The notes under the pieces are model-generated. The model did no database searches. It saw nothing but the letters and a program-made list of their open reading frames with translations, and was not told where the DNA came from. 44,461 nt of DNA from Nocardioides pocheonensis. GTDB lineage: Bacteria > Actinomycetota > Actinomycetes > Propionibacteriales > Nocardioidaceae. The DNA lies in contig NZ_RJSF01000039.1 in assembly GCF_003725535.1 (NCBI RefSeq), positions 1 through 44,461 on the forward strand, written 5' to 3'. This document shows, one piece after another, positions 1 to 44,461 of this stretch. Made by a program: the position numbers and the translations under genes. Positions within the stretch are counted from its first letter, which is position 1. Every line of letters starts with the position of its first letter.

Positions 1-816
1 CGACGACATCGACCCACGCAGGCGGCCGAGCGCACTGTTCAGAGCCGCGCCCATCGCCCCGATCTCGTCGGTGCTGTCCACCTCGAGGGTCTGGTCCAGC
101 CGGCCCTCGGCCAAGTCGCGGAGCACTGCAGCGGTGTGCTGCAGCGGGCGAGTGAGCAGTCGCGAGATTCCCCACGTGAGCCCGAGCGCTGCGAGGACCC
201 CGATGGCCAGGCTCCAGGTGACCCCACGACGCAGGGTTGCCTCGTCCGCGGCCGCCTGCTTCACCGAGGCCGCGACCAGGGTGTCGGTCTCGGCCCGGAC
301 CTTCTCCAGGGTGCCGTCCAGCTTGTGGTTCTCCTCGGCGACCTGCGGCTCCAGGCGGCGTGCCGCTGCCGGGTCGCTCGCCGCGGTCTTCACGAACCCG
401 GCGATGAAGTCGTTGTTCACCTTCAGATCGGCCTCGAGCTGCGAGACCTGCTTGCTGAGGTTCGGCGAGAGCTTCATCGCCTTGAGCTCGGCCACGACAG
501 CCTGGACCGACGCGATGTCGTCGGTGGTGTCCTTCTGGACCGCCGCCACGTCGGCCTCGAGAAGCGCTCGATAGGCGTCGGCCTTGAGCTCGCTGTTGCG
601 GTTGTCGAGGTGGTAGAGAGTCCCGGACAGCAGCTTCATCTCACCCCGCGTCTTCGTCGAGTTCGAGAAGTTGGTCAGCTGCGTCAGTGCGACCCAGCTG
701 ATCACCACACTGGGGATCAAGCAGATGAGCGCCAGCACCGCGAGCTTCTGGGCGGTCTTCAGGTTGCGGAACAGCCCGGTGACCCTGCGGGCCGGTGCGA
801 GGTTCGTGGAGGTCAT
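1..816 (-). CDS. Methyl-accepting chemotaxis protein, N-terminal part (cut by window edge)
   Basis: This is the N-terminal 272 codons of a transmembrane chemoreceptor; the frame stays open to base 1, so the methylation and CheA/CheW-binding signalling domain lies outside the window. The ATG at 814-816 follows an AAGGA ribosome site. A first membrane helix spans about residues 25-45 and a second about 200-220. Between them is a mostly helical periplasmic region of about 150 residues, consistent with a four-helix-bundle sensor. After the second helix comes a HAMP-like segment (LTRPLQHTAAVLRDLAEGRL) running to the edge. It is the last gene of the cheY-cheA-cheW-mcp run, 55 bases after cheW. The ligand cannot be predicted. 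The family call rests on the two-helix plus HAMP layout and on the che neighbours. Confidence 0.85.
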   Translation of the reverse strand, partial: MTSTNLAPARRVTGLFRNLKTAQKLAVLALICLIPSVVISWVALTQLTNFSNSTKTRGEMKLLSGTLYHLDNRNSELKADAYRALLEADVAAVQKDTTDDIASVQAVVAELKAMKLSPNLSKQVSQLEADLKVNNDFIAGFVKTAASDPAAARRLEPQVAEENHKLDGTLEKVRAETDTLVAASVKQAAADEATLRRGVTWSLAIGVLAALGLTWGISRLLTRPLQHTAAVLRDLAEGRLDQTLEVDSTDEIGAMGAALNSALGRLRGSMSS

Positions 817-871
817 GGCAGTGGGTCCTTCGTTCGGGGGGTGGGTGGTGCTGGTCAGGGGTGGGGCGGGG

Positions 872-1303
872 TCAGGCAGCGGCGACCACGCCGGCGGCGC
901 GTTCGGTGTCGAGCACGAGCAGAAGACCGTCGTCGAGCTTGCAGACCTGCTCGACGAGCGCGCGGACGGCGGCCGGCACGGTGTCGGGCGCCGGCTCGAA
1001 GCTCGCCGCCGGCGGCTCGAGCACGTGCCCGATCCGGTCGACGACGAGGCTCACGGCGCCGTCGACGGTGCGGACCACGACGTTCACCGCCGAGGACTCG
1101 TCGTCGTTCGGCGGCAGGCCCAGCCGGGTGCGCAGGTCGATCGTGGTGACGATCTGGCCACGCAGGTTCAGCAGCCCGCGGATCTCGGCGGGCGCGAGCG
1201 GTACGGCGGTCACGCGCTGGCTGCGCAGGACCTCCTGGACGTTCTCGACCGGGACCCCGAAGAGGTGGCCGTCGAGCAGGAACGTGCAGAACTTCTCGGC
1301 CAT
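872..1303 (-). CDS. cheW: Chemotaxis adaptor CheW
   Basis: A 143-residue single-domain CheW that couples chemoreceptors to the CheA kinase in the cytoplasmic array. It opens with the family pattern CTFLLDGHLFGVPVENVQEV. The central RGLLNLRGQIVTTIDLRTRLG stretch (about residues 42-62) is the conserved core of the second CheW subdomain. Length is typical for the family (about 140-165). Its ATG lies one base beyond the cheA stop, so the two are almost certainly translationally coupled. The tail is short and alanine-rich. The direct neighbours cheA and mcp agree with this role. Confidence 0.95.
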   Translation of the reverse strand: MAEKFCTFLLDGHLFGVPVENVQEVLRSQRVTAVPLAPAEIRGLLNLRGQIVTTIDLRTRLGLPPNDDESSAVNVVVRTVDGAVSLVVDRIGHVLEPPAASFEPAPDTVPAAVRALVEQVCKLDDGLLLVLDTERAAGVVAAA

Positions 1304-1304
1304 G

Positions 1305-3656
1305 TCAGACCCCCACTGTCTCGGGAACGTCGCCGAACACGGCCGGGTCGAGACCCGCCACCGCCCGGCCCATGTCGACCAGCTCGGTCACCTTGCCGTT
1401 GATCACCGCGGATCCGCGGTGACCCCCGGTGTCGAGCCGGCTGCGCACGCTGAGCTCCGCGTCGACGGTGTCGAGGATCTGCCGGACCACGAAGCCCACC
1501 TGGACTCCCCGGTGGTCGCACACGACCACGTTGACCGGAGCGTCCTCGTCGCCCTGCGACCCGTGCGCACCGAACACGCCGTCCATGTGCACCAGCGGAA
1601 GGAGCCCCGCCCGGTACTGCACGACGTCCTGGTGGCCGATCCGCTCGATCCGCTCGCGCGGGAACTCCTCGAGCCGGTCCACGTGGGCCAGCGGCAGCGC
1701 CGCCTGGCGGCCGTCACCGAGCCCGACGAGGAGGAGCTGGGAGCGCTCGTGCGCGGCCTGGCGCTCGGCCGCCTCGCGGTCGGCCTTCTGGACAGCCGCG
1801 TCGGAGAGCACACCGGCGCCACGGGCCAGCGCGATCGCGTCGAGGATGAGCGCGACCTGTCCGTCGCCCATGATCGTGGCGCCCGCGAAGAGCCCGAGGT
1901 GCCGCAGGTGCTTGCCGAGCGGCTTGACCACGATCTCCTCGGTGTCGTTGATGTCGTCGACGACGAGACCGAACTGACGGTCATCGGCCTGGAGCACGGC
2001 GATGTAGGTGGTGCCGGCCTCGGCCTCGGGCAGGCCCAGCTGCTCGCGCAGCGACACCAGCGGCAGCAGCCGGCCACGCAGCCGGTAGACCGGCGTGCCC
2101 TGGATGTCCTCGACCAGGGTGCCCTGGGTGCCGTCGATGCGGACCAGCTCCAGCAGGTTCACCTGCGGCATCGCGTAGCGGTTGCCGCCGGCCGAGATCA
2201 TCAGGGCCGGGATGATCGCGAGCGTCAACGGGATCTTCACCCGGATGGTGCTGCCCGCGCCGGGCTCGCTGTGGACGTCGACCAGGCCGCCGATCTTCTC
2301 GATGTTGGTCTTGACCACGTCCATGCCCACACCGCGTCCGGAGACGTTGGTGACCTTCTCCGCGGTCGAGAAGCCGGGCGCGAAGATCAGCCCGAGCGCC
2401 TCGCGGTCGGTCATCCGCGCCGCCGCGTCGGGGGTCAGGATGCCGCGGGAGACGGCCCGGTCACGGAGGCGCTGCGGGTCGATCCCGGCGCCGTCGTCGC
2501 AGATCTCGATGTTGACCTGGCCGCCCTCGTGGAACGCCCTCAGGGTGAGCGTGCCCTCCGCCGGCTTGCCGGCCGCGACCCGAGTCTCCGGGGTCTCGAT
2601 GCCGTGGTCGACCGCGTTCCGGACGAGGTGGGTCAGCGGGTCCTTGACCGACTCGAGGATGGTCTTGTCGAGCTCGGTGTCGCGGCCCTCCATCTGGACC
2701 TTCACCTGCTTGCCGAGCTGGACCGAGAGGTCCCGCACCACGCGGGGCAGCTTGTTCCAGACGGTGTCGATCGGCTGCATGCGCGTCTTCATGACGCCCT
2801 CCTGCAGCTCGCCGGCGATCAGGTTGAGGCGGTGGGTGGTGCGCAGCAGCTCGGGGTCCTTGCGCGTCGCCGCCCGCTGGACCAGCTGGTTCCGGGTGAG
2901 CACGAGCTCGCCGACCAGGTTCATCAGGGAGTCGAGGAGGTCGACGTCCACGCGGATGGTGCTGTCCGCTGCACTGCGGCGTACGTCGGCGGGCGCGTCG
3001 GCCGCAGCATCCACGGGAGCCTCGACCGCAGCCTCCGCCACAGTCTCCACGGGAGCCTCCACCGGAGCCTCGACCGCCACGTCAGGGACGACGACGTCCT
3101 CGACCTCGGCGGTGGGCTCGGCCACGGGCTCGTCCACGACGTCCGGCTCGGCGGCGTCCTCGACGACGTCCTCGGTCGTCTGCGGGGTCTCCTCGACGTC
3201 GTCCTGGACGTCGTCCGTGGTGACCGCCGGCGGCTCGGCCGCGACCGCCTGCTTGCCCTCCTGGAGGGCGGTGAGCAGTGCGATCAGGGCGGAGTGGTCG
3301 TGGTCGCCCTCGGCGCCCGTCCGCTCGATGTCGCCCAGCAAGGAGCGCACGGCGTCGACCATCTCGAGCAGCCCGCTGGTGACCCGCGGGGTCATCGCGA
3401 GCTCGCCGTCGCGCAGCCGGCTCAGCAGGTTCTCCCCGACGTGGGTGACCGACTCGAGCTGGTGGAACGCGAGGAACCCGCTGGTGCCCTTGATCGTGTG
3501 GATCGTGCGGAACACGCTGGAGAGCAGGTCGCGCGAGCCCGGGTCCTGCTCGAGCTCGACCAGGTCGTGGTCCAGCTGGTCCAGGTTCTCGTGGCTCTCC
3601 ACGAGGAACTCCTGGATGATCTCTGCCATGTCGTCCATGGCCGGGTCGATTGCCAT
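1305..3656 (-). CDS. cheA: Chemotaxis histidine kinase CheA with two C-terminal CheW-like domains
   Basis: Cytoplasmic two-component kinase that phosphorylates CheY in response to receptors. The 783-residue form begins at the ATG at 3654-3656. An N-terminal Hpt domain carries phospho-acceptor His53 in TIHTIKGTSGF. Residues about 130-245 are an acidic Val/Glu/Ala/Pro-rich linker where the P2 domain would normally be. Then come the dimerisation segment (LLDSLMNLVGELVLTRNQLV), the ATPase with N-box HLVRNAVDHGIE, G1 DDGAGID and G2 GRGVGMDVV, and a CheW-like P5 domain. A second CheW-like domain follows from about residue 630 to the end. An in-frame start at 3737 would add a proline-rich stretch that looks untranslated, so the shorter form is preferred. 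The start sits two bases after the stop of a 13-residue ORF. Confidence 0.93.
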   Translation of the reverse strand: MAIDPAMDDMAEIIQEFLVESHENLDQLDHDLVELEQDPGSRDLLSSVFRTIHTIKGTSGFLAFHQLESVTHVGENLLSRLRDGELAMTPRVTSGLLEMVDAVRSLLGDIERTGAEGDHDHSALIALLTALQEGKQAVAAEPPAVTTDDVQDDVEETPQTTEDVVEDAAEPDVVDEPVAEPTAEVEDVVVPDVAVEAPVEAPVETVAEAAVEAPVDAAADAPADVRRSAADSTIRVDVDLLDSLMNLVGELVLTRNQLVQRAATRKDPELLRTTHRLNLIAGELQEGVMKTRMQPIDTVWNKLPRVVRDLSVQLGKQVKVQMEGRDTELDKTILESVKDPLTHLVRNAVDHGIETPETRVAAGKPAEGTLTLRAFHEGGQVNIEICDDGAGIDPQRLRDRAVSRGILTPDAAARMTDREALGLIFAPGFSTAEKVTNVSGRGVGMDVVKTNIEKIGGLVDVHSEPGAGSTIRVKIPLTLAIIPALMISAGGNRYAMPQVNLLELVRIDGTQGTLVEDIQGTPVYRLRGRLLPLVSLREQLGLPEAEAGTTYIAVLQADDRQFGLVVDDINDTEEIVVKPLGKHLRHLGLFAGATIMGDGQVALILDAIALARGAGVLSDAAVQKADREAAERQAAHERSQLLLVGLGDGRQAALPLAHVDRLEEFPRERIERIGHQDVVQYRAGLLPLVHMDGVFGAHGSQGDEDAPVNVVVCDHRGVQVGFVVRQILDTVDAELSVRSRLDTGGHRGSAVINGKVTELVDMGRAVAGLDPAVFGDVPETVGV

Positions 3657-3658
3657 GC

Positions 3659-3700
3659 TCAGCCGATCGTCAGGTCGAGAAGGTCGGTCAGGGTGTTCAT
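3659..3700 (-). CDS. Possible 13-residue leader peptide upstream of cheA
   Basis: The ORF reads MNTLTDLLDLTIG and stops two bases before the chosen cheA ATG. It has a purine-rich GGGGGAG about eight bases before its own ATG, a better ribosome site than cheA itself has. The arrangement suggests translational coupling of cheA to this short ORF. It could equally be chance, or the remnant of a longer gene. No known family is recognised. Confidence 0.3.
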   Translation of the reverse strand: MNTLTDLLDLTIG

Positions 3701-3759
3701 CAGGAGGGCTCCCCCAAGGGCTCGGTGAGGCCGGCACGGGACCGGACGGTCGTGGAAGG

Positions 3760-4155
3760 TCAGGCAGCGACGAGGCCGAGAAGCGCGAGCTTCGCGGCGA
3801 TCGCGTCCGGGGTGAACGGCTTGACGAGGTACTCGTGTGCTCCGGCCGCCAGGGCCCGCACCATCTGCGCGTGCTCGCTCTCCGTGGTCACCATCATCAA
3901 GGTGACCCCGCGGAACTCCCGTCGAGACCGCAGCTCCACGACGAACTGGAGCCCGTCCATGACGGGCATGTTCCAGTCCACCAGGGCGACGTCGGGAGCA
4001 CCGTGCTCGACGACGTGCGTCAGGGCTTCCTGTCCGTTCGCCGCTTCCGAGACCTCGAAGCCGAGCTCGACGAGGACACGACGGAGAATCGAACGCATGG
4101 CGCGGGAGTCATCGATCACGAGTGCTTGCACGACTGGTCCATCGGCCGTGCCCAC
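3760..4155 (-). CDS. cheY: Chemotaxis response regulator CheY
   Basis: Single receiver-domain protein that takes phosphate from CheA and acts on the flagellar motor switch. All receiver landmarks are present: acidic pair Asp15-Asp16 (LVIDDSRAMR), phospho-acceptor Asp60 (LVDWNMPVMDG), Thr90 and Lys112 (YLVKPF). There is no output domain, which fits CheY rather than a transcription factor. The called GTG gives 131 residues. A GTG eight codons downstream (base 4131) would give a 123-residue protein starting VQALVIDD, equally plausible. It is the first gene of the minus-strand run and is separated from cheA by about 100 bases. Confidence 0.92.
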   Translation of the reverse strand: MGTADGPVVQALVIDDSRAMRSILRRVLVELGFEVSEAANGQEALTHVVEHGAPDVALVDWNMPVMDGLQFVVELRSRREFRGVTLMMVTTESEHAQMVRALAAGAHEYLVKPFTPDAIAAKLALLGLVAA

Positions 4156-4183
4156 CGTCGGCTGAGCAACTTCCGGTACAAAT

Positions 4184-4210
4184 CCGGGTCCGCCGGTTCA
4201 GCGGACCCGG
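4184..4210 (-). terminator. Hairpin downstream of the channel gene
   Basis: A perfect 10-bp inverted repeat (CCGGGTCCGC, 7-base loop, GCGGACCCGG) lies just after the stop of the channel gene and before cheY on the same strand. There is no T-run, so termination is inferred from position and stem strength. Confidence 0.5.
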
Positions 4211-4217
4211 GGCAGGC

Positions 4218-5312
4218 TCAGGCGTCGTCGTCGTCGGCGAGGGTCTCGCCGTGGGTGCCCGGGCGGGGCGCCCAGGGCAGCTCCTTGGCGGGCCGTACGA
4301 CGATCAGCCGGTCGCCGCGGGCCAGCTGGGTGACCGTCGGGTCGAAGTAGCGGTAGACCCGCTCGTCGCGCAGCACCGCGATCACCTGGTCGGGCAGGGA
4401 CTGGGGCGCCTTGCCCACCTCGGACACGAGCAGCTCCCGCTCGGCGACCTCGAGCCCCTCGCCGTAGGTGAGCAGGTCCTCGAGGACCGCGGCGAGCGGG
4501 GGCGAGATCGAGGACATCCCGACGAGCCGGCCGACGGCGTCCGAGGACGTCACGACGGCGTCGGCACCGCTCTGCCGCACCAGCGGCACGTTGTCCTGCT
4601 CGCGGACGGCCGCGACGATGTACGCCTCCGGGCTGAGCTGGCGGACGGTCAGGGTGGCCAGCACGGTGGTGTCGTCGCGGGGCGTCGTGATGATCACCTG
4701 GCGGGCGCGCTCGACACCGGCACGGCGGAGCACCTCGCGGCGGCTGGCGTCGCCGGTGACGACCGCGAACCCGCCGGCGTGCGCCTCCCCGAGAGCGACG
4801 CTGCTCGGGTCGACGATCACGATGCTCTCCTTCGGGACACCGTTGTTGACCAGCGTGTCGACCGCGCTCCGGCCCTTCGTGCCGTAGCCGATCACGACGA
4901 CGTGGTTCTCCATGTGCTTCCTCCAGCGGGCGATGCGCAGGCGCTCGCGACCCTGCGCCGCCAGCACCTCCAGGGTGGTGCCGATCAGCAGGACCACGAA
5001 CGAGATCCGGAGCGGGGTGATCACGAACGCGTTGATCATCCGGGCGTGGTCGTCGACCGGGACGATGTCGCCGCTCCCGGTCAGGCTCAGCGTGATCGCG
5101 GCGTAGTAGATCGCGTCGACGATGCCCACTCCGTGGCCGCCCGGGGCCGCGTTGTCCCGATAGGCGCTCCGATCGACGTACACGAGCGTGGCGGTGACGA
5201 CGAGGATCAGCACGGCCAGACCCAGCCGGCGGCCCAGCTCTCCCCAGAGCGAGCGGGACGAGGCGGGGAGCTTGAGCTGACCGGGGATCAGCTTCGCGTC
5301 GGAGTCCGGCAC
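4218..5312 (-). CDS. Two-helix potassium-type channel with RCK (TrkA-N/TrkA-C) domains
   Basis: Membrane ion channel gated by a cytoplasmic nucleotide-binding RCK region. The protein has 364 residues. Transmembrane helix 1 spans about 30-47, the pore loop about 68-86 and helix 2 about 92-118. The first RCK domain starts with the Rossmann motif VVVIGYGTKGRSA near residue 140, and a TrkA-C-like domain lies about 275-340. The tail is acidic (ADDDDA). The pore motif reads TLSLTGSGDIVP: the aromatic of the usual GYGD filter is Ser80, so ion selectivity may differ from a standard K+ channel. The next gene upstream ends four bases before its start, so the two are probably co-transcribed. Confidence 0.85.
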   Translation of the reverse strand: MPDSDAKLIPGQLKLPASSRSLWGELGRRLGLAVLILVVTATLVYVDRSAYRDNAAPGGHGVGIVDAIYYAAITLSLTGSGDIVPVDDHARMINAFVITPLRISFVVLLIGTTLEVLAAQGRERLRIARWRKHMENHVVVIGYGTKGRSAVDTLVNNGVPKESIVIVDPSSVALGEAHAGGFAVVTGDASRREVLRRAGVERARQVIITTPRDDTTVLATLTVRQLSPEAYIVAAVREQDNVPLVRQSGADAVVTSSDAVGRLVGMSSISPPLAAVLEDLLTYGEGLEVAERELLVSEVGKAPQSLPDQVIAVLRDERVYRYFDPTVTQLARGDRLIVVRPAKELPWAPRPGTHGETLADDDDA

Positions 5313-5316
5313 CCCG

Positions 5317-5661
5317 TTACTCCTGGACCACGGTGCCGTAGATCACGACCCGGTCCACCGGCTTGGCGCCCTTGACCCCCGAGGTGTCCATCGTGACGAA
5401 GCGGAAGGTGTCGCCCTTGCGGGGCGTCGTCGAGCCGGTCGAGTGGCTCCAGGTGCCGCAGAGCACGCCCTTGTCGCTCGCCGCGGGCTCGTCCTTGACG
5501 GAGTCGCCCTCCAGGCACAGCTTCGCGGTTCCGCTGTCGAAGCTCACCACCTTCGCCGTGGTGCCGTGGTGGTGGTCGGGCCCGACGACGGCGCCGGCGA
5601 GGTAGCCCGCGAGGAGGCAGAACGCTCCGCCGGCGAGGAAGACCGGAGTCGGCAGGGTCAC
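5317..5661 (-). CDS. Small membrane-anchored protein of unknown function
   Basis: A 114-residue protein with one N-terminal hydrophobic helix (VFLAGGAFCLLAGYLAGAVV) followed by a soluble region of about 85 residues. No family was recognised. The soluble part contains two cysteines (LCLEGDS and VLCGTW) and ends with a beta-rich RVVIYGTVVQE tail. The GTG at 5659-5661 follows a GGGA ribosome-like element; an upstream ATG at 5709 is open in frame but adds a stretch unlike coding sequence. It precedes the channel gene by four bases and may be its partner or accessory subunit, which is inference from context only. Confidence 0.55.
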   Translation of the reverse strand: MTLPTPVFLAGGAFCLLAGYLAGAVVGPDHHHGTTAKVVSFDSGTAKLCLEGDSVKDEPAASDKGVLCGTWSHSTGSTTPRKGDTFRFVTMDTSGVKGAKPVDRVVIYGTVVQE

Positions 5662-5756
5662 GTTTCCCACAGGCAGAGCATGGCACGCAGGGTGCGGGCG
5701 CTCGCGCACCGACCCGGCCGGTCGCGCCCGAGTACGTCCGGAGAGTCAGCGCGCGC

Positions 5757-6032
5757 TCAGCGCCGGCGCGGACGCAGCTGGATCACCGTGGCCGGCGTCG
5801 GCCGCTGCCAGGTGTCCTCGATCGTGATCCGGTCGTCCGCCCAGCGGCGCAGCACGACCCAGTGGCCCGGTGCCGGCAGGCAGGTGCGGTCGCAGGCGAT
5901 CCGGGCGAGCATCGCGCCGCCGTAGCTGGCGCGCACCTCGCCCGCGTCGGTGAGGACCCGGGCGACGCCGGGCTCTCCGCCCACCACGCAGCCCACCCAC
6001 GGCTCGAGGCGGGAGACTCGTTCGGCGCTCAC
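5757..6032 (-). CDS. Stand-alone OB-fold protein resembling the N-terminal domain of RsgA GTPase
   Basis: A 91-residue protein whose core, VARVLTDAGEVRASYGGAML followed by PGHWVVLRRWADDRITIE, looks like the OB-fold that precedes the GTPase domain in RsgA/YjeQ ribosome-assembly factors. The GTPase domain and zinc motif are absent, and no continuation is visible in nearby frames. The GTG at 6030-6032 is chosen because AGGAG lies about eleven bases upstream. The protein ends in a basic RLRPRRR tail, compatible with RNA binding. It could be a decayed rsgA or an independent nucleic-acid-binding domain. The family link comes from pattern recognition alone. Confidence 0.5.
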   Translation of the reverse strand: MSAERVSRLEPWVGCVVGGEPGVARVLTDAGEVRASYGGAMLARIACDRTCLPAPGHWVVLRRWADDRITIEDTWQRPTPATVIQLRPRRR

Positions 6033-6097
6033 GGCCGCGCCGCTCCTGCGGGAATCACGCCTCAAATGTAAGCCCGCCGGCACCCGGTTGCATGTGA

Positions 6098-7081
6098 TTA
6101 ACCCGTGCTCTCGTCATCCGGACCACGCCACGGCAGGACCGCGTCGAGGCTCAACCGGCGCAGCAGCTCGGAGCGGGCCGAGGTGACCTCCTTCTGCGGC
6201 CAGAGCTGGTCGAACGCGGCATTGAGAGCGGCACCGATGAGTACCGCAATGGAGAGGATGTAGAGCCACAGCAGCACCGCGATCGGCGCGGCCAGCGGCC
6301 CGTAGATCGACGTCGAGCCCTGGGCCGTCCCGACGAGCACCCACCGGAGCACCGCGGAGCCCACGATCCAGCAGAACATCGAGAAGACCGCACCCGGCAC
6401 GTTGTAGCGCCAGGCGGTGCGCACCGGCACCGACACGTGGTACAGCGTGGCCAGGAAGCAGACGCACAGGATCACGACGGTCGGCCAGTAGAGGTGGTTG
6501 AGGACGTCGAGGCGCTGCGGCAGCGTCCGGGCGACCACGCGCGGGCCGGCGACGACCAAGGGGATCGTCACGACGCCGGTGACCATCCCGAGGACGTAGA
6601 GCAGGAAGGACAGCGCCCGTGTGCGGATGATCCCTCGGTGTCCACCGAGGCCGTACATGATCGTGATCGTGTCGACGAAGACGTTCAGCGCGCGTGAGCC
6701 CGACCAGAGCGCGAGGACGAAGCCGATCGAGATCACGTCGTACCGGCCGCCGCGGAGCACGTCGTTGAGCGTGGGGCGGATGATCTTGTCGACCGTCTCC
6801 GGAGTGAGCGCACGCGACGCGAGGTGCAGCACGGTGTGGCGCACGTCGTCGATCTGGCTGTTGTCGAGCTGGGCGAACACGTAGCCGATCGAGCCCGCGA
6901 GGGCGAAGATCAGCGGCGGCAGCGACAGGATCGCGAAGAAGGCCGCCTCCGCGGCGAGCCCGGTGACGCGGTACCTCATGCAGGTGCCGACCGTGGCCAC
7001 GATGACGCGCCACGACGTGTGCCGGAAGGCGACCAGCGACCAGGAGCGGGCGGGCGTGCCTGCGCCGCTCTCCGCTGCCAT
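6098..7081 (-). CDS. YihY/BrkB-family integral membrane protein
   Basis: A 327-residue polytopic membrane protein of the YihY/virulence-factor BrkB family, whose molecular function is unsettled. The hallmark N-terminal segment YRVTGLAAEAAFFAILSLPP is present near residue 40. It is followed by about six hydrophobic helices and the family's C-terminal region YGPLAAPIAVLLWLYILSIA. A much longer reading of this frame (to base 7684) overlaps the antisense of the neighbouring SDR gene and was discarded. The ATG at 7079-7081 matches the family N-terminus. The cytoplasmic C-terminus is charged. It is transcribed in the same direction as the upstream SDR gene, with a 68-base gap. Confidence 0.85.
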   Translation of the reverse strand: MAAESGAGTPARSWSLVAFRHTSWRVIVATVGTCMRYRVTGLAAEAAFFAILSLPPLIFALAGSIGYVFAQLDNSQIDDVRHTVLHLASRALTPETVDKIIRPTLNDVLRGGRYDVISIGFVLALWSGSRALNVFVDTITIMYGLGGHRGIIRTRALSFLLYVLGMVTGVVTIPLVVAGPRVVARTLPQRLDVLNHLYWPTVVILCVCFLATLYHVSVPVRTAWRYNVPGAVFSMFCWIVGSAVLRWVLVGTAQGSTSIYGPLAAPIAVLLWLYILSIAVLIGAALNAAFDQLWPQKEVTSARSELLRRLSLDAVLPWRGPDDESTG

Positions 7082-7149
7082 GCGCCCAACGGTACGGCCC
7101 CGTGCCCGCCTCGCCCGGCAGGCCGCCACCGGTCGGTCCGGGCCGCGGG

Positions 7150-8028
7150 TCAGGTGCCGTACACCGGCTCGGGGTTCGCGCCCTCGGCGATGAGCGCCCT
7201 GATCGCCTCGCCGACCTCGGTTGCCTCCCAGCGCTTGCCGCGGTCGTTGCGCGGGCCGTGCGTCCAGCCCTGTTCGAGACAGATCTGCCCGCCGTCGATC
7301 TCGAAGACCCGCCCCGTCACGCCGGCGGCGTCCTCGGAGGCCAGCCAGGCGACGATCGGGGCGTTGTCCTCGGGAAGCGCCATCGCGGACGTGTCGAAGG
7401 CGCCCTCGGTCATGCGCGTCCTCGCCACCGGGGCGATCGCGTTCACCGTGACGCCGTACCGGCCCAGCTCGGCGGCTGCGACCAGGGTGAGCCCGGCGAT
7501 GCCCGCCTTCGCCGCCGAGTACGTCGCCTGCCCGATGCTGCCCTGCAGACCGGCCCCGGACGAGGTGTTGATGACCCGCGCAGCGCGCGGGCGGCCCTCC
7601 TTGAACTCCGTGCGCCAGTACGCGCCGGCGTGGCGGAGCGGGGCGAAGTGCCCCTTCAGGTGGACCCGGATGACCGCGTCCCACTCCTCCTCGGAGGTGT
7701 TGACCAGCATCCGGTCACGCACGAAGCCGGCGTTGTTCACCAGGACGTCCAGGCCGCCGAAGGTGTCGATCGCCTGCTGGACCATCGCGGCGGCCTGCTC
7801 GAAGTCGGCGACGTCGGCGCCGTTGGCCACCGCCTCGCCGCCGAGCTCCTCGATCTCGGCCACCACGTCGTCGGCCGGTGAGTCCGCCTTCTCCCCCGCC
7901 AGCGAGACCCCGAAGTCGTTGACCACGACCTTGGCGCCCTGCCGGGCGAGCTCGAGGGCGTGCGCACGGCCGATGCCTCGACCCGCGCCGGTGACGATCG
8001 CGACGCGACCTTCGAGAAGACGACTCAC
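7150..8028 (-). CDS. SDR-family dehydrogenase of the HIP cluster (Rv3548c-like)
   Basis: A 292-residue short-chain dehydrogenase with the cofactor motif TGAGRGIG, the NNAG motif and the active-site YxxxK as YSAAK. It resembles the acyl-CoA-type SDRs near the multifunctional-enzyme group, with a C-terminal extension ending EPVYGT. In Mycobacterium tuberculosis the neighbours of echA20 are two SDR genes, Rv3548c and Rv3549c, transcribed away from it; the same arrangement is seen here. The exact substrate is unknown; a step in C/D-ring thioester oxidation is inferred. The GTG start has an AAGGAG site. It follows the second SDR by 68 bases and should share its KstR2-controlled promoter. Confidence 0.8.
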   Translation of the reverse strand: MSRLLEGRVAIVTGAGRGIGRAHALELARQGAKVVVNDFGVSLAGEKADSPADDVVAEIEELGGEAVANGADVADFEQAAAMVQQAIDTFGGLDVLVNNAGFVRDRMLVNTSEEEWDAVIRVHLKGHFAPLRHAGAYWRTEFKEGRPRAARVINTSSGAGLQGSIGQATYSAAKAGIAGLTLVAAAELGRYGVTVNAIAPVARTRMTEGAFDTSAMALPEDNAPIVAWLASEDAAGVTGRVFEIDGGQICLEQGWTHGPRNDRGKRWEATEVGEAIRALIAEGANPEPVYGT

Positions 8029-8096
8029 TGCTGCTCCTTGGGGACGGACTGATCACTCAACGGGGACGAACAGGCGACTGAAGGGTGACGAACTGG

Positions 8097-8873
8097 CTAC
8101 TCGACGTGCAGGCTCTGCTGGACGACGAGGAAGGCCGGCGGCTCGCCACCGCCGTGGCAGGCCACCTGCGCCCCGCTGACGTAGGAGGCGAGGTCGCTGG
8201 CGAGGAAGGCGACCACGTGACCGACCTCGTCGGGGCGGGCCATCCGGCCGAGCGGGATGGTGCGCTCGATCGCCGCGACCTGCTCGTCGCCGCCGTAGTG
8301 GTCGTCGGTGTGCTCGGTGCGGCACAGCCCGACGTCGACGGAGTTGACCCGCACCTTCGGGGCCCACTCCACCGCGAGCGACCGGGTCAGCGAGTCGACG
8401 CCCGCCTTCGCGGCGCCGTACGCCGCCGTGCCGGGTGAGGGTCGCAGCGCGCTGACGGAGGAGATGTTGACGATCGAGCCGCCGGTCTCCTGGCCCTGCA
8501 TGACGGCGTTGGCGGCCTGGGCGACCAGCAGCGGCGCGTGCAGGTTGAGACCGAGCACCTTGTCGTGGAACCGGGGAGACGCGTCGGCGGCCAGCGCGTA
8601 CGGCGACCCGCCGGCGTTGTTCACGAGCACGTCGAGCCGACCGTGCCGCTCGACGACGCGTCCCACGAGCGCGGCGACCTCCTCGGGGTCGCGCACGTCG
8701 CACTGCTCGTGGGTCGTGCCCGGAAGTGCGTCCGCCGGGTCGACGGCCGAGCGGGCACAGGTGACGACCGAGGCCCCGGCGGACACGAGCGCGGCGCTGA
8801 TCCCACGGCCGATGCCGCGCGAGCCGCCCGTGACGAGCGCGACGCGACCGGTGAGGTCCAGGGGCAGAGCCAT
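8097..8873 (-). CDS. SDR-family oxidoreductase of the HIP cluster (Rv3549c-like)
   Basis: A 258-residue classical short-chain dehydrogenase: TGGSRGIGRG for NAD(P) binding, NNAGG, catalytic Ser in ISSVSA and YGAAKAG at the active site. It is divergent from echA20 across 47 bases that contain an exact KstR2 palindrome, so it is very likely in the KstR2 regulon. By position it corresponds to Rv3549c of M. tuberculosis. Its reaction has not been assigned to my knowledge; oxidation or reduction of a hydroxyl on a HIP-CoA intermediate is likely. The start ATG is well placed against the homologous N-terminus LTGRVALVTGG. Confidence 0.82.
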   Translation of the reverse strand: MALPLDLTGRVALVTGGSRGIGRGISAALVSAGASVVTCARSAVDPADALPGTTHEQCDVRDPEEVAALVGRVVERHGRLDVLVNNAGGSPYALAADASPRFHDKVLGLNLHAPLLVAQAANAVMQGQETGGSIVNISSVSALRPSPGTAAYGAAKAGVDSLTRSLAVEWAPKVRVNSVDVGLCRTEHTDDHYGGDEQVAAIERTIPLGRMARPDEVGHVVAFLASDLASYVSGAQVACHGGGEPPAFLVVQQSLHVE

Positions 8874-8888
8874 GCTGGTAGAGTACCA

Positions 8889-8902
8889 AGCAAGTGCTTG
8901 GT
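8889..8902. promoter_or_regulatory. KstR2 operator between SDR and echA20
   Basis: AGCAAGTGCTTGGT matches the published KstR2 palindrome AnCAAGnnCTTGnT at every defined position. A wider palindrome with 8-bp arms (TACCAAGC, 4 bases, GCTTGGTA) covers 8884-8903. The site is central to the divergent promoter, so one repressor dimer could control both transcripts. Confidence 0.9.
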
Positions 8903-8920
8903 AGGGCGAGAGAGGTCCAC

Positions 8921-9694
8921 ATGTCTGCTGTCACCAGCGAGCTGCGCGACGACGGGATCCGCGTGATCACGATGAACCACCCACCGGTGAACGCGCTCAC
9001 CGTGCAGGGCTGGTTCGACCTCGCCGCCGCGCTCGACGAGGCGAGCGCCGACCCCGCCACGAAGGTGGTCGTGCTGCGCGCCGAGGGCAAGGGCTTCAAC
9101 GCCGGCGTCGACATCAAGGAGATGCAGAACACCACCGGCTTCGACGCCCTGATCGGCGCCAACAAGGGCTGCTTCGCCGCGTTCAAGGCGGTCTACGAGT
9201 GCGCCGTACCGGTCATCGCGGCGGTCCACGGGTTCTGCGTCGGCGGCGGAGTCGGCCTGGCCGGCAACGCCGACATCGTGGTCGCCAGCGACGACGCCTA
9301 CTTCGGCGTCCCCGAGGTCAAGCAGGGCGCGCTGGGCGCCGCGACGCACATGGCCCGGCTGGTCCCCCAGCAGATGATGCGGGCGCTCTACTTCACCGCG
9401 CGGACGATCCCGGCCACCGAGCTGCACCGCTTCGGCACGGTCTACCGGATCGCGCCGCGCGAGGAGCTGCTCGACGTGGCCCTCGAGGTCGCCGCCGACA
9501 TCGCCGACAAGGACACCCGCGTGATCCGTGCCGCCAAGGAGGCGCTCAACGGGATCGAGCCGGTGGACGTGAACAAGAGCTACCGCTTCGAGCAGGGGTT
9601 CACCTTCGAGCTCAACCTCGCGGGCGTCTCCGACGAGCTGAGGGACTCCTTCGCGGGCACCGACAAGGCCGGCACCAGGGCAGGGAGCAGATGA
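8921..9694 (+). CDS. echA20: EchA20-type crotonase-fold hydrolase (steroid ring D opening)
   Basis: A 257-residue enoyl-CoA hydratase/isomerase-superfamily protein. In the actinobacterial HIP pathway EchA20 hydrolytically opens the remaining five-membered ring of the CoA-activated C/D-ring intermediate. The crotonase features are present: FNAGVDIKEM in the CoA-binding and oxyanion region, and HGFCVGGGVGLAGNADIV for the second oxyanion strand and helix. The ATG at 8921 follows AGAGAGG; an in-frame ATG at 8894 lies inside the KstR2 site and is rejected. It starts the echA20-ipdA-ipdB-ipdC run and overlaps ipdA by an ATGA. The assignment is supported by fold, by neighbours and by the operator. 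Confidence 0.9.
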   Translation: MSAVTSELRDDGIRVITMNHPPVNALTVQGWFDLAAALDEASADPATKVVVLRAEGKGFNAGVDIKEMQNTTGFDALIGANKGCFAAFKAVYECAVPVIAAVHGFCVGGGVGLAGNADIVVASDDAYFGVPEVKQGALGAATHMARLVPQQMMRALYFTARTIPATELHRFGTVYRIAPREELLDVALEVAADIADKDTRVIRAAKEALNGIEPVDVNKSYRFEQGFTFELNLAGVSDELRDSFAGTDKAGTRAGSR

Positions 9695-10590
9695 GCAAGC
9701 CGCGCACCAAGCAGATGACCGTGGACGAGGTGGTCGCCGAGCTCTCCGACGGCATGACGATCGGGATCGGCGGGTGGGGGCCACGGCGCAAGCCGATGGC
9801 CCTGGTCCGCGCGATCCTGCGCTCGGACCTCACCGACCTCACCGTGGTCACCTGGGGTGGTGCGGACGTCGGCCTGCTGGCGCGGGCCGGCAAGATCCGC
9901 AAGCTGGTCTACGCCTTCGTCTCGCTCGACTCGGTCCCGCTCGAGCCCAACTTCCAGCGGGCGCGCCAGAACGGCACGATCCCCGAGGTGGTCGAGCTCG
10001 ACGAGGGCATGTTCCAGACCGGCCTGTACGCCGCGGCGCAGCGGCTGCCCTTCCTGCCGATGCGCGCCGGCCTCGGATCCGACGTGCTGGTGAACAACCC
10101 GTGGATCAGGACCGTCGCCTCGCCGTACGCCGACGAGAACGGCGACTTCGAGGAGCTGACCGCCGTGCCGGCGCTGAAGCTCGACGTCGCGCTGGTGCAC
10201 CTCAACCGTGCCGACGCGCACGGCAACGCGACGTACCTCGGGCCGGACCCGTACTTCGACGACCTGTTCGTCCAGGCCGCCGACCGGGCGTTCGTGTCCT
10301 GCGAGCAGATCGTGGACACGGCGGGCCTGACCGTCGACACCCCCGTGCAGCGTCTGCTGGTCAGCCGGATGAGCGTGACCGGGGTCGTCGAGACGCCCCG
10401 CGGCGCGCACTTCACGACGTGCACGCCCGACTACGAGCGTGACGAGAAGTTCCAGAAGGCCTACGCCGCGGCGGCCGGTGGCAGCGACGAGGACTGGGCG
10501 GCGTTCGAGGAGCGCTTCCTGTCCGGTGACGAAGCCGCGTACCAGGCCGCGGTCGCGGCGTTCCACGCCGAGCAGGAGGCGACGGCATGA
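9691..10590 (+). CDS. ipdA: IpdA, alpha subunit of the ring-C-cleaving hydrolase (CoA-transferase fold)
   Basis: A 299-residue class I CoA-transferase-fold subunit. With IpdB it hydrolyses the cyclic beta-keto intermediate COCHEA-CoA, opening the last steroid ring. The N-terminal GMTIGIGGWGPRRKPMALVR loop is the usual glycine-rich start of the alpha subunit. Glu105 in VELDEGMFQTG falls at the position I recall as catalytic in mycobacterial IpdA. The start ATG overlaps the echA20 stop as ATGA, and the C-terminus overlaps the ipdB start the same way, as expected for an obligate heteromer. No repeat insertion was seen in this gene, unlike its partner. Confidence 0.93.
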   Translation: MSKPRTKQMTVDEVVAELSDGMTIGIGGWGPRRKPMALVRAILRSDLTDLTVVTWGGADVGLLARAGKIRKLVYAFVSLDSVPLEPNFQRARQNGTIPEVVELDEGMFQTGLYAAAQRLPFLPMRAGLGSDVLVNNPWIRTVASPYADENGDFEELTAVPALKLDVALVHLNRADAHGNATYLGPDPYFDDLFVQAADRAFVSCEQIVDTAGLTVDTPVQRLLVSRMSVTGVVETPRGAHFTTCTPDYERDEKFQKAYAAAAGGSDEDWAAFEERFLSGDEAAYQAAVAAFHAEQEATA

Positions 10591-11432
10591 GTGAGGTTTC
10601 GGCAGGCTCGACCACCGAGGGCGCTTCGACCACCGGGGGCGCGTCGACCACCGAGGGCGCCTCGACCGGCGCCAGTCGTGCCGAGGTCTGCGCTGCCGCG
10701 ATCGCGGACGCGTTCAAGGACGACGGCGAGATCTTCGCCAGCCCGATGGGCACGCTGCCGATGCTCGGCGTCCGGCTCGCCAAGCTCACCTCGAACCCCG
10801 ACCTGGTGATCTCCGACGGTGAGTCGCTGTTCCTCGCCGGCGTGCCGCCGCTGTTCGCCAAGGGCGACGTGGTCGAGGGCTGGATCCCCTTCCGCCGGGT
10901 CTTCGACGTGGTCGCGTACGGGAAGCGCCACGTGATGATGGGCGCCACCCAGGTGGACCGGCACGGCAACCAGAACATCTCCGCGATCGGCGACTTCGCC
11001 CGGCCCCAGCGCCAGCTGCTCGGGTCCCGTGGCGCTCCGGGCAACACGGTCAACAACCGGACGTCGTACTGGGTGCCGCGGCACACCACGCGGGTGTTCG
11101 TCGAGCAGGTCGACGTCGTCAGCGGCGTCGGCCCGAAGCGCGCCAGGGAAGCCGGCCCCGCGGCGGCGAAGTACAACGACATCCACCGGATCGTCTCCAA
11201 CCTCGGCGTCTTCGACGTCCGCGGCCCGGACGACACCGTGCGGCTGCTCAGCGTGCACCCCGGCGTGAGCGTGGACGAGGTCGTCGAGAGCACCGGGTTC
11301 GACCTCGCGGTCGAGGCCGACGTGCCCACCACCCGGGAGCCCACCGAGTCCGAGCTGATGATCGTCCGCAACGTGCTCGACCCCAGGAACCTGCGCGACC
11401 GAGAGGTCCCGCCCGTGGAGGTGGCTCGATGA
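10587..11432 (+). CDS. ipdB: IpdB, beta subunit of the ring-C-cleaving hydrolase, with a repeat-derived N-terminus
   Basis: A 281-residue CoA-transferase-fold beta subunit and partner of IpdA. The conserved body starts near residue 31 (SRAEVCAAAIADAF) and includes SDGESLFLAG and YGKRHVMMGATQVDRHGNQN. Residues 5-30 are Ser/Thr/Gly-rich and encoded by a mini-repeat plus an 18-bp tandem repeat (STTEGA, STTGGA, STTEGA, STGAS). This extension is absent from the family as I know it and is probably a flexible tail. Starts and stops overlap ipdA and ipdC by ATGA. Function should be retained because the catalytic body is intact. Confidence 0.92.
   Translation: MSEVSAGSTTEGASTTGGASTTEGASTGASRAEVCAAAIADAFKDDGEIFASPMGTLPMLGVRLAKLTSNPDLVISDGESLFLAGVPPLFAKGDVVEGWIPFRRVFDVVAYGKRHVMMGATQVDRHGNQNISAIGDFARPQRQLLGSRGAPGNTVNNRTSYWVPRHTTRVFVEQVDVVSGVGPKRAREAGPAAAKYNDIHRIVSNLGVFDVRGPDDTVRLLSVHPGVSVDEVVESTGFDLAVEADVPTTREPTESELMIVRNVLDPRNLRDREVPPVEVAR
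10595..10673 (+). repeat. In-frame mini-repeat followed by an 18-bp tandem repeat inside ipdB
   Basis: 10595-10616 is a short-form GGTTTCGGCAGGCTCGACC repeat. From 10608 an 18-bp unit beginning TCGACCACCGAGGGCGC is present three times (10608-10625, 10626-10643, 10644-10661), then partially to 10673. The tandem part appears to be an amplification of the repeat edge and its flank. It is in frame throughout. Confidence 0.9.
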
Positions 11433-12496
11433 TCGAGCAGCTCCTCCGCACGCCGCTGACCGACCTGGTCGGCGTCCGGCACCCGGTCGTGCAGACCGGC
11501 ATGGGCTGGGTCGCCGGTCCGCGGCTGGTCTCCGGCACCGCGAACGCCGGCGGCCTGGGCATCCTGGCGTCGGCCACGATGACCTTCGAGGAGCTCGAGA
11601 AGGCGATCGTCGAGGTCAAGGAGCGCACCGACCAGCCGTTCGGCGTCAACCTGCGCGCCGACGCGGGCGACGCCGCCGACCGCTGCCGGCTGCTGATCGA
11701 CCACGGCGTGAAGGTGGCCAGCTTCGCGCTGGCTCCCAAGCCGGAGCTGATCGCGATGCTCAAGGAGCGCGACATCGTCGTGATCCCGAGCATCGGGGCA
11801 CCCAAGCACGCGAAGAAGGTCGCCTCGTGGGGCGCCGACGCGGTGATGATCCAGGGCGGCGAGGGCGGCGGCCACACCGGCAACGTGCCGACCACCCTGC
11901 TGCTGCCGACCGTGCTCGACGCGGTCGACATCCCCGTGGTCGCCGCCGGCGGGTTCTTCGACGGCCGCGGCCTCGCGGCTGCGCTGTCGTACGGCGCGGC
12001 CGGCGTCGGCATGGGCACGCGGTTCCTGCTCACCCGCGACTCGACCGTGCCCGACGCCGTCAAGCAGCGCTACCTCGCGGCCGACCTCGACGGCACGGTC
12101 GTCACCGCCAAGGTCGACGGCATGCCGCACCGGATGCTGCGCACCGAGCTCGTCGAGTCGGTCGAGGAGGGCAACGCGCTGAAGCGGCTCGGGCCGACCG
12201 CCCGCCGCACGCTCGCGTTCAAGCGGATGAGCGGGATGTCGTGGCGCCAGCTGGTCGCCGACGGCCGCGCGATGAAGCACGGACAGGACCGCTCCTGGGC
12301 GCAGATGGTGCTCGCCGCCAACACGCCGATGATGCTCAGGGCCGGACTGGTCGAGGGCGACGCCGGGGCCGGCGTGCTCGCGTCGGGCCAGGTGGTCGGC
12401 GTGATCGACGACCTGCCCAGCTGCGAGGAGCTGATCGACCGGGTGGTCACGCGCGCGGCTGCCGAGCTGCGCCGCACGCAGGGCTACCTGGCCTGA
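11429..12496 (+). CDS. ipdC: IpdC, flavin-dependent oxidoreductase (nitronate monooxygenase-like fold)
   Basis: A 355-residue TIM-barrel flavoprotein of the nitronate monooxygenase/2-nitropropane dioxygenase family. Rv3553 (IpdC) of M. tuberculosis, of the same family and map position, is assigned a redox step on the unsaturated C/D-ring CoA thioester. Visible features are HPVVQTGMGWVAGP at the N-terminus, IQGGEGGGHTG for FMN phosphate binding and VVAAGGFFDGRG plus GVGMGTRFLLT at the end of the barrel. It overlaps the ipdB stop by ATGA and ends the plus-strand operon. Its last 13 bases overlap the 3' end of the convergent VOC gene. Confidence 0.9.
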   Translation: MIEQLLRTPLTDLVGVRHPVVQTGMGWVAGPRLVSGTANAGGLGILASATMTFEELEKAIVEVKERTDQPFGVNLRADAGDAADRCRLLIDHGVKVASFALAPKPELIAMLKERDIVVIPSIGAPKHAKKVASWGADAVMIQGGEGGGHTGNVPTTLLLPTVLDAVDIPVVAAGGFFDGRGLAAALSYGAAGVGMGTRFLLTRDSTVPDAVKQRYLAADLDGTVVTAKVDGMPHRMLRTELVESVEEGNALKRLGPTARRTLAFKRMSGMSWRQLVADGRAMKHGQDRSWAQMVLAANTPMMLRAGLVEGDAGAGVLASGQVVGVIDDLPSCEELIDRVVTRAAAELRRTQGYLA

Positions 12497-12843
12497 TCCG
12501 TCTCGAGAGGAGCCCCGCCGAAGCAGAGCTCGTTGCCGTCGGGATCCCGGTACGTCGCGTGGCGCACGCCGTTCGCGTAGGTCTCCTGCGCGGTCGGTTC
12601 GAGGCCGCGTGCGGCGGTCGCCGACAGGCGTCGGTCGAAGTCGTCGACGAAGAGCGTGCTGCGCGCGTGCCCGGCGTGCTCGGGCCGCACCTCGACGTAC
12701 AGGTAGCGGTGCTCGGCGATCTCCCAGACCGCCTCCGTGTCGTTCGGGTAGAAGGCGGGCTCGGAGCCCAGGAGGCGCTCGTACCACGCCACGGCGCCCT
12801 CGAGCTCGCTCACCGGGACGCCCGCGAACAGGTCGACCGTCAT
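12484..12843 (-). CDS. VOC-superfamily (glyoxalase/bleomycin-resistance fold) protein
   Basis: A 119-residue single-module VOC protein: opening VPVSELEGAVAWYERLLG, the middle RYLYVEVRPEHAGHARSTLFVDD and the closing YRDPDGNELCFGG. The last motif carries the usual metal-binding Glu. The substrate is unknown. It lies convergent with ipdC and overlaps it by 13 bases. It is divergent from the lipase-like gene with a 35-base gap. In mycobacteria the corresponding position holds fdxB and Rv3555c, so this is a local replacement. A steroid role is possible but not shown. Confidence 0.8.
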   Translation of the reverse strand: MTVDLFAGVPVSELEGAVAWYERLLGSEPAFYPNDTEAVWEIAEHRYLYVEVRPEHAGHARSTLFVDDFDRRLSATAARGLEPTAQETYANGVRHATYRDPDGNELCFGGAPLETDQAR

Positions 12844-12878
12844 GATCCGACGCTAACGTCTCTGCGAGGATCGGGCGC

Positions 12879-14129
12879 ATGAGCGAGCTGCGCGGGACGG
12901 CCGTCAACGCCGCGGTTCGCTACGCGCTGGGCGCGGTCGGCGCCCGGCAGCTGCGGACGGTGCCCCGCACGGCGTTCTACGACCCGCCCGCCGAGGTGCC
13001 GGCCCGGCCGGGCACGCTGATCCGCAGCCAGGAGGCGAAGTTCTACCTCGATCCCTGGCGGCTGCTGCGCGCACCCGCCCGCGCCGAGCGGGTCATGTAC
13101 AGCAGCACCGACCGGCTCGGTCGGCCGATCGCCGTGACCGGCACGGTGCTCTCCCCCACCCGCCCACGCAGCAAGCGCGCGGACCGCGGGCTGGTCGCCT
13201 TCGCCGTGGGCACGCAGGGCATGGGCGACCAGTGCGCGCCGTCGCGGCAGCTCGCCGCCGGGCGCGAGTACGAGTCGGTGTTCATCGCTGGGCTGCTCGC
13301 CCGGGGCTTCAACGTCGTGGTGCCCGACTACCAGGGGCTGGGCATGGCGGGCACCCACACATACATGTCACGCGAGGTGCAGGGGCACGTCGTGCTCGAC
13401 GCCCTGCGCGCCGCGCAGGACCTCGACAACCCCGACATCCCCCGCGACGGCCCGGCCGCGATCGCCGGGTACTCGCAAGGCGGTGCGGCCGCGGCCTCGG
13501 CGGCCGAGCTGTGGCACGACTACGCACCCGAGGTCCAGGTGCTGGGAGCCGTCTGCGGTGCGGTGCCCGCCGACCTGCGGCTGCTCGCCGCCGCGATCGA
13601 CGGGAGCCCGTACTTCGCCTTCCTGGGCTACGCGCTCGTCGGCCTCTCCGCGGACTACCGCGTCGACCTGTTCCCGCTGCTGAACGACCGCGGCAACGAG
13701 ATCGCCGCGCAGCTGGAGAGCCAGTGCATGTTCGAGTCGCTGCGCCGGTACGCCTTCACGCGGTCGGAGACCCTCACCCGGGACGGCCGCACGCTCGAGC
13801 ATGTGCTCGCGCAGGAGCCGTTCGCCCGGATCGTCGAGGAGCAGGAGCTGGGCAACGGCCGGGCCCCGCGGATGGACACGCTGGTCTCCCACAGCAAGCT
13901 CGACGACGTCGTGCCCTACGAGTGCGGCCGGGCGCTGGCCGAGCGGTGGGCCGCCCTCGGCGCACACGTGCGGTTCTCCACCAACTACGCGCCCACCCAT
14001 GCGGCAGCCGCGGTCGCGTCGTACGGCAGCGCGTTCACGTTCCTGCACCGCCGGTTCCGCGGCCTCCCCACCCAGGCCAACACCGCGGCGTACCTGCACG
14101 GCCTCAAGGACGACGACCCGGCTCGTTGA
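12879..14129 (+). CDS. LIP-type alpha/beta-hydrolase (secretory-lipase family, no signal peptide seen)
   Basis: A 416-residue serine hydrolase resembling the LIP/secretory lipase family common in steroid- and lipid-degrading actinomycetes. The nucleophile is Ser199 in AGYSQGGAAA. A likely acid is in SKLDDVVPYECG and the His in TNYAPTHAAA. VPDYQGLGMAGTHTYM is a typical family segment. The N-terminus (MSELRGTAVNAAVRYALGAV) is not a clear signal peptide, so the protein may be cytoplasmic or the start may be wrong. A TAACGT -10-like box lies about 25 bases upstream and GAGG about nine bases before ATG. The stop codon is formed by the edge of an inverted repeat. Steryl-ester or triglyceride hydrolysis is a guess. 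Confidence 0.85.
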   Translation: MSELRGTAVNAAVRYALGAVGARQLRTVPRTAFYDPPAEVPARPGTLIRSQEAKFYLDPWRLLRAPARAERVMYSSTDRLGRPIAVTGTVLSPTRPRSKRADRGLVAFAVGTQGMGDQCAPSRQLAAGREYESVFIAGLLARGFNVVVPDYQGLGMAGTHTYMSREVQGHVVLDALRAAQDLDNPDIPRDGPAAIAGYSQGGAAAASAAELWHDYAPEVQVLGAVCGAVPADLRLLAAAIDGSPYFAFLGYALVGLSADYRVDLFPLLNDRGNEIAAQLESQCMFESLRRYAFTRSETLTRDGRTLEHVLAQEPFARIVEEQELGNGRAPRMDTLVSHSKLDDVVPYECGRALAERWAALGAHVRFSTNYAPTHAAAAVASYGSAFTFLHRRFRGLPTQANTAAYLHGLKDDDPAR

Positions 14130-14230
14130 GTTGGGGGAAACTGCCCCTCGAGTTCGGCGAAAGCGTCATCACGACACACCTGCACCGGGCGGTTTCCCCC
14201 CACTGGCAGGGCGATTTCCCCCAACTCAAC
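14125..14230. repeat. 106-bp element with perfect 16-bp inverted ends between convergent genes
   Basis: GTTGAGTTGGGGGAAA (14125-14140) is the exact inverse complement of TTTCCCCCAACTCAAC (14215-14230). An additional GGTTTCCCCCC tract lies inside, near 14190. The left end contains the TGA stop of the lipase-like gene and the right end that of the GNAT gene. It may act as a bidirectional terminator or be a miniature element. Confidence 0.85.
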
Positions 14231-15209
14231 GGAGGCGGCGCTGGAACTCGACGGTCCGGCCGACGGGGCGGTAGCCCAGGGCCTCGTTGACCGCGATCAT
14301 GTGCCGGTTGGACTCGGCGTTGTCGGTGTAGATCCGGGTGAGCTGGGGCTCCACCTCGGCGAGCCAGAGCAGCATCTCGGCCTTCATGAGCAGGCCGAGG
14401 CGGTGGCCGCGGTGGGCGCGGACGACGCTGGTGTCGTGCTGCTCGCCGATCTCCGGCTGCTCGGAGTCCACGACGACGACGGTGTGGCCCGCCAGCTCAC
14501 CGGTGGGCCGGTGCCGGGCGACCACGCGGCGGAACCGGAGCCCCGACTCGACCTGCGCGCGCTCGTAGGCGCGCACCCGGTCGACGCTGTAGACCTCGTC
14601 CTCCCACTCGAGGTCGTCGACCGGGGCGTCGTTGATCGCGGCGGTGAGGTCGACCAGCGCGGGCAGCAGGTCGTCCGGGGAGCTGCCCTCGACGCGGAGC
14701 AGCTCGTAGTCCTGCGCGTGCGCTGCCGCGGCGTCCCGGATCGGCCCGAGGTCCGGCGCCTCCGCGACCACCTGGAGCCGACGGATCTCCGCGCTCCTGC
14801 GCTCGTAGCCGAGCGCGGTCGCCACCCGGTGCAGGCCCGGCTCGTCCCAGCCGGACAGATGGATCAGGGGTCGATCCATCGCGGCGGCCAGCTCCTCCAG
14901 ACCGTGCAGCATCGCAGCACCGTGGCCCCGGCGCCGGAGCCCTGGTGCGACCGTGAGGCGCAGCCAGGCCAGGTCGAGGTTGTCGTAGTCGCTGGCGTCG
15001 ATCGCCGCCGCCCCGACCGGCGTGGCGCCGTCGTAAGCGACGAACCAGCGGCCGGGCTCGCCCTCCCAGCTGTGCCGCATGTACTGCACCTGCCGGTACG
15101 CCGTGCGCACCGGCTCCCACGGCGAGTCGACCGCTCTCGCACGGTTGGCGACGTCGAGGAAGGCGGTGAGGTGGTCCGCCTCGTCAGGTCCGAACTCGAC
15201 CAGCTCCAT
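14226..15209 (-). CDS. Tandem GNAT-domain acetyltransferase (mycothiol-synthase-like layout)
   Basis: A 327-residue protein with two GNAT modules. The first has the acetyl-CoA loop VAPGLRRRGHGAAMLHGL around residues 90-107. The second has the RAHRGHRLGLLMKAEMLLWL segment near residue 275, followed by TDNAESNRHMIAVNEALGYR. The double-module arrangement is shared with mycothiol synthase and many uncharacterised actinobacterial acetyltransferases. The substrate is unknown. The ATG at 15207-15209 matches the natural N-terminus MELVEFGPDEAD; a longer frame to 15407 is rejected. The stop codon lies in the right arm of the 14125-14230 inverted repeat. Confidence 0.82.
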   Translation of the reverse strand: MELVEFGPDEADHLTAFLDVANRARAVDSPWEPVRTAYRQVQYMRHSWEGEPGRWFVAYDGATPVGAAAIDASDYDNLDLAWLRLTVAPGLRRRGHGAAMLHGLEELAAAMDRPLIHLSGWDEPGLHRVATALGYERRSAEIRRLQVVAEAPDLGPIRDAAAAHAQDYELLRVEGSSPDDLLPALVDLTAAINDAPVDDLEWEDEVYSVDRVRAYERAQVESGLRFRRVVARHRPTGELAGHTVVVVDSEQPEIGEQHDTSVVRAHRGHRLGLLMKAEMLLWLAEVEPQLTRIYTDNAESNRHMIAVNEALGYRPVGRTVEFQRRLR

Positions 15210-15252
15210 GATTCGAGTGTCGCGGAGCCGCCCGGCCGGGTCGAACGGGTTT

Positions 15253-16416
15253 CTAGAGTCGCTCGATGATCGTGACGTTGGCCTGGCCACCGCCCTCGCA
15301 CATGGTCTGCAGCCCGTAGCGGCCGCCCGTGCGCTCGAGCTCGTTGAGCAGGGTGGCCATGATCCTGGTGCCGGTCGCACCGATCGGGTGGCCCAGCGCG
15401 ATGCCACCGCCGTTGACGTTCACGTGATCCAGCGGCACGTGCAGCTCGTCGGACCACGCCAGCACGACCGAGGCGAACGCCTCGTTGCACTCGAAGAGGT
15501 CGATGTCGTCGACGGAGAGGCCGGTCTTCTCGAGCGCGTGCTGGGTCGCGCGGATCGGCCCGGTGAGCATCCAGACCGGGTCGTCGCCGCGCACCGAGAG
15601 GTGGTGGATCCGCGCCCGGGGAGTCAGTCCGTGGTCCTGGAGAGCCCGCTCGGAGGCGATCAGCATCGCCGACGACGCGTCGCAGATCTGCGAGGCGACC
15701 GCGGCGGTGATCCGGCCCCCCGGCGCGAGCGGCTCGAGCGCGGCCATCTTCTCCAGCGAGGTCTCGCGCGGGCACTCGTCGGTCGAGAACACCGTGCCGT
15801 CGGGCAGCGTCACCGGCTCGATCTCGCGCTCGAAGCGGCCCTCGGCGATCGCTGCCCTGGCCCGCGTGTGGGAGGCGAGCGCGAACTCCTCCATCCGCTC
15901 GCGGCTGATCGCCCACTTCTCGGCGATCATCTCGGCGGAGTTGAACTGCGAGACCTCGACGTCGCCGTACCGCGCGCGCCAGCCCGGGGACTCCGCGAAC
16001 GGTGTGGTGAAGCCGTACCGGTCGGCGACCAGCATCGCCGCGGAGATCGGGATCGCGGACATGTTCTGCAGGCCGCCGGCGACCACGAGGTCCTGGGTGC
16101 CCGACATCACGCCCTGGGCGGCGAAGTGCACCGCCTGCTGGGAGGACCCGCACTGGCGGTCGATGGTCACGCCGGGCACGTGGTCGGGCAGCCCGGCCAC
16201 CAGCCACGCGGTGCGCGCGACGTCCCCGGCCTGCGGGCCGATGGTGTCGCAGCAGCCCATGATCACGTCGTCGACCGCGCCCGGGTCGACGCCGGTACGA
16301 CGCACCAGCGCCGCGATCGAGTGCGCGCCGAGGTCGGCGGAGTGCATCGCGGCCAGGGAGCCGCCACGCTTGCCGACCGGCGTGCGCACGGCGTCGACGA
16401 TGTAGGCCTCGGGCAT
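15253..16416 (-). CDS. fadA6: FadA6, thiolase of the C/D-ring pathway
   Basis: A 387-residue acetyl-CoA acetyltransferase-type thiolase. FadA6 is assigned a thiolytic step near the end of HIP degradation. The catalytic residues are visible: Cys89 in DRQCGSSQQA, His343 in GHPIGATG and Cys373 in CEGGGQANV. The start MPEAYIVDAVRTPVG is canonical, with AAGGAG seven bases upstream. An open extension to base 16509 is translated mini-repeat and is rejected. It follows kstR2 with an 89-base gap that holds a composite repeat, and is probably the last gene of the fadE30-ipdF-kstR2-fadA6 transcript. Confidence 0.93.
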   Translation of the reverse strand: MPEAYIVDAVRTPVGKRGGSLAAMHSADLGAHSIAALVRRTGVDPGAVDDVIMGCCDTIGPQAGDVARTAWLVAGLPDHVPGVTIDRQCGSSQQAVHFAAQGVMSGTQDLVVAGGLQNMSAIPISAAMLVADRYGFTTPFAESPGWRARYGDVEVSQFNSAEMIAEKWAISRERMEEFALASHTRARAAIAEGRFEREIEPVTLPDGTVFSTDECPRETSLEKMAALEPLAPGGRITAAVASQICDASSAMLIASERALQDHGLTPRARIHHLSVRGDDPVWMLTGPIRATQHALEKTGLSVDDIDLFECNEAFASVVLAWSDELHVPLDHVNVNGGGIALGHPIGATGTRIMATLLNELERTGGRYGLQTMCEGGGQANVTIIERL

Positions 16417-16435
16417 TTCAGACTCCTTGTCGTGC

Positions 16436-16512
16436 GGTGGTTTCGAGGTGGTTCCTGAGGAGGGCGCGCAGCGACCGTCTCGAAGGGCTCGCTGGCGCTC
16501 GCACCTCAACCA
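16436..16512. repeat. Composite mini-repeat between kstR2 and fadA6
   Basis: Two GGTTTCGAGG-type units and a GACCGTCTCGAAGGG junction end with CTCGCTGGCGCTCGCACC and TCAACCA. The right edge overlaps the 3' end of kstR2, where GGT TGA of the repeat supplies the final Gly codon and the stop. Confidence 0.8.
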
Positions 16513-17117
16513 TCGGTCTTCGCGATCCCCTCGAGGAGGATGGTCAGGTACTGGTCGGCGACCTGGGACGGGGACAGCTCACCGCCGGGGCGGTACCAGC
16601 GCACCGCCACCCAGACCGTGTCGCGCAGGAAGCGGTAGACCAGCTCGACGTCGAGGTCGGCGCGCAGCTCTCCGGCCTCCACGCCGGCCTCGAGCAGGCC
16701 GGTCCAGAGCCGGCGGAACCGGACGTTGCGCTCCTCGAGGTAGCCGAACCGCTCGAACCCGATCAGGTAGGACGCGTCGTTCTGGAAGATCGCGACCTCG
16801 CTGTGGTGGTGGTCGATCGCGTCGAACGAGGCCCGCACGACCGCCTCGAGCTTGGCCCGCGGCGACAGGTCCGAGCCGGTGATGGCGTCGTACTCCTTCC
16901 ACAGCTCGCGCTGGAAGGTGTCGAGCAGCTCGTCGACCATCGACTCCTTGGAGTCGAAGTGGTGGTAGAGGCTGCCGGAGAGGATGCCGGCGGCGTCGGC
17001 GATGTCGCGCACCGTGGTGTTCTTGAACCCGCGCTCGGCGAAGAGCCTCGCCGCGATCGCGAGCAGCTCCTCGCGGCGGCCTCCGGCCGGTCGCTCAGGC
17101 GTGCTGGCTGCTGACAC
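16506..17117 (-). CDS. kstR2: KstR2, TetR-family repressor of the HIP regulon
   Basis: A 203-residue TetR regulator. KstR2 represses C/D-ring degradation genes and is released by HIP-CoA. The N-terminal HTH spans about residues 14-60, with FAERGFKNTTVRDIADAAGI and SGSLYHHFDSKESMVDELL as the recognition region. The C-terminal half is a ligand domain with HHHSEVAIFQNDASYL and VRWYRPGGELS. The GTG at 17115-17117 overlaps the 3' end of ipdF by 23 bases, so it is translated from the same mRNA. KstR2 palindromes at 8889 and 19104 imply that it controls both divergent promoters and its own transcript. The stop codon is repeat-derived. Confidence 0.9.
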   Translation of the reverse strand: MSAASTPERPAGGRREELLAIAARLFAERGFKNTTVRDIADAAGILSGSLYHHFDSKESMVDELLDTFQRELWKEYDAITGSDLSPRAKLEAVVRASFDAIDHHHSEVAIFQNDASYLIGFERFGYLEERNVRFRRLWTGLLEAGVEAGELRADLDVELVYRFLRDTVWVAVRWYRPGGELSPSQVADQYLTILLEGIAKTDG

Positions 17118-17898
17118 TGATCACCTCACCGGTCAGGTACGACGAGTAGTCGCTGGCCAGGAACACCATCACGTTCGCGACCTCCCACGGCTCCGCCGCG
17201 CGGCCGAACGCCTCCCGCTGCTTCAGCTCGTGGAGCAGTTCGTCGGAGGTCACCTTGGCCAGGAACGGGTGCATCGCCAGCGACGGGGAGACCGCGTTGA
17301 CGCGGATGCCGTGCGGGGCGACGTCGAGCGCCGCGCACCGGGTGAGGGCCATCACCCCGGCCTTCGCTGCGGCGTAGTGCGCCTGCCCCTCCTGCGCGCG
17401 CCAGCCGATCACCGACGCGTTGTTCACGATGACCCCGCGGGTGCCGTTCGCGATCATCCGCTTCGACGCCGCGCGCACGCAGCGGAAGGTGCCGGTGAGC
17501 GTGATGTCGAGGACCGTGCCCCACTGCTCGTCGGTCATCTCCAGCACGCTGGCGGTGCCACCGAGGCCGGCGTTGTTGATCATCACGTCGACGCCGCCGT
17601 GGGCGTCGGCGATGTCGAGCAGCGCGGTCACCTGGGCCTCGTCGGTCACATCGGTGACCGTCGCCGCGACCCGGTCGGCCCCGAACTCCGCGGCGAGCGA
17701 CTCACGGGCCTCCGCGACGCGGCGCTCGTGCGTGTCGCTGAGCACCACGACCCGCGCGCCCTCCTCGAGGGACCGGCGCACCGCGGACGCGCCGATGCCG
17801 GCTCCGGCGGCGGCCGTCACGACCACCACCTTGTCCTGGAGGAGGCCGTGGCCCGGCACGTACGCCGGCGTGGGCTGCTCGGGACGGGTCGCGGTCAT
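17095..17898 (-). CDS. ipdF: IpdF, SDR oxidoreductase of HIP degradation
   Basis: A 267-residue short-chain dehydrogenase corresponding in position and family to Rv3559c (IpdF), which I recall as oxidising the hydroxyl of the 5-hydroxy C/D-ring CoA intermediate. The cofactor loop is slightly unusual (TAAAGAGIG). INNAGLGG, NASVIGW and YAAAKAG mark the NAG, Ser and YxxxK elements. A short N-terminal arm (MTATRPEQPTPAYVPGHGLL) precedes the fold. The ATG overlaps the fadE30 stop as ATGA. A longer frame to 18012 runs antisense-like through fadE30 and is rejected. Confidence 0.87.
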   Translation of the reverse strand: MTATRPEQPTPAYVPGHGLLQDKVVVVTAAAGAGIGASAVRRSLEEGARVVVLSDTHERRVAEARESLAAEFGADRVAATVTDVTDEAQVTALLDIADAHGGVDVMINNAGLGGTASVLEMTDEQWGTVLDITLTGTFRCVRAASKRMIANGTRGVIVNNASVIGWRAQEGQAHYAAAKAGVMALTRCAALDVAPHGIRVNAVSPSLAMHPFLAKVTSDELLHELKQREAFGRAAEPWEVANVMVFLASDYSSYLTGEVISVSSQHA

Positions 17899-19091
17899 GC
17901 TCGTGCCTCCTTCGGGAGGCCGAGCACGCGCTCGGCCAGGATGTTGCGCTGCACCTCGTCGGAGCCGCCGTAGATGGTGTCGGCCCGGCTGAACAGGAAC
18001 AGCCGCTGCCACGGGTCGAGGTCGTAGCCCGGCCCGGCGGTCAGCGCCTCGGTGCCGCGCACCAGCATCGCCAGCTCGCCCAGGGTGCGGTGCCAGGTCG
18101 CCCAGAGCAGCTTCGCGACGCTGGCCGACCCGACGGACTGCTCCGCCTCCCCTTGCTGACTCAGGGTGCGCAGCGCGTTGAGCCGGATCACCTCGAGCTC
18201 GACGTCGGCGCGGGCGAGCCGGTCGCGCACGACCGGGTCGTCGAGGCTGCCGTTGCCACGCGCGACCTCGAGCAGCGCGTCCAGCTCGCGGCGGAAGCCG
18301 ACCTGCTGGCCGAGCGTCGACACGCCCCGCTCGAAACCGAGCAGGCCCATCGCGACCGCCCAGCCCTGCCCGGGCTCACCGACGACCAGGTCGGCCTCGG
18401 TGCGGGCGGCGGTGAAGAAGACCTCGTTGAACTCCGCTCCCCCGGTCAGCTGCTCGATGCCCCGGATCTCGACGCCCTCCTGGCGGGTCGGGACGAGAAG
18501 GAAGCTGAGCCCGTGGTGCCGCTGCGAGCCCGGTTCGGTGCGGGCCAGCACGAAGATCCACTCCGAGAACTGCGCCAGGGACGTCCACACCTTCTGGCCG
18601 TCGATCACCCACTCCTGGGTGGTTGAGCCTGCCGAAACCAGCCGCGCCTTGGTCTGCACGTTGGCGAGGTCGGAGCCGGCGCCCGGCTCGGAGTAGCCCT
18701 GGCACCACAGCTCCTCGACCGCACGGATGCCCGGGAGGAAGCGCTGCTGCTGCTCCGGCGTACCGAACGCGATCAGGGTCGGGCCGAGCAGCTCCTCGCC
18801 GAGGTGGTTGACGCGCGCAGGGGCGTTCGCCCGGGCGTACTCCTCGTGGAAGATGACCTGCTGCGACAGGCTCAGCCCGCGGCCCCCGTGCTCGACCGGC
18901 CAGCCGATGCAGGTCCAGCCGTGCCGGGCGAGGTGGCGGTCCCACTCCAGGCGCTCGTCGTGCGCCTCGAGGTCCTTGCCGGAGCCGCCGAGGCCCTTGA
19001 GCGCCGCGAAGTCACCCACCAGGTGGTCCTCGAGCCATGCGCGGACCTCGGCGCGGAAGGCGCGGTCCTCGGGGGCGTCGGTCAGGTCCAT
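17895..19091 (-). CDS. fadE30: FadE30, acyl-CoA dehydrogenase of HIP degradation
   Basis: A 398-residue acyl-CoA dehydrogenase-fold flavoprotein; FadE30 acts early on CoA-activated HIP. Seen are the substrate/FAD strand CQGYSEPGAGSDLANVQT, the WVIDGQKVWTSLAQF segment and the C-terminal YGGSDEVQRNILAERVLG motif. The loop between the first two carries an extra VSAGSTTQ peptide (from Val152) encoded by a mini-repeat. The ATG at 19089-19091 is close to the KstR2 site; an open extension to 19190 crosses the promoter and is rejected. It heads the minus-strand transcript and is divergent from fadD3 by 59 bases. Confidence 0.92.
   Translation of the reverse strand: MDLTDAPEDRAFRAEVRAWLEDHLVGDFAALKGLGGSGKDLEAHDERLEWDRHLARHGWTCIGWPVEHGGRGLSLSQQVIFHEEYARANAPARVNHLGEELLGPTLIAFGTPEQQQRFLPGIRAVEELWCQGYSEPGAGSDLANVQTKARLVSAGSTTQEWVIDGQKVWTSLAQFSEWIFVLARTEPGSQRHHGLSFLLVPTRQEGVEIRGIEQLTGGAEFNEVFFTAARTEADLVVGEPGQGWAVAMGLLGFERGVSTLGQQVGFRRELDALLEVARGNGSLDDPVVRDRLARADVELEVIRLNALRTLSQQGEAEQSVGSASVAKLLWATWHRTLGELAMLVRGTEALTAGPGYDLDPWQRLFLFSRADTIYGGSDEVQRNILAERVLGLPKEARA
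18618..18639 (-). repeat. Short mini-repeat inserted in fadE30
   Basis: On the minus strand it reads GGTTTCGGCAGGCTCAACC plus ACC and is translated V-S-A-G-S-T-T from residue 152. Same orientation and frame as the copies in ipdB, fadD3 and fadE31. Confidence 0.85.
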
Positions 19092-19103
19092 GTCTGTTAC
19101 CCT

Positions 19104-19117
19104 ACCAAGCACTTGCT
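19104..19117. promoter_or_regulatory. KstR2 operator between fadE30 and fadD3
   Basis: ACCAAGCACTTGCT matches AnCAAGnnCTTGnT at every defined position. An overlapping CCAAGC-4-GCTTGG palindrome spans 19105-19120. It sits in the 59-base divergent gap and should govern both the fadE30-ipdF-kstR2-fadA6 and the fadD3-fadE33 transcripts. Confidence 0.9.
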
Positions 19118-19150
19118 TGGGTCGCGACCGCCCGACGTGAAGGAGGTCCC

Positions 19151-20746
19151 GTGTCGACGCCCGGAGACCAGACACCTGGCGACCAGCCACGCACGCTCCC
19201 CGGCGTGCTCCGAGCCGCGGCGCACCGCTTCGGCGACCACCCGGCGTACGTCGAGGGTGAGCGCAACGTGTCCTTCCAGGCCCTGCTCGACCACGTGCGC
19301 GACGTGGCCCGGGGCTACCTCGCCTACGGTCTCGAGCCCGGGTTCCGGGTCGTCGTCTGGGCGCCGAACAGCATCGACTGGGTGGTCGCCGCGCTGGCCG
19401 TCACGTACGCCGGCGGCACCCTCGTGCCCGCCAACTCCCGCTACACCGGTCACGAGGTCGCGGACCTCGTCGACCGCACCGGCGCCGCCCTCGTGGTCGT
19501 CGACGACGGGTTCCTCGGCCGCACCCAGGTGGCGGACCTGCGGGCGGCGAGCGCCCTCCCCTCGGTGCGCGACGTGATCGACATCAAGTTCCTGCAGGTC
19601 GACGTCGGCGACGTGGACGCGCACGACGTCACCCTGGACGAGGTCGAGGCGCGCGCCGACGCTGTGTCCCCCGACGACGTGGCCGACATCCTGTTCACCT
19701 CCGGCACCACCGGCCGCCCGAAGGGCGCGATGTCCGCGCACCGCCAGACCGTCGGCGTCGCCCGGGCGTGGGGCGAGCTCGGCGGCGTCACCGCGGACGA
19801 CCGCTACCTGGTGATCAACCCGTTCTTCCACTCGTTCGGCTACAAGGCCGGGATCGTGGTGGGTCTGACCACCGGCGCCACCCTCTACCCGGTCAGCACC
19901 TTCGACCTCGACCGGACGATGCGCCTGATCCAGGACGAGCGGATCACGGTGCTCCCGGGCGCCCCGACGATCTACCAGTCGCTCCTGGGCGCCCCGAACC
20001 GCGCCGACTTCGACCTCTCCTCGCTGCGGCTCGCCGTCACGGGCGCCGCGGTCGTCCCCGTCGTGCTGATCGAGCGCATGCGCGCGCCCGAGCCGGAGGG
20101 TCTCGCGATCGACCACGTCGTGACCGCCTTCGGGATGACCGAGGCCGTGGTGGTGACGATGTGCCGCGAAGGCGACTCGGCCGAGGTCGTCGCGACCACC
20201 TGCGGTCGGGCGATCCCTGGCATGGAGACCCGGATCGCGGAGAACGGTGAACTGCTCCTCCGCGGGGAGTTCGTGATGCTCGGCTACCTCGACGACCCGG
20301 CCGCCACGGCCGAGGCCATCGACCCCGACGGCTGGCTGCACACCGGCGACATCGGCAGGCTCGACGAGCAGGGCAACCTGACGATCACCGACCGGCTCAA
20401 GGACATGTACATCAGCGGCGGCTTCAACGTGTACCCCGCCGAGGTCGAGCAGGCCCTGATGCGGCTCGACGGCGTCCAGGACGTCGCCGTGGTCGGCGTA
20501 CCCGACGAGCGGATGGGCGAGGTGGGCAGGGCGTACGTCGTGGTCTCGGCAGGCTCGACCGCCACCGTCGATGCGGACGCCGTGCTCGCCTTCGCCAAGG
20601 AGCGGCTCGCGAACTTCAAGGTGCCGCGCCAGGTGGTGCTGGTCGACGCACTCCCCCGCAACCTCGGGGGCAAGGTGCTCAAGAACGAGCTGCGCACCCG
20701 GGCTGTCGAGGCTGCCGGGACCCAGCGAACCGACGAGGAGCGTTGA
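19151..20746 (+). CDS. fadD3: FadD3, HIP-CoA synthetase
   Basis: A 531-residue AMP-forming acyl-CoA synthetase; FadD3 activates the C/D-ring propanoate HIP to its CoA ester, the entry step of this cluster. The P-loop-like motif LFTSGTTGRPKGA starts near residue 181. The hinge region DRLKDMYISGGFNVYPAEVE and the C-terminal Lys508 in LGGKVLKNEL complete the adenylating fold. The GTG at 19151 has an AAGGAGGT site seven bases upstream; the open extension to 19037 would cross the operator. Near residue 465 a VSAGSTA peptide from a mini-repeat sits in the mobile C-terminal domain. The stop overlaps the fadE31 start (TGATG). Confidence 0.93.
   Translation: MSTPGDQTPGDQPRTLPGVLRAAAHRFGDHPAYVEGERNVSFQALLDHVRDVARGYLAYGLEPGFRVVVWAPNSIDWVVAALAVTYAGGTLVPANSRYTGHEVADLVDRTGAALVVVDDGFLGRTQVADLRAASALPSVRDVIDIKFLQVDVGDVDAHDVTLDEVEARADAVSPDDVADILFTSGTTGRPKGAMSAHRQTVGVARAWGELGGVTADDRYLVINPFFHSFGYKAGIVVGLTTGATLYPVSTFDLDRTMRLIQDERITVLPGAPTIYQSLLGAPNRADFDLSSLRLAVTGAAVVPVVLIERMRAPEPEGLAIDHVVTAFGMTEAVVVTMCREGDSAEVVATTCGRAIPGMETRIAENGELLLRGEFVMLGYLDDPAATAEAIDPDGWLHTGDIGRLDEQGNLTITDRLKDMYISGGFNVYPAEVEQALMRLDGVQDVAVVGVPDERMGEVGRAYVVVSAGSTATVDADAVLAFAKERLANFKVPRQVVLVDALPRNLGGKVLKNELRTRAVEAAGTQRTDEER
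20542..20560 (+). repeat. Short mini-repeat inserted in fadD3
   Basis: GGTCTCGGCAGGCTCGACC, translated V-S-A-G-S-T (residues 465-470). One base differs from the ipdB copy (GGTC for GGTT). Confidence 0.8.
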
Positions 20747-21969
20747 TGGACCTCACCCTGTCCGACTCCGAGCGTGCCTTCCAGGAGGAGGTGCGCGCGT
20801 GGCTCGCGGCGAACGTGCCGACCACCCGCCTGCCCTCGATGGACTCCGCCGAGGGCTTCCTCGCCCACCAGGAGTGGGAGGCGCGGCTCGCCGAGGCGCG
20901 CCTGTCGGTGGTCTCCTGGCCCGAGGAGCTCGGCGGGCGAGGAGCCTCGCTGGTCGAGTGGGTGATCTTCGAGGAGGAGTACTACCGCGCCGGTGCTCCG
21001 GGCCGGGTCAGCCAGAACGGCATCTTCCTGCTCGCGCCGATCATCTTCGAGCACGGCACCCCCGAGCAGCAGCAGCGCTTCCTCCCGACGATGGCCACCG
21101 GGGAGAAGGTCTGGGCCCAGGCCTGGTCCGAGCCCGAGGCCGGCTCGGACCTGGCGTCGCTGCGCTCCACCGCGACCAGGGTCTCGGCAAGCTCGACCAC
21201 CGGCGGTCGTTCGGGCTGGCTGCTGAACGGCCAGAAGACCTGGTCGTCGCGCGCGGCGTACGCGCACTGGGGCTTCGGGCTGTTCCGCAGCGATCCCGAG
21301 GCCGAGCGGCACCACGGGCTCACCTACTTCGTCTTCCCGCTGGACGCCGAGGGGATCACGGTCCGGCCGATCGCCCAGCTCGACGGCGAGCCCGGCTTCG
21401 CCGAGCTGTTCTTCGACGACGTCTTCGTGCCCGACTCCGACGTGCTCGGCGCTCCCGGGGACGGCTGGCGGGTCGCGATGAGCACCGCCGGCAACGAGCG
21501 CGGGCTCTCGCTGCGCTCGCCGGGACGGTTCTGCGCCGCGGCCGACCGGCTGGTGGAGCTGTGGCAGTCCACGGAGGGCGAAGAGGTTTCGCCGCTCGCG
21601 GGCGCTCGCACCTCGACCACCAAGGCGGCCGACGGCGTCGTCGACGCCTGGATCAAGGCGCAGGCCTACCGCCTCTACACCTGGGGCACGGTGACGCGCC
21701 TGGCCGGCGGCGGCGACATCGGAGCTGCGGGGTCGGTGAACAAGGTGTTCTGGAGCGAGCTGGACGTCGCCCTCCACGAGACCGCGCTCGACCTGCTCGG
21801 TGCGGAGTCGGAGCTGGCCGACTCCCCGTGGATGGACGGGTACCTCTTCTCGCTGTCCGGACCGATCTACGCCGGCACCAACGAGATCCAGCGCAACATC
21901 GTGGCCGAGCGGATCCTCGGCCTCCCCCGCGAGCCCAAGGGCAGTGTCGCGAAGGAGGGGCAGAAGTGA
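20746..21969 (+). CDS. fadE31: FadE31-type acyl-CoA dehydrogenase with two repeat-derived loops
   Basis: A 407-residue acyl-CoA dehydrogenase, third of four in the cluster. AQAWSEPEAGSDLASLRS and WLLNGQKTWSSRAAYA are the FAD/substrate strands. The C-terminal YAGTNEIQRNIVAERILG is the classical terminal motif, so this is likely a catalytically complete subunit. Two mini-repeats add VSASSTTGG (from residue 146) and VSPLAGARTSTT (from residue 281). These could account for most of the excess over the roughly 380 residues I expect. The ATG overlaps the fadD3 stop; GAGGAG lies six bases upstream. The 3' end overlaps fadE32 by GTGA. A heteromeric partnership with FadE32/FadE33 is possible. Confidence 0.9.
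   Translation: MDLTLSDSERAFQEEVRAWLAANVPTTRLPSMDSAEGFLAHQEWEARLAEARLSVVSWPEELGGRGASLVEWVIFEEEYYRAGAPGRVSQNGIFLLAPIIFEHGTPEQQQRFLPTMATGEKVWAQAWSEPEAGSDLASLRSTATRVSASSTTGGRSGWLLNGQKTWSSRAAYAHWGFGLFRSDPEAERHHGLTYFVFPLDAEGITVRPIAQLDGEPGFAELFFDDVFVPDSDVLGAPGDGWRVAMSTAGNERGLSLRSPGRFCAAADRLVELWQSTEGEEVSPLAGARTSTTKAADGVVDAWIKAQAYRLYTWGTVTRLAGGGDIGAAGSVNKVFWSELDVALHETALDLLGAESELADSPWMDGYLFSLSGPIYAGTNEIQRNIVAERILGLPREPKGSVAKEGQK
21180..21201 (+). repeat. Short mini-repeat in fadE31 (first copy)
   Basis: GGTCTCGGCAAGCTCGACC plus ACC, translated V-S-A-S-S-T-T. It is in the loop homologous to that of the fadE30 insertion, just before the W-x-NGQK strand. Confidence 0.8.
21585..21621 (+). repeat. Long mini-repeat in fadE31 (second copy)
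   Basis: A 37-bp long-form copy starting GGTTTCGCCGCTCGCGG and ending CGCACCTCGACCACC, translated V-S-P-L-A-G-A-R-T-S-T-T. It lies in the surface region between helices of the C-terminal domain. Confidence 0.85.
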
Positions 21970-22952
21970 GGTTCGAGCTCACCGACGAGCAGGCCGGCTT
22001 CGGCCGGGCGCTGGGCGACCTGCTGGCCAGGGCCGACACGGTCGGCGTCGCGCGGGCCTGGGCCGAGGGCGACACCGGTCCCGGCCTCGGGCTGTGGAAG
22101 CGGCTGGCCGACCAGGGCGTCAACGCCCTCGTGGTCCCGGAGGAGGCCGGCGGCATGGGCGGCTCGCTCGTGGACCTGGTGGTCGCCCACGAGGTCCTCG
22201 GCCACCACCTCGCCGTGGGCCCGTGGATCGAGGCGTCCGCCTTCCTCGCCACGGCCCTGACCGGCGAGGCCCTGGAGGCGGTCGCCGCCGGCGCCGTCGC
22301 CACCGTGGCCCTGCCGCCGCACGTGCCCTTCGCGCTCGACGGCGACGTCGCCGAGGTGGTGTACGCCGGGACCGCGGACGGGCTCCTCCGCGCACGAGTC
22401 GGCGAGATCCGGGCGTCGGTGGACACGACCCGGCGGCTCGCCGAGGTGAGCGCGGAGGCGGGTGCTGACCACGCCGCGGGGCCGGAGGTTTCGAGGCTCG
22501 CTGGCGCTCGCACCTCAACCACCGGGGAGGTGGCAGCGTTCGACGTCGCGGTGCTCGCCTGCTCTGCCCAGCTGGTCGGCTGCGGCGAGCGGCTGCTGGC
22601 CGACACGGTCGCCTACGCGAAGCAACGCCGCCAGTTCGGTCGCGAGATCGGCTCCTACCAGGCGGTCAAGCACCAGCTCGCCGACGTGCGGATCGCGCTC
22701 GACTTCGCCCGGCCGCTGGTCCTGGGCGCGGCACTCGGGGAGGTGCCCGCGTCTGCGGCCAAGGTCGCCGCGGCCGATGCCGCCTACCTCGCCTCGCGGG
22801 TCGGCCTGCAGGTCCACGGCGCGATCGGCTACACCCGCGAGTTCGACCTCGGCCTGTGGATCACCCGCGTCCGCGCCCTCGTCGGCGCGTGGGGCACGCC
22901 GGCGTACCACCGCGGTCAGGTGCTCGCCACCCTCACGGGATCGGCGCGCTGA
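21966..22952 (+). CDS. fadE32: FadE32-type acyl-CoA dehydrogenase subunit
   Basis: A 328-residue short acyl-CoA dehydrogenase-fold protein. The helical N-domain (VPEEAGGMGGSLVDLVVAHEVLG) and the C-domain (YAKQRRQFGREIGSYQAVKH; VHGAIGYTREFDLGLWI) are clear. The terminal AGTNEIQ-type motif of FadE31 is missing, as expected for subunits that work as heteromers. Similar short proteins in mycobacteria form alpha2beta2 dehydrogenases of cholesterol degradation. A 37-bp mini-repeat adds VSRLAGARTSTT from residue 175, in the linker between the middle and C-terminal domains. The GTG start overlaps the fadE31 stop (GTGA) and the stop overlaps fadE33 (TGATG). Confidence 0.88.
   Translation: MRFELTDEQAGFGRALGDLLARADTVGVARAWAEGDTGPGLGLWKRLADQGVNALVVPEEAGGMGGSLVDLVVAHEVLGHHLAVGPWIEASAFLATALTGEALEAVAAGAVATVALPPHVPFALDGDVAEVVYAGTADGLLRARVGEIRASVDTTRRLAEVSAEAGADHAAGPEVSRLAGARTSTTGEVAAFDVAVLACSAQLVGCGERLLADTVAYAKQRRQFGREIGSYQAVKHQLADVRIALDFARPLVLGAALGEVPASAAKVAAADAAYLASRVGLQVHGAIGYTREFDLGLWITRVRALVGAWGTPAYHRGQVLATLTGSAR
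22487..22523 (+). repeat. Long mini-repeat in fadE32
   Basis: A 37-bp copy, GGTTTCGAGGCTCGCTGG followed by CGCTCGCACCTCAACCACC, translated V-S-R-L-A-G-A-R-T-S-T-T. It is essentially identical to the intergenic copies near 16480 and 44363. Confidence 0.9.
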
Positions 22953-23863
22953 TGCACCTCGCCCGGACCGAGGAGCAGCAGGAGCTCGCCACCACCGTGC
23001 GCGCGCTGCTGACCCGCCGCTCGGACAGCGCTGCGGTCCGCGCGGCGATCGAGACGCCCGAGGGCTACGACACCGGGCTGTGGCAGGCGTTGTGCGAGCA
23101 GGTCGGGGTCGCCGCCCTCCCCATCCCCGAGCAGTACGACGGCTTCGGCGCGACCCTCGTCGAGACGGCCGTGGTGCTCGAGGAGCTCGGCGAGAACCTG
23201 ACGCCCGCGCCCCTCCTCGCCGGCACGCTCGCGGCGGTGCACACGTTGCTCCACGGCTCGGAGTCGGAGCGCGAGGAGCTGCTGCCGGACCTCGCGGCCG
23301 GACGCGTCGTGCCGTTCACGCTCGGGCGCGTGGTGCTCGAGCCCGCCGACCGCACCCCGGCGATGGACCAGACCCTGCGGCTGGCCCTCGCCGCCGAGCC
23401 GGTCGAGCCGCCCGAGGACGTGCGCGACATCAGCATCGCGCTGGTCTCGGCGCTGCAGGTCGGTGCGATGCAGCGCGGACTCGACATGACCGTCGCCTAC
23501 AGCAAGGAACGCGTGCAGTTCGGGCGGCCGATCGGGTCGTTCCAGGCGCTCAAGCACCGGATGGCCGACCTGCACGTCCTCCTCGAGGCGTCGCGGTCGG
23601 CGAGCTGGGGCGCGACCGCGGCCGCCGCGGCGTACCTGGCGGAGCCCAGCGAGGACCGCGGCGACGCGCTGCACCGGCTGGCGGCCGTCGCCGGCTCGTA
23701 CTGCTCGGACGCGCTGGACCGGATCGCCGGTGAGACCGTGCAGCTCCACGGGGGAATCGCGATCACGTGGGAGCACGACGCCCAGCTGCTGTTCAAGCGA
23801 GCGCACGCGCTCTCCCAGCTCAACGGGCCTGCGCACCGGCACCGCGCTTCCGTGCTCACCTGA
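22952..23863 (+). CDS. fadE33: FadE33-type acyl-CoA dehydrogenase subunit
   Basis: A 303-residue acyl-CoA dehydrogenase-fold protein and last gene of the fadD3 transcript. Visible: PIPEQYDGFGATLVETAVVL in the N-domain and VAYSKERVQFGRPIGSFQAL plus VQLHGGIAITWEHDAQLLFK in the C-domain. The middle beta-domain is unusually short and the terminal AGTxEIQ motif is absent, pointing to a non-catalytic or complementary subunit that pairs with FadE32 (inference). The ATG overlaps the fadE32 stop. No mini-repeat is present. About 126 bases without obvious signals separate it from the next gene. Confidence 0.87.
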   Translation: MHLARTEEQQELATTVRALLTRRSDSAAVRAAIETPEGYDTGLWQALCEQVGVAALPIPEQYDGFGATLVETAVVLEELGENLTPAPLLAGTLAAVHTLLHGSESEREELLPDLAAGRVVPFTLGRVVLEPADRTPAMDQTLRLALAAEPVEPPEDVRDISIALVSALQVGAMQRGLDMTVAYSKERVQFGRPIGSFQALKHRMADLHVLLEASRSASWGATAAAAAYLAEPSEDRGDALHRLAAVAGSYCSDALDRIAGETVQLHGGIAITWEHDAQLLFKRAHALSQLNGPAHRHRASVLT

Positions 23864-23989
23864 CCGCAGGCTGACAGCTGAGCGGAGGCAGGGAACTCTC
23901 CGAGCTTCTCCTGAGAACCCTCGGGTGCGGCCCAGGCCGCGGCTAGCGTGGGCTCGACCCTCGGAGAACTGCCCGCCAGGAGGGACCAG

Positions 23990-25063
23990 ATGCTCTCGCT
24001 GACCGGCCGCCCGCTGCTGGTGCTCACCATCATCCTTGCCGTCGTGGCGATCCTCGGTCTCGTGTTCCTGGTGCTCCGGGCGAGCGGGATGCCGCCGATG
24101 GCGCGGCGTCGCCGGGTCGCCTTCGTGGTCGCCGCCGCCGTCCTCGCGCTGCTCGGCCCGGCGTTCGCCGTGGGCGCCACCGCCCTCGTGGTCAACAACG
24201 ACTACGGCTTCTACACCAGCTGGGCCGACCTCACCGGCTCCGGGCCGGCCCAGGTCGCGATCACGACCGGCAGCCTGGTCCGGCCGGGGCAGGGCACCCT
24301 CGAGGTGAGGACGGTGCACGCCCACGCCGGCGGGCTCGACGACCGGGTGATCGTGTGGCTGCCGCCGGGCTACGACCCCCACGCTGCCCGCGCCTACCCG
24401 GTCGTGATGTTCCTGCCCGGTCAGCCGAGCTCACCGCAGGGCACGTTCCGCCACTTCCAGTTCGCCCGGATCGCGACCCAGCTGGTGCAGAACCACCAGC
24501 TGCCGCCGTTCGTGGCGGTGTTCCCGACGCTGATGATCTCCCCGCCGCGCGACACCGAGTGCACCAACATCCCCGGCGGCATCCAGGCGGAGAGCTGGCT
24601 GAACACCGACGTGCCGGCGTACGTCGCCTCGCAGTACCACGTGCAGCAGCCCGGGCCGGACTGGTCGCTGATCGGCTGGAGCACCGGCGGGTTCTGCGCG
24701 GCGAAGCTGGTCACCGCCCACCCCGGCCGGTTCGGGTCGGCGACCGCGTTCGGTGGCTACTTCAACCCGATCCAGGACCAGACCACGGGCAACCTGTTCG
24801 GAGGCCTGCCGCAGCTCTACGACCAGAACTCACCGCTGTGGCTCTACCGCCACAACGGCGGGCTCGGCGGGTCGCGCCTGCTCGTGGTGGCCGGGCGGCA
24901 GGACGCCGAGACCTGGCGCGAGAGCCAGCAGATGCTGGCGCTGACCTCCCAGGACCCCAACGTCAGCCACCTGGTCTTCCCGACCGGCGGGCACAACTAC
25001 AAGAACTACCGCAGCTACCTCGGCCAGGCCCTCGTCTGGGGCGCCCGGTCCTGGAGCCGGTGA
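23990..25063 (+). CDS. Membrane-anchored esterase (esterase D/antigen-85-like fold)
   Basis: A 357-residue protein with two N-terminal hydrophobic helices (about residues 7-29 and 42-63) followed by an extracytoplasmic alpha/beta-hydrolase of the putative esterase family that includes mycolyltransferases. The nucleophile is Ser231 in IGWSTGGFCAA. VIVWLPPGYDP and HNYKNYRSYL provide the typical strand and the likely His. The ATG at 23990 has AGGAGG about eight bases upstream. Substrate unknown; a cell-envelope or lipid ester is plausible. The stop overlaps the start of the following SGNH gene, so the two hydrolases are likely co-expressed and may act on the same outer material. Confidence 0.82.
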   Translation: MLSLTGRPLLVLTIILAVVAILGLVFLVLRASGMPPMARRRRVAFVVAAAVLALLGPAFAVGATALVVNNDYGFYTSWADLTGSGPAQVAITTGSLVRPGQGTLEVRTVHAHAGGLDDRVIVWLPPGYDPHAARAYPVVMFLPGQPSSPQGTFRHFQFARIATQLVQNHQLPPFVAVFPTLMISPPRDTECTNIPGGIQAESWLNTDVPAYVASQYHVQQPGPDWSLIGWSTGGFCAAKLVTAHPGRFGSATAFGGYFNPIQDQTTGNLFGGLPQLYDQNSPLWLYRHNGGLGGSRLLVVAGRQDAETWRESQQMLALTSQDPNVSHLVFPTGGHNYKNYRSYLGQALVWGARSWSR

Positions 25064-25908
25064 GCGTGCGCAGCCGCGCCGCCGTCGGCGCTCTGCTCCT
25101 GCTCGTGTGCGCCGCCTGCGCCGGTCCGGCCGGAGGCGCGAGGGCCGCCCGTACGTCGAGCCGCCCGGCGAGCCCGTCGGCCCCGGCCCCCGCGGCCCCC
25201 TCGACCACCGAGACCGGGTCGACGGACCCGGCCGCGCGGACGGTCCGGGTGGTCGGGCTCGGCGACTCGGTGATGGCCGGCACCAACTGCGGCTGCGCCG
25301 GGCTCGCCGAGGAGTACGGCAGCGCGCTCGGGTCGCGGGACGGCGACCACGTGCTGGTCACCAACCTCGGAGTCGGCGGCACCGTCACCGACGACCTGCT
25401 CGAGAACCTCCAGGGAGACACGGCCACCCGGAGCGCGATCGCGGCCGCCAACGTCGTGCTGGTCACCATCGGCGCCAACGACCTGCTCCCCGAGCTCGAC
25501 GAGTGGCGCTCCGAGGGGTGCGACGACGCCTGCTTCTCTGGTCCGGCCGCGCGCATGGGGCGGAACCTCACGAAGATCCTGGCGGCCGTGGACGCGGTTC
25601 AGGCGGGACACCGTGCCACCGTGCTCGTCACCGACTACTGGAACGTCTTCACCGACGGGGACGTCGCCCGCAGCACCGGCGGGCAGGCCCAGGTCGAGTG
25701 GTCCGCCGACATCACCGCCGCGGCGAACGACCAGATCTGTGCCGCCGCCCGCAGCGCCGGCGACACCTGCGTCGACCTCGTGCCGGTGTTCAAGCCCAGC
25801 GGCGCGGACCCCACGCGGCTGCTCGCCTCGGACGGCGACCACCCGAACGCCGCCGGCGTGCAGGCGATCGTGGCTGCCCTGCTGGCCGCGACGCCCGCCC
25901 AGCGATGA
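25060..25908 (+). CDS. Secreted or lipoprotein SGNH/GDSL hydrolase
   Basis: A 282-residue SGNH hydrolase. An N-terminal hydrophobic stretch (VGALLLLVCAACAGP) ends in a cysteine with a loose lipobox, then a Pro/Ser/Ala-rich linker (about 30-58) leads to the enzyme. Block I is GLGDSVMAG (Ser70), block III IGANDLLPE (Asn140) and block V DGDHPNAAG (Asp258 and His261). Several cysteines (CGCAG, CDDACFSG) suggest disulfides outside the cytoplasm. The GTG start overlaps the esterase stop. The substrate cannot be told; esters of carbohydrate or lipid are typical. Confidence 0.85.
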   Translation: MSVRSRAAVGALLLLVCAACAGPAGGARAARTSSRPASPSAPAPAAPSTTETGSTDPAARTVRVVGLGDSVMAGTNCGCAGLAEEYGSALGSRDGDHVLVTNLGVGGTVTDDLLENLQGDTATRSAIAAANVVLVTIGANDLLPELDEWRSEGCDDACFSGPAARMGRNLTKILAAVDAVQAGHRATVLVTDYWNVFTDGDVARSTGGQAQVEWSADITAAANDQICAAARSAGDTCVDLVPVFKPSGADPTRLLASDGDHPNAAGVQAIVAALLAATPAQR

Positions 25909-25925
25909 GGCCGCACCGCGTGGCC

Positions 25926-26522
25926 TCAGGCGTCGGGGCTCGACTCCAGCTGGGCCACGAAGCTCTCGAGGCGACGGTCGGGGACCAGCCAGATGAGGGC
26001 GACAACAGTGAACAGCGTCATGCCGATCCAGGGCGTCACGAGCGTCCCGGCGATGCCGGTCACGTAGAGGAGCGGGGACAGCTTGCCCTTGGCGTCCTGC
26101 CCGATCGCCTTCTTCAACCGGGACTCGGGACCCTCCAGGCCGATGATGGCCCGCTGGAGCACGACGTACGCGATCGCAGCCGCGAGCAGGTTGACGCCGT
26201 AGACGAGCACGGGCACCCGGGCGACGTCGGTCTCACCCATCCAGTCGGTGGTGAACGGGAACAGCGAGAGCCAGAACAGCAGGTGCAGGTTGGCCCAGAG
26301 CACGCCGCCGCTCACCCGGTCGCACAGCTGCAGCATGTGGTGGTGGTTCGACCAGTAGATCCCGACGTAGACGAAGCTGAGCAGGTAGATCACCAGGGGC
26401 GTGGCGGCGTGGCCGAGCGCCGCCCAGGTCGGGTCAGCCGGCCGGTGCAGCTCGAGCACCATGATCGTGATGATGATCGCGAGGACGCCGTCCGAGAACG
26501 CCTCGAGTCGCCCGGTTCCCAT
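25926..26522 (-). CDS. TMEM175-family (DUF1211) potassium channel-like protein
   Basis: A 198-residue six-helix membrane protein. Its first helix carries the family signature RLEAFSDGVLAIIITIMVLE, and the second region has YVGIYWSNHHHML, also typical of bacterial TMEM175/DUF1211 proteins, which form K+-permeable tetramers without a P-loop. It ends with a charged cytoplasmic tail. It is monocistronic by layout: convergent with the SGNH gene (17-base gap) and 56 bases downstream of the whiB gene on the same strand. Function by homology only. Confidence 0.85.
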   Translation of the reverse strand: MGTGRLEAFSDGVLAIIITIMVLELHRPADPTWAALGHAATPLVIYLLSFVYVGIYWSNHHHMLQLCDRVSGGVLWANLHLLFWLSLFPFTTDWMGETDVARVPVLVYGVNLLAAAIAYVVLQRAIIGLEGPESRLKKAIGQDAKGKLSPLLYVTGIAGTLVTPWIGMTLFTVVALIWLVPDRRLESFVAQLESSPDA

Positions 26523-26578
26523 GGCTCCGCAGCCTAGGGCCTGGCGGTGTCCACCGGGCCCGGGTCAGGCGACCAGTG

Positions 26579-26821
26579 TCAGGCGACGATGCGCGGGTCG
26601 TCCTTCCGCGGGCGGCCACGGCCGCGCTTGTGCTCGACGACCTGGCCGCCGACCAGGATCTTGCCGCCCCAGACCCCGTGCGGCTCCCGCCGCTCGAGCG
26701 CACCGGCCAGGCAGAGCTCCTGCACCGGGCACCCGGCGCACAGCGCCTGCGCCTGCTCGAGCACCCGCGGAGACTCGGCGAAGAACAGGTCGGGCTCCTG
26801 GCGGCACGGCAGGTGGGACAT
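26579..26821 (-). CDS. whiB7: WhiB7-like iron-sulfur regulator with AT-hook
   Basis: An 80-residue Wbl protein. The four cluster-binding cysteines are Cys6, Cys28, Cys31 and Cys37 (CAGCPVQELC). The G-V-W-G-G turn that contacts SigA is at 49-53. The C-terminal RGRGRPRKDD is an AT-hook, the feature that separates WhiB7 from other Wbl proteins. WhiB7 activates intrinsic drug-resistance genes upon translation stress. The ATG at 26821 is preferred because AAGAGG lies at a suitable distance; a GTG three codons upstream is possible. The leader contains a 12-residue ORF and hairpin, recalling leader control reported for other whiB7 genes. Confidence 0.85.
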   Translation of the reverse strand: MSHLPCRQEPDLFFAESPRVLEQAQALCAGCPVQELCLAGALERREPHGVWGGKILVGGQVVEHKRGRGRPRKDDPRIVA

Positions 26822-26849
26822 CGACGGCACCTCTTCGACTCTCGCGATG

Positions 26850-26888
26850 TCAGTCGGGGGCGGGTCTCGCCGGACTGACCGGAGTCAT
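26850..26888 (-). CDS. Possible upstream ORF and hairpin in the whiB7-like leader
   Basis: A 13-codon frame reads MTPVSPARPAPD and stops 28 bases before the whiB ATG. The same bases contain a 7-bp inverted repeat, GTCAGTC at 26849-26855 and GACTGAC at 26873-26879, so a ribosome on the ORF would melt the hairpin. Known whiB7 leaders use an upstream ORF to sense translation stress. The ribosome site of this ORF is weak. Chance cannot be excluded. Confidence 0.35.
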   Translation of the reverse strand: MTPVSPARPAPD

Positions 26889-26955
26889 CAGATTGGCCGT
26901 CTGAGGTAGGTCCCTGCATCGGGAGAATTCCCTAAGGTACCCCTGAACTTCCCGG

Positions 26956-27549
26956 TCACCCCCGGCTGCTGCGCGGGGAACGACCGCGAATGATCCCGAT
27001 GAACGCCTGAATGTCCGGATCGTCGGGGTCCCCCGGCGCGGGTCGCACCCAGGCGAGCCCGACGGGCGACTCCTCGACGCCCGTGACCGGCCGGAAGGCC
27101 ACGTCCTTGCGATGGTGCAGCCGCGCCAGCGACATCGGTACGACCAGGATCCCGGTGCCGGCCGCGACGGTCTCCACGGCCTGCGCCAGGGCGAGCCCCG
27201 GGTGCTCGTGCAGCACGTCGTGCTCGTCGGCGAGCTCGGCGATGTCGATCTCGTCGTACGCCGTCACCGGGTGGTCGGCCGGTACGACGACCACGGGCAC
27301 CTCGCGGTACAGCGGGATCAGGTGGAACGTCTCGCGATCCACCTCGCCGCGGACCAGGCACATGTCGACGCGGCCCTCCCGGAGCGCTTTCTCCTGGTCG
27401 GACACCTCCACGGTCACCAGCTCCAGCGGCCGGCGCATCCGCTCCCGCCACGCCCGCTCCCACTTGCCCGGCATCACGCCGGGCACGAAGCCGACCCGGA
27501 ACGCGCCGGACGGGGCGCCGGGAGGTGTGACCTTGTCCACGCCGGCCAC
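26956..27549 (-). CDS. LysR-type substrate-binding domain protein without DNA-binding domain
   Basis: A 197-residue protein matching only the effector-binding half of LysR regulators: FRVGFVPGVMPGKWERAWRE at the start, DQEKALREGRVDMCLVRGEV in the middle and VETVAAGTGILVVPMSLARL near the end. The helix-turn-helix and linker helix are missing, and no HTH is seen in other frames upstream, since the divergent mcl gene begins 62 bases away. It may bind a ligand and act through a partner, or be a remnant. The divergent layout is nevertheless that of a LysR regulator and its target. Confidence 0.75.
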   Translation of the reverse strand: MAGVDKVTPPGAPSGAFRVGFVPGVMPGKWERAWRERMRRPLELVTVEVSDQEKALREGRVDMCLVRGEVDRETFHLIPLYREVPVVVVPADHPVTAYDEIDIAELADEHDVLHEHPGLALAQAVETVAAGTGILVVPMSLARLHHRKDVAFRPVTGVEESPVGLAWVRPAPGDPDDPDIQAFIGIIRGRSPRSSRG

Positions 27550-27597
27550 CCTAGGCCGTCGTGTGATGCGTCATACCGGCAGCCGGATCGGCGCTGT

Positions 27598-27603
27598 TAG
27601 CCT
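27598..27603 (+). promoter_or_regulatory. Candidate -10 box for a leaderless mcl transcript
   Basis: TAGCCT fits the actinobacterial TANNNT -10 hexamer and ends seven bases before the mcl ATG, with no ribosome site visible in between. That spacing is typical of leaderless transcripts. No convincing -35 is seen. Confidence 0.3.
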
Positions 27604-27610
27604 CCGCCCC

Positions 27611-28675
27611 ATGCGACCTGCCAAGGACTTCTTCGCGCCTCTCGCCGTCGGGGCGCCCGCGCCTCTGCGCGAGATCCCGGCCCGCCCCAGCCGCGCGATC
27701 CACTTCTTCGACCCCGGCAACCCGAAGATGGCCGCGAAGGTGCCCGACATGGTCGGCACCGTCGACGTGCTGCTCGGCAACCTCGAGGACGCGGTCAAGG
27801 CGGAGAACAAGGAGGTCTCGCGCGAGGGCCTCGTGAAGATCGGCCAGGACGTCGACTTCGGGCCGACCCAGTTCTGGACCCGGATCAACTCCCTGGACTC
27901 CCCCTGGGTGCTCGACGACCTCACCACGCTGGTGCCCGCGATCGGCCACAAGCTCGACGTGATCATGGTCCCGAAGGTGCAGGGCGCCGAGGACATCCAC
28001 TACGTCGACCGGATCCTCGCCCAGCTCGAGGCCAAGGCCGGCCTCGACCGGCCGATCCTGGTGCACGCGATCCTCGAGACCGCGCGCGGCGTCGCGAACA
28101 TCGAGGAGATCTGCGGCGCCTCGCCGCGGATGCAGGGCCTGTCGCTCGGGCCGGCCGACCTCGCCGCCGACCGGCGGATGAAGACGACGCGCGTCGGTGG
28201 CGGACACCCCGGCTACCTGGTCCGCCAGGACCCCGTGGACGGGGACATCGAGGGGCCGCGGACGACGTACCAGCAGGACCTCTGGCACTACACGATCGCG
28301 CGCATGGTCGACGCGTGCGCGATGCACGGGATCTACCCGTACTACGGGCCGTTCGGTGACATCGCCGACGTGGTGGCGTGCGAGGACCAGTTCCGCAACG
28401 CCTTTCTCCTCGGCTGCGTCGGCGCCTGGTCGCTGCACCCCAAGCAGATCGCGATCGCGAACAAGGTCTTCTCCCCCAGCGTCGAGGACGTGCGGCACGC
28501 GCGCCGCGTGATCGCCGCGATGGGTGACGGCACCGGCGCGGTGATGCTCGACGGCAAGATGGAGGACGACGCGTCGGTCAAGCAGTGCAAGGTGATGGTC
28601 GCGCTCGCCGAGGAGCTGGCCGCGATCGACCCGGAGCTCAAGGCGCAGTACGACGCGATCTCCCTGGAGGACTGA
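27611..28675 (+). CDS. mcl: Malyl-CoA/beta-methylmalyl-CoA lyase-type HpcH/HpaI enzyme (Mcl)
   Basis: A 354-residue CoA-ester lyase closely matching the long malyl-CoA/beta-methylmalyl-CoA/citramalyl-CoA lyases known from Chloroflexus and Rhodobacter. Shared segments include DVLLGNLEDAVKAENKE, NSPWVLDDL, LDVIMVPKVQG, LSLGPADLAADRRMKTTRVG and YGPFGDIADV. These enzymes interconvert malyl-CoA with acetyl-CoA plus glyoxylate, or the methyl homologue with propionyl-CoA. Mg2+ ligands would be the Glu/Asp of the LVHAILETARG and PADLA strands. The gene overlaps the next, a CitE paralogue (TGATG), and is divergent from an HTH-less LysR-type protein. The exact substrate is inferred from similarity. Confidence 0.85.
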   Translation: MRPAKDFFAPLAVGAPAPLREIPARPSRAIHFFDPGNPKMAAKVPDMVGTVDVLLGNLEDAVKAENKEVSREGLVKIGQDVDFGPTQFWTRINSLDSPWVLDDLTTLVPAIGHKLDVIMVPKVQGAEDIHYVDRILAQLEAKAGLDRPILVHAILETARGVANIEEICGASPRMQGLSLGPADLAADRRMKTTRVGGGHPGYLVRQDPVDGDIEGPRTTYQQDLWHYTIARMVDACAMHGIYPYYGPFGDIADVVACEDQFRNAFLLGCVGAWSLHPKQIAIANKVFSPSVEDVRHARRVIAAMGDGTGAVMLDGKMEDDASVKQCKVMVALAEELAAIDPELKAQYDAISLED

Positions 28676-29532
28676 TGAGCGACTTCACTCCCCTCCGCTC
28701 GGTGCTCTACATGCCGAGCTCGAACGAGCGCGCCCTGGAGAAGGCGAAGACGATCCCGTGCGACGGGCTGATCCTCGACCTCGAGGACGCCGTGGCTCCC
28801 GACGACAAGCCCGCGGCCCGCGAGGCGGCGTGCGCTGCCGCGGCGTCGGGTGAGTACGGCCGACGCACGGTCACGATCCGGGTCAACGGGATCGGCACGG
28901 AGTGGCACGACGACGACCTCGCCGCCGCGTCGGCCGCAGGTCCTGCCGCCGTGGTGGTGCCGAAGGTGAGCAGCGCCGACGAGGTGCAGCAGCTGGTCGC
29001 CGCGATGGAGAAGGCCGGCGCCCCGGACCACACCCGCCTCTGGGCGATGATCGAGACGCCCGTGGCGATCCTCGACGCGCTCTCGATCGCGCGGGCCTCC
29101 GACCGGCTCTCGGTGCTGGTGATGGGGACCAACGACCTCGTCAAGGAGCTGTACGCCGAGCACGTGCCCGGCCGCGCCCCGATCCTGCCCTCCCTGCACA
29201 CCGCGCTCCTCGCGGCGCGGGCCGCGGGCATCGCGATCGTCGACGGCGTCTACAACGACGTGAAGAACCTCGACGGCTTCCTCGCCGAGTGCCGGCAGGG
29301 CCGCGAGATGGGGTTCGACGGGAAGACGCTGATCCACCCCGGCCAGGTCGAGGGCGCCAACGAGGCGTTCGCGCCGTCGGAGCAGGCGATCGAGGACGCC
29401 CGCGGGATCCTCGCGGCCTGGGACGCACGCGACTCCGGCGTGGTCACCTACAACGGCCGGATGATCGAGAACCTCCACGTGGAGTCTGCCCAGCGCACGC
29501 TGGCGATCGCGGAGGCGATCGCAGCGCTCTGA
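28675..29532 (+). CDS. CitE-like CoA-ester lyase or thioesterase (Mcl2-type)
   Basis: A 285-residue HpcH/HpaI-family protein of the CitE type: VLYMPSSNERALEKA, DGLILDLEDAVAPDDK, MIETPVAILDAL, VMGTNDLVKEL and FDGKTLIHPGQVEGANEAF. Such proteins include citramalyl-CoA lyases and the (S)-malyl-CoA thioesterase that accompanies Mcl1 in the ethylmalonyl-CoA pathway. Coupling to the preceding mcl gene favours the thioesterase partner role, but sequence alone does not decide it. The start overlaps the mcl stop. Downstream is a repeat-rich 186-base gap. Confidence 0.85.
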   Translation: MSDFTPLRSVLYMPSSNERALEKAKTIPCDGLILDLEDAVAPDDKPAAREAACAAAASGEYGRRTVTIRVNGIGTEWHDDDLAAASAAGPAAVVVPKVSSADEVQQLVAAMEKAGAPDHTRLWAMIETPVAILDALSIARASDRLSVLVMGTNDLVKELYAEHVPGRAPILPSLHTALLAARAAGIAIVDGVYNDVKNLDGFLAECRQGREMGFDGKTLIHPGQVEGANEAFAPSEQAIEDARGILAAWDARDSGVVTYNGRMIENLHVESAQRTLAIAEAIAAL

Positions 29533-29557
29533 GCCGGGAGCCAGCGAGGCGCCGTAC

Positions 29558-29686
29558 TGAGCCTGCCGAAGTGAACGAGCTGGGACCCGACGCGAAGAGG
29601 TTGATTTCGGCAGGCTCAATCCACGGAGCGGGGCGCGGGTGAGCGTGCGCTTGTCCTGAGGTGCGAGCGCAGCGAGCCTCGAAGGG
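29558..29686. repeat. Inverted pair of short mini-repeats plus one long-form copy
   Basis: TGAGCCTGCCGAA (29558-29570) and TTCGGCAGGCTCA (29606-29618) form an exact 13-bp inverted repeat 35 bases apart. A long-form piece, CTGAGGTGCGAGCGCAGCG then AGCCTCGAAGGG, spans about 29656-29686. The block fills the gap after the CitE-like gene and could form a terminator-like structure. Confidence 0.85.
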
Positions 29687-29718
29687 AACCCGCGACGGCG
29701 GCTCGAAACCTGCCCCGG

Positions 29719-30495
29719 TCAGGCAGGCGGCTTGCGCCCCGCGCGGACGCCGCGCCCGGCCGGCTGGAAGCCCCGCGCGCGGTAGAGGCGAGCCGCGTCG
29801 CTGCCGTCGTCGGCAACGATCACCCACCTGTGCGCGCCGTGCTCGGCTGCCCAGTCGGCTGCGACGCCCAGCAGGTGGCCGGCCAGGCCGCGGCGCCGGT
29901 GGTCCGCGGCGGTCACGACGCTCTGGTAGCGCGCCACCCCGTCACCGCACAGGACGATCCCGAGCTCGGCGACCAACCGGTCGCCGAAGAACGCTCCGAA
30001 CCACGCGGCCTCGCCGGTCGCGGAGGCTTCCCTCCGTGTGCCGGTCGAGCGACGCTCGAACTCCGCCTCGTGCGGGTCGTCGGCGGCGAACTCCTGGATC
30101 CGCAGCCCCGTCGACTGCTCCCACTCGATGGCGTCGGCCAGCTGCTTGAACAGGTAGCCCTGCGGCACCCTCGTCTGCGCGGGCGGGGTCGTCGTGGCGA
30201 GGACGTCGTCGCGGTCCAGCTCGAGGTCGAGGGCCTGCCAGGCCTCGGGATCGCGCGGATCGGCGACCAGCCCGATCGAGCGGTGCCTGGCCTCCGGCAG
30301 CTCACGCTCGAAGACCTCGAGCCAGTGCTCGGGCTCGTCGACCCGCTCCGCGTCGGTGACGAGGACGAGGTTGCCCCAGTGGTGCAGTGGGTTGGCGGGG
30401 CTGCGCACGACCAGGTGATCGGGGCGCTCGTCCACGGTCGCCCCGTTGAGGCGGAGGACGGCGAGATCGGTGTGCCAGGCGAGCGGAAGGTCCAT
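29719..30495 (-). CDS. GNAT-family acetyltransferase
   Basis: A 258-residue GNAT protein. The acetyl-CoA loop VVTAADHRRRGLAGHLLGVA lies about residues 192-211, followed by WVIVADDGSDAARLYRARGF, a typical C-terminal GNAT strand. The N-terminal half (VVRSPANPLHHWGNLVLVTD) resembles a second, degenerate GNAT module. Substrate unknown. The ATG at 30495 gives a natural N-terminus (MDLPLAWHTDLAVL). An ATG at 30528 overlapping the upstream stop as ATGA is a real alternative that would couple translation. The C-terminus is basic (GRKPPA). Confidence 0.78.
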   Translation of the reverse strand: MDLPLAWHTDLAVLRLNGATVDERPDHLVVRSPANPLHHWGNLVLVTDAERVDEPEHWLEVFERELPEARHRSIGLVADPRDPEAWQALDLELDRDDVLATTTPPAQTRVPQGYLFKQLADAIEWEQSTGLRIQEFAADDPHEAEFERRSTGTRREASATGEAAWFGAFFGDRLVAELGIVLCGDGVARYQSVVTAADHRRRGLAGHLLGVAADWAAEHGAHRWVIVADDGSDAARLYRARGFQPAGRGVRAGRKPPA

Positions 30496-30524
30496 GGCGG
30501 GGAACCTACCCACCGGGGCAGGAG

Positions 30525-31424
30525 TCATCCGACCTGGTCGAGCAGGTGCAGGTGGAACTCACGCTCCAGGTGGCCGGTGACCAGGGCCGCGTCGCCGCGC
30601 AGCACCCGGTCGGGGCCGAGGACGACGATCCGCCAGCCCAGGGCCGAGAGCGTCGCGAGGTCGGGCTCGCCCTGGCCACCGGTCAGCAGAGCTCCGAACC
30701 GATGCGCCTCGAGGCCCAGCGCGAGCCGCGTGCCGCCGGGGCGCACGACGAGGCCGGGGCTCGGCGTCGGCAGACGGCCGTGCAGCCAGCGCAGCCGCAG
30801 CACCGACTCGGCCGCACCGTCGGCACGGCCGTCGCAGATCGCGGCCAGCTCGCGCAGCTGCACGATGCCTGGCTGACCACCGAAGCGCGGGAGCTCGGCG
30901 AGCAGTGCTGCGTGACCGAACGCGCCGAGCCGGAGCAGACCGTCGAGCGCGGCGAGCGCCCGGTCGGGCGCGAGCTGGCGGCCGAGGTCGAGCGCCGTTC
31001 GCAGCGGGGTGGTGCAGCGGACACCGGCCACCACGGCGAGGTCGCGGTCGGCGTAGCGCACCGGCCGGTCGGCGTACCGGTGCCGGCTGCGCCCGTGGAC
31101 CTCGATCGGCGCGGGGGCCTGCGGATCGGCCCTCGGGAGGTCGACGCCGTGCAGCCAGGCAGCGGTGGTCCCGACGACGACCTGCTCCCCGACGACGAGG
31201 CGGAGGGCCCGGGCGCGTACGGCGACCGACAGCGGCACGGTCGCGTCCACGTACACGCCTCGCAGCAGCCGCCGCACCCGTCCGGAGCGGTGCAGCCGGT
31301 CGAGCACACCCCGGCCGAGGCCGGCACGCGCGGCCATGGCCGCGGTGAACGGCTCCTCCACCGGGAGACGTGGCACGACCGGACCGAGGGGCAGAGCGAC
31401 CAGGGGCGCGGGTGAGGTGTCCAT
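30525..31424 (-). CDS. AbiEi-like/DUF559-type protein, C-terminal nuclease core degenerate
   Basis: A 299-residue protein with the layout of the many actinobacterial proteins annotated as AbiEi-type antitoxin domain proteins. An N-terminal winged-helix-like segment (MAARAGLGRGVLDRLHRSG, VRRLLRGVYVDATVPLS) is followed by WLHGVDLP and a C-terminal domain related to PD-(D/E)xK nucleases. In that last part (AAESVLRLRWLHGR; TRLALGLEAHRFGAL) the usual Asp-x-Glu-x-Lys spacing cannot be found, so nuclease activity is doubtful. No toxin gene (AbiEii) is adjacent. The ATG at 31424 is chosen over a longer frame to 31508 with poor coding character. Role unknown. Confidence 0.6.
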   Translation of the reverse strand: MDTSPAPLVALPLGPVVPRLPVEEPFTAAMAARAGLGRGVLDRLHRSGRVRRLLRGVYVDATVPLSVAVRARALRLVVGEQVVVGTTAAWLHGVDLPRADPQAPAPIEVHGRSRHRYADRPVRYADRDLAVVAGVRCTTPLRTALDLGRQLAPDRALAALDGLLRLGAFGHAALLAELPRFGGQPGIVQLRELAAICDGRADGAAESVLRLRWLHGRLPTPSPGLVVRPGGTRLALGLEAHRFGALLTGGQGEPDLATLSALGWRIVVLGPDRVLRGDAALVTGHLEREFHLHLLDQVG

Positions 31425-31578
31425 CGGCCCACGATGACCCACGCGGCACGCTGCCCGCCGACGCAATCCACAGGCTCCCGGAGCACGCCCGGATGTGAAC
31501 GCGCACACGGTCGCGGTCCCGCGGCCCAGCGCGCTGAAACCGCGTCCTCACGGGGAGTCCGGGGCCGCGATCGAGGGG

Positions 31579-31607
31579 TTGACGGAACCTGATGTTAGCG
31601 CGAACAT
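31579..31607 (+). promoter_or_regulatory. Arabinofuranosidase promoter with overlapping LacI-type operator
   Basis: TTGACG (31579-31584) is a good -35 element. ATGTTAGCGCGAACAT (31592-31607) is a 16-bp near-palindrome that differs by one base from the symmetric TGTTAGCGCTAACA type used by LacI-family sugar regulators in actinomycetes. It overlaps where the -10 would be, so repression relieved by a pentose is likely. The remaining part of the 31425-31676 gap shows nothing else clear. Confidence 0.6.
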
Positions 31608-31676
31608 TCCGTCTTGTGCGCCTGTGACCTGCGTTACACCCGCACTCTTTCGCCACTCGGGAAGCAAGGAGTCGCC

Positions 31677-34600
31677 ATGCCCAGGCACGCGTCCAGGAAC
31701 GTCCGGCACCGTCCGATCCACCTCGTCGCCGTGCTCCTCGCGGCCCTCGCGCTCATCGCCGGCGCGACGCTCGTCGCGCCGGCCCAGGCGGCGCAGCAGG
31801 CGCCGGCCCGGCCCGAGGGCCCGTGCGACCTCTACGCCGCCGGCGGCACGCCGTGCGTCGCCGCGCACAGCACCACCCGGGCGCTGTACGCCGGGTACCA
31901 CGGGCCGCTCTACCAGGTGCGCCGGCTCTCGGACGGCCGGAGCCGCGACATCGGCGTGGTCGAGCCGAGCCTCAAGCCGGCGCCGGACGCGGGCGGCTAC
32001 GCCGACTCCGCTGCGCAGGACACCTTCTGCGCGAACACCACGTGCTTCATCACGACGCTGTACGACCAGTCCCCCCGGCACAACGACCTGACCCAGGCGC
32101 CGCGGGGGGCGTTCAGCGGTCCGGCCATGGGCGGCGCGAACAACCTGCCGATCTCGGACATGGCCCCGATCACCGTCTCCGGGCACAAGGCCTACGGCGT
32201 CTTCATCGAGCCCGGCATGGGCCTGCGCAACAACGACACCCGCGGCATCGCCGTCGACGACGAGCCCGAGGGCATGTACTGGGTGGTCAACGGCCAGCAC
32301 TACAACGACGGGTGCTGCTTCGACTACGGCAACGGCGAGACCGACAGCCGCGACGACGGTGACGGCACCATGGAGACGTCGTACTTCGGCAACGCGCCGT
32401 GGTGGTACCACGGCAACCCGCCGGGCCCCTGGGTGATGACCGACCAGGAGAACAACCTGGTCGGCTGCGTGAACCCGGGCAGCACCTCGAAGCTCTGCGC
32501 CGACCTGCCGACGATGACCTCGCGGTTCGTGACCGCGGTCGCGAAGGGCGAGCCGCACCACTGGGCCTCCCTCGGTGGTGATGCCCGGTCCGGCAGCCTG
32601 ACCACGATGTACGACGGCCCCCGCATCGGGCCCAGCTACGACCCGATGCGCAAGCAGGGCGCGATCGTCCTCGGCAACGGCGGCGACAACAGCGTCGGGT
32701 CGCAGGGCACGTTCTACGAAGGCGTGATGACTGCCGGCTACCCGAGCGACCGCACCGACCAGGCGGTGCAGGCCAACATCGTCCACGCCGCGTACGACGG
32801 GCCGCAGCTGACGCTTGCACCCGGGTCCGCGACCGACACCCCGCCCGGCCTGCAGACGTTCGCCCCCGGAGCTGGCCAGCAGGTCACCGAGACGTTCACG
32901 AACACGACGGGCGCCGCCGCGGTCGGGGTGAAGCTCGGCCTGACGCCGCCTGTGGGATGGACGTCGGTGGTGACCGGCACGGAGGACACGTCGACGACCT
33001 TCGACTCGGTGGCCACCGGTGCGAGCGTCAGCGCCACCTTCACGGTGACGCCGGGGCCCAGCCCGTTCAACGGTGACCTCGTCGGCGAGAGCTCCTGGAC
33101 GACACCGGGTCAGGGCAGTCGCCGGACCACCCGGACCACCGAGCGGGTCCGGAACACGAGCCCGGTCAAGATCAACGAGTACCGGACCGGCACGGACGGC
33201 AACCCGACCAACGCGTTCATCGAGCTCTACAACGCCGGCGACAGCACGGTGGACCTGTCCGGCTGGACGCTGACCGAGCACCCCTCCGAGCAGGCCGTGG
33301 ACTCCACGATCACGATCCCTGCCGGCACGAAGCTCGGCGGCGGCAAGACCTACCTGCTGGGGCTCGCGGCCTCCGGCCTCGCTGCTCCGGCTTCGGCGGG
33401 CGACCGCACCGTCAACGTCCGCAGCACAGCCGGGCTCGCACCCGGGCAGCAGGTGCGGATCGGCACCGGCCCGAACGCCGAGACGCGCACGATCTCCTCG
33501 ATCACGAGCACAGGCGCCACCGGGCCGCGCGTGCCGGGCAAGCTCGGCAACGCGGTGCGACTGTCGGGCAACGGTGAGTACGTGACCCTGCCCCAGGGCA
33601 TCGTCGGCGGCCTCGACGACTTCACGATCTCGGCCTGGGTCGACCTGGCGGCGACGAGCACCTGGTCGCGGATCTTCGACTTCGGCAGCGGCACGGGCAC
33701 GAACATGTTCCTGACCGTCGACGGTGGAGGGGCCGGGCTGCGGTACGCGATCACCAAGAGCGGCAACGGAGCCGAGCAGCAGCTCACGGGCGGCGGCCAG
33801 CTGCCGTTGAACACCTGGTCGCACGTGGCGGTCACCCTCGCGGGCAACACCGGGCGGCTCTACCTGAACGGCACGCTCGTGGCGACCAACCCGAACATGA
33901 CGCTGCACCCGTCAGCCCTCGGCAGCACGACCCAGAACTGGATCGGGCGCTCGCAGTACCCCGACCCCTTCCTCAACGCGATCGTGGACGACTTCCAGGT
34001 CTACGACCGCGCGCTCTCCGACTCCGACGTCGCCGCGCTGGCGGGCGGGCAGGCCGGGGCGGGCACCGTGGCGTCGTACCGGTTCGACGAGGAGTCGGGT
34101 CCCACCGCGCTGGACTCATCCGGCAACGGCAGGGACGCGACCATCGTCAGCGACGCGACCGCGGCGAGCGCCGGCACTCCCCTGTGGCAGCCGCTGCCGG
34201 ACGGTCCGGTGATCACGGTGCCCGCCGGGTCGACGAACGTGCCGGTGACCAGCACGTCAGGCTTCACCGTCGGCCAGAAGCTGTCCGTGGGCTACGGCGA
34301 CCGGATCGACACCGCCACGGTGACCGCGGTCGGCAAGCGCGGCACCCAGGCCTACCTCGCGGCCGCGGCTCCGGCTGGTGCGACGACGCTCAAGGTGACG
34401 TCCACGAGCAACATCTCCGCCGGTGACACGATCCGCCTGGACATCGACTCCCGGATCGAGAAGGTCACGGTCGCGTCCGTCGGCACCCCCGGGGCCGGGG
34501 GCACCGGCCTGACCCTGACCGCGCCGCTCGAGTTCGCGCACTCCTCGAACCTGCCCTTCAGCGACCGGGGCACCGGCGTCACCTTCAGCCCGGCGACCCG

Positions 34601-35519
34601 GTTCGCCCACGAGAGCAACGAGCCGGTGCGACCGCTCGGCAGCGGCCTCACGCTCGACCGGCCGCTCGACAACGGCCACCCCGTCAACGCGGCGATCCTC
34701 GACGACGCGGTGACCGGCGCCGGCTACCAGGGCTCGCCCGCCCCGGACCAGTGGTTCGGCGGCCCGGCACTCGCCGGCGCCGGTGCGATGGTGCTCCGCG
34801 ACGCCGACGGCCGCGTGACCGACAGCCTCGACTACGGCCGCCTGGTCGACCCGTGGCTCGCCGAGGGCTACCAGGCGGCGTCCGGCTCGGGCCGGTCCGG
34901 CTGCACGGCGCTCGTGCCCGCGGTGACCTCGGGGGCGGGTACGAGCGCCGCGCGGTACCCCGACGGGGCGGACACGGACAGCAACTGCGCCGACTTCGTC
35001 ACCACCCGCAAGCCCACACCGGGAGCGGCCAACCAGAGCGTGCTGAGCGCGGGTCCGCGGGTCTCCCTGCAGCCGTCGGCCGGAGGGTCGACGTACCTGC
35101 GCCACGACGACGCCAGCAACGACGTGCTGCTGTCGACCGTGACGGCGTCGAGCACGGCCGCGCTCAAGGCGGACGCGACCTTCGTGAAGGCTGCGGGCCT
35201 CGCCGACACGAGCTGCGTGTCCTTCGAGTCGGTCAACCGGCCCGGCAGCTACCTGCGGCACGAGAACTTCGTGCTGCACCTGCAGCCGGACGACGGCAGC
35301 TCGTTGTTCGCCCAGGACGCGACGTTCTGCCCCCGGGCCGGCAACAGCGGCTCCGGCACGTCGTACCAGTCGGTGAACTTCCCGACGAAGTTCGTCCGCG
35401 CCTTCCAGGGAGCTGCCTACCTCGCGAGCGATGGCGGCACAAACCCGTGGGACGACGCCGCCTCGTGGGCCGAGGACTCGACGTGGCTCGAGGCGACACC
35501 GTGGGCGCCCGGCCCGTGA
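31677..35519 (+). CDS. Secreted GH54 alpha-L-arabinofuranosidase with LTD, LamG and CBM42 modules
   Basis: A 1280-residue exported enzyme that should release arabinose from arabinan or arabinoxylan. A signal peptide ends near APAQA/AQQ (residue 38). The GH54 catalytic domain covers about 48-376, with nucleophile Glu221 in CCFDYGNGETD and likely acid/base Asp337 in GNGGDNSVGSQGTFYEG. A NEW3-like beta-domain (385-480) follows, then the start of a lamin-tail domain (INEYRTG, FIELYNAGDSTVDLSGWTL), a LamG-like domain (617-800), and a second LTD-like piece (AMVLRDADGRVTDSLDYG). Three short repeats of the DRTVNVRSTAGLAPGQQVRI type lie around 572, 848 and 898. The C-terminal CBM42/AbfB module (about 1128-1275) shows two clear trefoil repeats (STYLRHDD, GSYLRHENFVLHLQ). 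AAGGAG precedes the ATG. Confidence 0.92.
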   Translation: MPRHASRNVRHRPIHLVAVLLAALALIAGATLVAPAQAAQQAPARPEGPCDLYAAGGTPCVAAHSTTRALYAGYHGPLYQVRRLSDGRSRDIGVVEPSLKPAPDAGGYADSAAQDTFCANTTCFITTLYDQSPRHNDLTQAPRGAFSGPAMGGANNLPISDMAPITVSGHKAYGVFIEPGMGLRNNDTRGIAVDDEPEGMYWVVNGQHYNDGCCFDYGNGETDSRDDGDGTMETSYFGNAPWWYHGNPPGPWVMTDQENNLVGCVNPGSTSKLCADLPTMTSRFVTAVAKGEPHHWASLGGDARSGSLTTMYDGPRIGPSYDPMRKQGAIVLGNGGDNSVGSQGTFYEGVMTAGYPSDRTDQAVQANIVHAAYDGPQLTLAPGSATDTPPGLQTFAPGAGQQVTETFTNTTGAAAVGVKLGLTPPVGWTSVVTGTEDTSTTFDSVATGASVSATFTVTPGPSPFNGDLVGESSWTTPGQGSRRTTRTTERVRNTSPVKINEYRTGTDGNPTNAFIELYNAGDSTVDLSGWTLTEHPSEQAVDSTITIPAGTKLGGGKTYLLGLAASGLAAPASAGDRTVNVRSTAGLAPGQQVRIGTGPNAETRTISSITSTGATGPRVPGKLGNAVRLSGNGEYVTLPQGIVGGLDDFTISAWVDLAATSTWSRIFDFGSGTGTNMFLTVDGGGAGLRYAITKSGNGAEQQLTGGGQLPLNTWSHVAVTLAGNTGRLYLNGTLVATNPNMTLHPSALGSTTQNWIGRSQYPDPFLNAIVDDFQVYDRALSDSDVAALAGGQAGAGTVASYRFDEESGPTALDSSGNGRDATIVSDATAASAGTPLWQPLPDGPVITVPAGSTNVPVTSTSGFTVGQKLSVGYGDRIDTATVTAVGKRGTQAYLAAAAPAGATTLKVTSTSNISAGDTIRLDIDSRIEKVTVASVGTPGAGGTGLTLTAPLEFAHSSNLPFSDRGTGVTFSPATRFAHESNEPVRPLGSGLTLDRPLDNGHPVNAAILDDAVTGAGYQGSPAPDQWFGGPALAGAGAMVLRDADGRVTDSLDYGRLVDPWLAEGYQAASGSGRSGCTALVPAVTSGAGTSAARYPDGADTDSNCADFVTTRKPTPGAANQSVLSAGPRVSLQPSAGGSTYLRHDDASNDVLLSTVTASSTAALKADATFVKAAGLADTSCVSFESVNRPGSYLRHENFVLHLQPDDGSSLFAQDATFCPRAGNSGSGTSYQSVNFPTKFVRAFQGAAYLASDGGTNPWDDAASWAEDSTWLEATPWAPGP

Positions 35520-35542
35520 CCGGGGCCCGCACGGGCCCGGTC
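35518..35542. terminator. Bidirectional GC-rich hairpin between convergent genes
   Basis: GACCGGGGCCCG and CGGGCCCGGTC form a stem with a single bulged G and a very short loop. It overlaps the ends of both convergent genes, the arabinofuranosidase and the TetR-like protein. No T-run. Confidence 0.5.
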
Positions 35543-35981
35543 AGGAGCCCCTGAGGGTCGCCCGGATCGCGGGAGCGAACTGCCGCACGATCTCGTCCGC
35601 GGGCGCGGAGGCGACGGGCTCGACCTGGAGCACGTAGCGCATCATCGCCAGCCCGACGAGCTGTCCGCAGACCAGCTCGAAGCGCAGCGCCGAGGCGTGC
35701 ACTCCCGTGGCCCGGGCGGCCGGGTTGACGACCGTGCGGTTCAGCACCTGGTAGAAGGCCCGGCCGGCGCGGGCGCTGCCGACCGAGGACCGCACCATCC
35801 GCAGCATGCCCTGGCGGGTGCGCGGGTTCTCGCACAGGCCGAGGAAGCTGCGCAGCAGCCGTTCGCTGAAGTCCACGGCCGTGTCCACCGCCACGTCGGC
35901 GGTGGCGGCGACCATCCTCGCCTCGGCGGCCCGGCAGGCGGCCAGCACCGCCGGCGAGTCGGGAAAGAGCGGAGCGCTCAC
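35541..35981 (-). CDS. TetR C-terminal (ligand-binding) domain without HTH
   Basis: A 146-residue protein matching only the C-terminal domain of a TetR subgroup (the TetR_C_16 type): FSERLLRSFLGLCENPRTRQ, MLRMVRSSVGSARAGRAFYQ, FELVCGQLVGLAMMRYVLQV and SAPADEIVRQFAPAIRATL. About 30 residues precede this but do not look like a helix-turn-helix. Only 19 bases separate the start from the upstream gene, so an HTH has not simply been missed. A TACCGT -10-like box six bases before the GTG suggests a leaderless transcript. It could dimerise with a full TetR protein or be a decayed gene. Confidence 0.7.
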   Translation of the reverse strand: MSAPLFPDSPAVLAACRAAEARMVAATADVAVDTAVDFSERLLRSFLGLCENPRTRQGMLRMVRSSVGSARAGRAFYQVLNRTVVNPAARATGVHASALRFELVCGQLVGLAMMRYVLQVEPVASAPADEIVRQFAPAIRATLRGS

Positions 35982-36000
35982 CGGACCACGGTAGCGGTGG

Positions 36001-36459
36001 TCAGGGGCGCGGTGGCTCCCGCGTCCCGTCGCCGGACTGGTCCGGGAGCAGCCGGCGGTGCAGCTCGGTCGTGAGCGTGTGGATCGCCCGGGTGATCTCG
36101 GTGTTGGTCTTGAGCTCGAGCTCCTGCTCGACGAAGTCGTGGTCGGCCTTCGCCTGCTGGTACGCCGACTGCCGGTTCTGCCCGATCATGACGAACGTGG
36201 ACAGGAAGATCGCCTCCAGGGACACCACGAGCGTGAGCGTTGGCCAGGGTGAGGACTCGACCAGCAGCATCCAGCCCGCGAACACCACGACGTGGATGTA
36301 GACGAACGCCATCGACCCGGCGAACTTCGTGATCGCGTCCGCCACCCGCAGCTGCAGCTGCGCCGCCCGGCGCTCCGCGACCCGCTGGTACGCCGGGTGG
36401 GCCGGCGTCGGGCCGGGCTGCCCGTCCACCCGGGCTGCGGGAGTGTCGATGCCGCTCAT
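36001..36459 (-). CDS. DUF1003 membrane protein
   Basis: A 152-residue protein with the DUF1003 signature: ITKFAGSMAFVYIHVVVF, then PTLTLVVSLEAIFLSTFVMI and GQNRQ. There are two transmembrane helices, a basic N-terminal cytoplasmic part (QRVAERRAAQLQLRVADA) and a helical C-terminal tail that may form a coiled coil. Function is unknown for the family. The ATG at 36459 has GGAGG upstream; a GTG three codons earlier is also open. It lies between the hsa operon and the TetR-like gene, all on the minus strand; the 108-base gap to hsaB suggests it is not part of the steroid operon. Confidence 0.85.
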   Translation of the reverse strand: MSGIDTPAARVDGQPGPTPAHPAYQRVAERRAAQLQLRVADAITKFAGSMAFVYIHVVVFAGWMLLVESSPWPTLTLVVSLEAIFLSTFVMIGQNRQSAYQQAKADHDFVEQELELKTNTEITRAIHTLTTELHRRLLPDQSGDGTREPPRP

Positions 36460-36567
36460 CCTGACCACCTCCGGAGTCGTCGGTGACCAGCATGGCCCGC
36501 CGGCCGACGCGCGGCGGGCACGACACGACGCCGGTCGCCGACGAGGCGCCCAGGAGCCGCCCCGGAG

Positions 36568-37221
36568 TCAGTCCACGCGAGCGGTGGTGTCGTAGCCGCC
36601 GCGGTAGTACAGCAACGGCTTGCCGTCCTCGCCGAAGCCGAGCTCGCGCACGCGGCCGAGCACCACGTAGTGGTCCCCCGCCTCGTGCACGGAGTGCACC
36701 GTGCAGTCCACGAACCCGATGGCGCCCTCGATCAGCGGGGCGCCCGTGGTCGCGGGCCTCCAGTCGATGCCGTCGTACTTGTCGGTGCCCTTGGTGGCCA
36801 TCGCCTGGGAGACGTCGGCCTGGTCGGCGGCGAGGAAGTTCACGCAGAAGAAGCCGGCGCGCTGCATCAGCGGCCAGGCGCGGGAGGTCTTCGCCGGGCA
36901 GAACATCACCAGCGGCGGCTCCAGCGACACCGAGGAGAAGGACTGGCAGGTCATGCCGACCGGCGAGCCGTCCGACATCGAGGTCACCACGGTCACCCCG
37001 CTGGCGAACAGGCCCAGGACGTCGCGGAACCGCCGGGCCCGGGCCGCGGACTCCGGGTCGTCGGGGATCGGCGTGTGCTCGCCGAGGCGCATCTCGAAGT
37101 CGAGCTCGTTGCCGAGCCACGACCGGATCAGCTCCTGGCTGGGCCAGGTCTCCCGGGCGTCGTCGCTCATCCCCTCCGGGATGTCGCCCTGGGATTCCTT
37201 GGTCACCGGACCATTCTTCAT
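36568..37221 (-). CDS. hsaB: HsaB, flavin reductase partner of HsaA
   Basis: A 217-residue flavin reductase that supplies reduced FMN to the HsaA monooxygenase. The flavin-reductase domain runs from about residue 65: FRDVLGLFASGVTVVTSMSD, VGMTCQSFSSVSLEPPLVMF, RAGFFCVNFLAADQ and IGFVDCTVHSVHEAGDHYVV. Compared with the roughly 187-residue mycobacterial protein, it has about 50 extra N-terminal residues, rich in acidic residues; an internal Met18 start would shorten this. It is the last gene of hsaA-hsaD-hsaC-hsaB, the gene order known from M. tuberculosis. Confidence 0.92.
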   Translation of the reverse strand: MKNGPVTKESQGDIPEGMSDDARETWPSQELIRSWLGNELDFEMRLGEHTPIPDDPESAARARRFRDVLGLFASGVTVVTSMSDGSPVGMTCQSFSSVSLEPPLVMFCPAKTSRAWPLMQRAGFFCVNFLAADQADVSQAMATKGTDKYDGIDWRPATTGAPLIEGAIGFVDCTVHSVHEAGDHYVVLGRVRELGFGEDGKPLLYYRGGYDTTARVD

Positions 37222-37262
37222 GTCGCCCCCGTCGTCCTCGTCACCGGCCGGTCACTGAGCAC

Positions 37263-38159
37263 TCACTGGCCGCCGAAGTCGTGACCCCAGTAGGACACCG
37301 CCGTGCTCTCGCGGGCGACCCAGCGGGCGTCGTCGACGCGCAGGCCCTCGCAGCCGAACTCGACGTCGAAGCCACCGGGCGACCTCACGTAGAAGGACAC
37401 CATCTCGTCGTTCATGTGCCGCCCGAGGGTCGCCGACAGCGGCGCCTTGTGCTTGCGCACCCGCTCGAGGGCACGACCCACGTGGTCGAGCTCGTCGACC
37501 TCGAGCATCACGTGCACGCACTTGGCCGGGTTCGGCATCGGCAGGAACGCGAGGCTGTGGTGGCGCGGGTTGACGCCGAGGAAGCGCAGCCAGACCTTGG
37601 AGCCGGGCTCCTTGCCGACGAACTCGCCCGGCATGCTCATCGAGTCGCGCAGCCGGAAGCCGAGCACCTCGGTGTAGAACCGGAGCGCCTCGACGTCGTC
37701 GGTCACCGGGATGACGATGTGGCCCATGCCCTGGTCGCCGGTGACGAACCGCGCAGCGTACGGCGTGACCACGGGCCGCGACTCGTAGGTGATGCCGTGG
37801 AACAGCTCGAAGACGTTGTCCCACGGGTCGGAGAAGCGGACCAGCTCCTGGACGCGGCGGTCGGCGAGCTCGTCGGGCGTGCCCTCCTCGAAGACCACGC
37901 CGGCCTCCTTGAGGTGGAGGCGGGCCGCCTGCAGGGCCTGGTGGTCGGCGACCTCCCAGCCGGTCGCGGAGAGCTGGTCGACCTCGGCGGGGAACACGAC
38001 CACGCGGGCCGACACCTCGTCGATCCGGTAGTACAGGTGGTCGGGGTTCGGGCCGCGCCCGACGGCCAGCCCGAGCACCTTCTCCGCGAACGTGCGCCAG
38101 GCGTCGAGGTCCGTGCTGGCCACCCGGATGTAGCCCATGGACTTGATCTCGATCGTCAT
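37263..38159 (-). CDS. hsaC: HsaC, extradiol dioxygenase for steroid-derived catechol
   Basis: A 298-residue type I extradiol ring-cleavage dioxygenase that opens the catechol 3,4-DHSA between C4 and C5. Two VOC-type modules are present. The iron ligands are His147 (MGHIVIPV), His216 (KCVHVMLEV) and Glu267 (GGFDVEFGCEG). Neighbouring His200-His201 (NPRHHSLAF) provide the usual second-shell acid/base. Length agrees with the family (about 300). The ATG at 38157-38159 overlaps the hsaD stop as ATGA. A longer frame to 38249 is rejected. Confidence 0.96.
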   Translation of the reverse strand: MTIEIKSMGYIRVASTDLDAWRTFAEKVLGLAVGRGPNPDHLYYRIDEVSARVVVFPAEVDQLSATGWEVADHQALQAARLHLKEAGVVFEEGTPDELADRRVQELVRFSDPWDNVFELFHGITYESRPVVTPYAARFVTGDQGMGHIVIPVTDDVEALRFYTEVLGFRLRDSMSMPGEFVGKEPGSKVWLRFLGVNPRHHSLAFLPMPNPAKCVHVMLEVDELDHVGRALERVRKHKAPLSATLGRHMNDEMVSFYVRSPGGFDVEFGCEGLRVDDARWVARESTAVSYWGHDFGGQ

Positions 38160-39058
38160 GCGCGTGGCCTTTCCACGTGTCGTGCCAGGAATGCCGTGCA
38201 GATCTCGGCGAACTCGTCGGCGGCCTCGATCTGGGCCCAGTGACCACAATTCGGGAAGACATGCAGCTGGGCCTTCGGGATCAGCTTGAGGGCCACCATC
38301 GCTCCGTCGAGCGGGTTGACCCGGTCCTCCCGGCCCCAGGTGAGCAGGGTGTGCTTGCGCAGCGTGTGGGCCTCGCGCCAGAGCATGCCGTCCTCGGCGG
38401 TCTCGGGGTTCCAGAAGGACATCCCCATCGAGCGCATCGCCTCCTGGGCCCCGGGTGCGGTCGCGTCGGCGTACCGCTCCTCGACGAGCTCGTCGGTGAC
38501 CAGCGCCTGGTTGACCACCATCGTGGAGATGAACGCGCGCAGCGTCTCCCGCGACGGGTTCGCGCCGAAGTCCATCAACCGCTGCACCCCCTCCGTGGGG
38601 TCGGCGTGGAAGAGGTTCAGCGAGAGCCCGCCGGGCCCCATCAGCACGAGCCTGCCGACCCGGTCGGGGTGGCTCAGCGCGAGCCGCATCGCCGTGCCAC
38701 CGCCGAGGGAGTTGCCGAGCAGGTGCACCCGGTCGATCTGGAGCTCGTCGAGCAGCTTCACGACGTACTCGGCGGAGTGGCGGTAGTAGTTGCCGACCAC
38801 CGGCGGCTTGTCGGAGCCGCCGAAGCCGGGCTGGTCGACGAGCAGGGTGCGGAAGTCGGCGGCGAACCGCGGAAGCGCAGGCCCGAAGTTGCTCCAGGCG
38901 GAGGCTCCGGGCCCACCGCCGTGCAGCATCACCAGGGGCAGGCCCCCGCCGATCGCGCCTGAGGTCCCTGAGCCTGCCGAAGGGCCGGCCTCGTAGTAGT
39001 TCAGCGTGATGTCGCCGGCCTTGGCCGACCTCTGCACGGACTCCTTGTCGAAGGCCAT
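38156..39058 (-). CDS. hsaD: HsaD, meta-cleavage product hydrolase, with a repeat-derived loop
   Basis: A 300-residue alpha/beta-hydrolase that cleaves the C-C bond of the ring-opened product DSHA to give the HIP-type acid and a hexadienoate. Catalytic residues are Ser117 (LLGNSLGGGTA), Asp245 (WGREDRVNPLDG) and His273 (NCGHWAQ). Between NYYEAG and LPLVMLHGGGPG the protein carries about 13 more residues than mycobacterial HsaD as I recall it (PSAGSGTSGAIGG); part of this is encoded by a mini-repeat at 38966-38983. The stretch is before the oxyanion loop and should be surface-exposed. The start at 39058 lies four bases after the hsaA stop. Confidence 0.94.
   Translation of the reverse strand: MAFDKESVQRSAKAGDITLNYYEAGPSAGSGTSGAIGGGLPLVMLHGGGPGASAWSNFGPALPRFAADFRTLLVDQPGFGGSDKPPVVGNYYRHSAEYVVKLLDELQIDRVHLLGNSLGGGTAMRLALSHPDRVGRLVLMGPGGLSLNLFHADPTEGVQRLMDFGANPSRETLRAFISTMVVNQALVTDELVEERYADATAPGAQEAMRSMGMSFWNPETAEDGMLWREAHTLRKHTLLTWGREDRVNPLDGAMVALKLIPKAQLHVFPNCGHWAQIEAADEFAEICTAFLARHVERPRA
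38966..38983 (-). repeat. Short mini-repeat inserted in hsaD
   Basis: On the minus strand CCTTCGGCAGGCTCAGGG, a variant with altered ends of the short-form repeat, translated P-S-A-G-S-G. It keeps the frame TCG-GCA-GGC-TCA of the other copies. Confidence 0.7.
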
Positions 39059-39062
39059 CGGC

Positions 39063-40229
39063 TCAGTACATCCCCGGGTCGACCTTGTGCCCGAACTCGT
39101 GCGCGCCGTACATCTGCAGGGCGCGCTCGGGGTCGTTGGCCGCGTGCACCCGCCCGGCGTGCGCGTCGCGCCAGGCCCGCTGGAGGTAGGTGCCCTCGGC
39201 CAGCGCCCGGCCACCGGAGGCCTCGAACAGCGCGTCGATGGCGTCGATGGCCCGCTGCGTGCCGAGCACCTGGTCGCGACGGACCTTGAGGCGCAGGCCG
39301 AGAGGGATCTGCTCGCCCTTCCCGACCAGCGCCATCTCCTCGCGGATGTTGTTCATCGCCAGCGCCCAGGCGGCGTCGATGTCGCTGGAGGCGCGTGCGA
39401 TGCGCACCGCGGCGAACGGGTCGAGCGACGCCTTCTCCCCCAGGTACGCCGCCCGCACGCGCTTCTGCTGCATGTCCACGTGCTCGGCGTACGCGCCGTA
39501 GGCCATGCCGATGATCGGCGTGCAGATCGTCGTGGTGAAGATCGAGTGGAAGGGCAGCTTGTAGAGGTTCGAGGTGTTCACCTCCTGGCCGGGACCCTTG
39601 CACTGGCCGGTCTCGCTCATCGACAGCGTGAACGCCTCGGGGATGAACACGTCCTCCACGATGATGTCGTTGGACCCCGTGCCGCGGAGGCCGACGACGT
39701 TCCAGACGTCCTCGATGCGGTACCGGTCGCGCGGCACCATGAAGGTCTTGAAGTCCACGACGTTGCCGTCGGCGTTGAACACGAGCCCGCCGAGCAGGAC
39801 CCAGGTGGCGTGGTCGCAGCCGGAGGAGAAGCTCCACTTGCCCGACAGCGTGTAGCCGCCGTCGGTGATCGTCGCCTTGCCGGTCGGCGCGTACGACGAG
39901 CTCAGCCGCACGTTGGTGTCCGAGCCCCACACCGCCTGCTGCGCGTCGTCGGCGAAGAGCGCGACCTGCCAGGGGTGCACGCCGAGCACGCTGGAGACCC
40001 AGCCGGTCGAGCCGCACGCGCCGGCGATGTCGCGGACCGCGGTGTAGAAGTCCACCGGGTCGGCCTCGAGGCCGTCGTACCGCTTCGGCTGGAGCATGCG
40101 GAAGAAGCCGGTCTCCTCGATCTCCTTGATCGAGGCCTCGGGCACCACCCGCAGCCGTTCCGCCTCGTCCGCGCGCTCGCGGATCGTGGGCAGCAGGTCC
40201 CGGATGCCGTCCAGCACTGCCTGACTCAT
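39063..40229 (-). CDS. hsaA: HsaA, oxygenase component of the 3-HSA 4-hydroxylase
   Basis: A 388-residue flavin-dependent monooxygenase with the acyl-CoA dehydrogenase fold (group D). Using FMNH2 from HsaB it hydroxylates the phenolic secosteroid 3-HSA to the catechol. Recognisable segments are FFRMLQPKRYDGLEADPVDF, ACGSTGWVSSVLGVHPWQVA, GKWSFSSGCDHATWVLLGGL, VGLRGTGSNDIIVEDVFIP and the C-terminal GAHEFGHKVDP. The ATG at 40227-40229 follows GAGGAG. It heads the operon, and an exact KstR site lies about 40 bases upstream. The open extension to 40337 crosses that site and is rejected. Confidence 0.95.
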   Translation of the reverse strand: MSQAVLDGIRDLLPTIRERADEAERLRVVPEASIKEIEETGFFRMLQPKRYDGLEADPVDFYTAVRDIAGACGSTGWVSSVLGVHPWQVALFADDAQQAVWGSDTNVRLSSSYAPTGKATITDGGYTLSGKWSFSSGCDHATWVLLGGLVFNADGNVVDFKTFMVPRDRYRIEDVWNVVGLRGTGSNDIIVEDVFIPEAFTLSMSETGQCKGPGQEVNTSNLYKLPFHSIFTTTICTPIIGMAYGAYAEHVDMQQKRVRAAYLGEKASLDPFAAVRIARASSDIDAAWALAMNNIREEMALVGKGEQIPLGLRLKVRRDQVLGTQRAIDAIDALFEASGGRALAEGTYLQRAWRDAHAGRVHAANDPERALQMYGAHEFGHKVDPGMY

Positions 40230-40267
40230 GACTTCTCCTCGGTGTTCGGGTGCGCCACCAGCAATAC

Positions 40268-40281
40268 TAGAACACGTTCTA
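40268..40281 (-). promoter_or_regulatory. KstR operator upstream of hsaA
   Basis: TAGAACACGTTCTA is a perfect 14-bp palindrome and matches the KstR motif TnnAACnnGTTnnA at every defined position. It indicates repression by KstR, relieved by an early cholesterol-derived CoA thioester. KstR itself is not in the window. Confidence 0.92.
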
Positions 40282-40405
40282 ACTCTGCGGCAATGGAACC
40301 ACGCGGGGGCATCACGTGCCGCATCACCGGGCATCACCGGCGACCGGGCCCGGATCGGGCGTTTGCGACACGCGGGACGTCCCGGACACCTACGCTCGTC
40401 CGGTC

Positions 40406-41218
40406 ATGGACCACCCACCGCCTCGCCCGACCCACGACCTCGGGGTCACCGACGTCGGGTACGAGCGGATCCTGCGCGACCTGCACCGCCGCGGGCACCG
40501 CAACGTTCCTCCGCCCCCGGTCGCGCCGCCCCCGGTCGCGCCACCTCCCGGACGCGGGAGGTGGGGAAGGCGAATCGCCGCCGCGGCCGTCGCCCTGGTC
40601 GGCGTCCTGGCCCTGCTCGTGCGGTGGAGCAGCAGCCACCAGGACCCGGCCTACGCCTTCCTGGACTCGGTCGGTGGCCATCCGGTGACCTACAGCTCCT
40701 GCCAGCTGATCCAGGTCGCGGTCTACCCGGCCGGCGGTCCGCCGGACGCCGAGCAGCTCGTCCGCGAGGCCGTGGACACGATGCGCTCGGCGACCGGGCT
40801 CAAGATCGTGGTCGCCGGGACCTTCGGCGGGCACGCTCCCAACTGGAACTTCAAGGCCGGGCCGGTGTACCCCGACGACCCGATCGCCGTGTCGTGGCAG
40901 GACGGCGACGCGATCGCGGAGCTCACCGACGAGATCGCCGGACTGGGAGGCAGCCGGGAGGTCATCGGTCGCGGCGGGAGCAAGCGCTACGTCGCGGGCA
41001 CGATCGCCCTCTCCCGCGACTACTACGCCTACCTGGACAAGCACCACAACCACGCGGAGGCACTCGCCGTCCTGCTGCACGAGTTCGGCCACGTCTTCGG
41101 CCTCGCGCACGTCGACTCGTCCGGTGAGCTCATGTACCGCCACAACATCGGCCGCACGGCGCTCGGCCCCGGCGACCTCGAGGGCCTCCAGCTGCTCGGC
41201 AAGGGCCCCTGCACGTAG
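40406..41218 (+). CDS. Membrane-anchored zincin (metzincin-like metalloprotease)
   Basis: A 270-residue predicted peptidase. The N-terminal cytoplasmic part is proline-rich with a duplicated PPPVAP unit. One membrane helix (about 57-73, IAAAAVALVGVLALLV) precedes an extracellular domain. The zinc motif is HEFGHVFGLAH (residues 225-235), a full HExxHxxGxxH as in matrixins, followed by SSGELMYRHNIG with a possible Met-turn. Two cysteines (SSCQLI and GPCT at the end) could pair outside. The ATG at 40406 lies nine bases after a TACGCT -10-like box, so the transcript may be nearly leaderless. The substrate is unknown. Confidence 0.8.
   Translation: MDHPPPRPTHDLGVTDVGYERILRDLHRRGHRNVPPPPVAPPPVAPPPGRGRWGRRIAAAAVALVGVLALLVRWSSSHQDPAYAFLDSVGGHPVTYSSCQLIQVAVYPAGGPPDAEQLVREAVDTMRSATGLKIVVAGTFGGHAPNWNFKAGPVYPDDPIAVSWQDGDAIAELTDEIAGLGGSREVIGRGGSKRYVAGTIALSRDYYAYLDKHHNHAEALAVLLHEFGHVFGLAHVDSSGELMYRHNIGRTALGPGDLEGLQLLGKGPCT
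40541..40564. repeat. Perfect 10-bp inverted repeat in the coding region of the zincin gene
   Basis: CCACCTCCCG, GACG, CGGGAGGTGG. It follows a duplicated 15-bp CCCCCGGTCGCGCC unit that encodes the proline-rich part. It may be a by-product of GC-rich low-complexity coding. Confidence 0.8.
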
Positions 41219-41242
41219 CCCGAGAGCCGGCCAGAGAAGCGG

Positions 41243-42007
41243 TCAGAGCGGATCGGGGAGCGCGAACCCCAGCTCGGCGCAGCCGGCCTCGAGGTGCGCG
41301 ATCACCGACTCGACCACCTTGACACGGGCGTAGCGCTTGTCGTCGGCCTCGACCAGCACCCAGGGCGCCTGCGGGGCGTCGGTCTCGCGGAGCATGTCCT
41401 CCACGGCCTCGACGTAGTCGGCGCGTCGGGCCCGGTTGCGCCAGTCCTCGTCGGTCAGCTTCCAGGTCTTGAGCGGGTCGGCGTCCCGCTTGCGGAAGCG
41501 GCGCTCCTGCTCCTCGTCGGAGACGTGCATCCAGAACTTCAGGACGAGCACACCCTCGCCGCGCAGCATGCGCTCGTAGGAGCAGATCTCGGCGTACGCG
41601 CGACGCCACTGCTCCTCGGTCGCGAAGCCCTCGACCCTCTCGACCAGCACGCGGCCGTACCAGGTGCGGTCGAGCACCGCGAAGCCCCCGAGCCCGGGAA
41701 CGGCCGGTGCGAAGCGGTGCAGGAAGTGGTGCCGCTTCTCGTCGGCGGTCGGCGCGGCGTACCCCTTGACCCGGACGTGGCGCGGGTCCATCGGCGCCAC
41801 CAGGCGCTTGATCGCCCCGCCCTTGCCGGACGCGTCCCAGCCCTCGAAGAGCACGAGCATGCCCGGGCCGATGTCCGGGTGTCCTGGGAACTTCCCGCCG
41901 ATGGCGAGCCGGATCTGGGCCAGTCGGTTCGAGGCAGCGGCGAGCCGCTCGTTCTCCTGACGCTTGGTCAGCTTGTGCGAGAGGTCCAGCTCGTCGAGGC
42001 GCCCCAT
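41243..42007 (-). CDS. ppk2: Polyphosphate kinase 2 family protein
   Basis: A 254-residue single-domain PPK2, which transfers phosphate between polyphosphate and nucleotides. Walker A is FEGWDASGKGGAIKRL, Walker B VLDRTWYGRVLVERVEG, and the lid module RRFRKRDADPLKTWKLTDED follows. VKGYAAPTADEKRHHFLHRF is also typical. The subclass (NDP or NMP phosphorylating) cannot be settled from the sequence. It is convergent with the zincin gene (24-base gap) and divergent from clpP, sharing a 102-base region that contains a CTGCC-N3-GGCAG palindrome. Confidence 0.9.
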   Translation of the reverse strand: MGRLDELDLSHKLTKRQENERLAAASNRLAQIRLAIGGKFPGHPDIGPGMLVLFEGWDASGKGGAIKRLVAPMDPRHVRVKGYAAPTADEKRHHFLHRFAPAVPGLGGFAVLDRTWYGRVLVERVEGFATEEQWRRAYAEICSYERMLRGEGVLVLKFWMHVSDEEQERRFRKRDADPLKTWKLTDEDWRNRARRADYVEAVEDMLRETDAPQAPWVLVEADDKRYARVKVVESVIAHLEAGCAELGFALPDPL

Positions 42008-42039
42008 GGGTCGATGCTAGGAGACCACCGGTCGCGACG

Positions 42040-42052
42040 CTGCCCACGGCAG
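42040..42052. promoter_or_regulatory. Palindrome CTGCC-N3-GGCAG upstream of the clpP pair
   Basis: CTGCCCACGGCAG lies 58 bases before the first clpP start and 33 bases before the ppk2 start. I recall a TTCTGCC-N3-GGCAGAA type operator for PopR of Streptomyces clpP3-clpP4; the core here agrees but the outer bases do not. A PopR-like gene closes this locus. Confidence 0.45.
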
Positions 42053-42109
42053 ATCCGCCGGCGGCAGCACGGCCTTCGGCGGGCGCACGCCGGCGGGCAC
42101 CGTGGTGCC

Positions 42110-42718
42110 ATGACCAGTACGACGCTCGCCGCCGGCGTGGACGACCTGCTCGCCCAGCGGCTCATGGCCCAGCGCATCATCGTCCTCGGCAAGCCGCTCG
42201 AGGACGTCGACGCGAACCGACTCTGCGCGCAGCTGCTGCTCCTCTCCGCCGAGGACGCGCGCTCCGACATCAGCCTCTGGATCAACTCCCCCGGCGGCTC
42301 GGTCACCGCGATGCTGGCGATCCACGACGTGATGCGCCTGATCCCGAACGACGTCAGCACGCTCGCAATGGGGATGGCCGCGAGCGCCGGGCAGTTCCTG
42401 CTCTCCGCGGGCACGCCGGGCAAGCGCTACGCGCTCCCCCACGCCCGGATCCTGCTGCACCAGGGGTCGGCCGGCATCGGCGGCACCGCCGTGGACATCG
42501 AGATCCAGGCCGAGGACCTCCGGCACACCCGCGACACCGTGCTCGGCCTGATCGCCGAGCACACCGGGCAGGACGTCGCGACCGTCGAGCAGGACTCCCG
42601 CCGCGACCGCTGGTTCACCGCCACCGAGGCGCTCGGCTACGGCTTCGTCGACAAGGTGATCGAGGCGGTCGACGACGTGGCGCCCGCGCGGACCCACCGG
42701 ATGGGGCTGGTGCGGTGA
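42110..42718 (+). CDS. clpP: ATP-dependent Clp protease proteolytic subunit, complete triad (ClpP3-like)
   Basis: A 202-residue ClpP. The catalytic triad is intact: Ser92 in [14 protein letters not shown], His117 in [11 protein letters not shown] and Asp166 in [27 protein letters not shown] is the conserved handle region. A short N-terminus of about 12 residues precedes the fold. It is followed after 64 bases by a second clpP on the same strand and then by a convergent PopR-like regulator. That set resembles the stress-inducible clpP3-clpP4/popR system of Streptomyces rather than the housekeeping clpP1-clpP2. Confidence 0.92.
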
Positions 42719-42782
42719 TGCACCCCACGACGTTCCGCTCCCCCGCTTCGCTCCTCCGCACAACGCCGCAGGGACCCCGCTG

Positions 42783-43385
42783 ATGAGCCAGTACACGATC
42801 CCCTACGTGACCACCCGCACGCCGCGGGGCGAGCGCACCGTCGACCTCTACAGCCGCCTGCTGGAGGACCGGATCATCTACCTGGGCACCGAGATCGACG
42901 ACGGCGTCGCGAACGCGCTGATCGCGCAGCTGCTGCACCTCGAGTCCGACAACCCGGACCTGCCGATCAACCTCTACCTCAACTCCCCCGGCGGCAGCAT
43001 CACCGCGATGCTCGCCGTGTACGACGCGATGCAGTACGTCGCGCCGCCGGTCGAGACGACGTGCGTGGGCCAGGCGGCGTGGACGGCAGCCGTGCTGCTC
43101 GCCGGCGGGGCGCCGGGTCGGCGGACGATCCTGCCGCACGGCCGGGTGGTGCTGCACCAGCCGGCGACGCAGGGCCGCGGCACGATCCCGGACCTGATCC
43201 TCGAGGCCGAGGAGATCGCCCGGGTCCGCACGCTCCTGGAGGAGATCCTCTCCCGGCACACCGGCCGGACGCCCGAGCAGGTGCGCGCCGACACCGACCG
43301 CGACCTCGTGCTCACCCCGCACGCGGCCCTGGAGTACGGGATCGTCGACGAGGTGCTCCAGCCGCGCCGCGTGCCGGGGGCCTGA
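42783..43385 (+). CDS. ClpP-like subunit with catalytic Ser replaced by Trp (ClpP4-like)
   Basis: A 200-residue ClpP homologue with a normal fold: [31 protein letters not shown] and [20 protein letters not shown]. The active-site segment reads [16 protein letters not shown], so residue 100 is Trp (TGG) where the family has Ser; one C-to-G change from TCG would give this. His125 and Asp174 of the triad remain. The subunit should be unable to cleave peptides and may form mixed rings with the upstream ClpP, in the manner of ClpR subunits. A sequencing error is the main alternative. The 64-base gap to the first clpP still fits one operon. Confidence 0.88.
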
Positions 43386-43395
43386 ACGCGGGCGG

Positions 43396-43713
43396 TCAGG
43401 CGGCGAGGCAGAGGGCGCTGCCGGCGGAGAACCCGCCGCGCGCAGCACGCGTGCTCAGCTCACGCACGGTGAGGTCGAGCGCGCCCGCGACCGCGGCGAG
43501 CATCTCGGACGAGGGGTCCTTGAGCCCGCGCTCGACCTCGGAGAGGTACTGCGGGGAGACTCCGGCGCGCTGCGCGACGTCGACGAGGCGCTCGCCGCGC
43601 TCGAGCCGGCGGCCGCGGAGCTCGCCTCCGACCAGCTCGCGCCAGAGCGGCTCGGTCCGCTCGACAGGCGCAGCGGGGTCCGGCGTACGTCGAAGGGACA
43701 CGATCTCGCCCAT
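43396..43713 (-). CDS. PopR/ClgR-type XRE regulator with C-terminal LAA
   Basis: A 105-residue Cro/CI-type HTH protein. The HTH spans about residues 34-85: LRGRRLERGERLVDVAQRAG, then VSPQYLSEVERGLKDPSSEM and LAAVAGALDLTVRELS. This is very similar to ClgR and PopR, the activators of clpP genes in Streptomyces. The protein ends GSALCLAA; ClpP-dependent turnover of PopR via its terminal Ala-Ala is known in S. lividans. It is convergent with the clpP pair (10-base gap). The ATG at 43713 is preferred to a GTG-led frame to 43749. It likely activates the adjacent clpP genes when Clp activity is low. Confidence 0.82.
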   Translation of the reverse strand: MGEIVSLRRTPDPAAPVERTEPLWRELVGGELRGRRLERGERLVDVAQRAGVSPQYLSEVERGLKDPSSEMLAAVAGALDLTVRELSTRAARGGFSAGSALCLAA

Positions 43714-43786
43714 GGGACCAGCGAAGCACGCCCCTCCCGGACCCGTCACGCCGTTCCGCTCAGAGCAGAACGCTCAAAGCGCTCCT

Positions 43787-43959
43787 GGTCGAGGTGCGAG
43801 GGCCAGCCTCGAAACCACCGGCCGGTGCTCACCGAGGCACGAGCCGTCGGTTGGTTGAGGTGCGAGCGCCAGCGAGCCTCGAAACCCCCGGCCCGCGCTC
43901 ACCCAGGCGCGAGTCCCCCGCTGGTTGAGGTGCGAGCGCCAGCGAGCCTCGAAACCCCC
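43787..43959. repeat. Three mini-repeat copies in a roughly 70-bp tandem
   Basis: Copies start at 43787 (GGTCGAGGTGCGAGGGCCAG, shorter), 43853 and 43923 (GGTTGAGGTGCGAGCGCCAG, then CGAGCCTCGAAACC). The last two are embedded in a 70-bp unit that also contains GGCCCGCGCTCACC. The block fills the 256-base gap between the PopR-like and GIY-YIG genes; nothing else is seen there. The stop of the GIY-YIG gene lies just beyond the array. Confidence 0.9.
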
Positions 43960-43969
43960 CGGCCCGCGC

Positions 43970-44269
43970 TCACCGGCCGGGCCGCAGATGTCCTCGCCGC
44001 GAGAGCGGAGGGAGCGCGCCGAAGTCGCCCCGGATCAGCGCCTGCCGCTTCGCACGCCCCCACCCCTGGACACGCTTCTCGAAGTTGAACGCCTCGACGA
44101 TGCTGGGGAACTCGCCGGCCCAGACCAGCGTCACGGGCCTCCGGCGCCGGGTGTACTCGGCGCCACCGACCTCCGCGTGGTTGTGCTCCCACAGCCGCCG
44201 GTCGAGGTCGGTCGTGCTGCCGACGTAGTAGGAGCCGTCGGCGCACTCGACGAGGTAGGTCCAAGGCAC
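43970..44269 (-). CDS. GIY-YIG domain protein (UPF0213/YhbQ-like)
   Basis: A 99-residue single-domain GIY-YIG protein: WTYLVECADGSYYVGSTTDL for the two signature strands, DRRLWEHN with the conserved Arg, and FEKRVQGWGRAKRQALI, which includes the metal-binding Glu. Such short proteins are predicted nucleases of unknown cellular role. The C-terminal few residues (RGHLRPGR) and the stop are next to a mini-repeat array. There is no sign of a mobile intron. The region 44270-44362 upstream shows no gene. Confidence 0.85.
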   Translation of the reverse strand: MPWTYLVECADGSYYVGSTTDLDRRLWEHNHAEVGGAEYTRRRRPVTLVWAGEFPSIVEAFNFEKRVQGWGRAKRQALIRGDFGALPPLSRRGHLRPGR

Positions 44270-44362
44270 GGCACCGAGGGTCGCAAGCCATGGGTGCTCA
44301 CGTCACCGGAGCCCTTCTGCCTGTGGAGAGATCGCCGACGACGGCTCCTGGGACCCAGAGGT

Positions 44363-44461
44363 GGTTTCGAGGCTCGCTGGCGCTCGCACCTCAACCAGCC
44401 AGACGTTGCACCCCAACCAGCCGATGGTTGAGGCGCGGTTGCGCAGCAACCGCCTCGAAAC
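44363..44461. repeat. Two mini-repeat copies at the window end
   Basis: A long-form copy (GGTTTCGAGGCTCGCTGG...CTCAACC) starts at 44363. A second variant at 44426-44461 (GGTTGAGGCGCGGTTGCGC, then AGCAACCGCCTCGAAAC) is an almost perfect hairpin and is cut by the edge. Between them are 25 bases without a signal. Confidence 0.85.

Follow-up and report, generated by a model that had tools for sequence, protein, structure and literature searches.

The mini-repeat in the window

Within the window, a stretch of 44,461 nucleotides from Nocardioides pocheonensis, seven copies of a dispersed mini-repeat lie inside ipdB, fadE30, fadD3, fadE31 (two copies), fadE32 and hsaD, and others lie between genes (Table 1). 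An earlier note, made from the letters alone, had placed these seven copies, and all were found where it put them; each reads GTT or GTC TCG..., or CCT TCG..., in the frame of its gene. Between genes, copies at 29558/29603, 43853, 43923 and 44363 are sound; the note's positions 16436 and 43787 hold degenerate or composite ones. The gene names hold in part: FadD3 and HsaD score above the NCBIfam cut-off, but fadE30, fadE31 and fadE32 match only below it, to acyl-CoA dehydrogenase models (best for fadE32, IpdE2). The ipdB protein has no NCBIfam match at E 1e-10. In ipdB, a tandem expansion of GASTTEG-type codons follows the short element. The short core matches the window 11 times with up to 2 mismatches (1.3 expected from shuffles) and the long core 6 times (0.02 expected).

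Table 1. Copies of the mini-repeat in the window, with the residues they encode where they lie in genes
Feature	Position	Strand	Residues or remarks
ipdB, short element	10595..10616	+	residues 4-10, VSAGSTT
Intergenic degenerate composite	16436..16519	+	3' end is the 3' half of the long form
fadE30, short element	18618..18639	-	residues 152-158, VSAGSTT
fadD3, short element	20542..20563	+	VSAGSTA
fadE31, short element, first loop	21180..21201	+	residues 146-152, VSASSTT
fadE31, long element, second loop	21585..21621	+	residues 281-292, VSPLAGARTSTT
fadE32, long element	22487..22523	+	VSRLAGARTSTT
Intergenic short copies	29558..29621		29558-29570 (-); 29603-29621 (+), GATT/AATC arms
hsaD, short element with CCCT/AGGG arms	38963..38984	-	PSAGSGT
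Intergenic tandem, long copies	43787..43956	-	43787 degenerate; full copies at 43853-43886 and 43923-43956
Intergenic long copy	44363..44399	+	

In its short form the element is an interrupted palindrome of 19 bp in which a constant 11-nt core, TCGRCARGCTC, is flanked by pairing 4-nt arms, and ACC usually follows; the long form measures about 37 bp. One base is lineage-specific, with TCGGCA in 66 of 67 copies of the window genome and TCGACA in 49/49 and 65/65 copies of two relatives. As single-stranded DNA, neither of the two 19-nt forms by itself folds better than shuffles, the 25-nt forms with the GGT/ACC extension fold better (equalled by 7/200 and 2/200 shuffles), and the long form is less clear-cut (20/200 and 6/200 shuffles as good). 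The pairing of the arms across copies is better evidence for a hairpin than fold strength.

The whole genome holds 207 copies with at most 1 mismatch, and the reversed control pattern has none. Exact copies per genome range from 0 to 179 within the genus, a patchy presence. Frames and densities were determined in the window together with 60 tiles (1,238,120 of 4,923,121 bases), the tiles being drawn from contigs among the matches listed in the whole-genome search. This sample contains 94 strict copies, 57 of them intergenic and 34 inside 33 genes. In contigs C3, C40 and C7, and over the initial 80 kb of C23, tiling starts where the contig does. The C36 tile, another five tiles of C23 and the complete set of 40 tiles from two congeners, G002 and G018, were chosen for containing copies. 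With strict matching in the sampled stretches, intergenic density is 12 to 17 times the in-gene density. The densities of the copy-chosen tiles are biased upwards; the frames should not be biased by this choice. Neighbours within 60 nt form 10, 12 and 16 pairs among 76, 62 and 76 copies, in mixed orientation.

Two reading frames

The earlier note had all in-gene copies in one orientation and one frame. The orientation is uniform in the window (7/7) but not in the wider sample, and the single frame has to be replaced by two, one per strand. With strict matching, all 33 genes of the window genome (34 copies) use these two frames: in the sampled 1.24 of 4.92 Mb, 27 genes read the sense strand as VSAGST, VSRLAGARTST or PSAGSG, and 6 read the antisense strand as VEPAET-type peptides. 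Counting one copy per gene, the rule holds in 11/12 genes of G002 and 20/25 of G018, and in 64/70 for the three genomes pooled. When 2 mismatches are allowed (5 in the long form), the counts are 48/48, 18/21 and 44/49 for the window genome, G002 and G018, respectively. Antisense copies are commoner in G002 (8 vs 3 genes) and about even with sense copies in G018 (11 vs 9). At the loci of relatives, short and long in-gene copies keep to the two frames in 5/5 and 9/9 cases, and CCCT-type copies in 0/3 and 0/1. Near C-termini in four other genomes, CCCT-type copies use a third frame, LRQ[AD][QE]EP (4/4). Two of the five off-frame genes of G018 carry the copy near a C-terminus and three carry it internally.

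That stop codons alone do not force this choice, as had been proposed, is supported: of the four frames that the main short form leaves unused, three contain no stop, and the bias beyond stop codons is found in all three genomes. An artefactual origin, through gene calling or stop codons, could be suspected from the home-made gene caller that was used, from the stop in one antisense frame of the TT..AA variants, and from the GGTC variants, in which the antisense frame in use is codon-favoured. For the window genes such an artefact is refuted, and it is scarcely credible as an explanation. The codon scores of the main short, long and CCC forms of the window genome favour frames other than those used (log-odds for the short form: GFGRLNH +2.6, VSAGSTT -3.3, VVEPAET -2.2). 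The window inserts are flanked by conserved residues in aligned relatives (five genes, each with 36 to 50 orthologue rows; alignment is poor at the start of ipdB), and a G002 variant with six of six frames open follows the same two-frame rule. For the GGTC..GACC variant of G002 codon fit may help, because VVEPVET has the top codon score there (+2.9, with the codon model of the window genome).

The peptides themselves offer another measure. A residue score taken from natural indel columns ranks VSAGSTT first (+0.50) and VVEPAET second (+0.08), with the other open readings at -0.48 to -0.73; the used-frame peptides are the best match to natural indel loops in two of the three genomes. In G002 the score does not separate the readings (VVEPVET -0.06, GGRACRD -0.04, SRQARP -0.10); 13 of 17 exact in-gene copies in this genome read VEPVET or VELVET.

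These data probably reflect a mobile interrupted palindrome of 19-37 bp whose spread is filtered by selection on the translated peptide. Copies would spread to new sites, mostly intergenic, and of those landing in genes selection would retain almost only the ones in loops, linkers or termini. The retained copies would have lengths that preserve the frame, and would read VS[AT][GS]STT in sense or VVEP[AV]ET in antisense. The frame would thus be set by selection rather than by the specificity of insertion, and the peptides would be near-neutral. Counting against this reading are the composition and codon scores of G002, the third frame of the CCCT-type copies, the three internal off-frame copies of G018, the left borders shared between species (see below), and the failure to find a target-site duplication, an empty strain or a mobilising enzyme.

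Loops occupied repeatedly

Compared with orthologues, the elements are insertions or replacements in variable loops. The flexible loops predicted in the earlier note are backed by the alignments with relatives, by the gaps that fadE31 shows against PDB 4x28 at each insert site (8 and 5 residues), and weakly by an AlphaFold2 model of fadE31, whose low confidence (mean pLDDT 51) restricted it to the order of strands and helices. The peptides are absent from most orthologues, so the shared peptides on diverged DNA named beforehand as counter-evidence did not turn up; neither did a genome-wide lack of frame bias, the bias being strong. Outside the window, a Pfam family is matched by 10/10 of the insert-bearing proteins tested, which were picked from 26 listed; GatB, a NuoG-like subunit and a member of the His_biosynth family are examples. 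The Ser/Thr-rich peptide recurs in the same loops of several species, as a functional protein motif such as a modification site might, the likeness in DNA then being secondary. This reading is largely refuted and highly improbable: 57/94 strict copies are intergenic, the antisense copies encode an unrelated peptide, and most orthologues do without the peptide.

Mapped on a tree, six sites (the ipdB site was left out) require at least 18 changes in all, 2-4 per site, and the occupied tips are scattered. Occupancy was assigned by eye from the alignments and includes decayed copies in fadE32 (L232) and hsaD (L238); the tree excludes five duplicate records and L276, L067 was of insufficient length, L053 and L055 come from one genome, and a few gene-less or cut-off rows were scored empty. 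The left border falls at the same codon across species in three genes, fadE31, fadD3 and fadE30 (borders CGG or AGG|GTN, GTG|GTC and CTG|GTN), a greater specificity than mere tolerance of the loop would call for. Because the nearest relative is only 83% identical over four concatenated proteins, exact borders and target duplications of the in-gene insertions cannot be set.

Such borders could come from an enzyme that recognises particular target sequences standing in a fixed codon phase, so that targeting sets both frame and loop, with selection secondary. The repeated occupation of each of the six loops, and the entry of all seven nested intergenic copies (see below) directly after GAG, would also fit. 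We nevertheless regard site-specific insertion as rather unlikely, since one copy in hsaD is displaced by a codon, 5/25 genes of G018 use other frames, intergenic flanks inspected by eye have nothing in common apart from GT often preceding and ACC often following, and the loop-composition score predicts both frames without targeting in 2/3 genomes.

Another account, compatible with the selection-filtered mobile element, holds that the shared sites stem from a few old in-loop copies, which were ancestral or exchanged between species and were then gene-converted by the other copies of each genome. The fadE30, first fadE31 and hsaD sites are common to the window and its nearest relative, each carrying the base of its own genome, and the sister genomes G016 and G004 share an hsaD copy that differs at two places, a T-A to C-G change in an arm pair and a change at an unpaired base. 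Three fadE31 copies have GAG AGC GGC downstream in common, and some shared sites may go back to descent or allele transfer. Against this account stand the scattered tips with their several changes per site, and hsaD in L213 and L227, where the downstream codons differ and the element is identical. It is possible but not favoured.

Mobility and known systems

The earlier note argued that the repeat spreads as an element and is not a motif of proteins; the mostly intergenic copies, the different peptides of the two strands, the lineage variants and the nested copies all support this. Seven intergenic copies lie inside other copies, with apparent 23-nt inserts at three different junctions, which points to insertion; no target duplication of more than 1 nt was seen at the nested junctions. 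On a bolder and tentative reading, no smaller mobile element that codes for protein would be known: a hairpin that propagates itself, yields a harmless peptide for a loop whichever strand is read, and homes time and again to the same enzyme loops across species, and so works as a recurrent natural system of loop insertion.

By analogy, the closest known system is that of the Rickettsia palindromic elements, described as palindromic repeats of about 150 bp that lie in frame inside unrelated genes and add a conserved peptide (PMC10969869). As far as searched, the statement that no such family is known stands for this group, but these elements are a known analogue. The mini-repeat shares with that description the in-frame position in unrelated genes and the conserved peptide; it differs in its 19-37 bp, its unrelated phylum, its two main frames (one per strand) and its refilling of the same loops across species. 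Like REP/REPIN sequences as described (PMC3116915), it is a short palindrome in many, mostly intergenic copies, some of which may form inverted doublets, but its genome has no Y1_Tnp/RAYT protein and about one-third of the strict copies (34/94) are in genes. Bacterial MITEs and small ORF-bearing mobile sequences (ERIC, RU-1/2/3, BOX) are non-autonomous repeats that can fuse to host genes (PMC10969869), which likens them to the mini-repeat (PMC2759123, PMC2229807). The latter is much shorter; it has 4-nt paired arms and, at nested junctions, no target duplication of more than 1 nt. Palindromic amphipathic repeat coding elements (PARCEL) are likewise palindromic DNA repeats encoding protein segments (PMC2996958), but by their description form a tandem repeat-protein pattern rather than single short loop inserts in unrelated enzymes. 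DNA uptake sequences are also numerous short conserved motifs with biased orientation in genes (PMC2346458); the mini-repeat is far denser between genes, its in-gene copies are insertions relative to orthologues, and most of its strict copies are intergenic, not inside genes as would be expected of this class. The 15- and 13-base core forms had no match in open PMC full text, and among the topic literature listed no title or abstract opening describes the family.

The mini-repeat is an unusually small case of mobile DNA becoming protein. It offers a free-living group in which the in-frame spread of repeats into enzymes, housekeeping families included, can be tested directly; the same loops, occupied several times across species, serve as natural replicates. 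Questions it touches are how proteins acquire new peptide segments, how insertions are sifted by frame under selection, and which enzyme would mobilise the repeat. For annotation, loops carrying the repeat should be read as repeat-derived, not as conserved function.

No empty strain and no mobilising enzyme was found in the analysed genomes. A Y1 transposase (PF01797) was rejected as the mover, with 0 matches in the window genome and matches in 5/14 control genomes. DUF222-HNH genes were rejected too, as copy number does not follow the DUF222 count (Spearman 0.31, p 0.14, 24 genomes); in G007, 20 DUF222 matches go with 0 exact copies. An HNH regular expression, which is too narrow, finds 3 DUF222-HNH genes in the window genome's stretches and 0 in those of G002 and G018; DUF222 genes lie at G002:C5:30452-31411 and G002:C7:3848-4891, both within the sampled G002 stretches. 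In the window genome, several DUF222-HNH copies are flanked by arrays of both repeat forms, and the second of the two G002 genes has four repeat copies inside it.

Occupation of protein loops

According to the earlier note, six steroid-catabolism genes contain seven copies of a mini-repeat, each read in the same one of the six possible frames, and all seven were found at the positions and in the frame given there. In the window, the short core matches 11 times (1.3 expected) and the long core six times (0.02 expected). A search of the complete genome (4,923,121 bases) gave 207 copies of the short form with at most one mismatch, and 0 of a reversed control pattern. Alignments of the six genes revealed that the peptides are missing from most orthologues, and their sites coincide with short variable loops of other species. 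Both fadE31 sites are gapped in comparison with PDB 4x28; a low-confidence model would place one between two strands and the other between two helices. Outside the window, all ten insert-bearing proteins picked from 26 listed have a Pfam family match; they include GatB, a His_biosynth-family protein, a NuoG-like subunit, a molybdopterin oxidoreductase and fumarylacetoacetate hydrolase.

The most striking result is that the element lies in the very same loops of other Nocardioidaceae. Occupied rows, including the window, number 3/45 for fadE30, 3/45 for fadD3, 5/45 and 2/45 for the first and second loops of fadE31, 3/45 for fadE32 and 6/33 for hsaD, and the sense frame is used in every one. At the ipdB start, one other genome (locus L050) also has the element. 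With gappy columns removed, a tree built from four concatenated proteins requires a minimum of 2 changes (fadE30), 3 (fadD3), 4 and 2 (fadE31, first and second loops), 3 (fadE32) and 4 (hsaD), at least 18 over the six sites, a count in which gain and loss look alike. The left borders often fall at an identical codon across species, one hsaD copy being offset by a codon. Because downstream codons are common to three fadE31 copies, part of the site sharing may reflect descent or exchange. In the window, a tandem expansion after the ipdB copy gives TTEGASTTGGASTTEGAST, ahead of the conserved protein start (see table).

Reading frames and their cause

Genes were called on 1,238,120 bases of the window's genome by a home-made codon-based caller. 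Loose matching gave 128 copies, of which 75 are intergenic, five overlap a gene end and 48 lie wholly in genes. All 48 use two frames, one per strand: 36 sense (VSAGST, VSRLAGARTST, PSAGSG) and 12 antisense (VEPAET type). Under strict matching with one copy per gene, 33/33 use them. In two relatives of the same genus, the two frames account for 11 of 12 genes (G002, where none of the six frames of the variant contains a stop) and 20 of 25 (G018). The five G018 exceptions read [GR]FRQAQP (three), GFDKLNQ and RLSLSKP (one each), two of them close to the C-terminus. Pooled, 64 of 70 genes use the two frames (P about 2e-19 under an even draw of two out of five frames, paralogous genes among the 70 making independence less than full). 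Short and long in-gene copies at loci of other Nocardioidaceae agree (14/14); there, all four CCCT-type copies near C-termini use a third frame (LRQAQEP type), and internal copies differ. The single orientation also claimed holds within the window; genes with sense and with antisense copies number 27 vs 6 in the own genome (window included), 3 vs 8 in G002 and 9 vs 11 in G018, making one orientation a local fact. In G018, a repetitive, linker-like region of one 1141-residue protein holds eleven copies of the VEPVET type (loose matching), showing that copies can also multiply within a gene.

Codon scoring prefers another frame for the main short, long and CCC forms of the window's genome, so that neither codon usage nor the gene caller accounts for the frame choice there. 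For the GGTC..GACC variant, dominant in G002, the antisense frame used has the top codon score, and codon fit may contribute in that genome. Peptides were also scored against the 772 residues of indel columns in 12 window genes aligned with relatives, repeats being masked. For the short forms of the own genome and G018, the best score goes to VS[AT]GSTT and the next to VVEP[AV]ET, the rest falling clearly below. The sense reading is first for the long and CCC forms, second place for the long form being inseparable from FRGSLALAPQP. In G002, VSTGSTT ranks first and VVEPVET is inseparable from two others, yet is the commonest reading. These scores support peptide-level selection as the main cause of frame choice, though not the whole story.

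Coordinates of individual features
Feature	Position	Remark
Tandem expansion after ipdB copy	window:10608-10680
Inverted repeat	window:14124-14231
Short copies in DUF222 gene	L146:4157-4280	gene G002:C7:3848-4891
Multicopy protein of G018	L148:13238-14702
CCCT-type third-frame copy	L057:4743	near C-terminal gene end
CCCT-type third-frame copy	L060:4268	near C-terminal gene end
CCCT-type third-frame copy	L063:12739	near C-terminal gene end
CCCT-type third-frame copy	L240:1193	near C-terminal gene end

Architecture, mobility and distribution

The constant core TCGRCARGCTC is flanked by 4-nt arms (GGTT/AACC, GGTC/GACC, CCCT/AGGG or GATT/AATC). In the own genome and G018, none of 200 shuffles reaches the arm pairing observed at any of the four positions, and past four bases pairing is absent; G002, being near-uniform, adds little. 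A diagnostic base separates TCGGCA (66/67, own genome) from TCGACA (49/49 in G002, 65/65 in G018). All seven intergenic CCCT/AGGA copies found are nested in another copy, immediately 3' of GAG; the insert seems to measure 23 nt, and the junctions are of three different kinds. This nesting is good evidence that the element inserts; some of the seven may be duplicates of one composite. An eighth copy (TCCT/AGGA) likewise follows GGTTGAG, its right half degraded.

No Y1 transposase was found in the window's genome. DUF222-HNH genes, which carry copies and repeat arrays, were rejected as the mover because their number does not track the repeat copy number over 24 genomes. In the own genome (L079, L110, L116, L127), short and long repeat arrays flank paralogous DUF222-HNH genes, which also contain short copies; such arrays also stand at the start of some contigs. 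A DUF222 gene of G002 holds four short copies, three reading VEPVET and one VSTSST.

Exact copies are present in 19 of the 24 genus members covered (1 to 179 per genome) and in 19 of 296 genomes drawn from the class at large, the own genome and G002 among them; the distribution of the family is patchy. Among known kinds, the family comes closest in behaviour to the Rickettsia palindromic elements. It differs from them in size and the likeness is one of behaviour, and it was therefore not assigned to them. No description of it was found in open PMC text by core sequence or topic. The family is real and well supported.

Elsewhere in the window, the space separating two convergent genes holds an inverted repeat of 42 nt (79% complementary), possibly a terminator.
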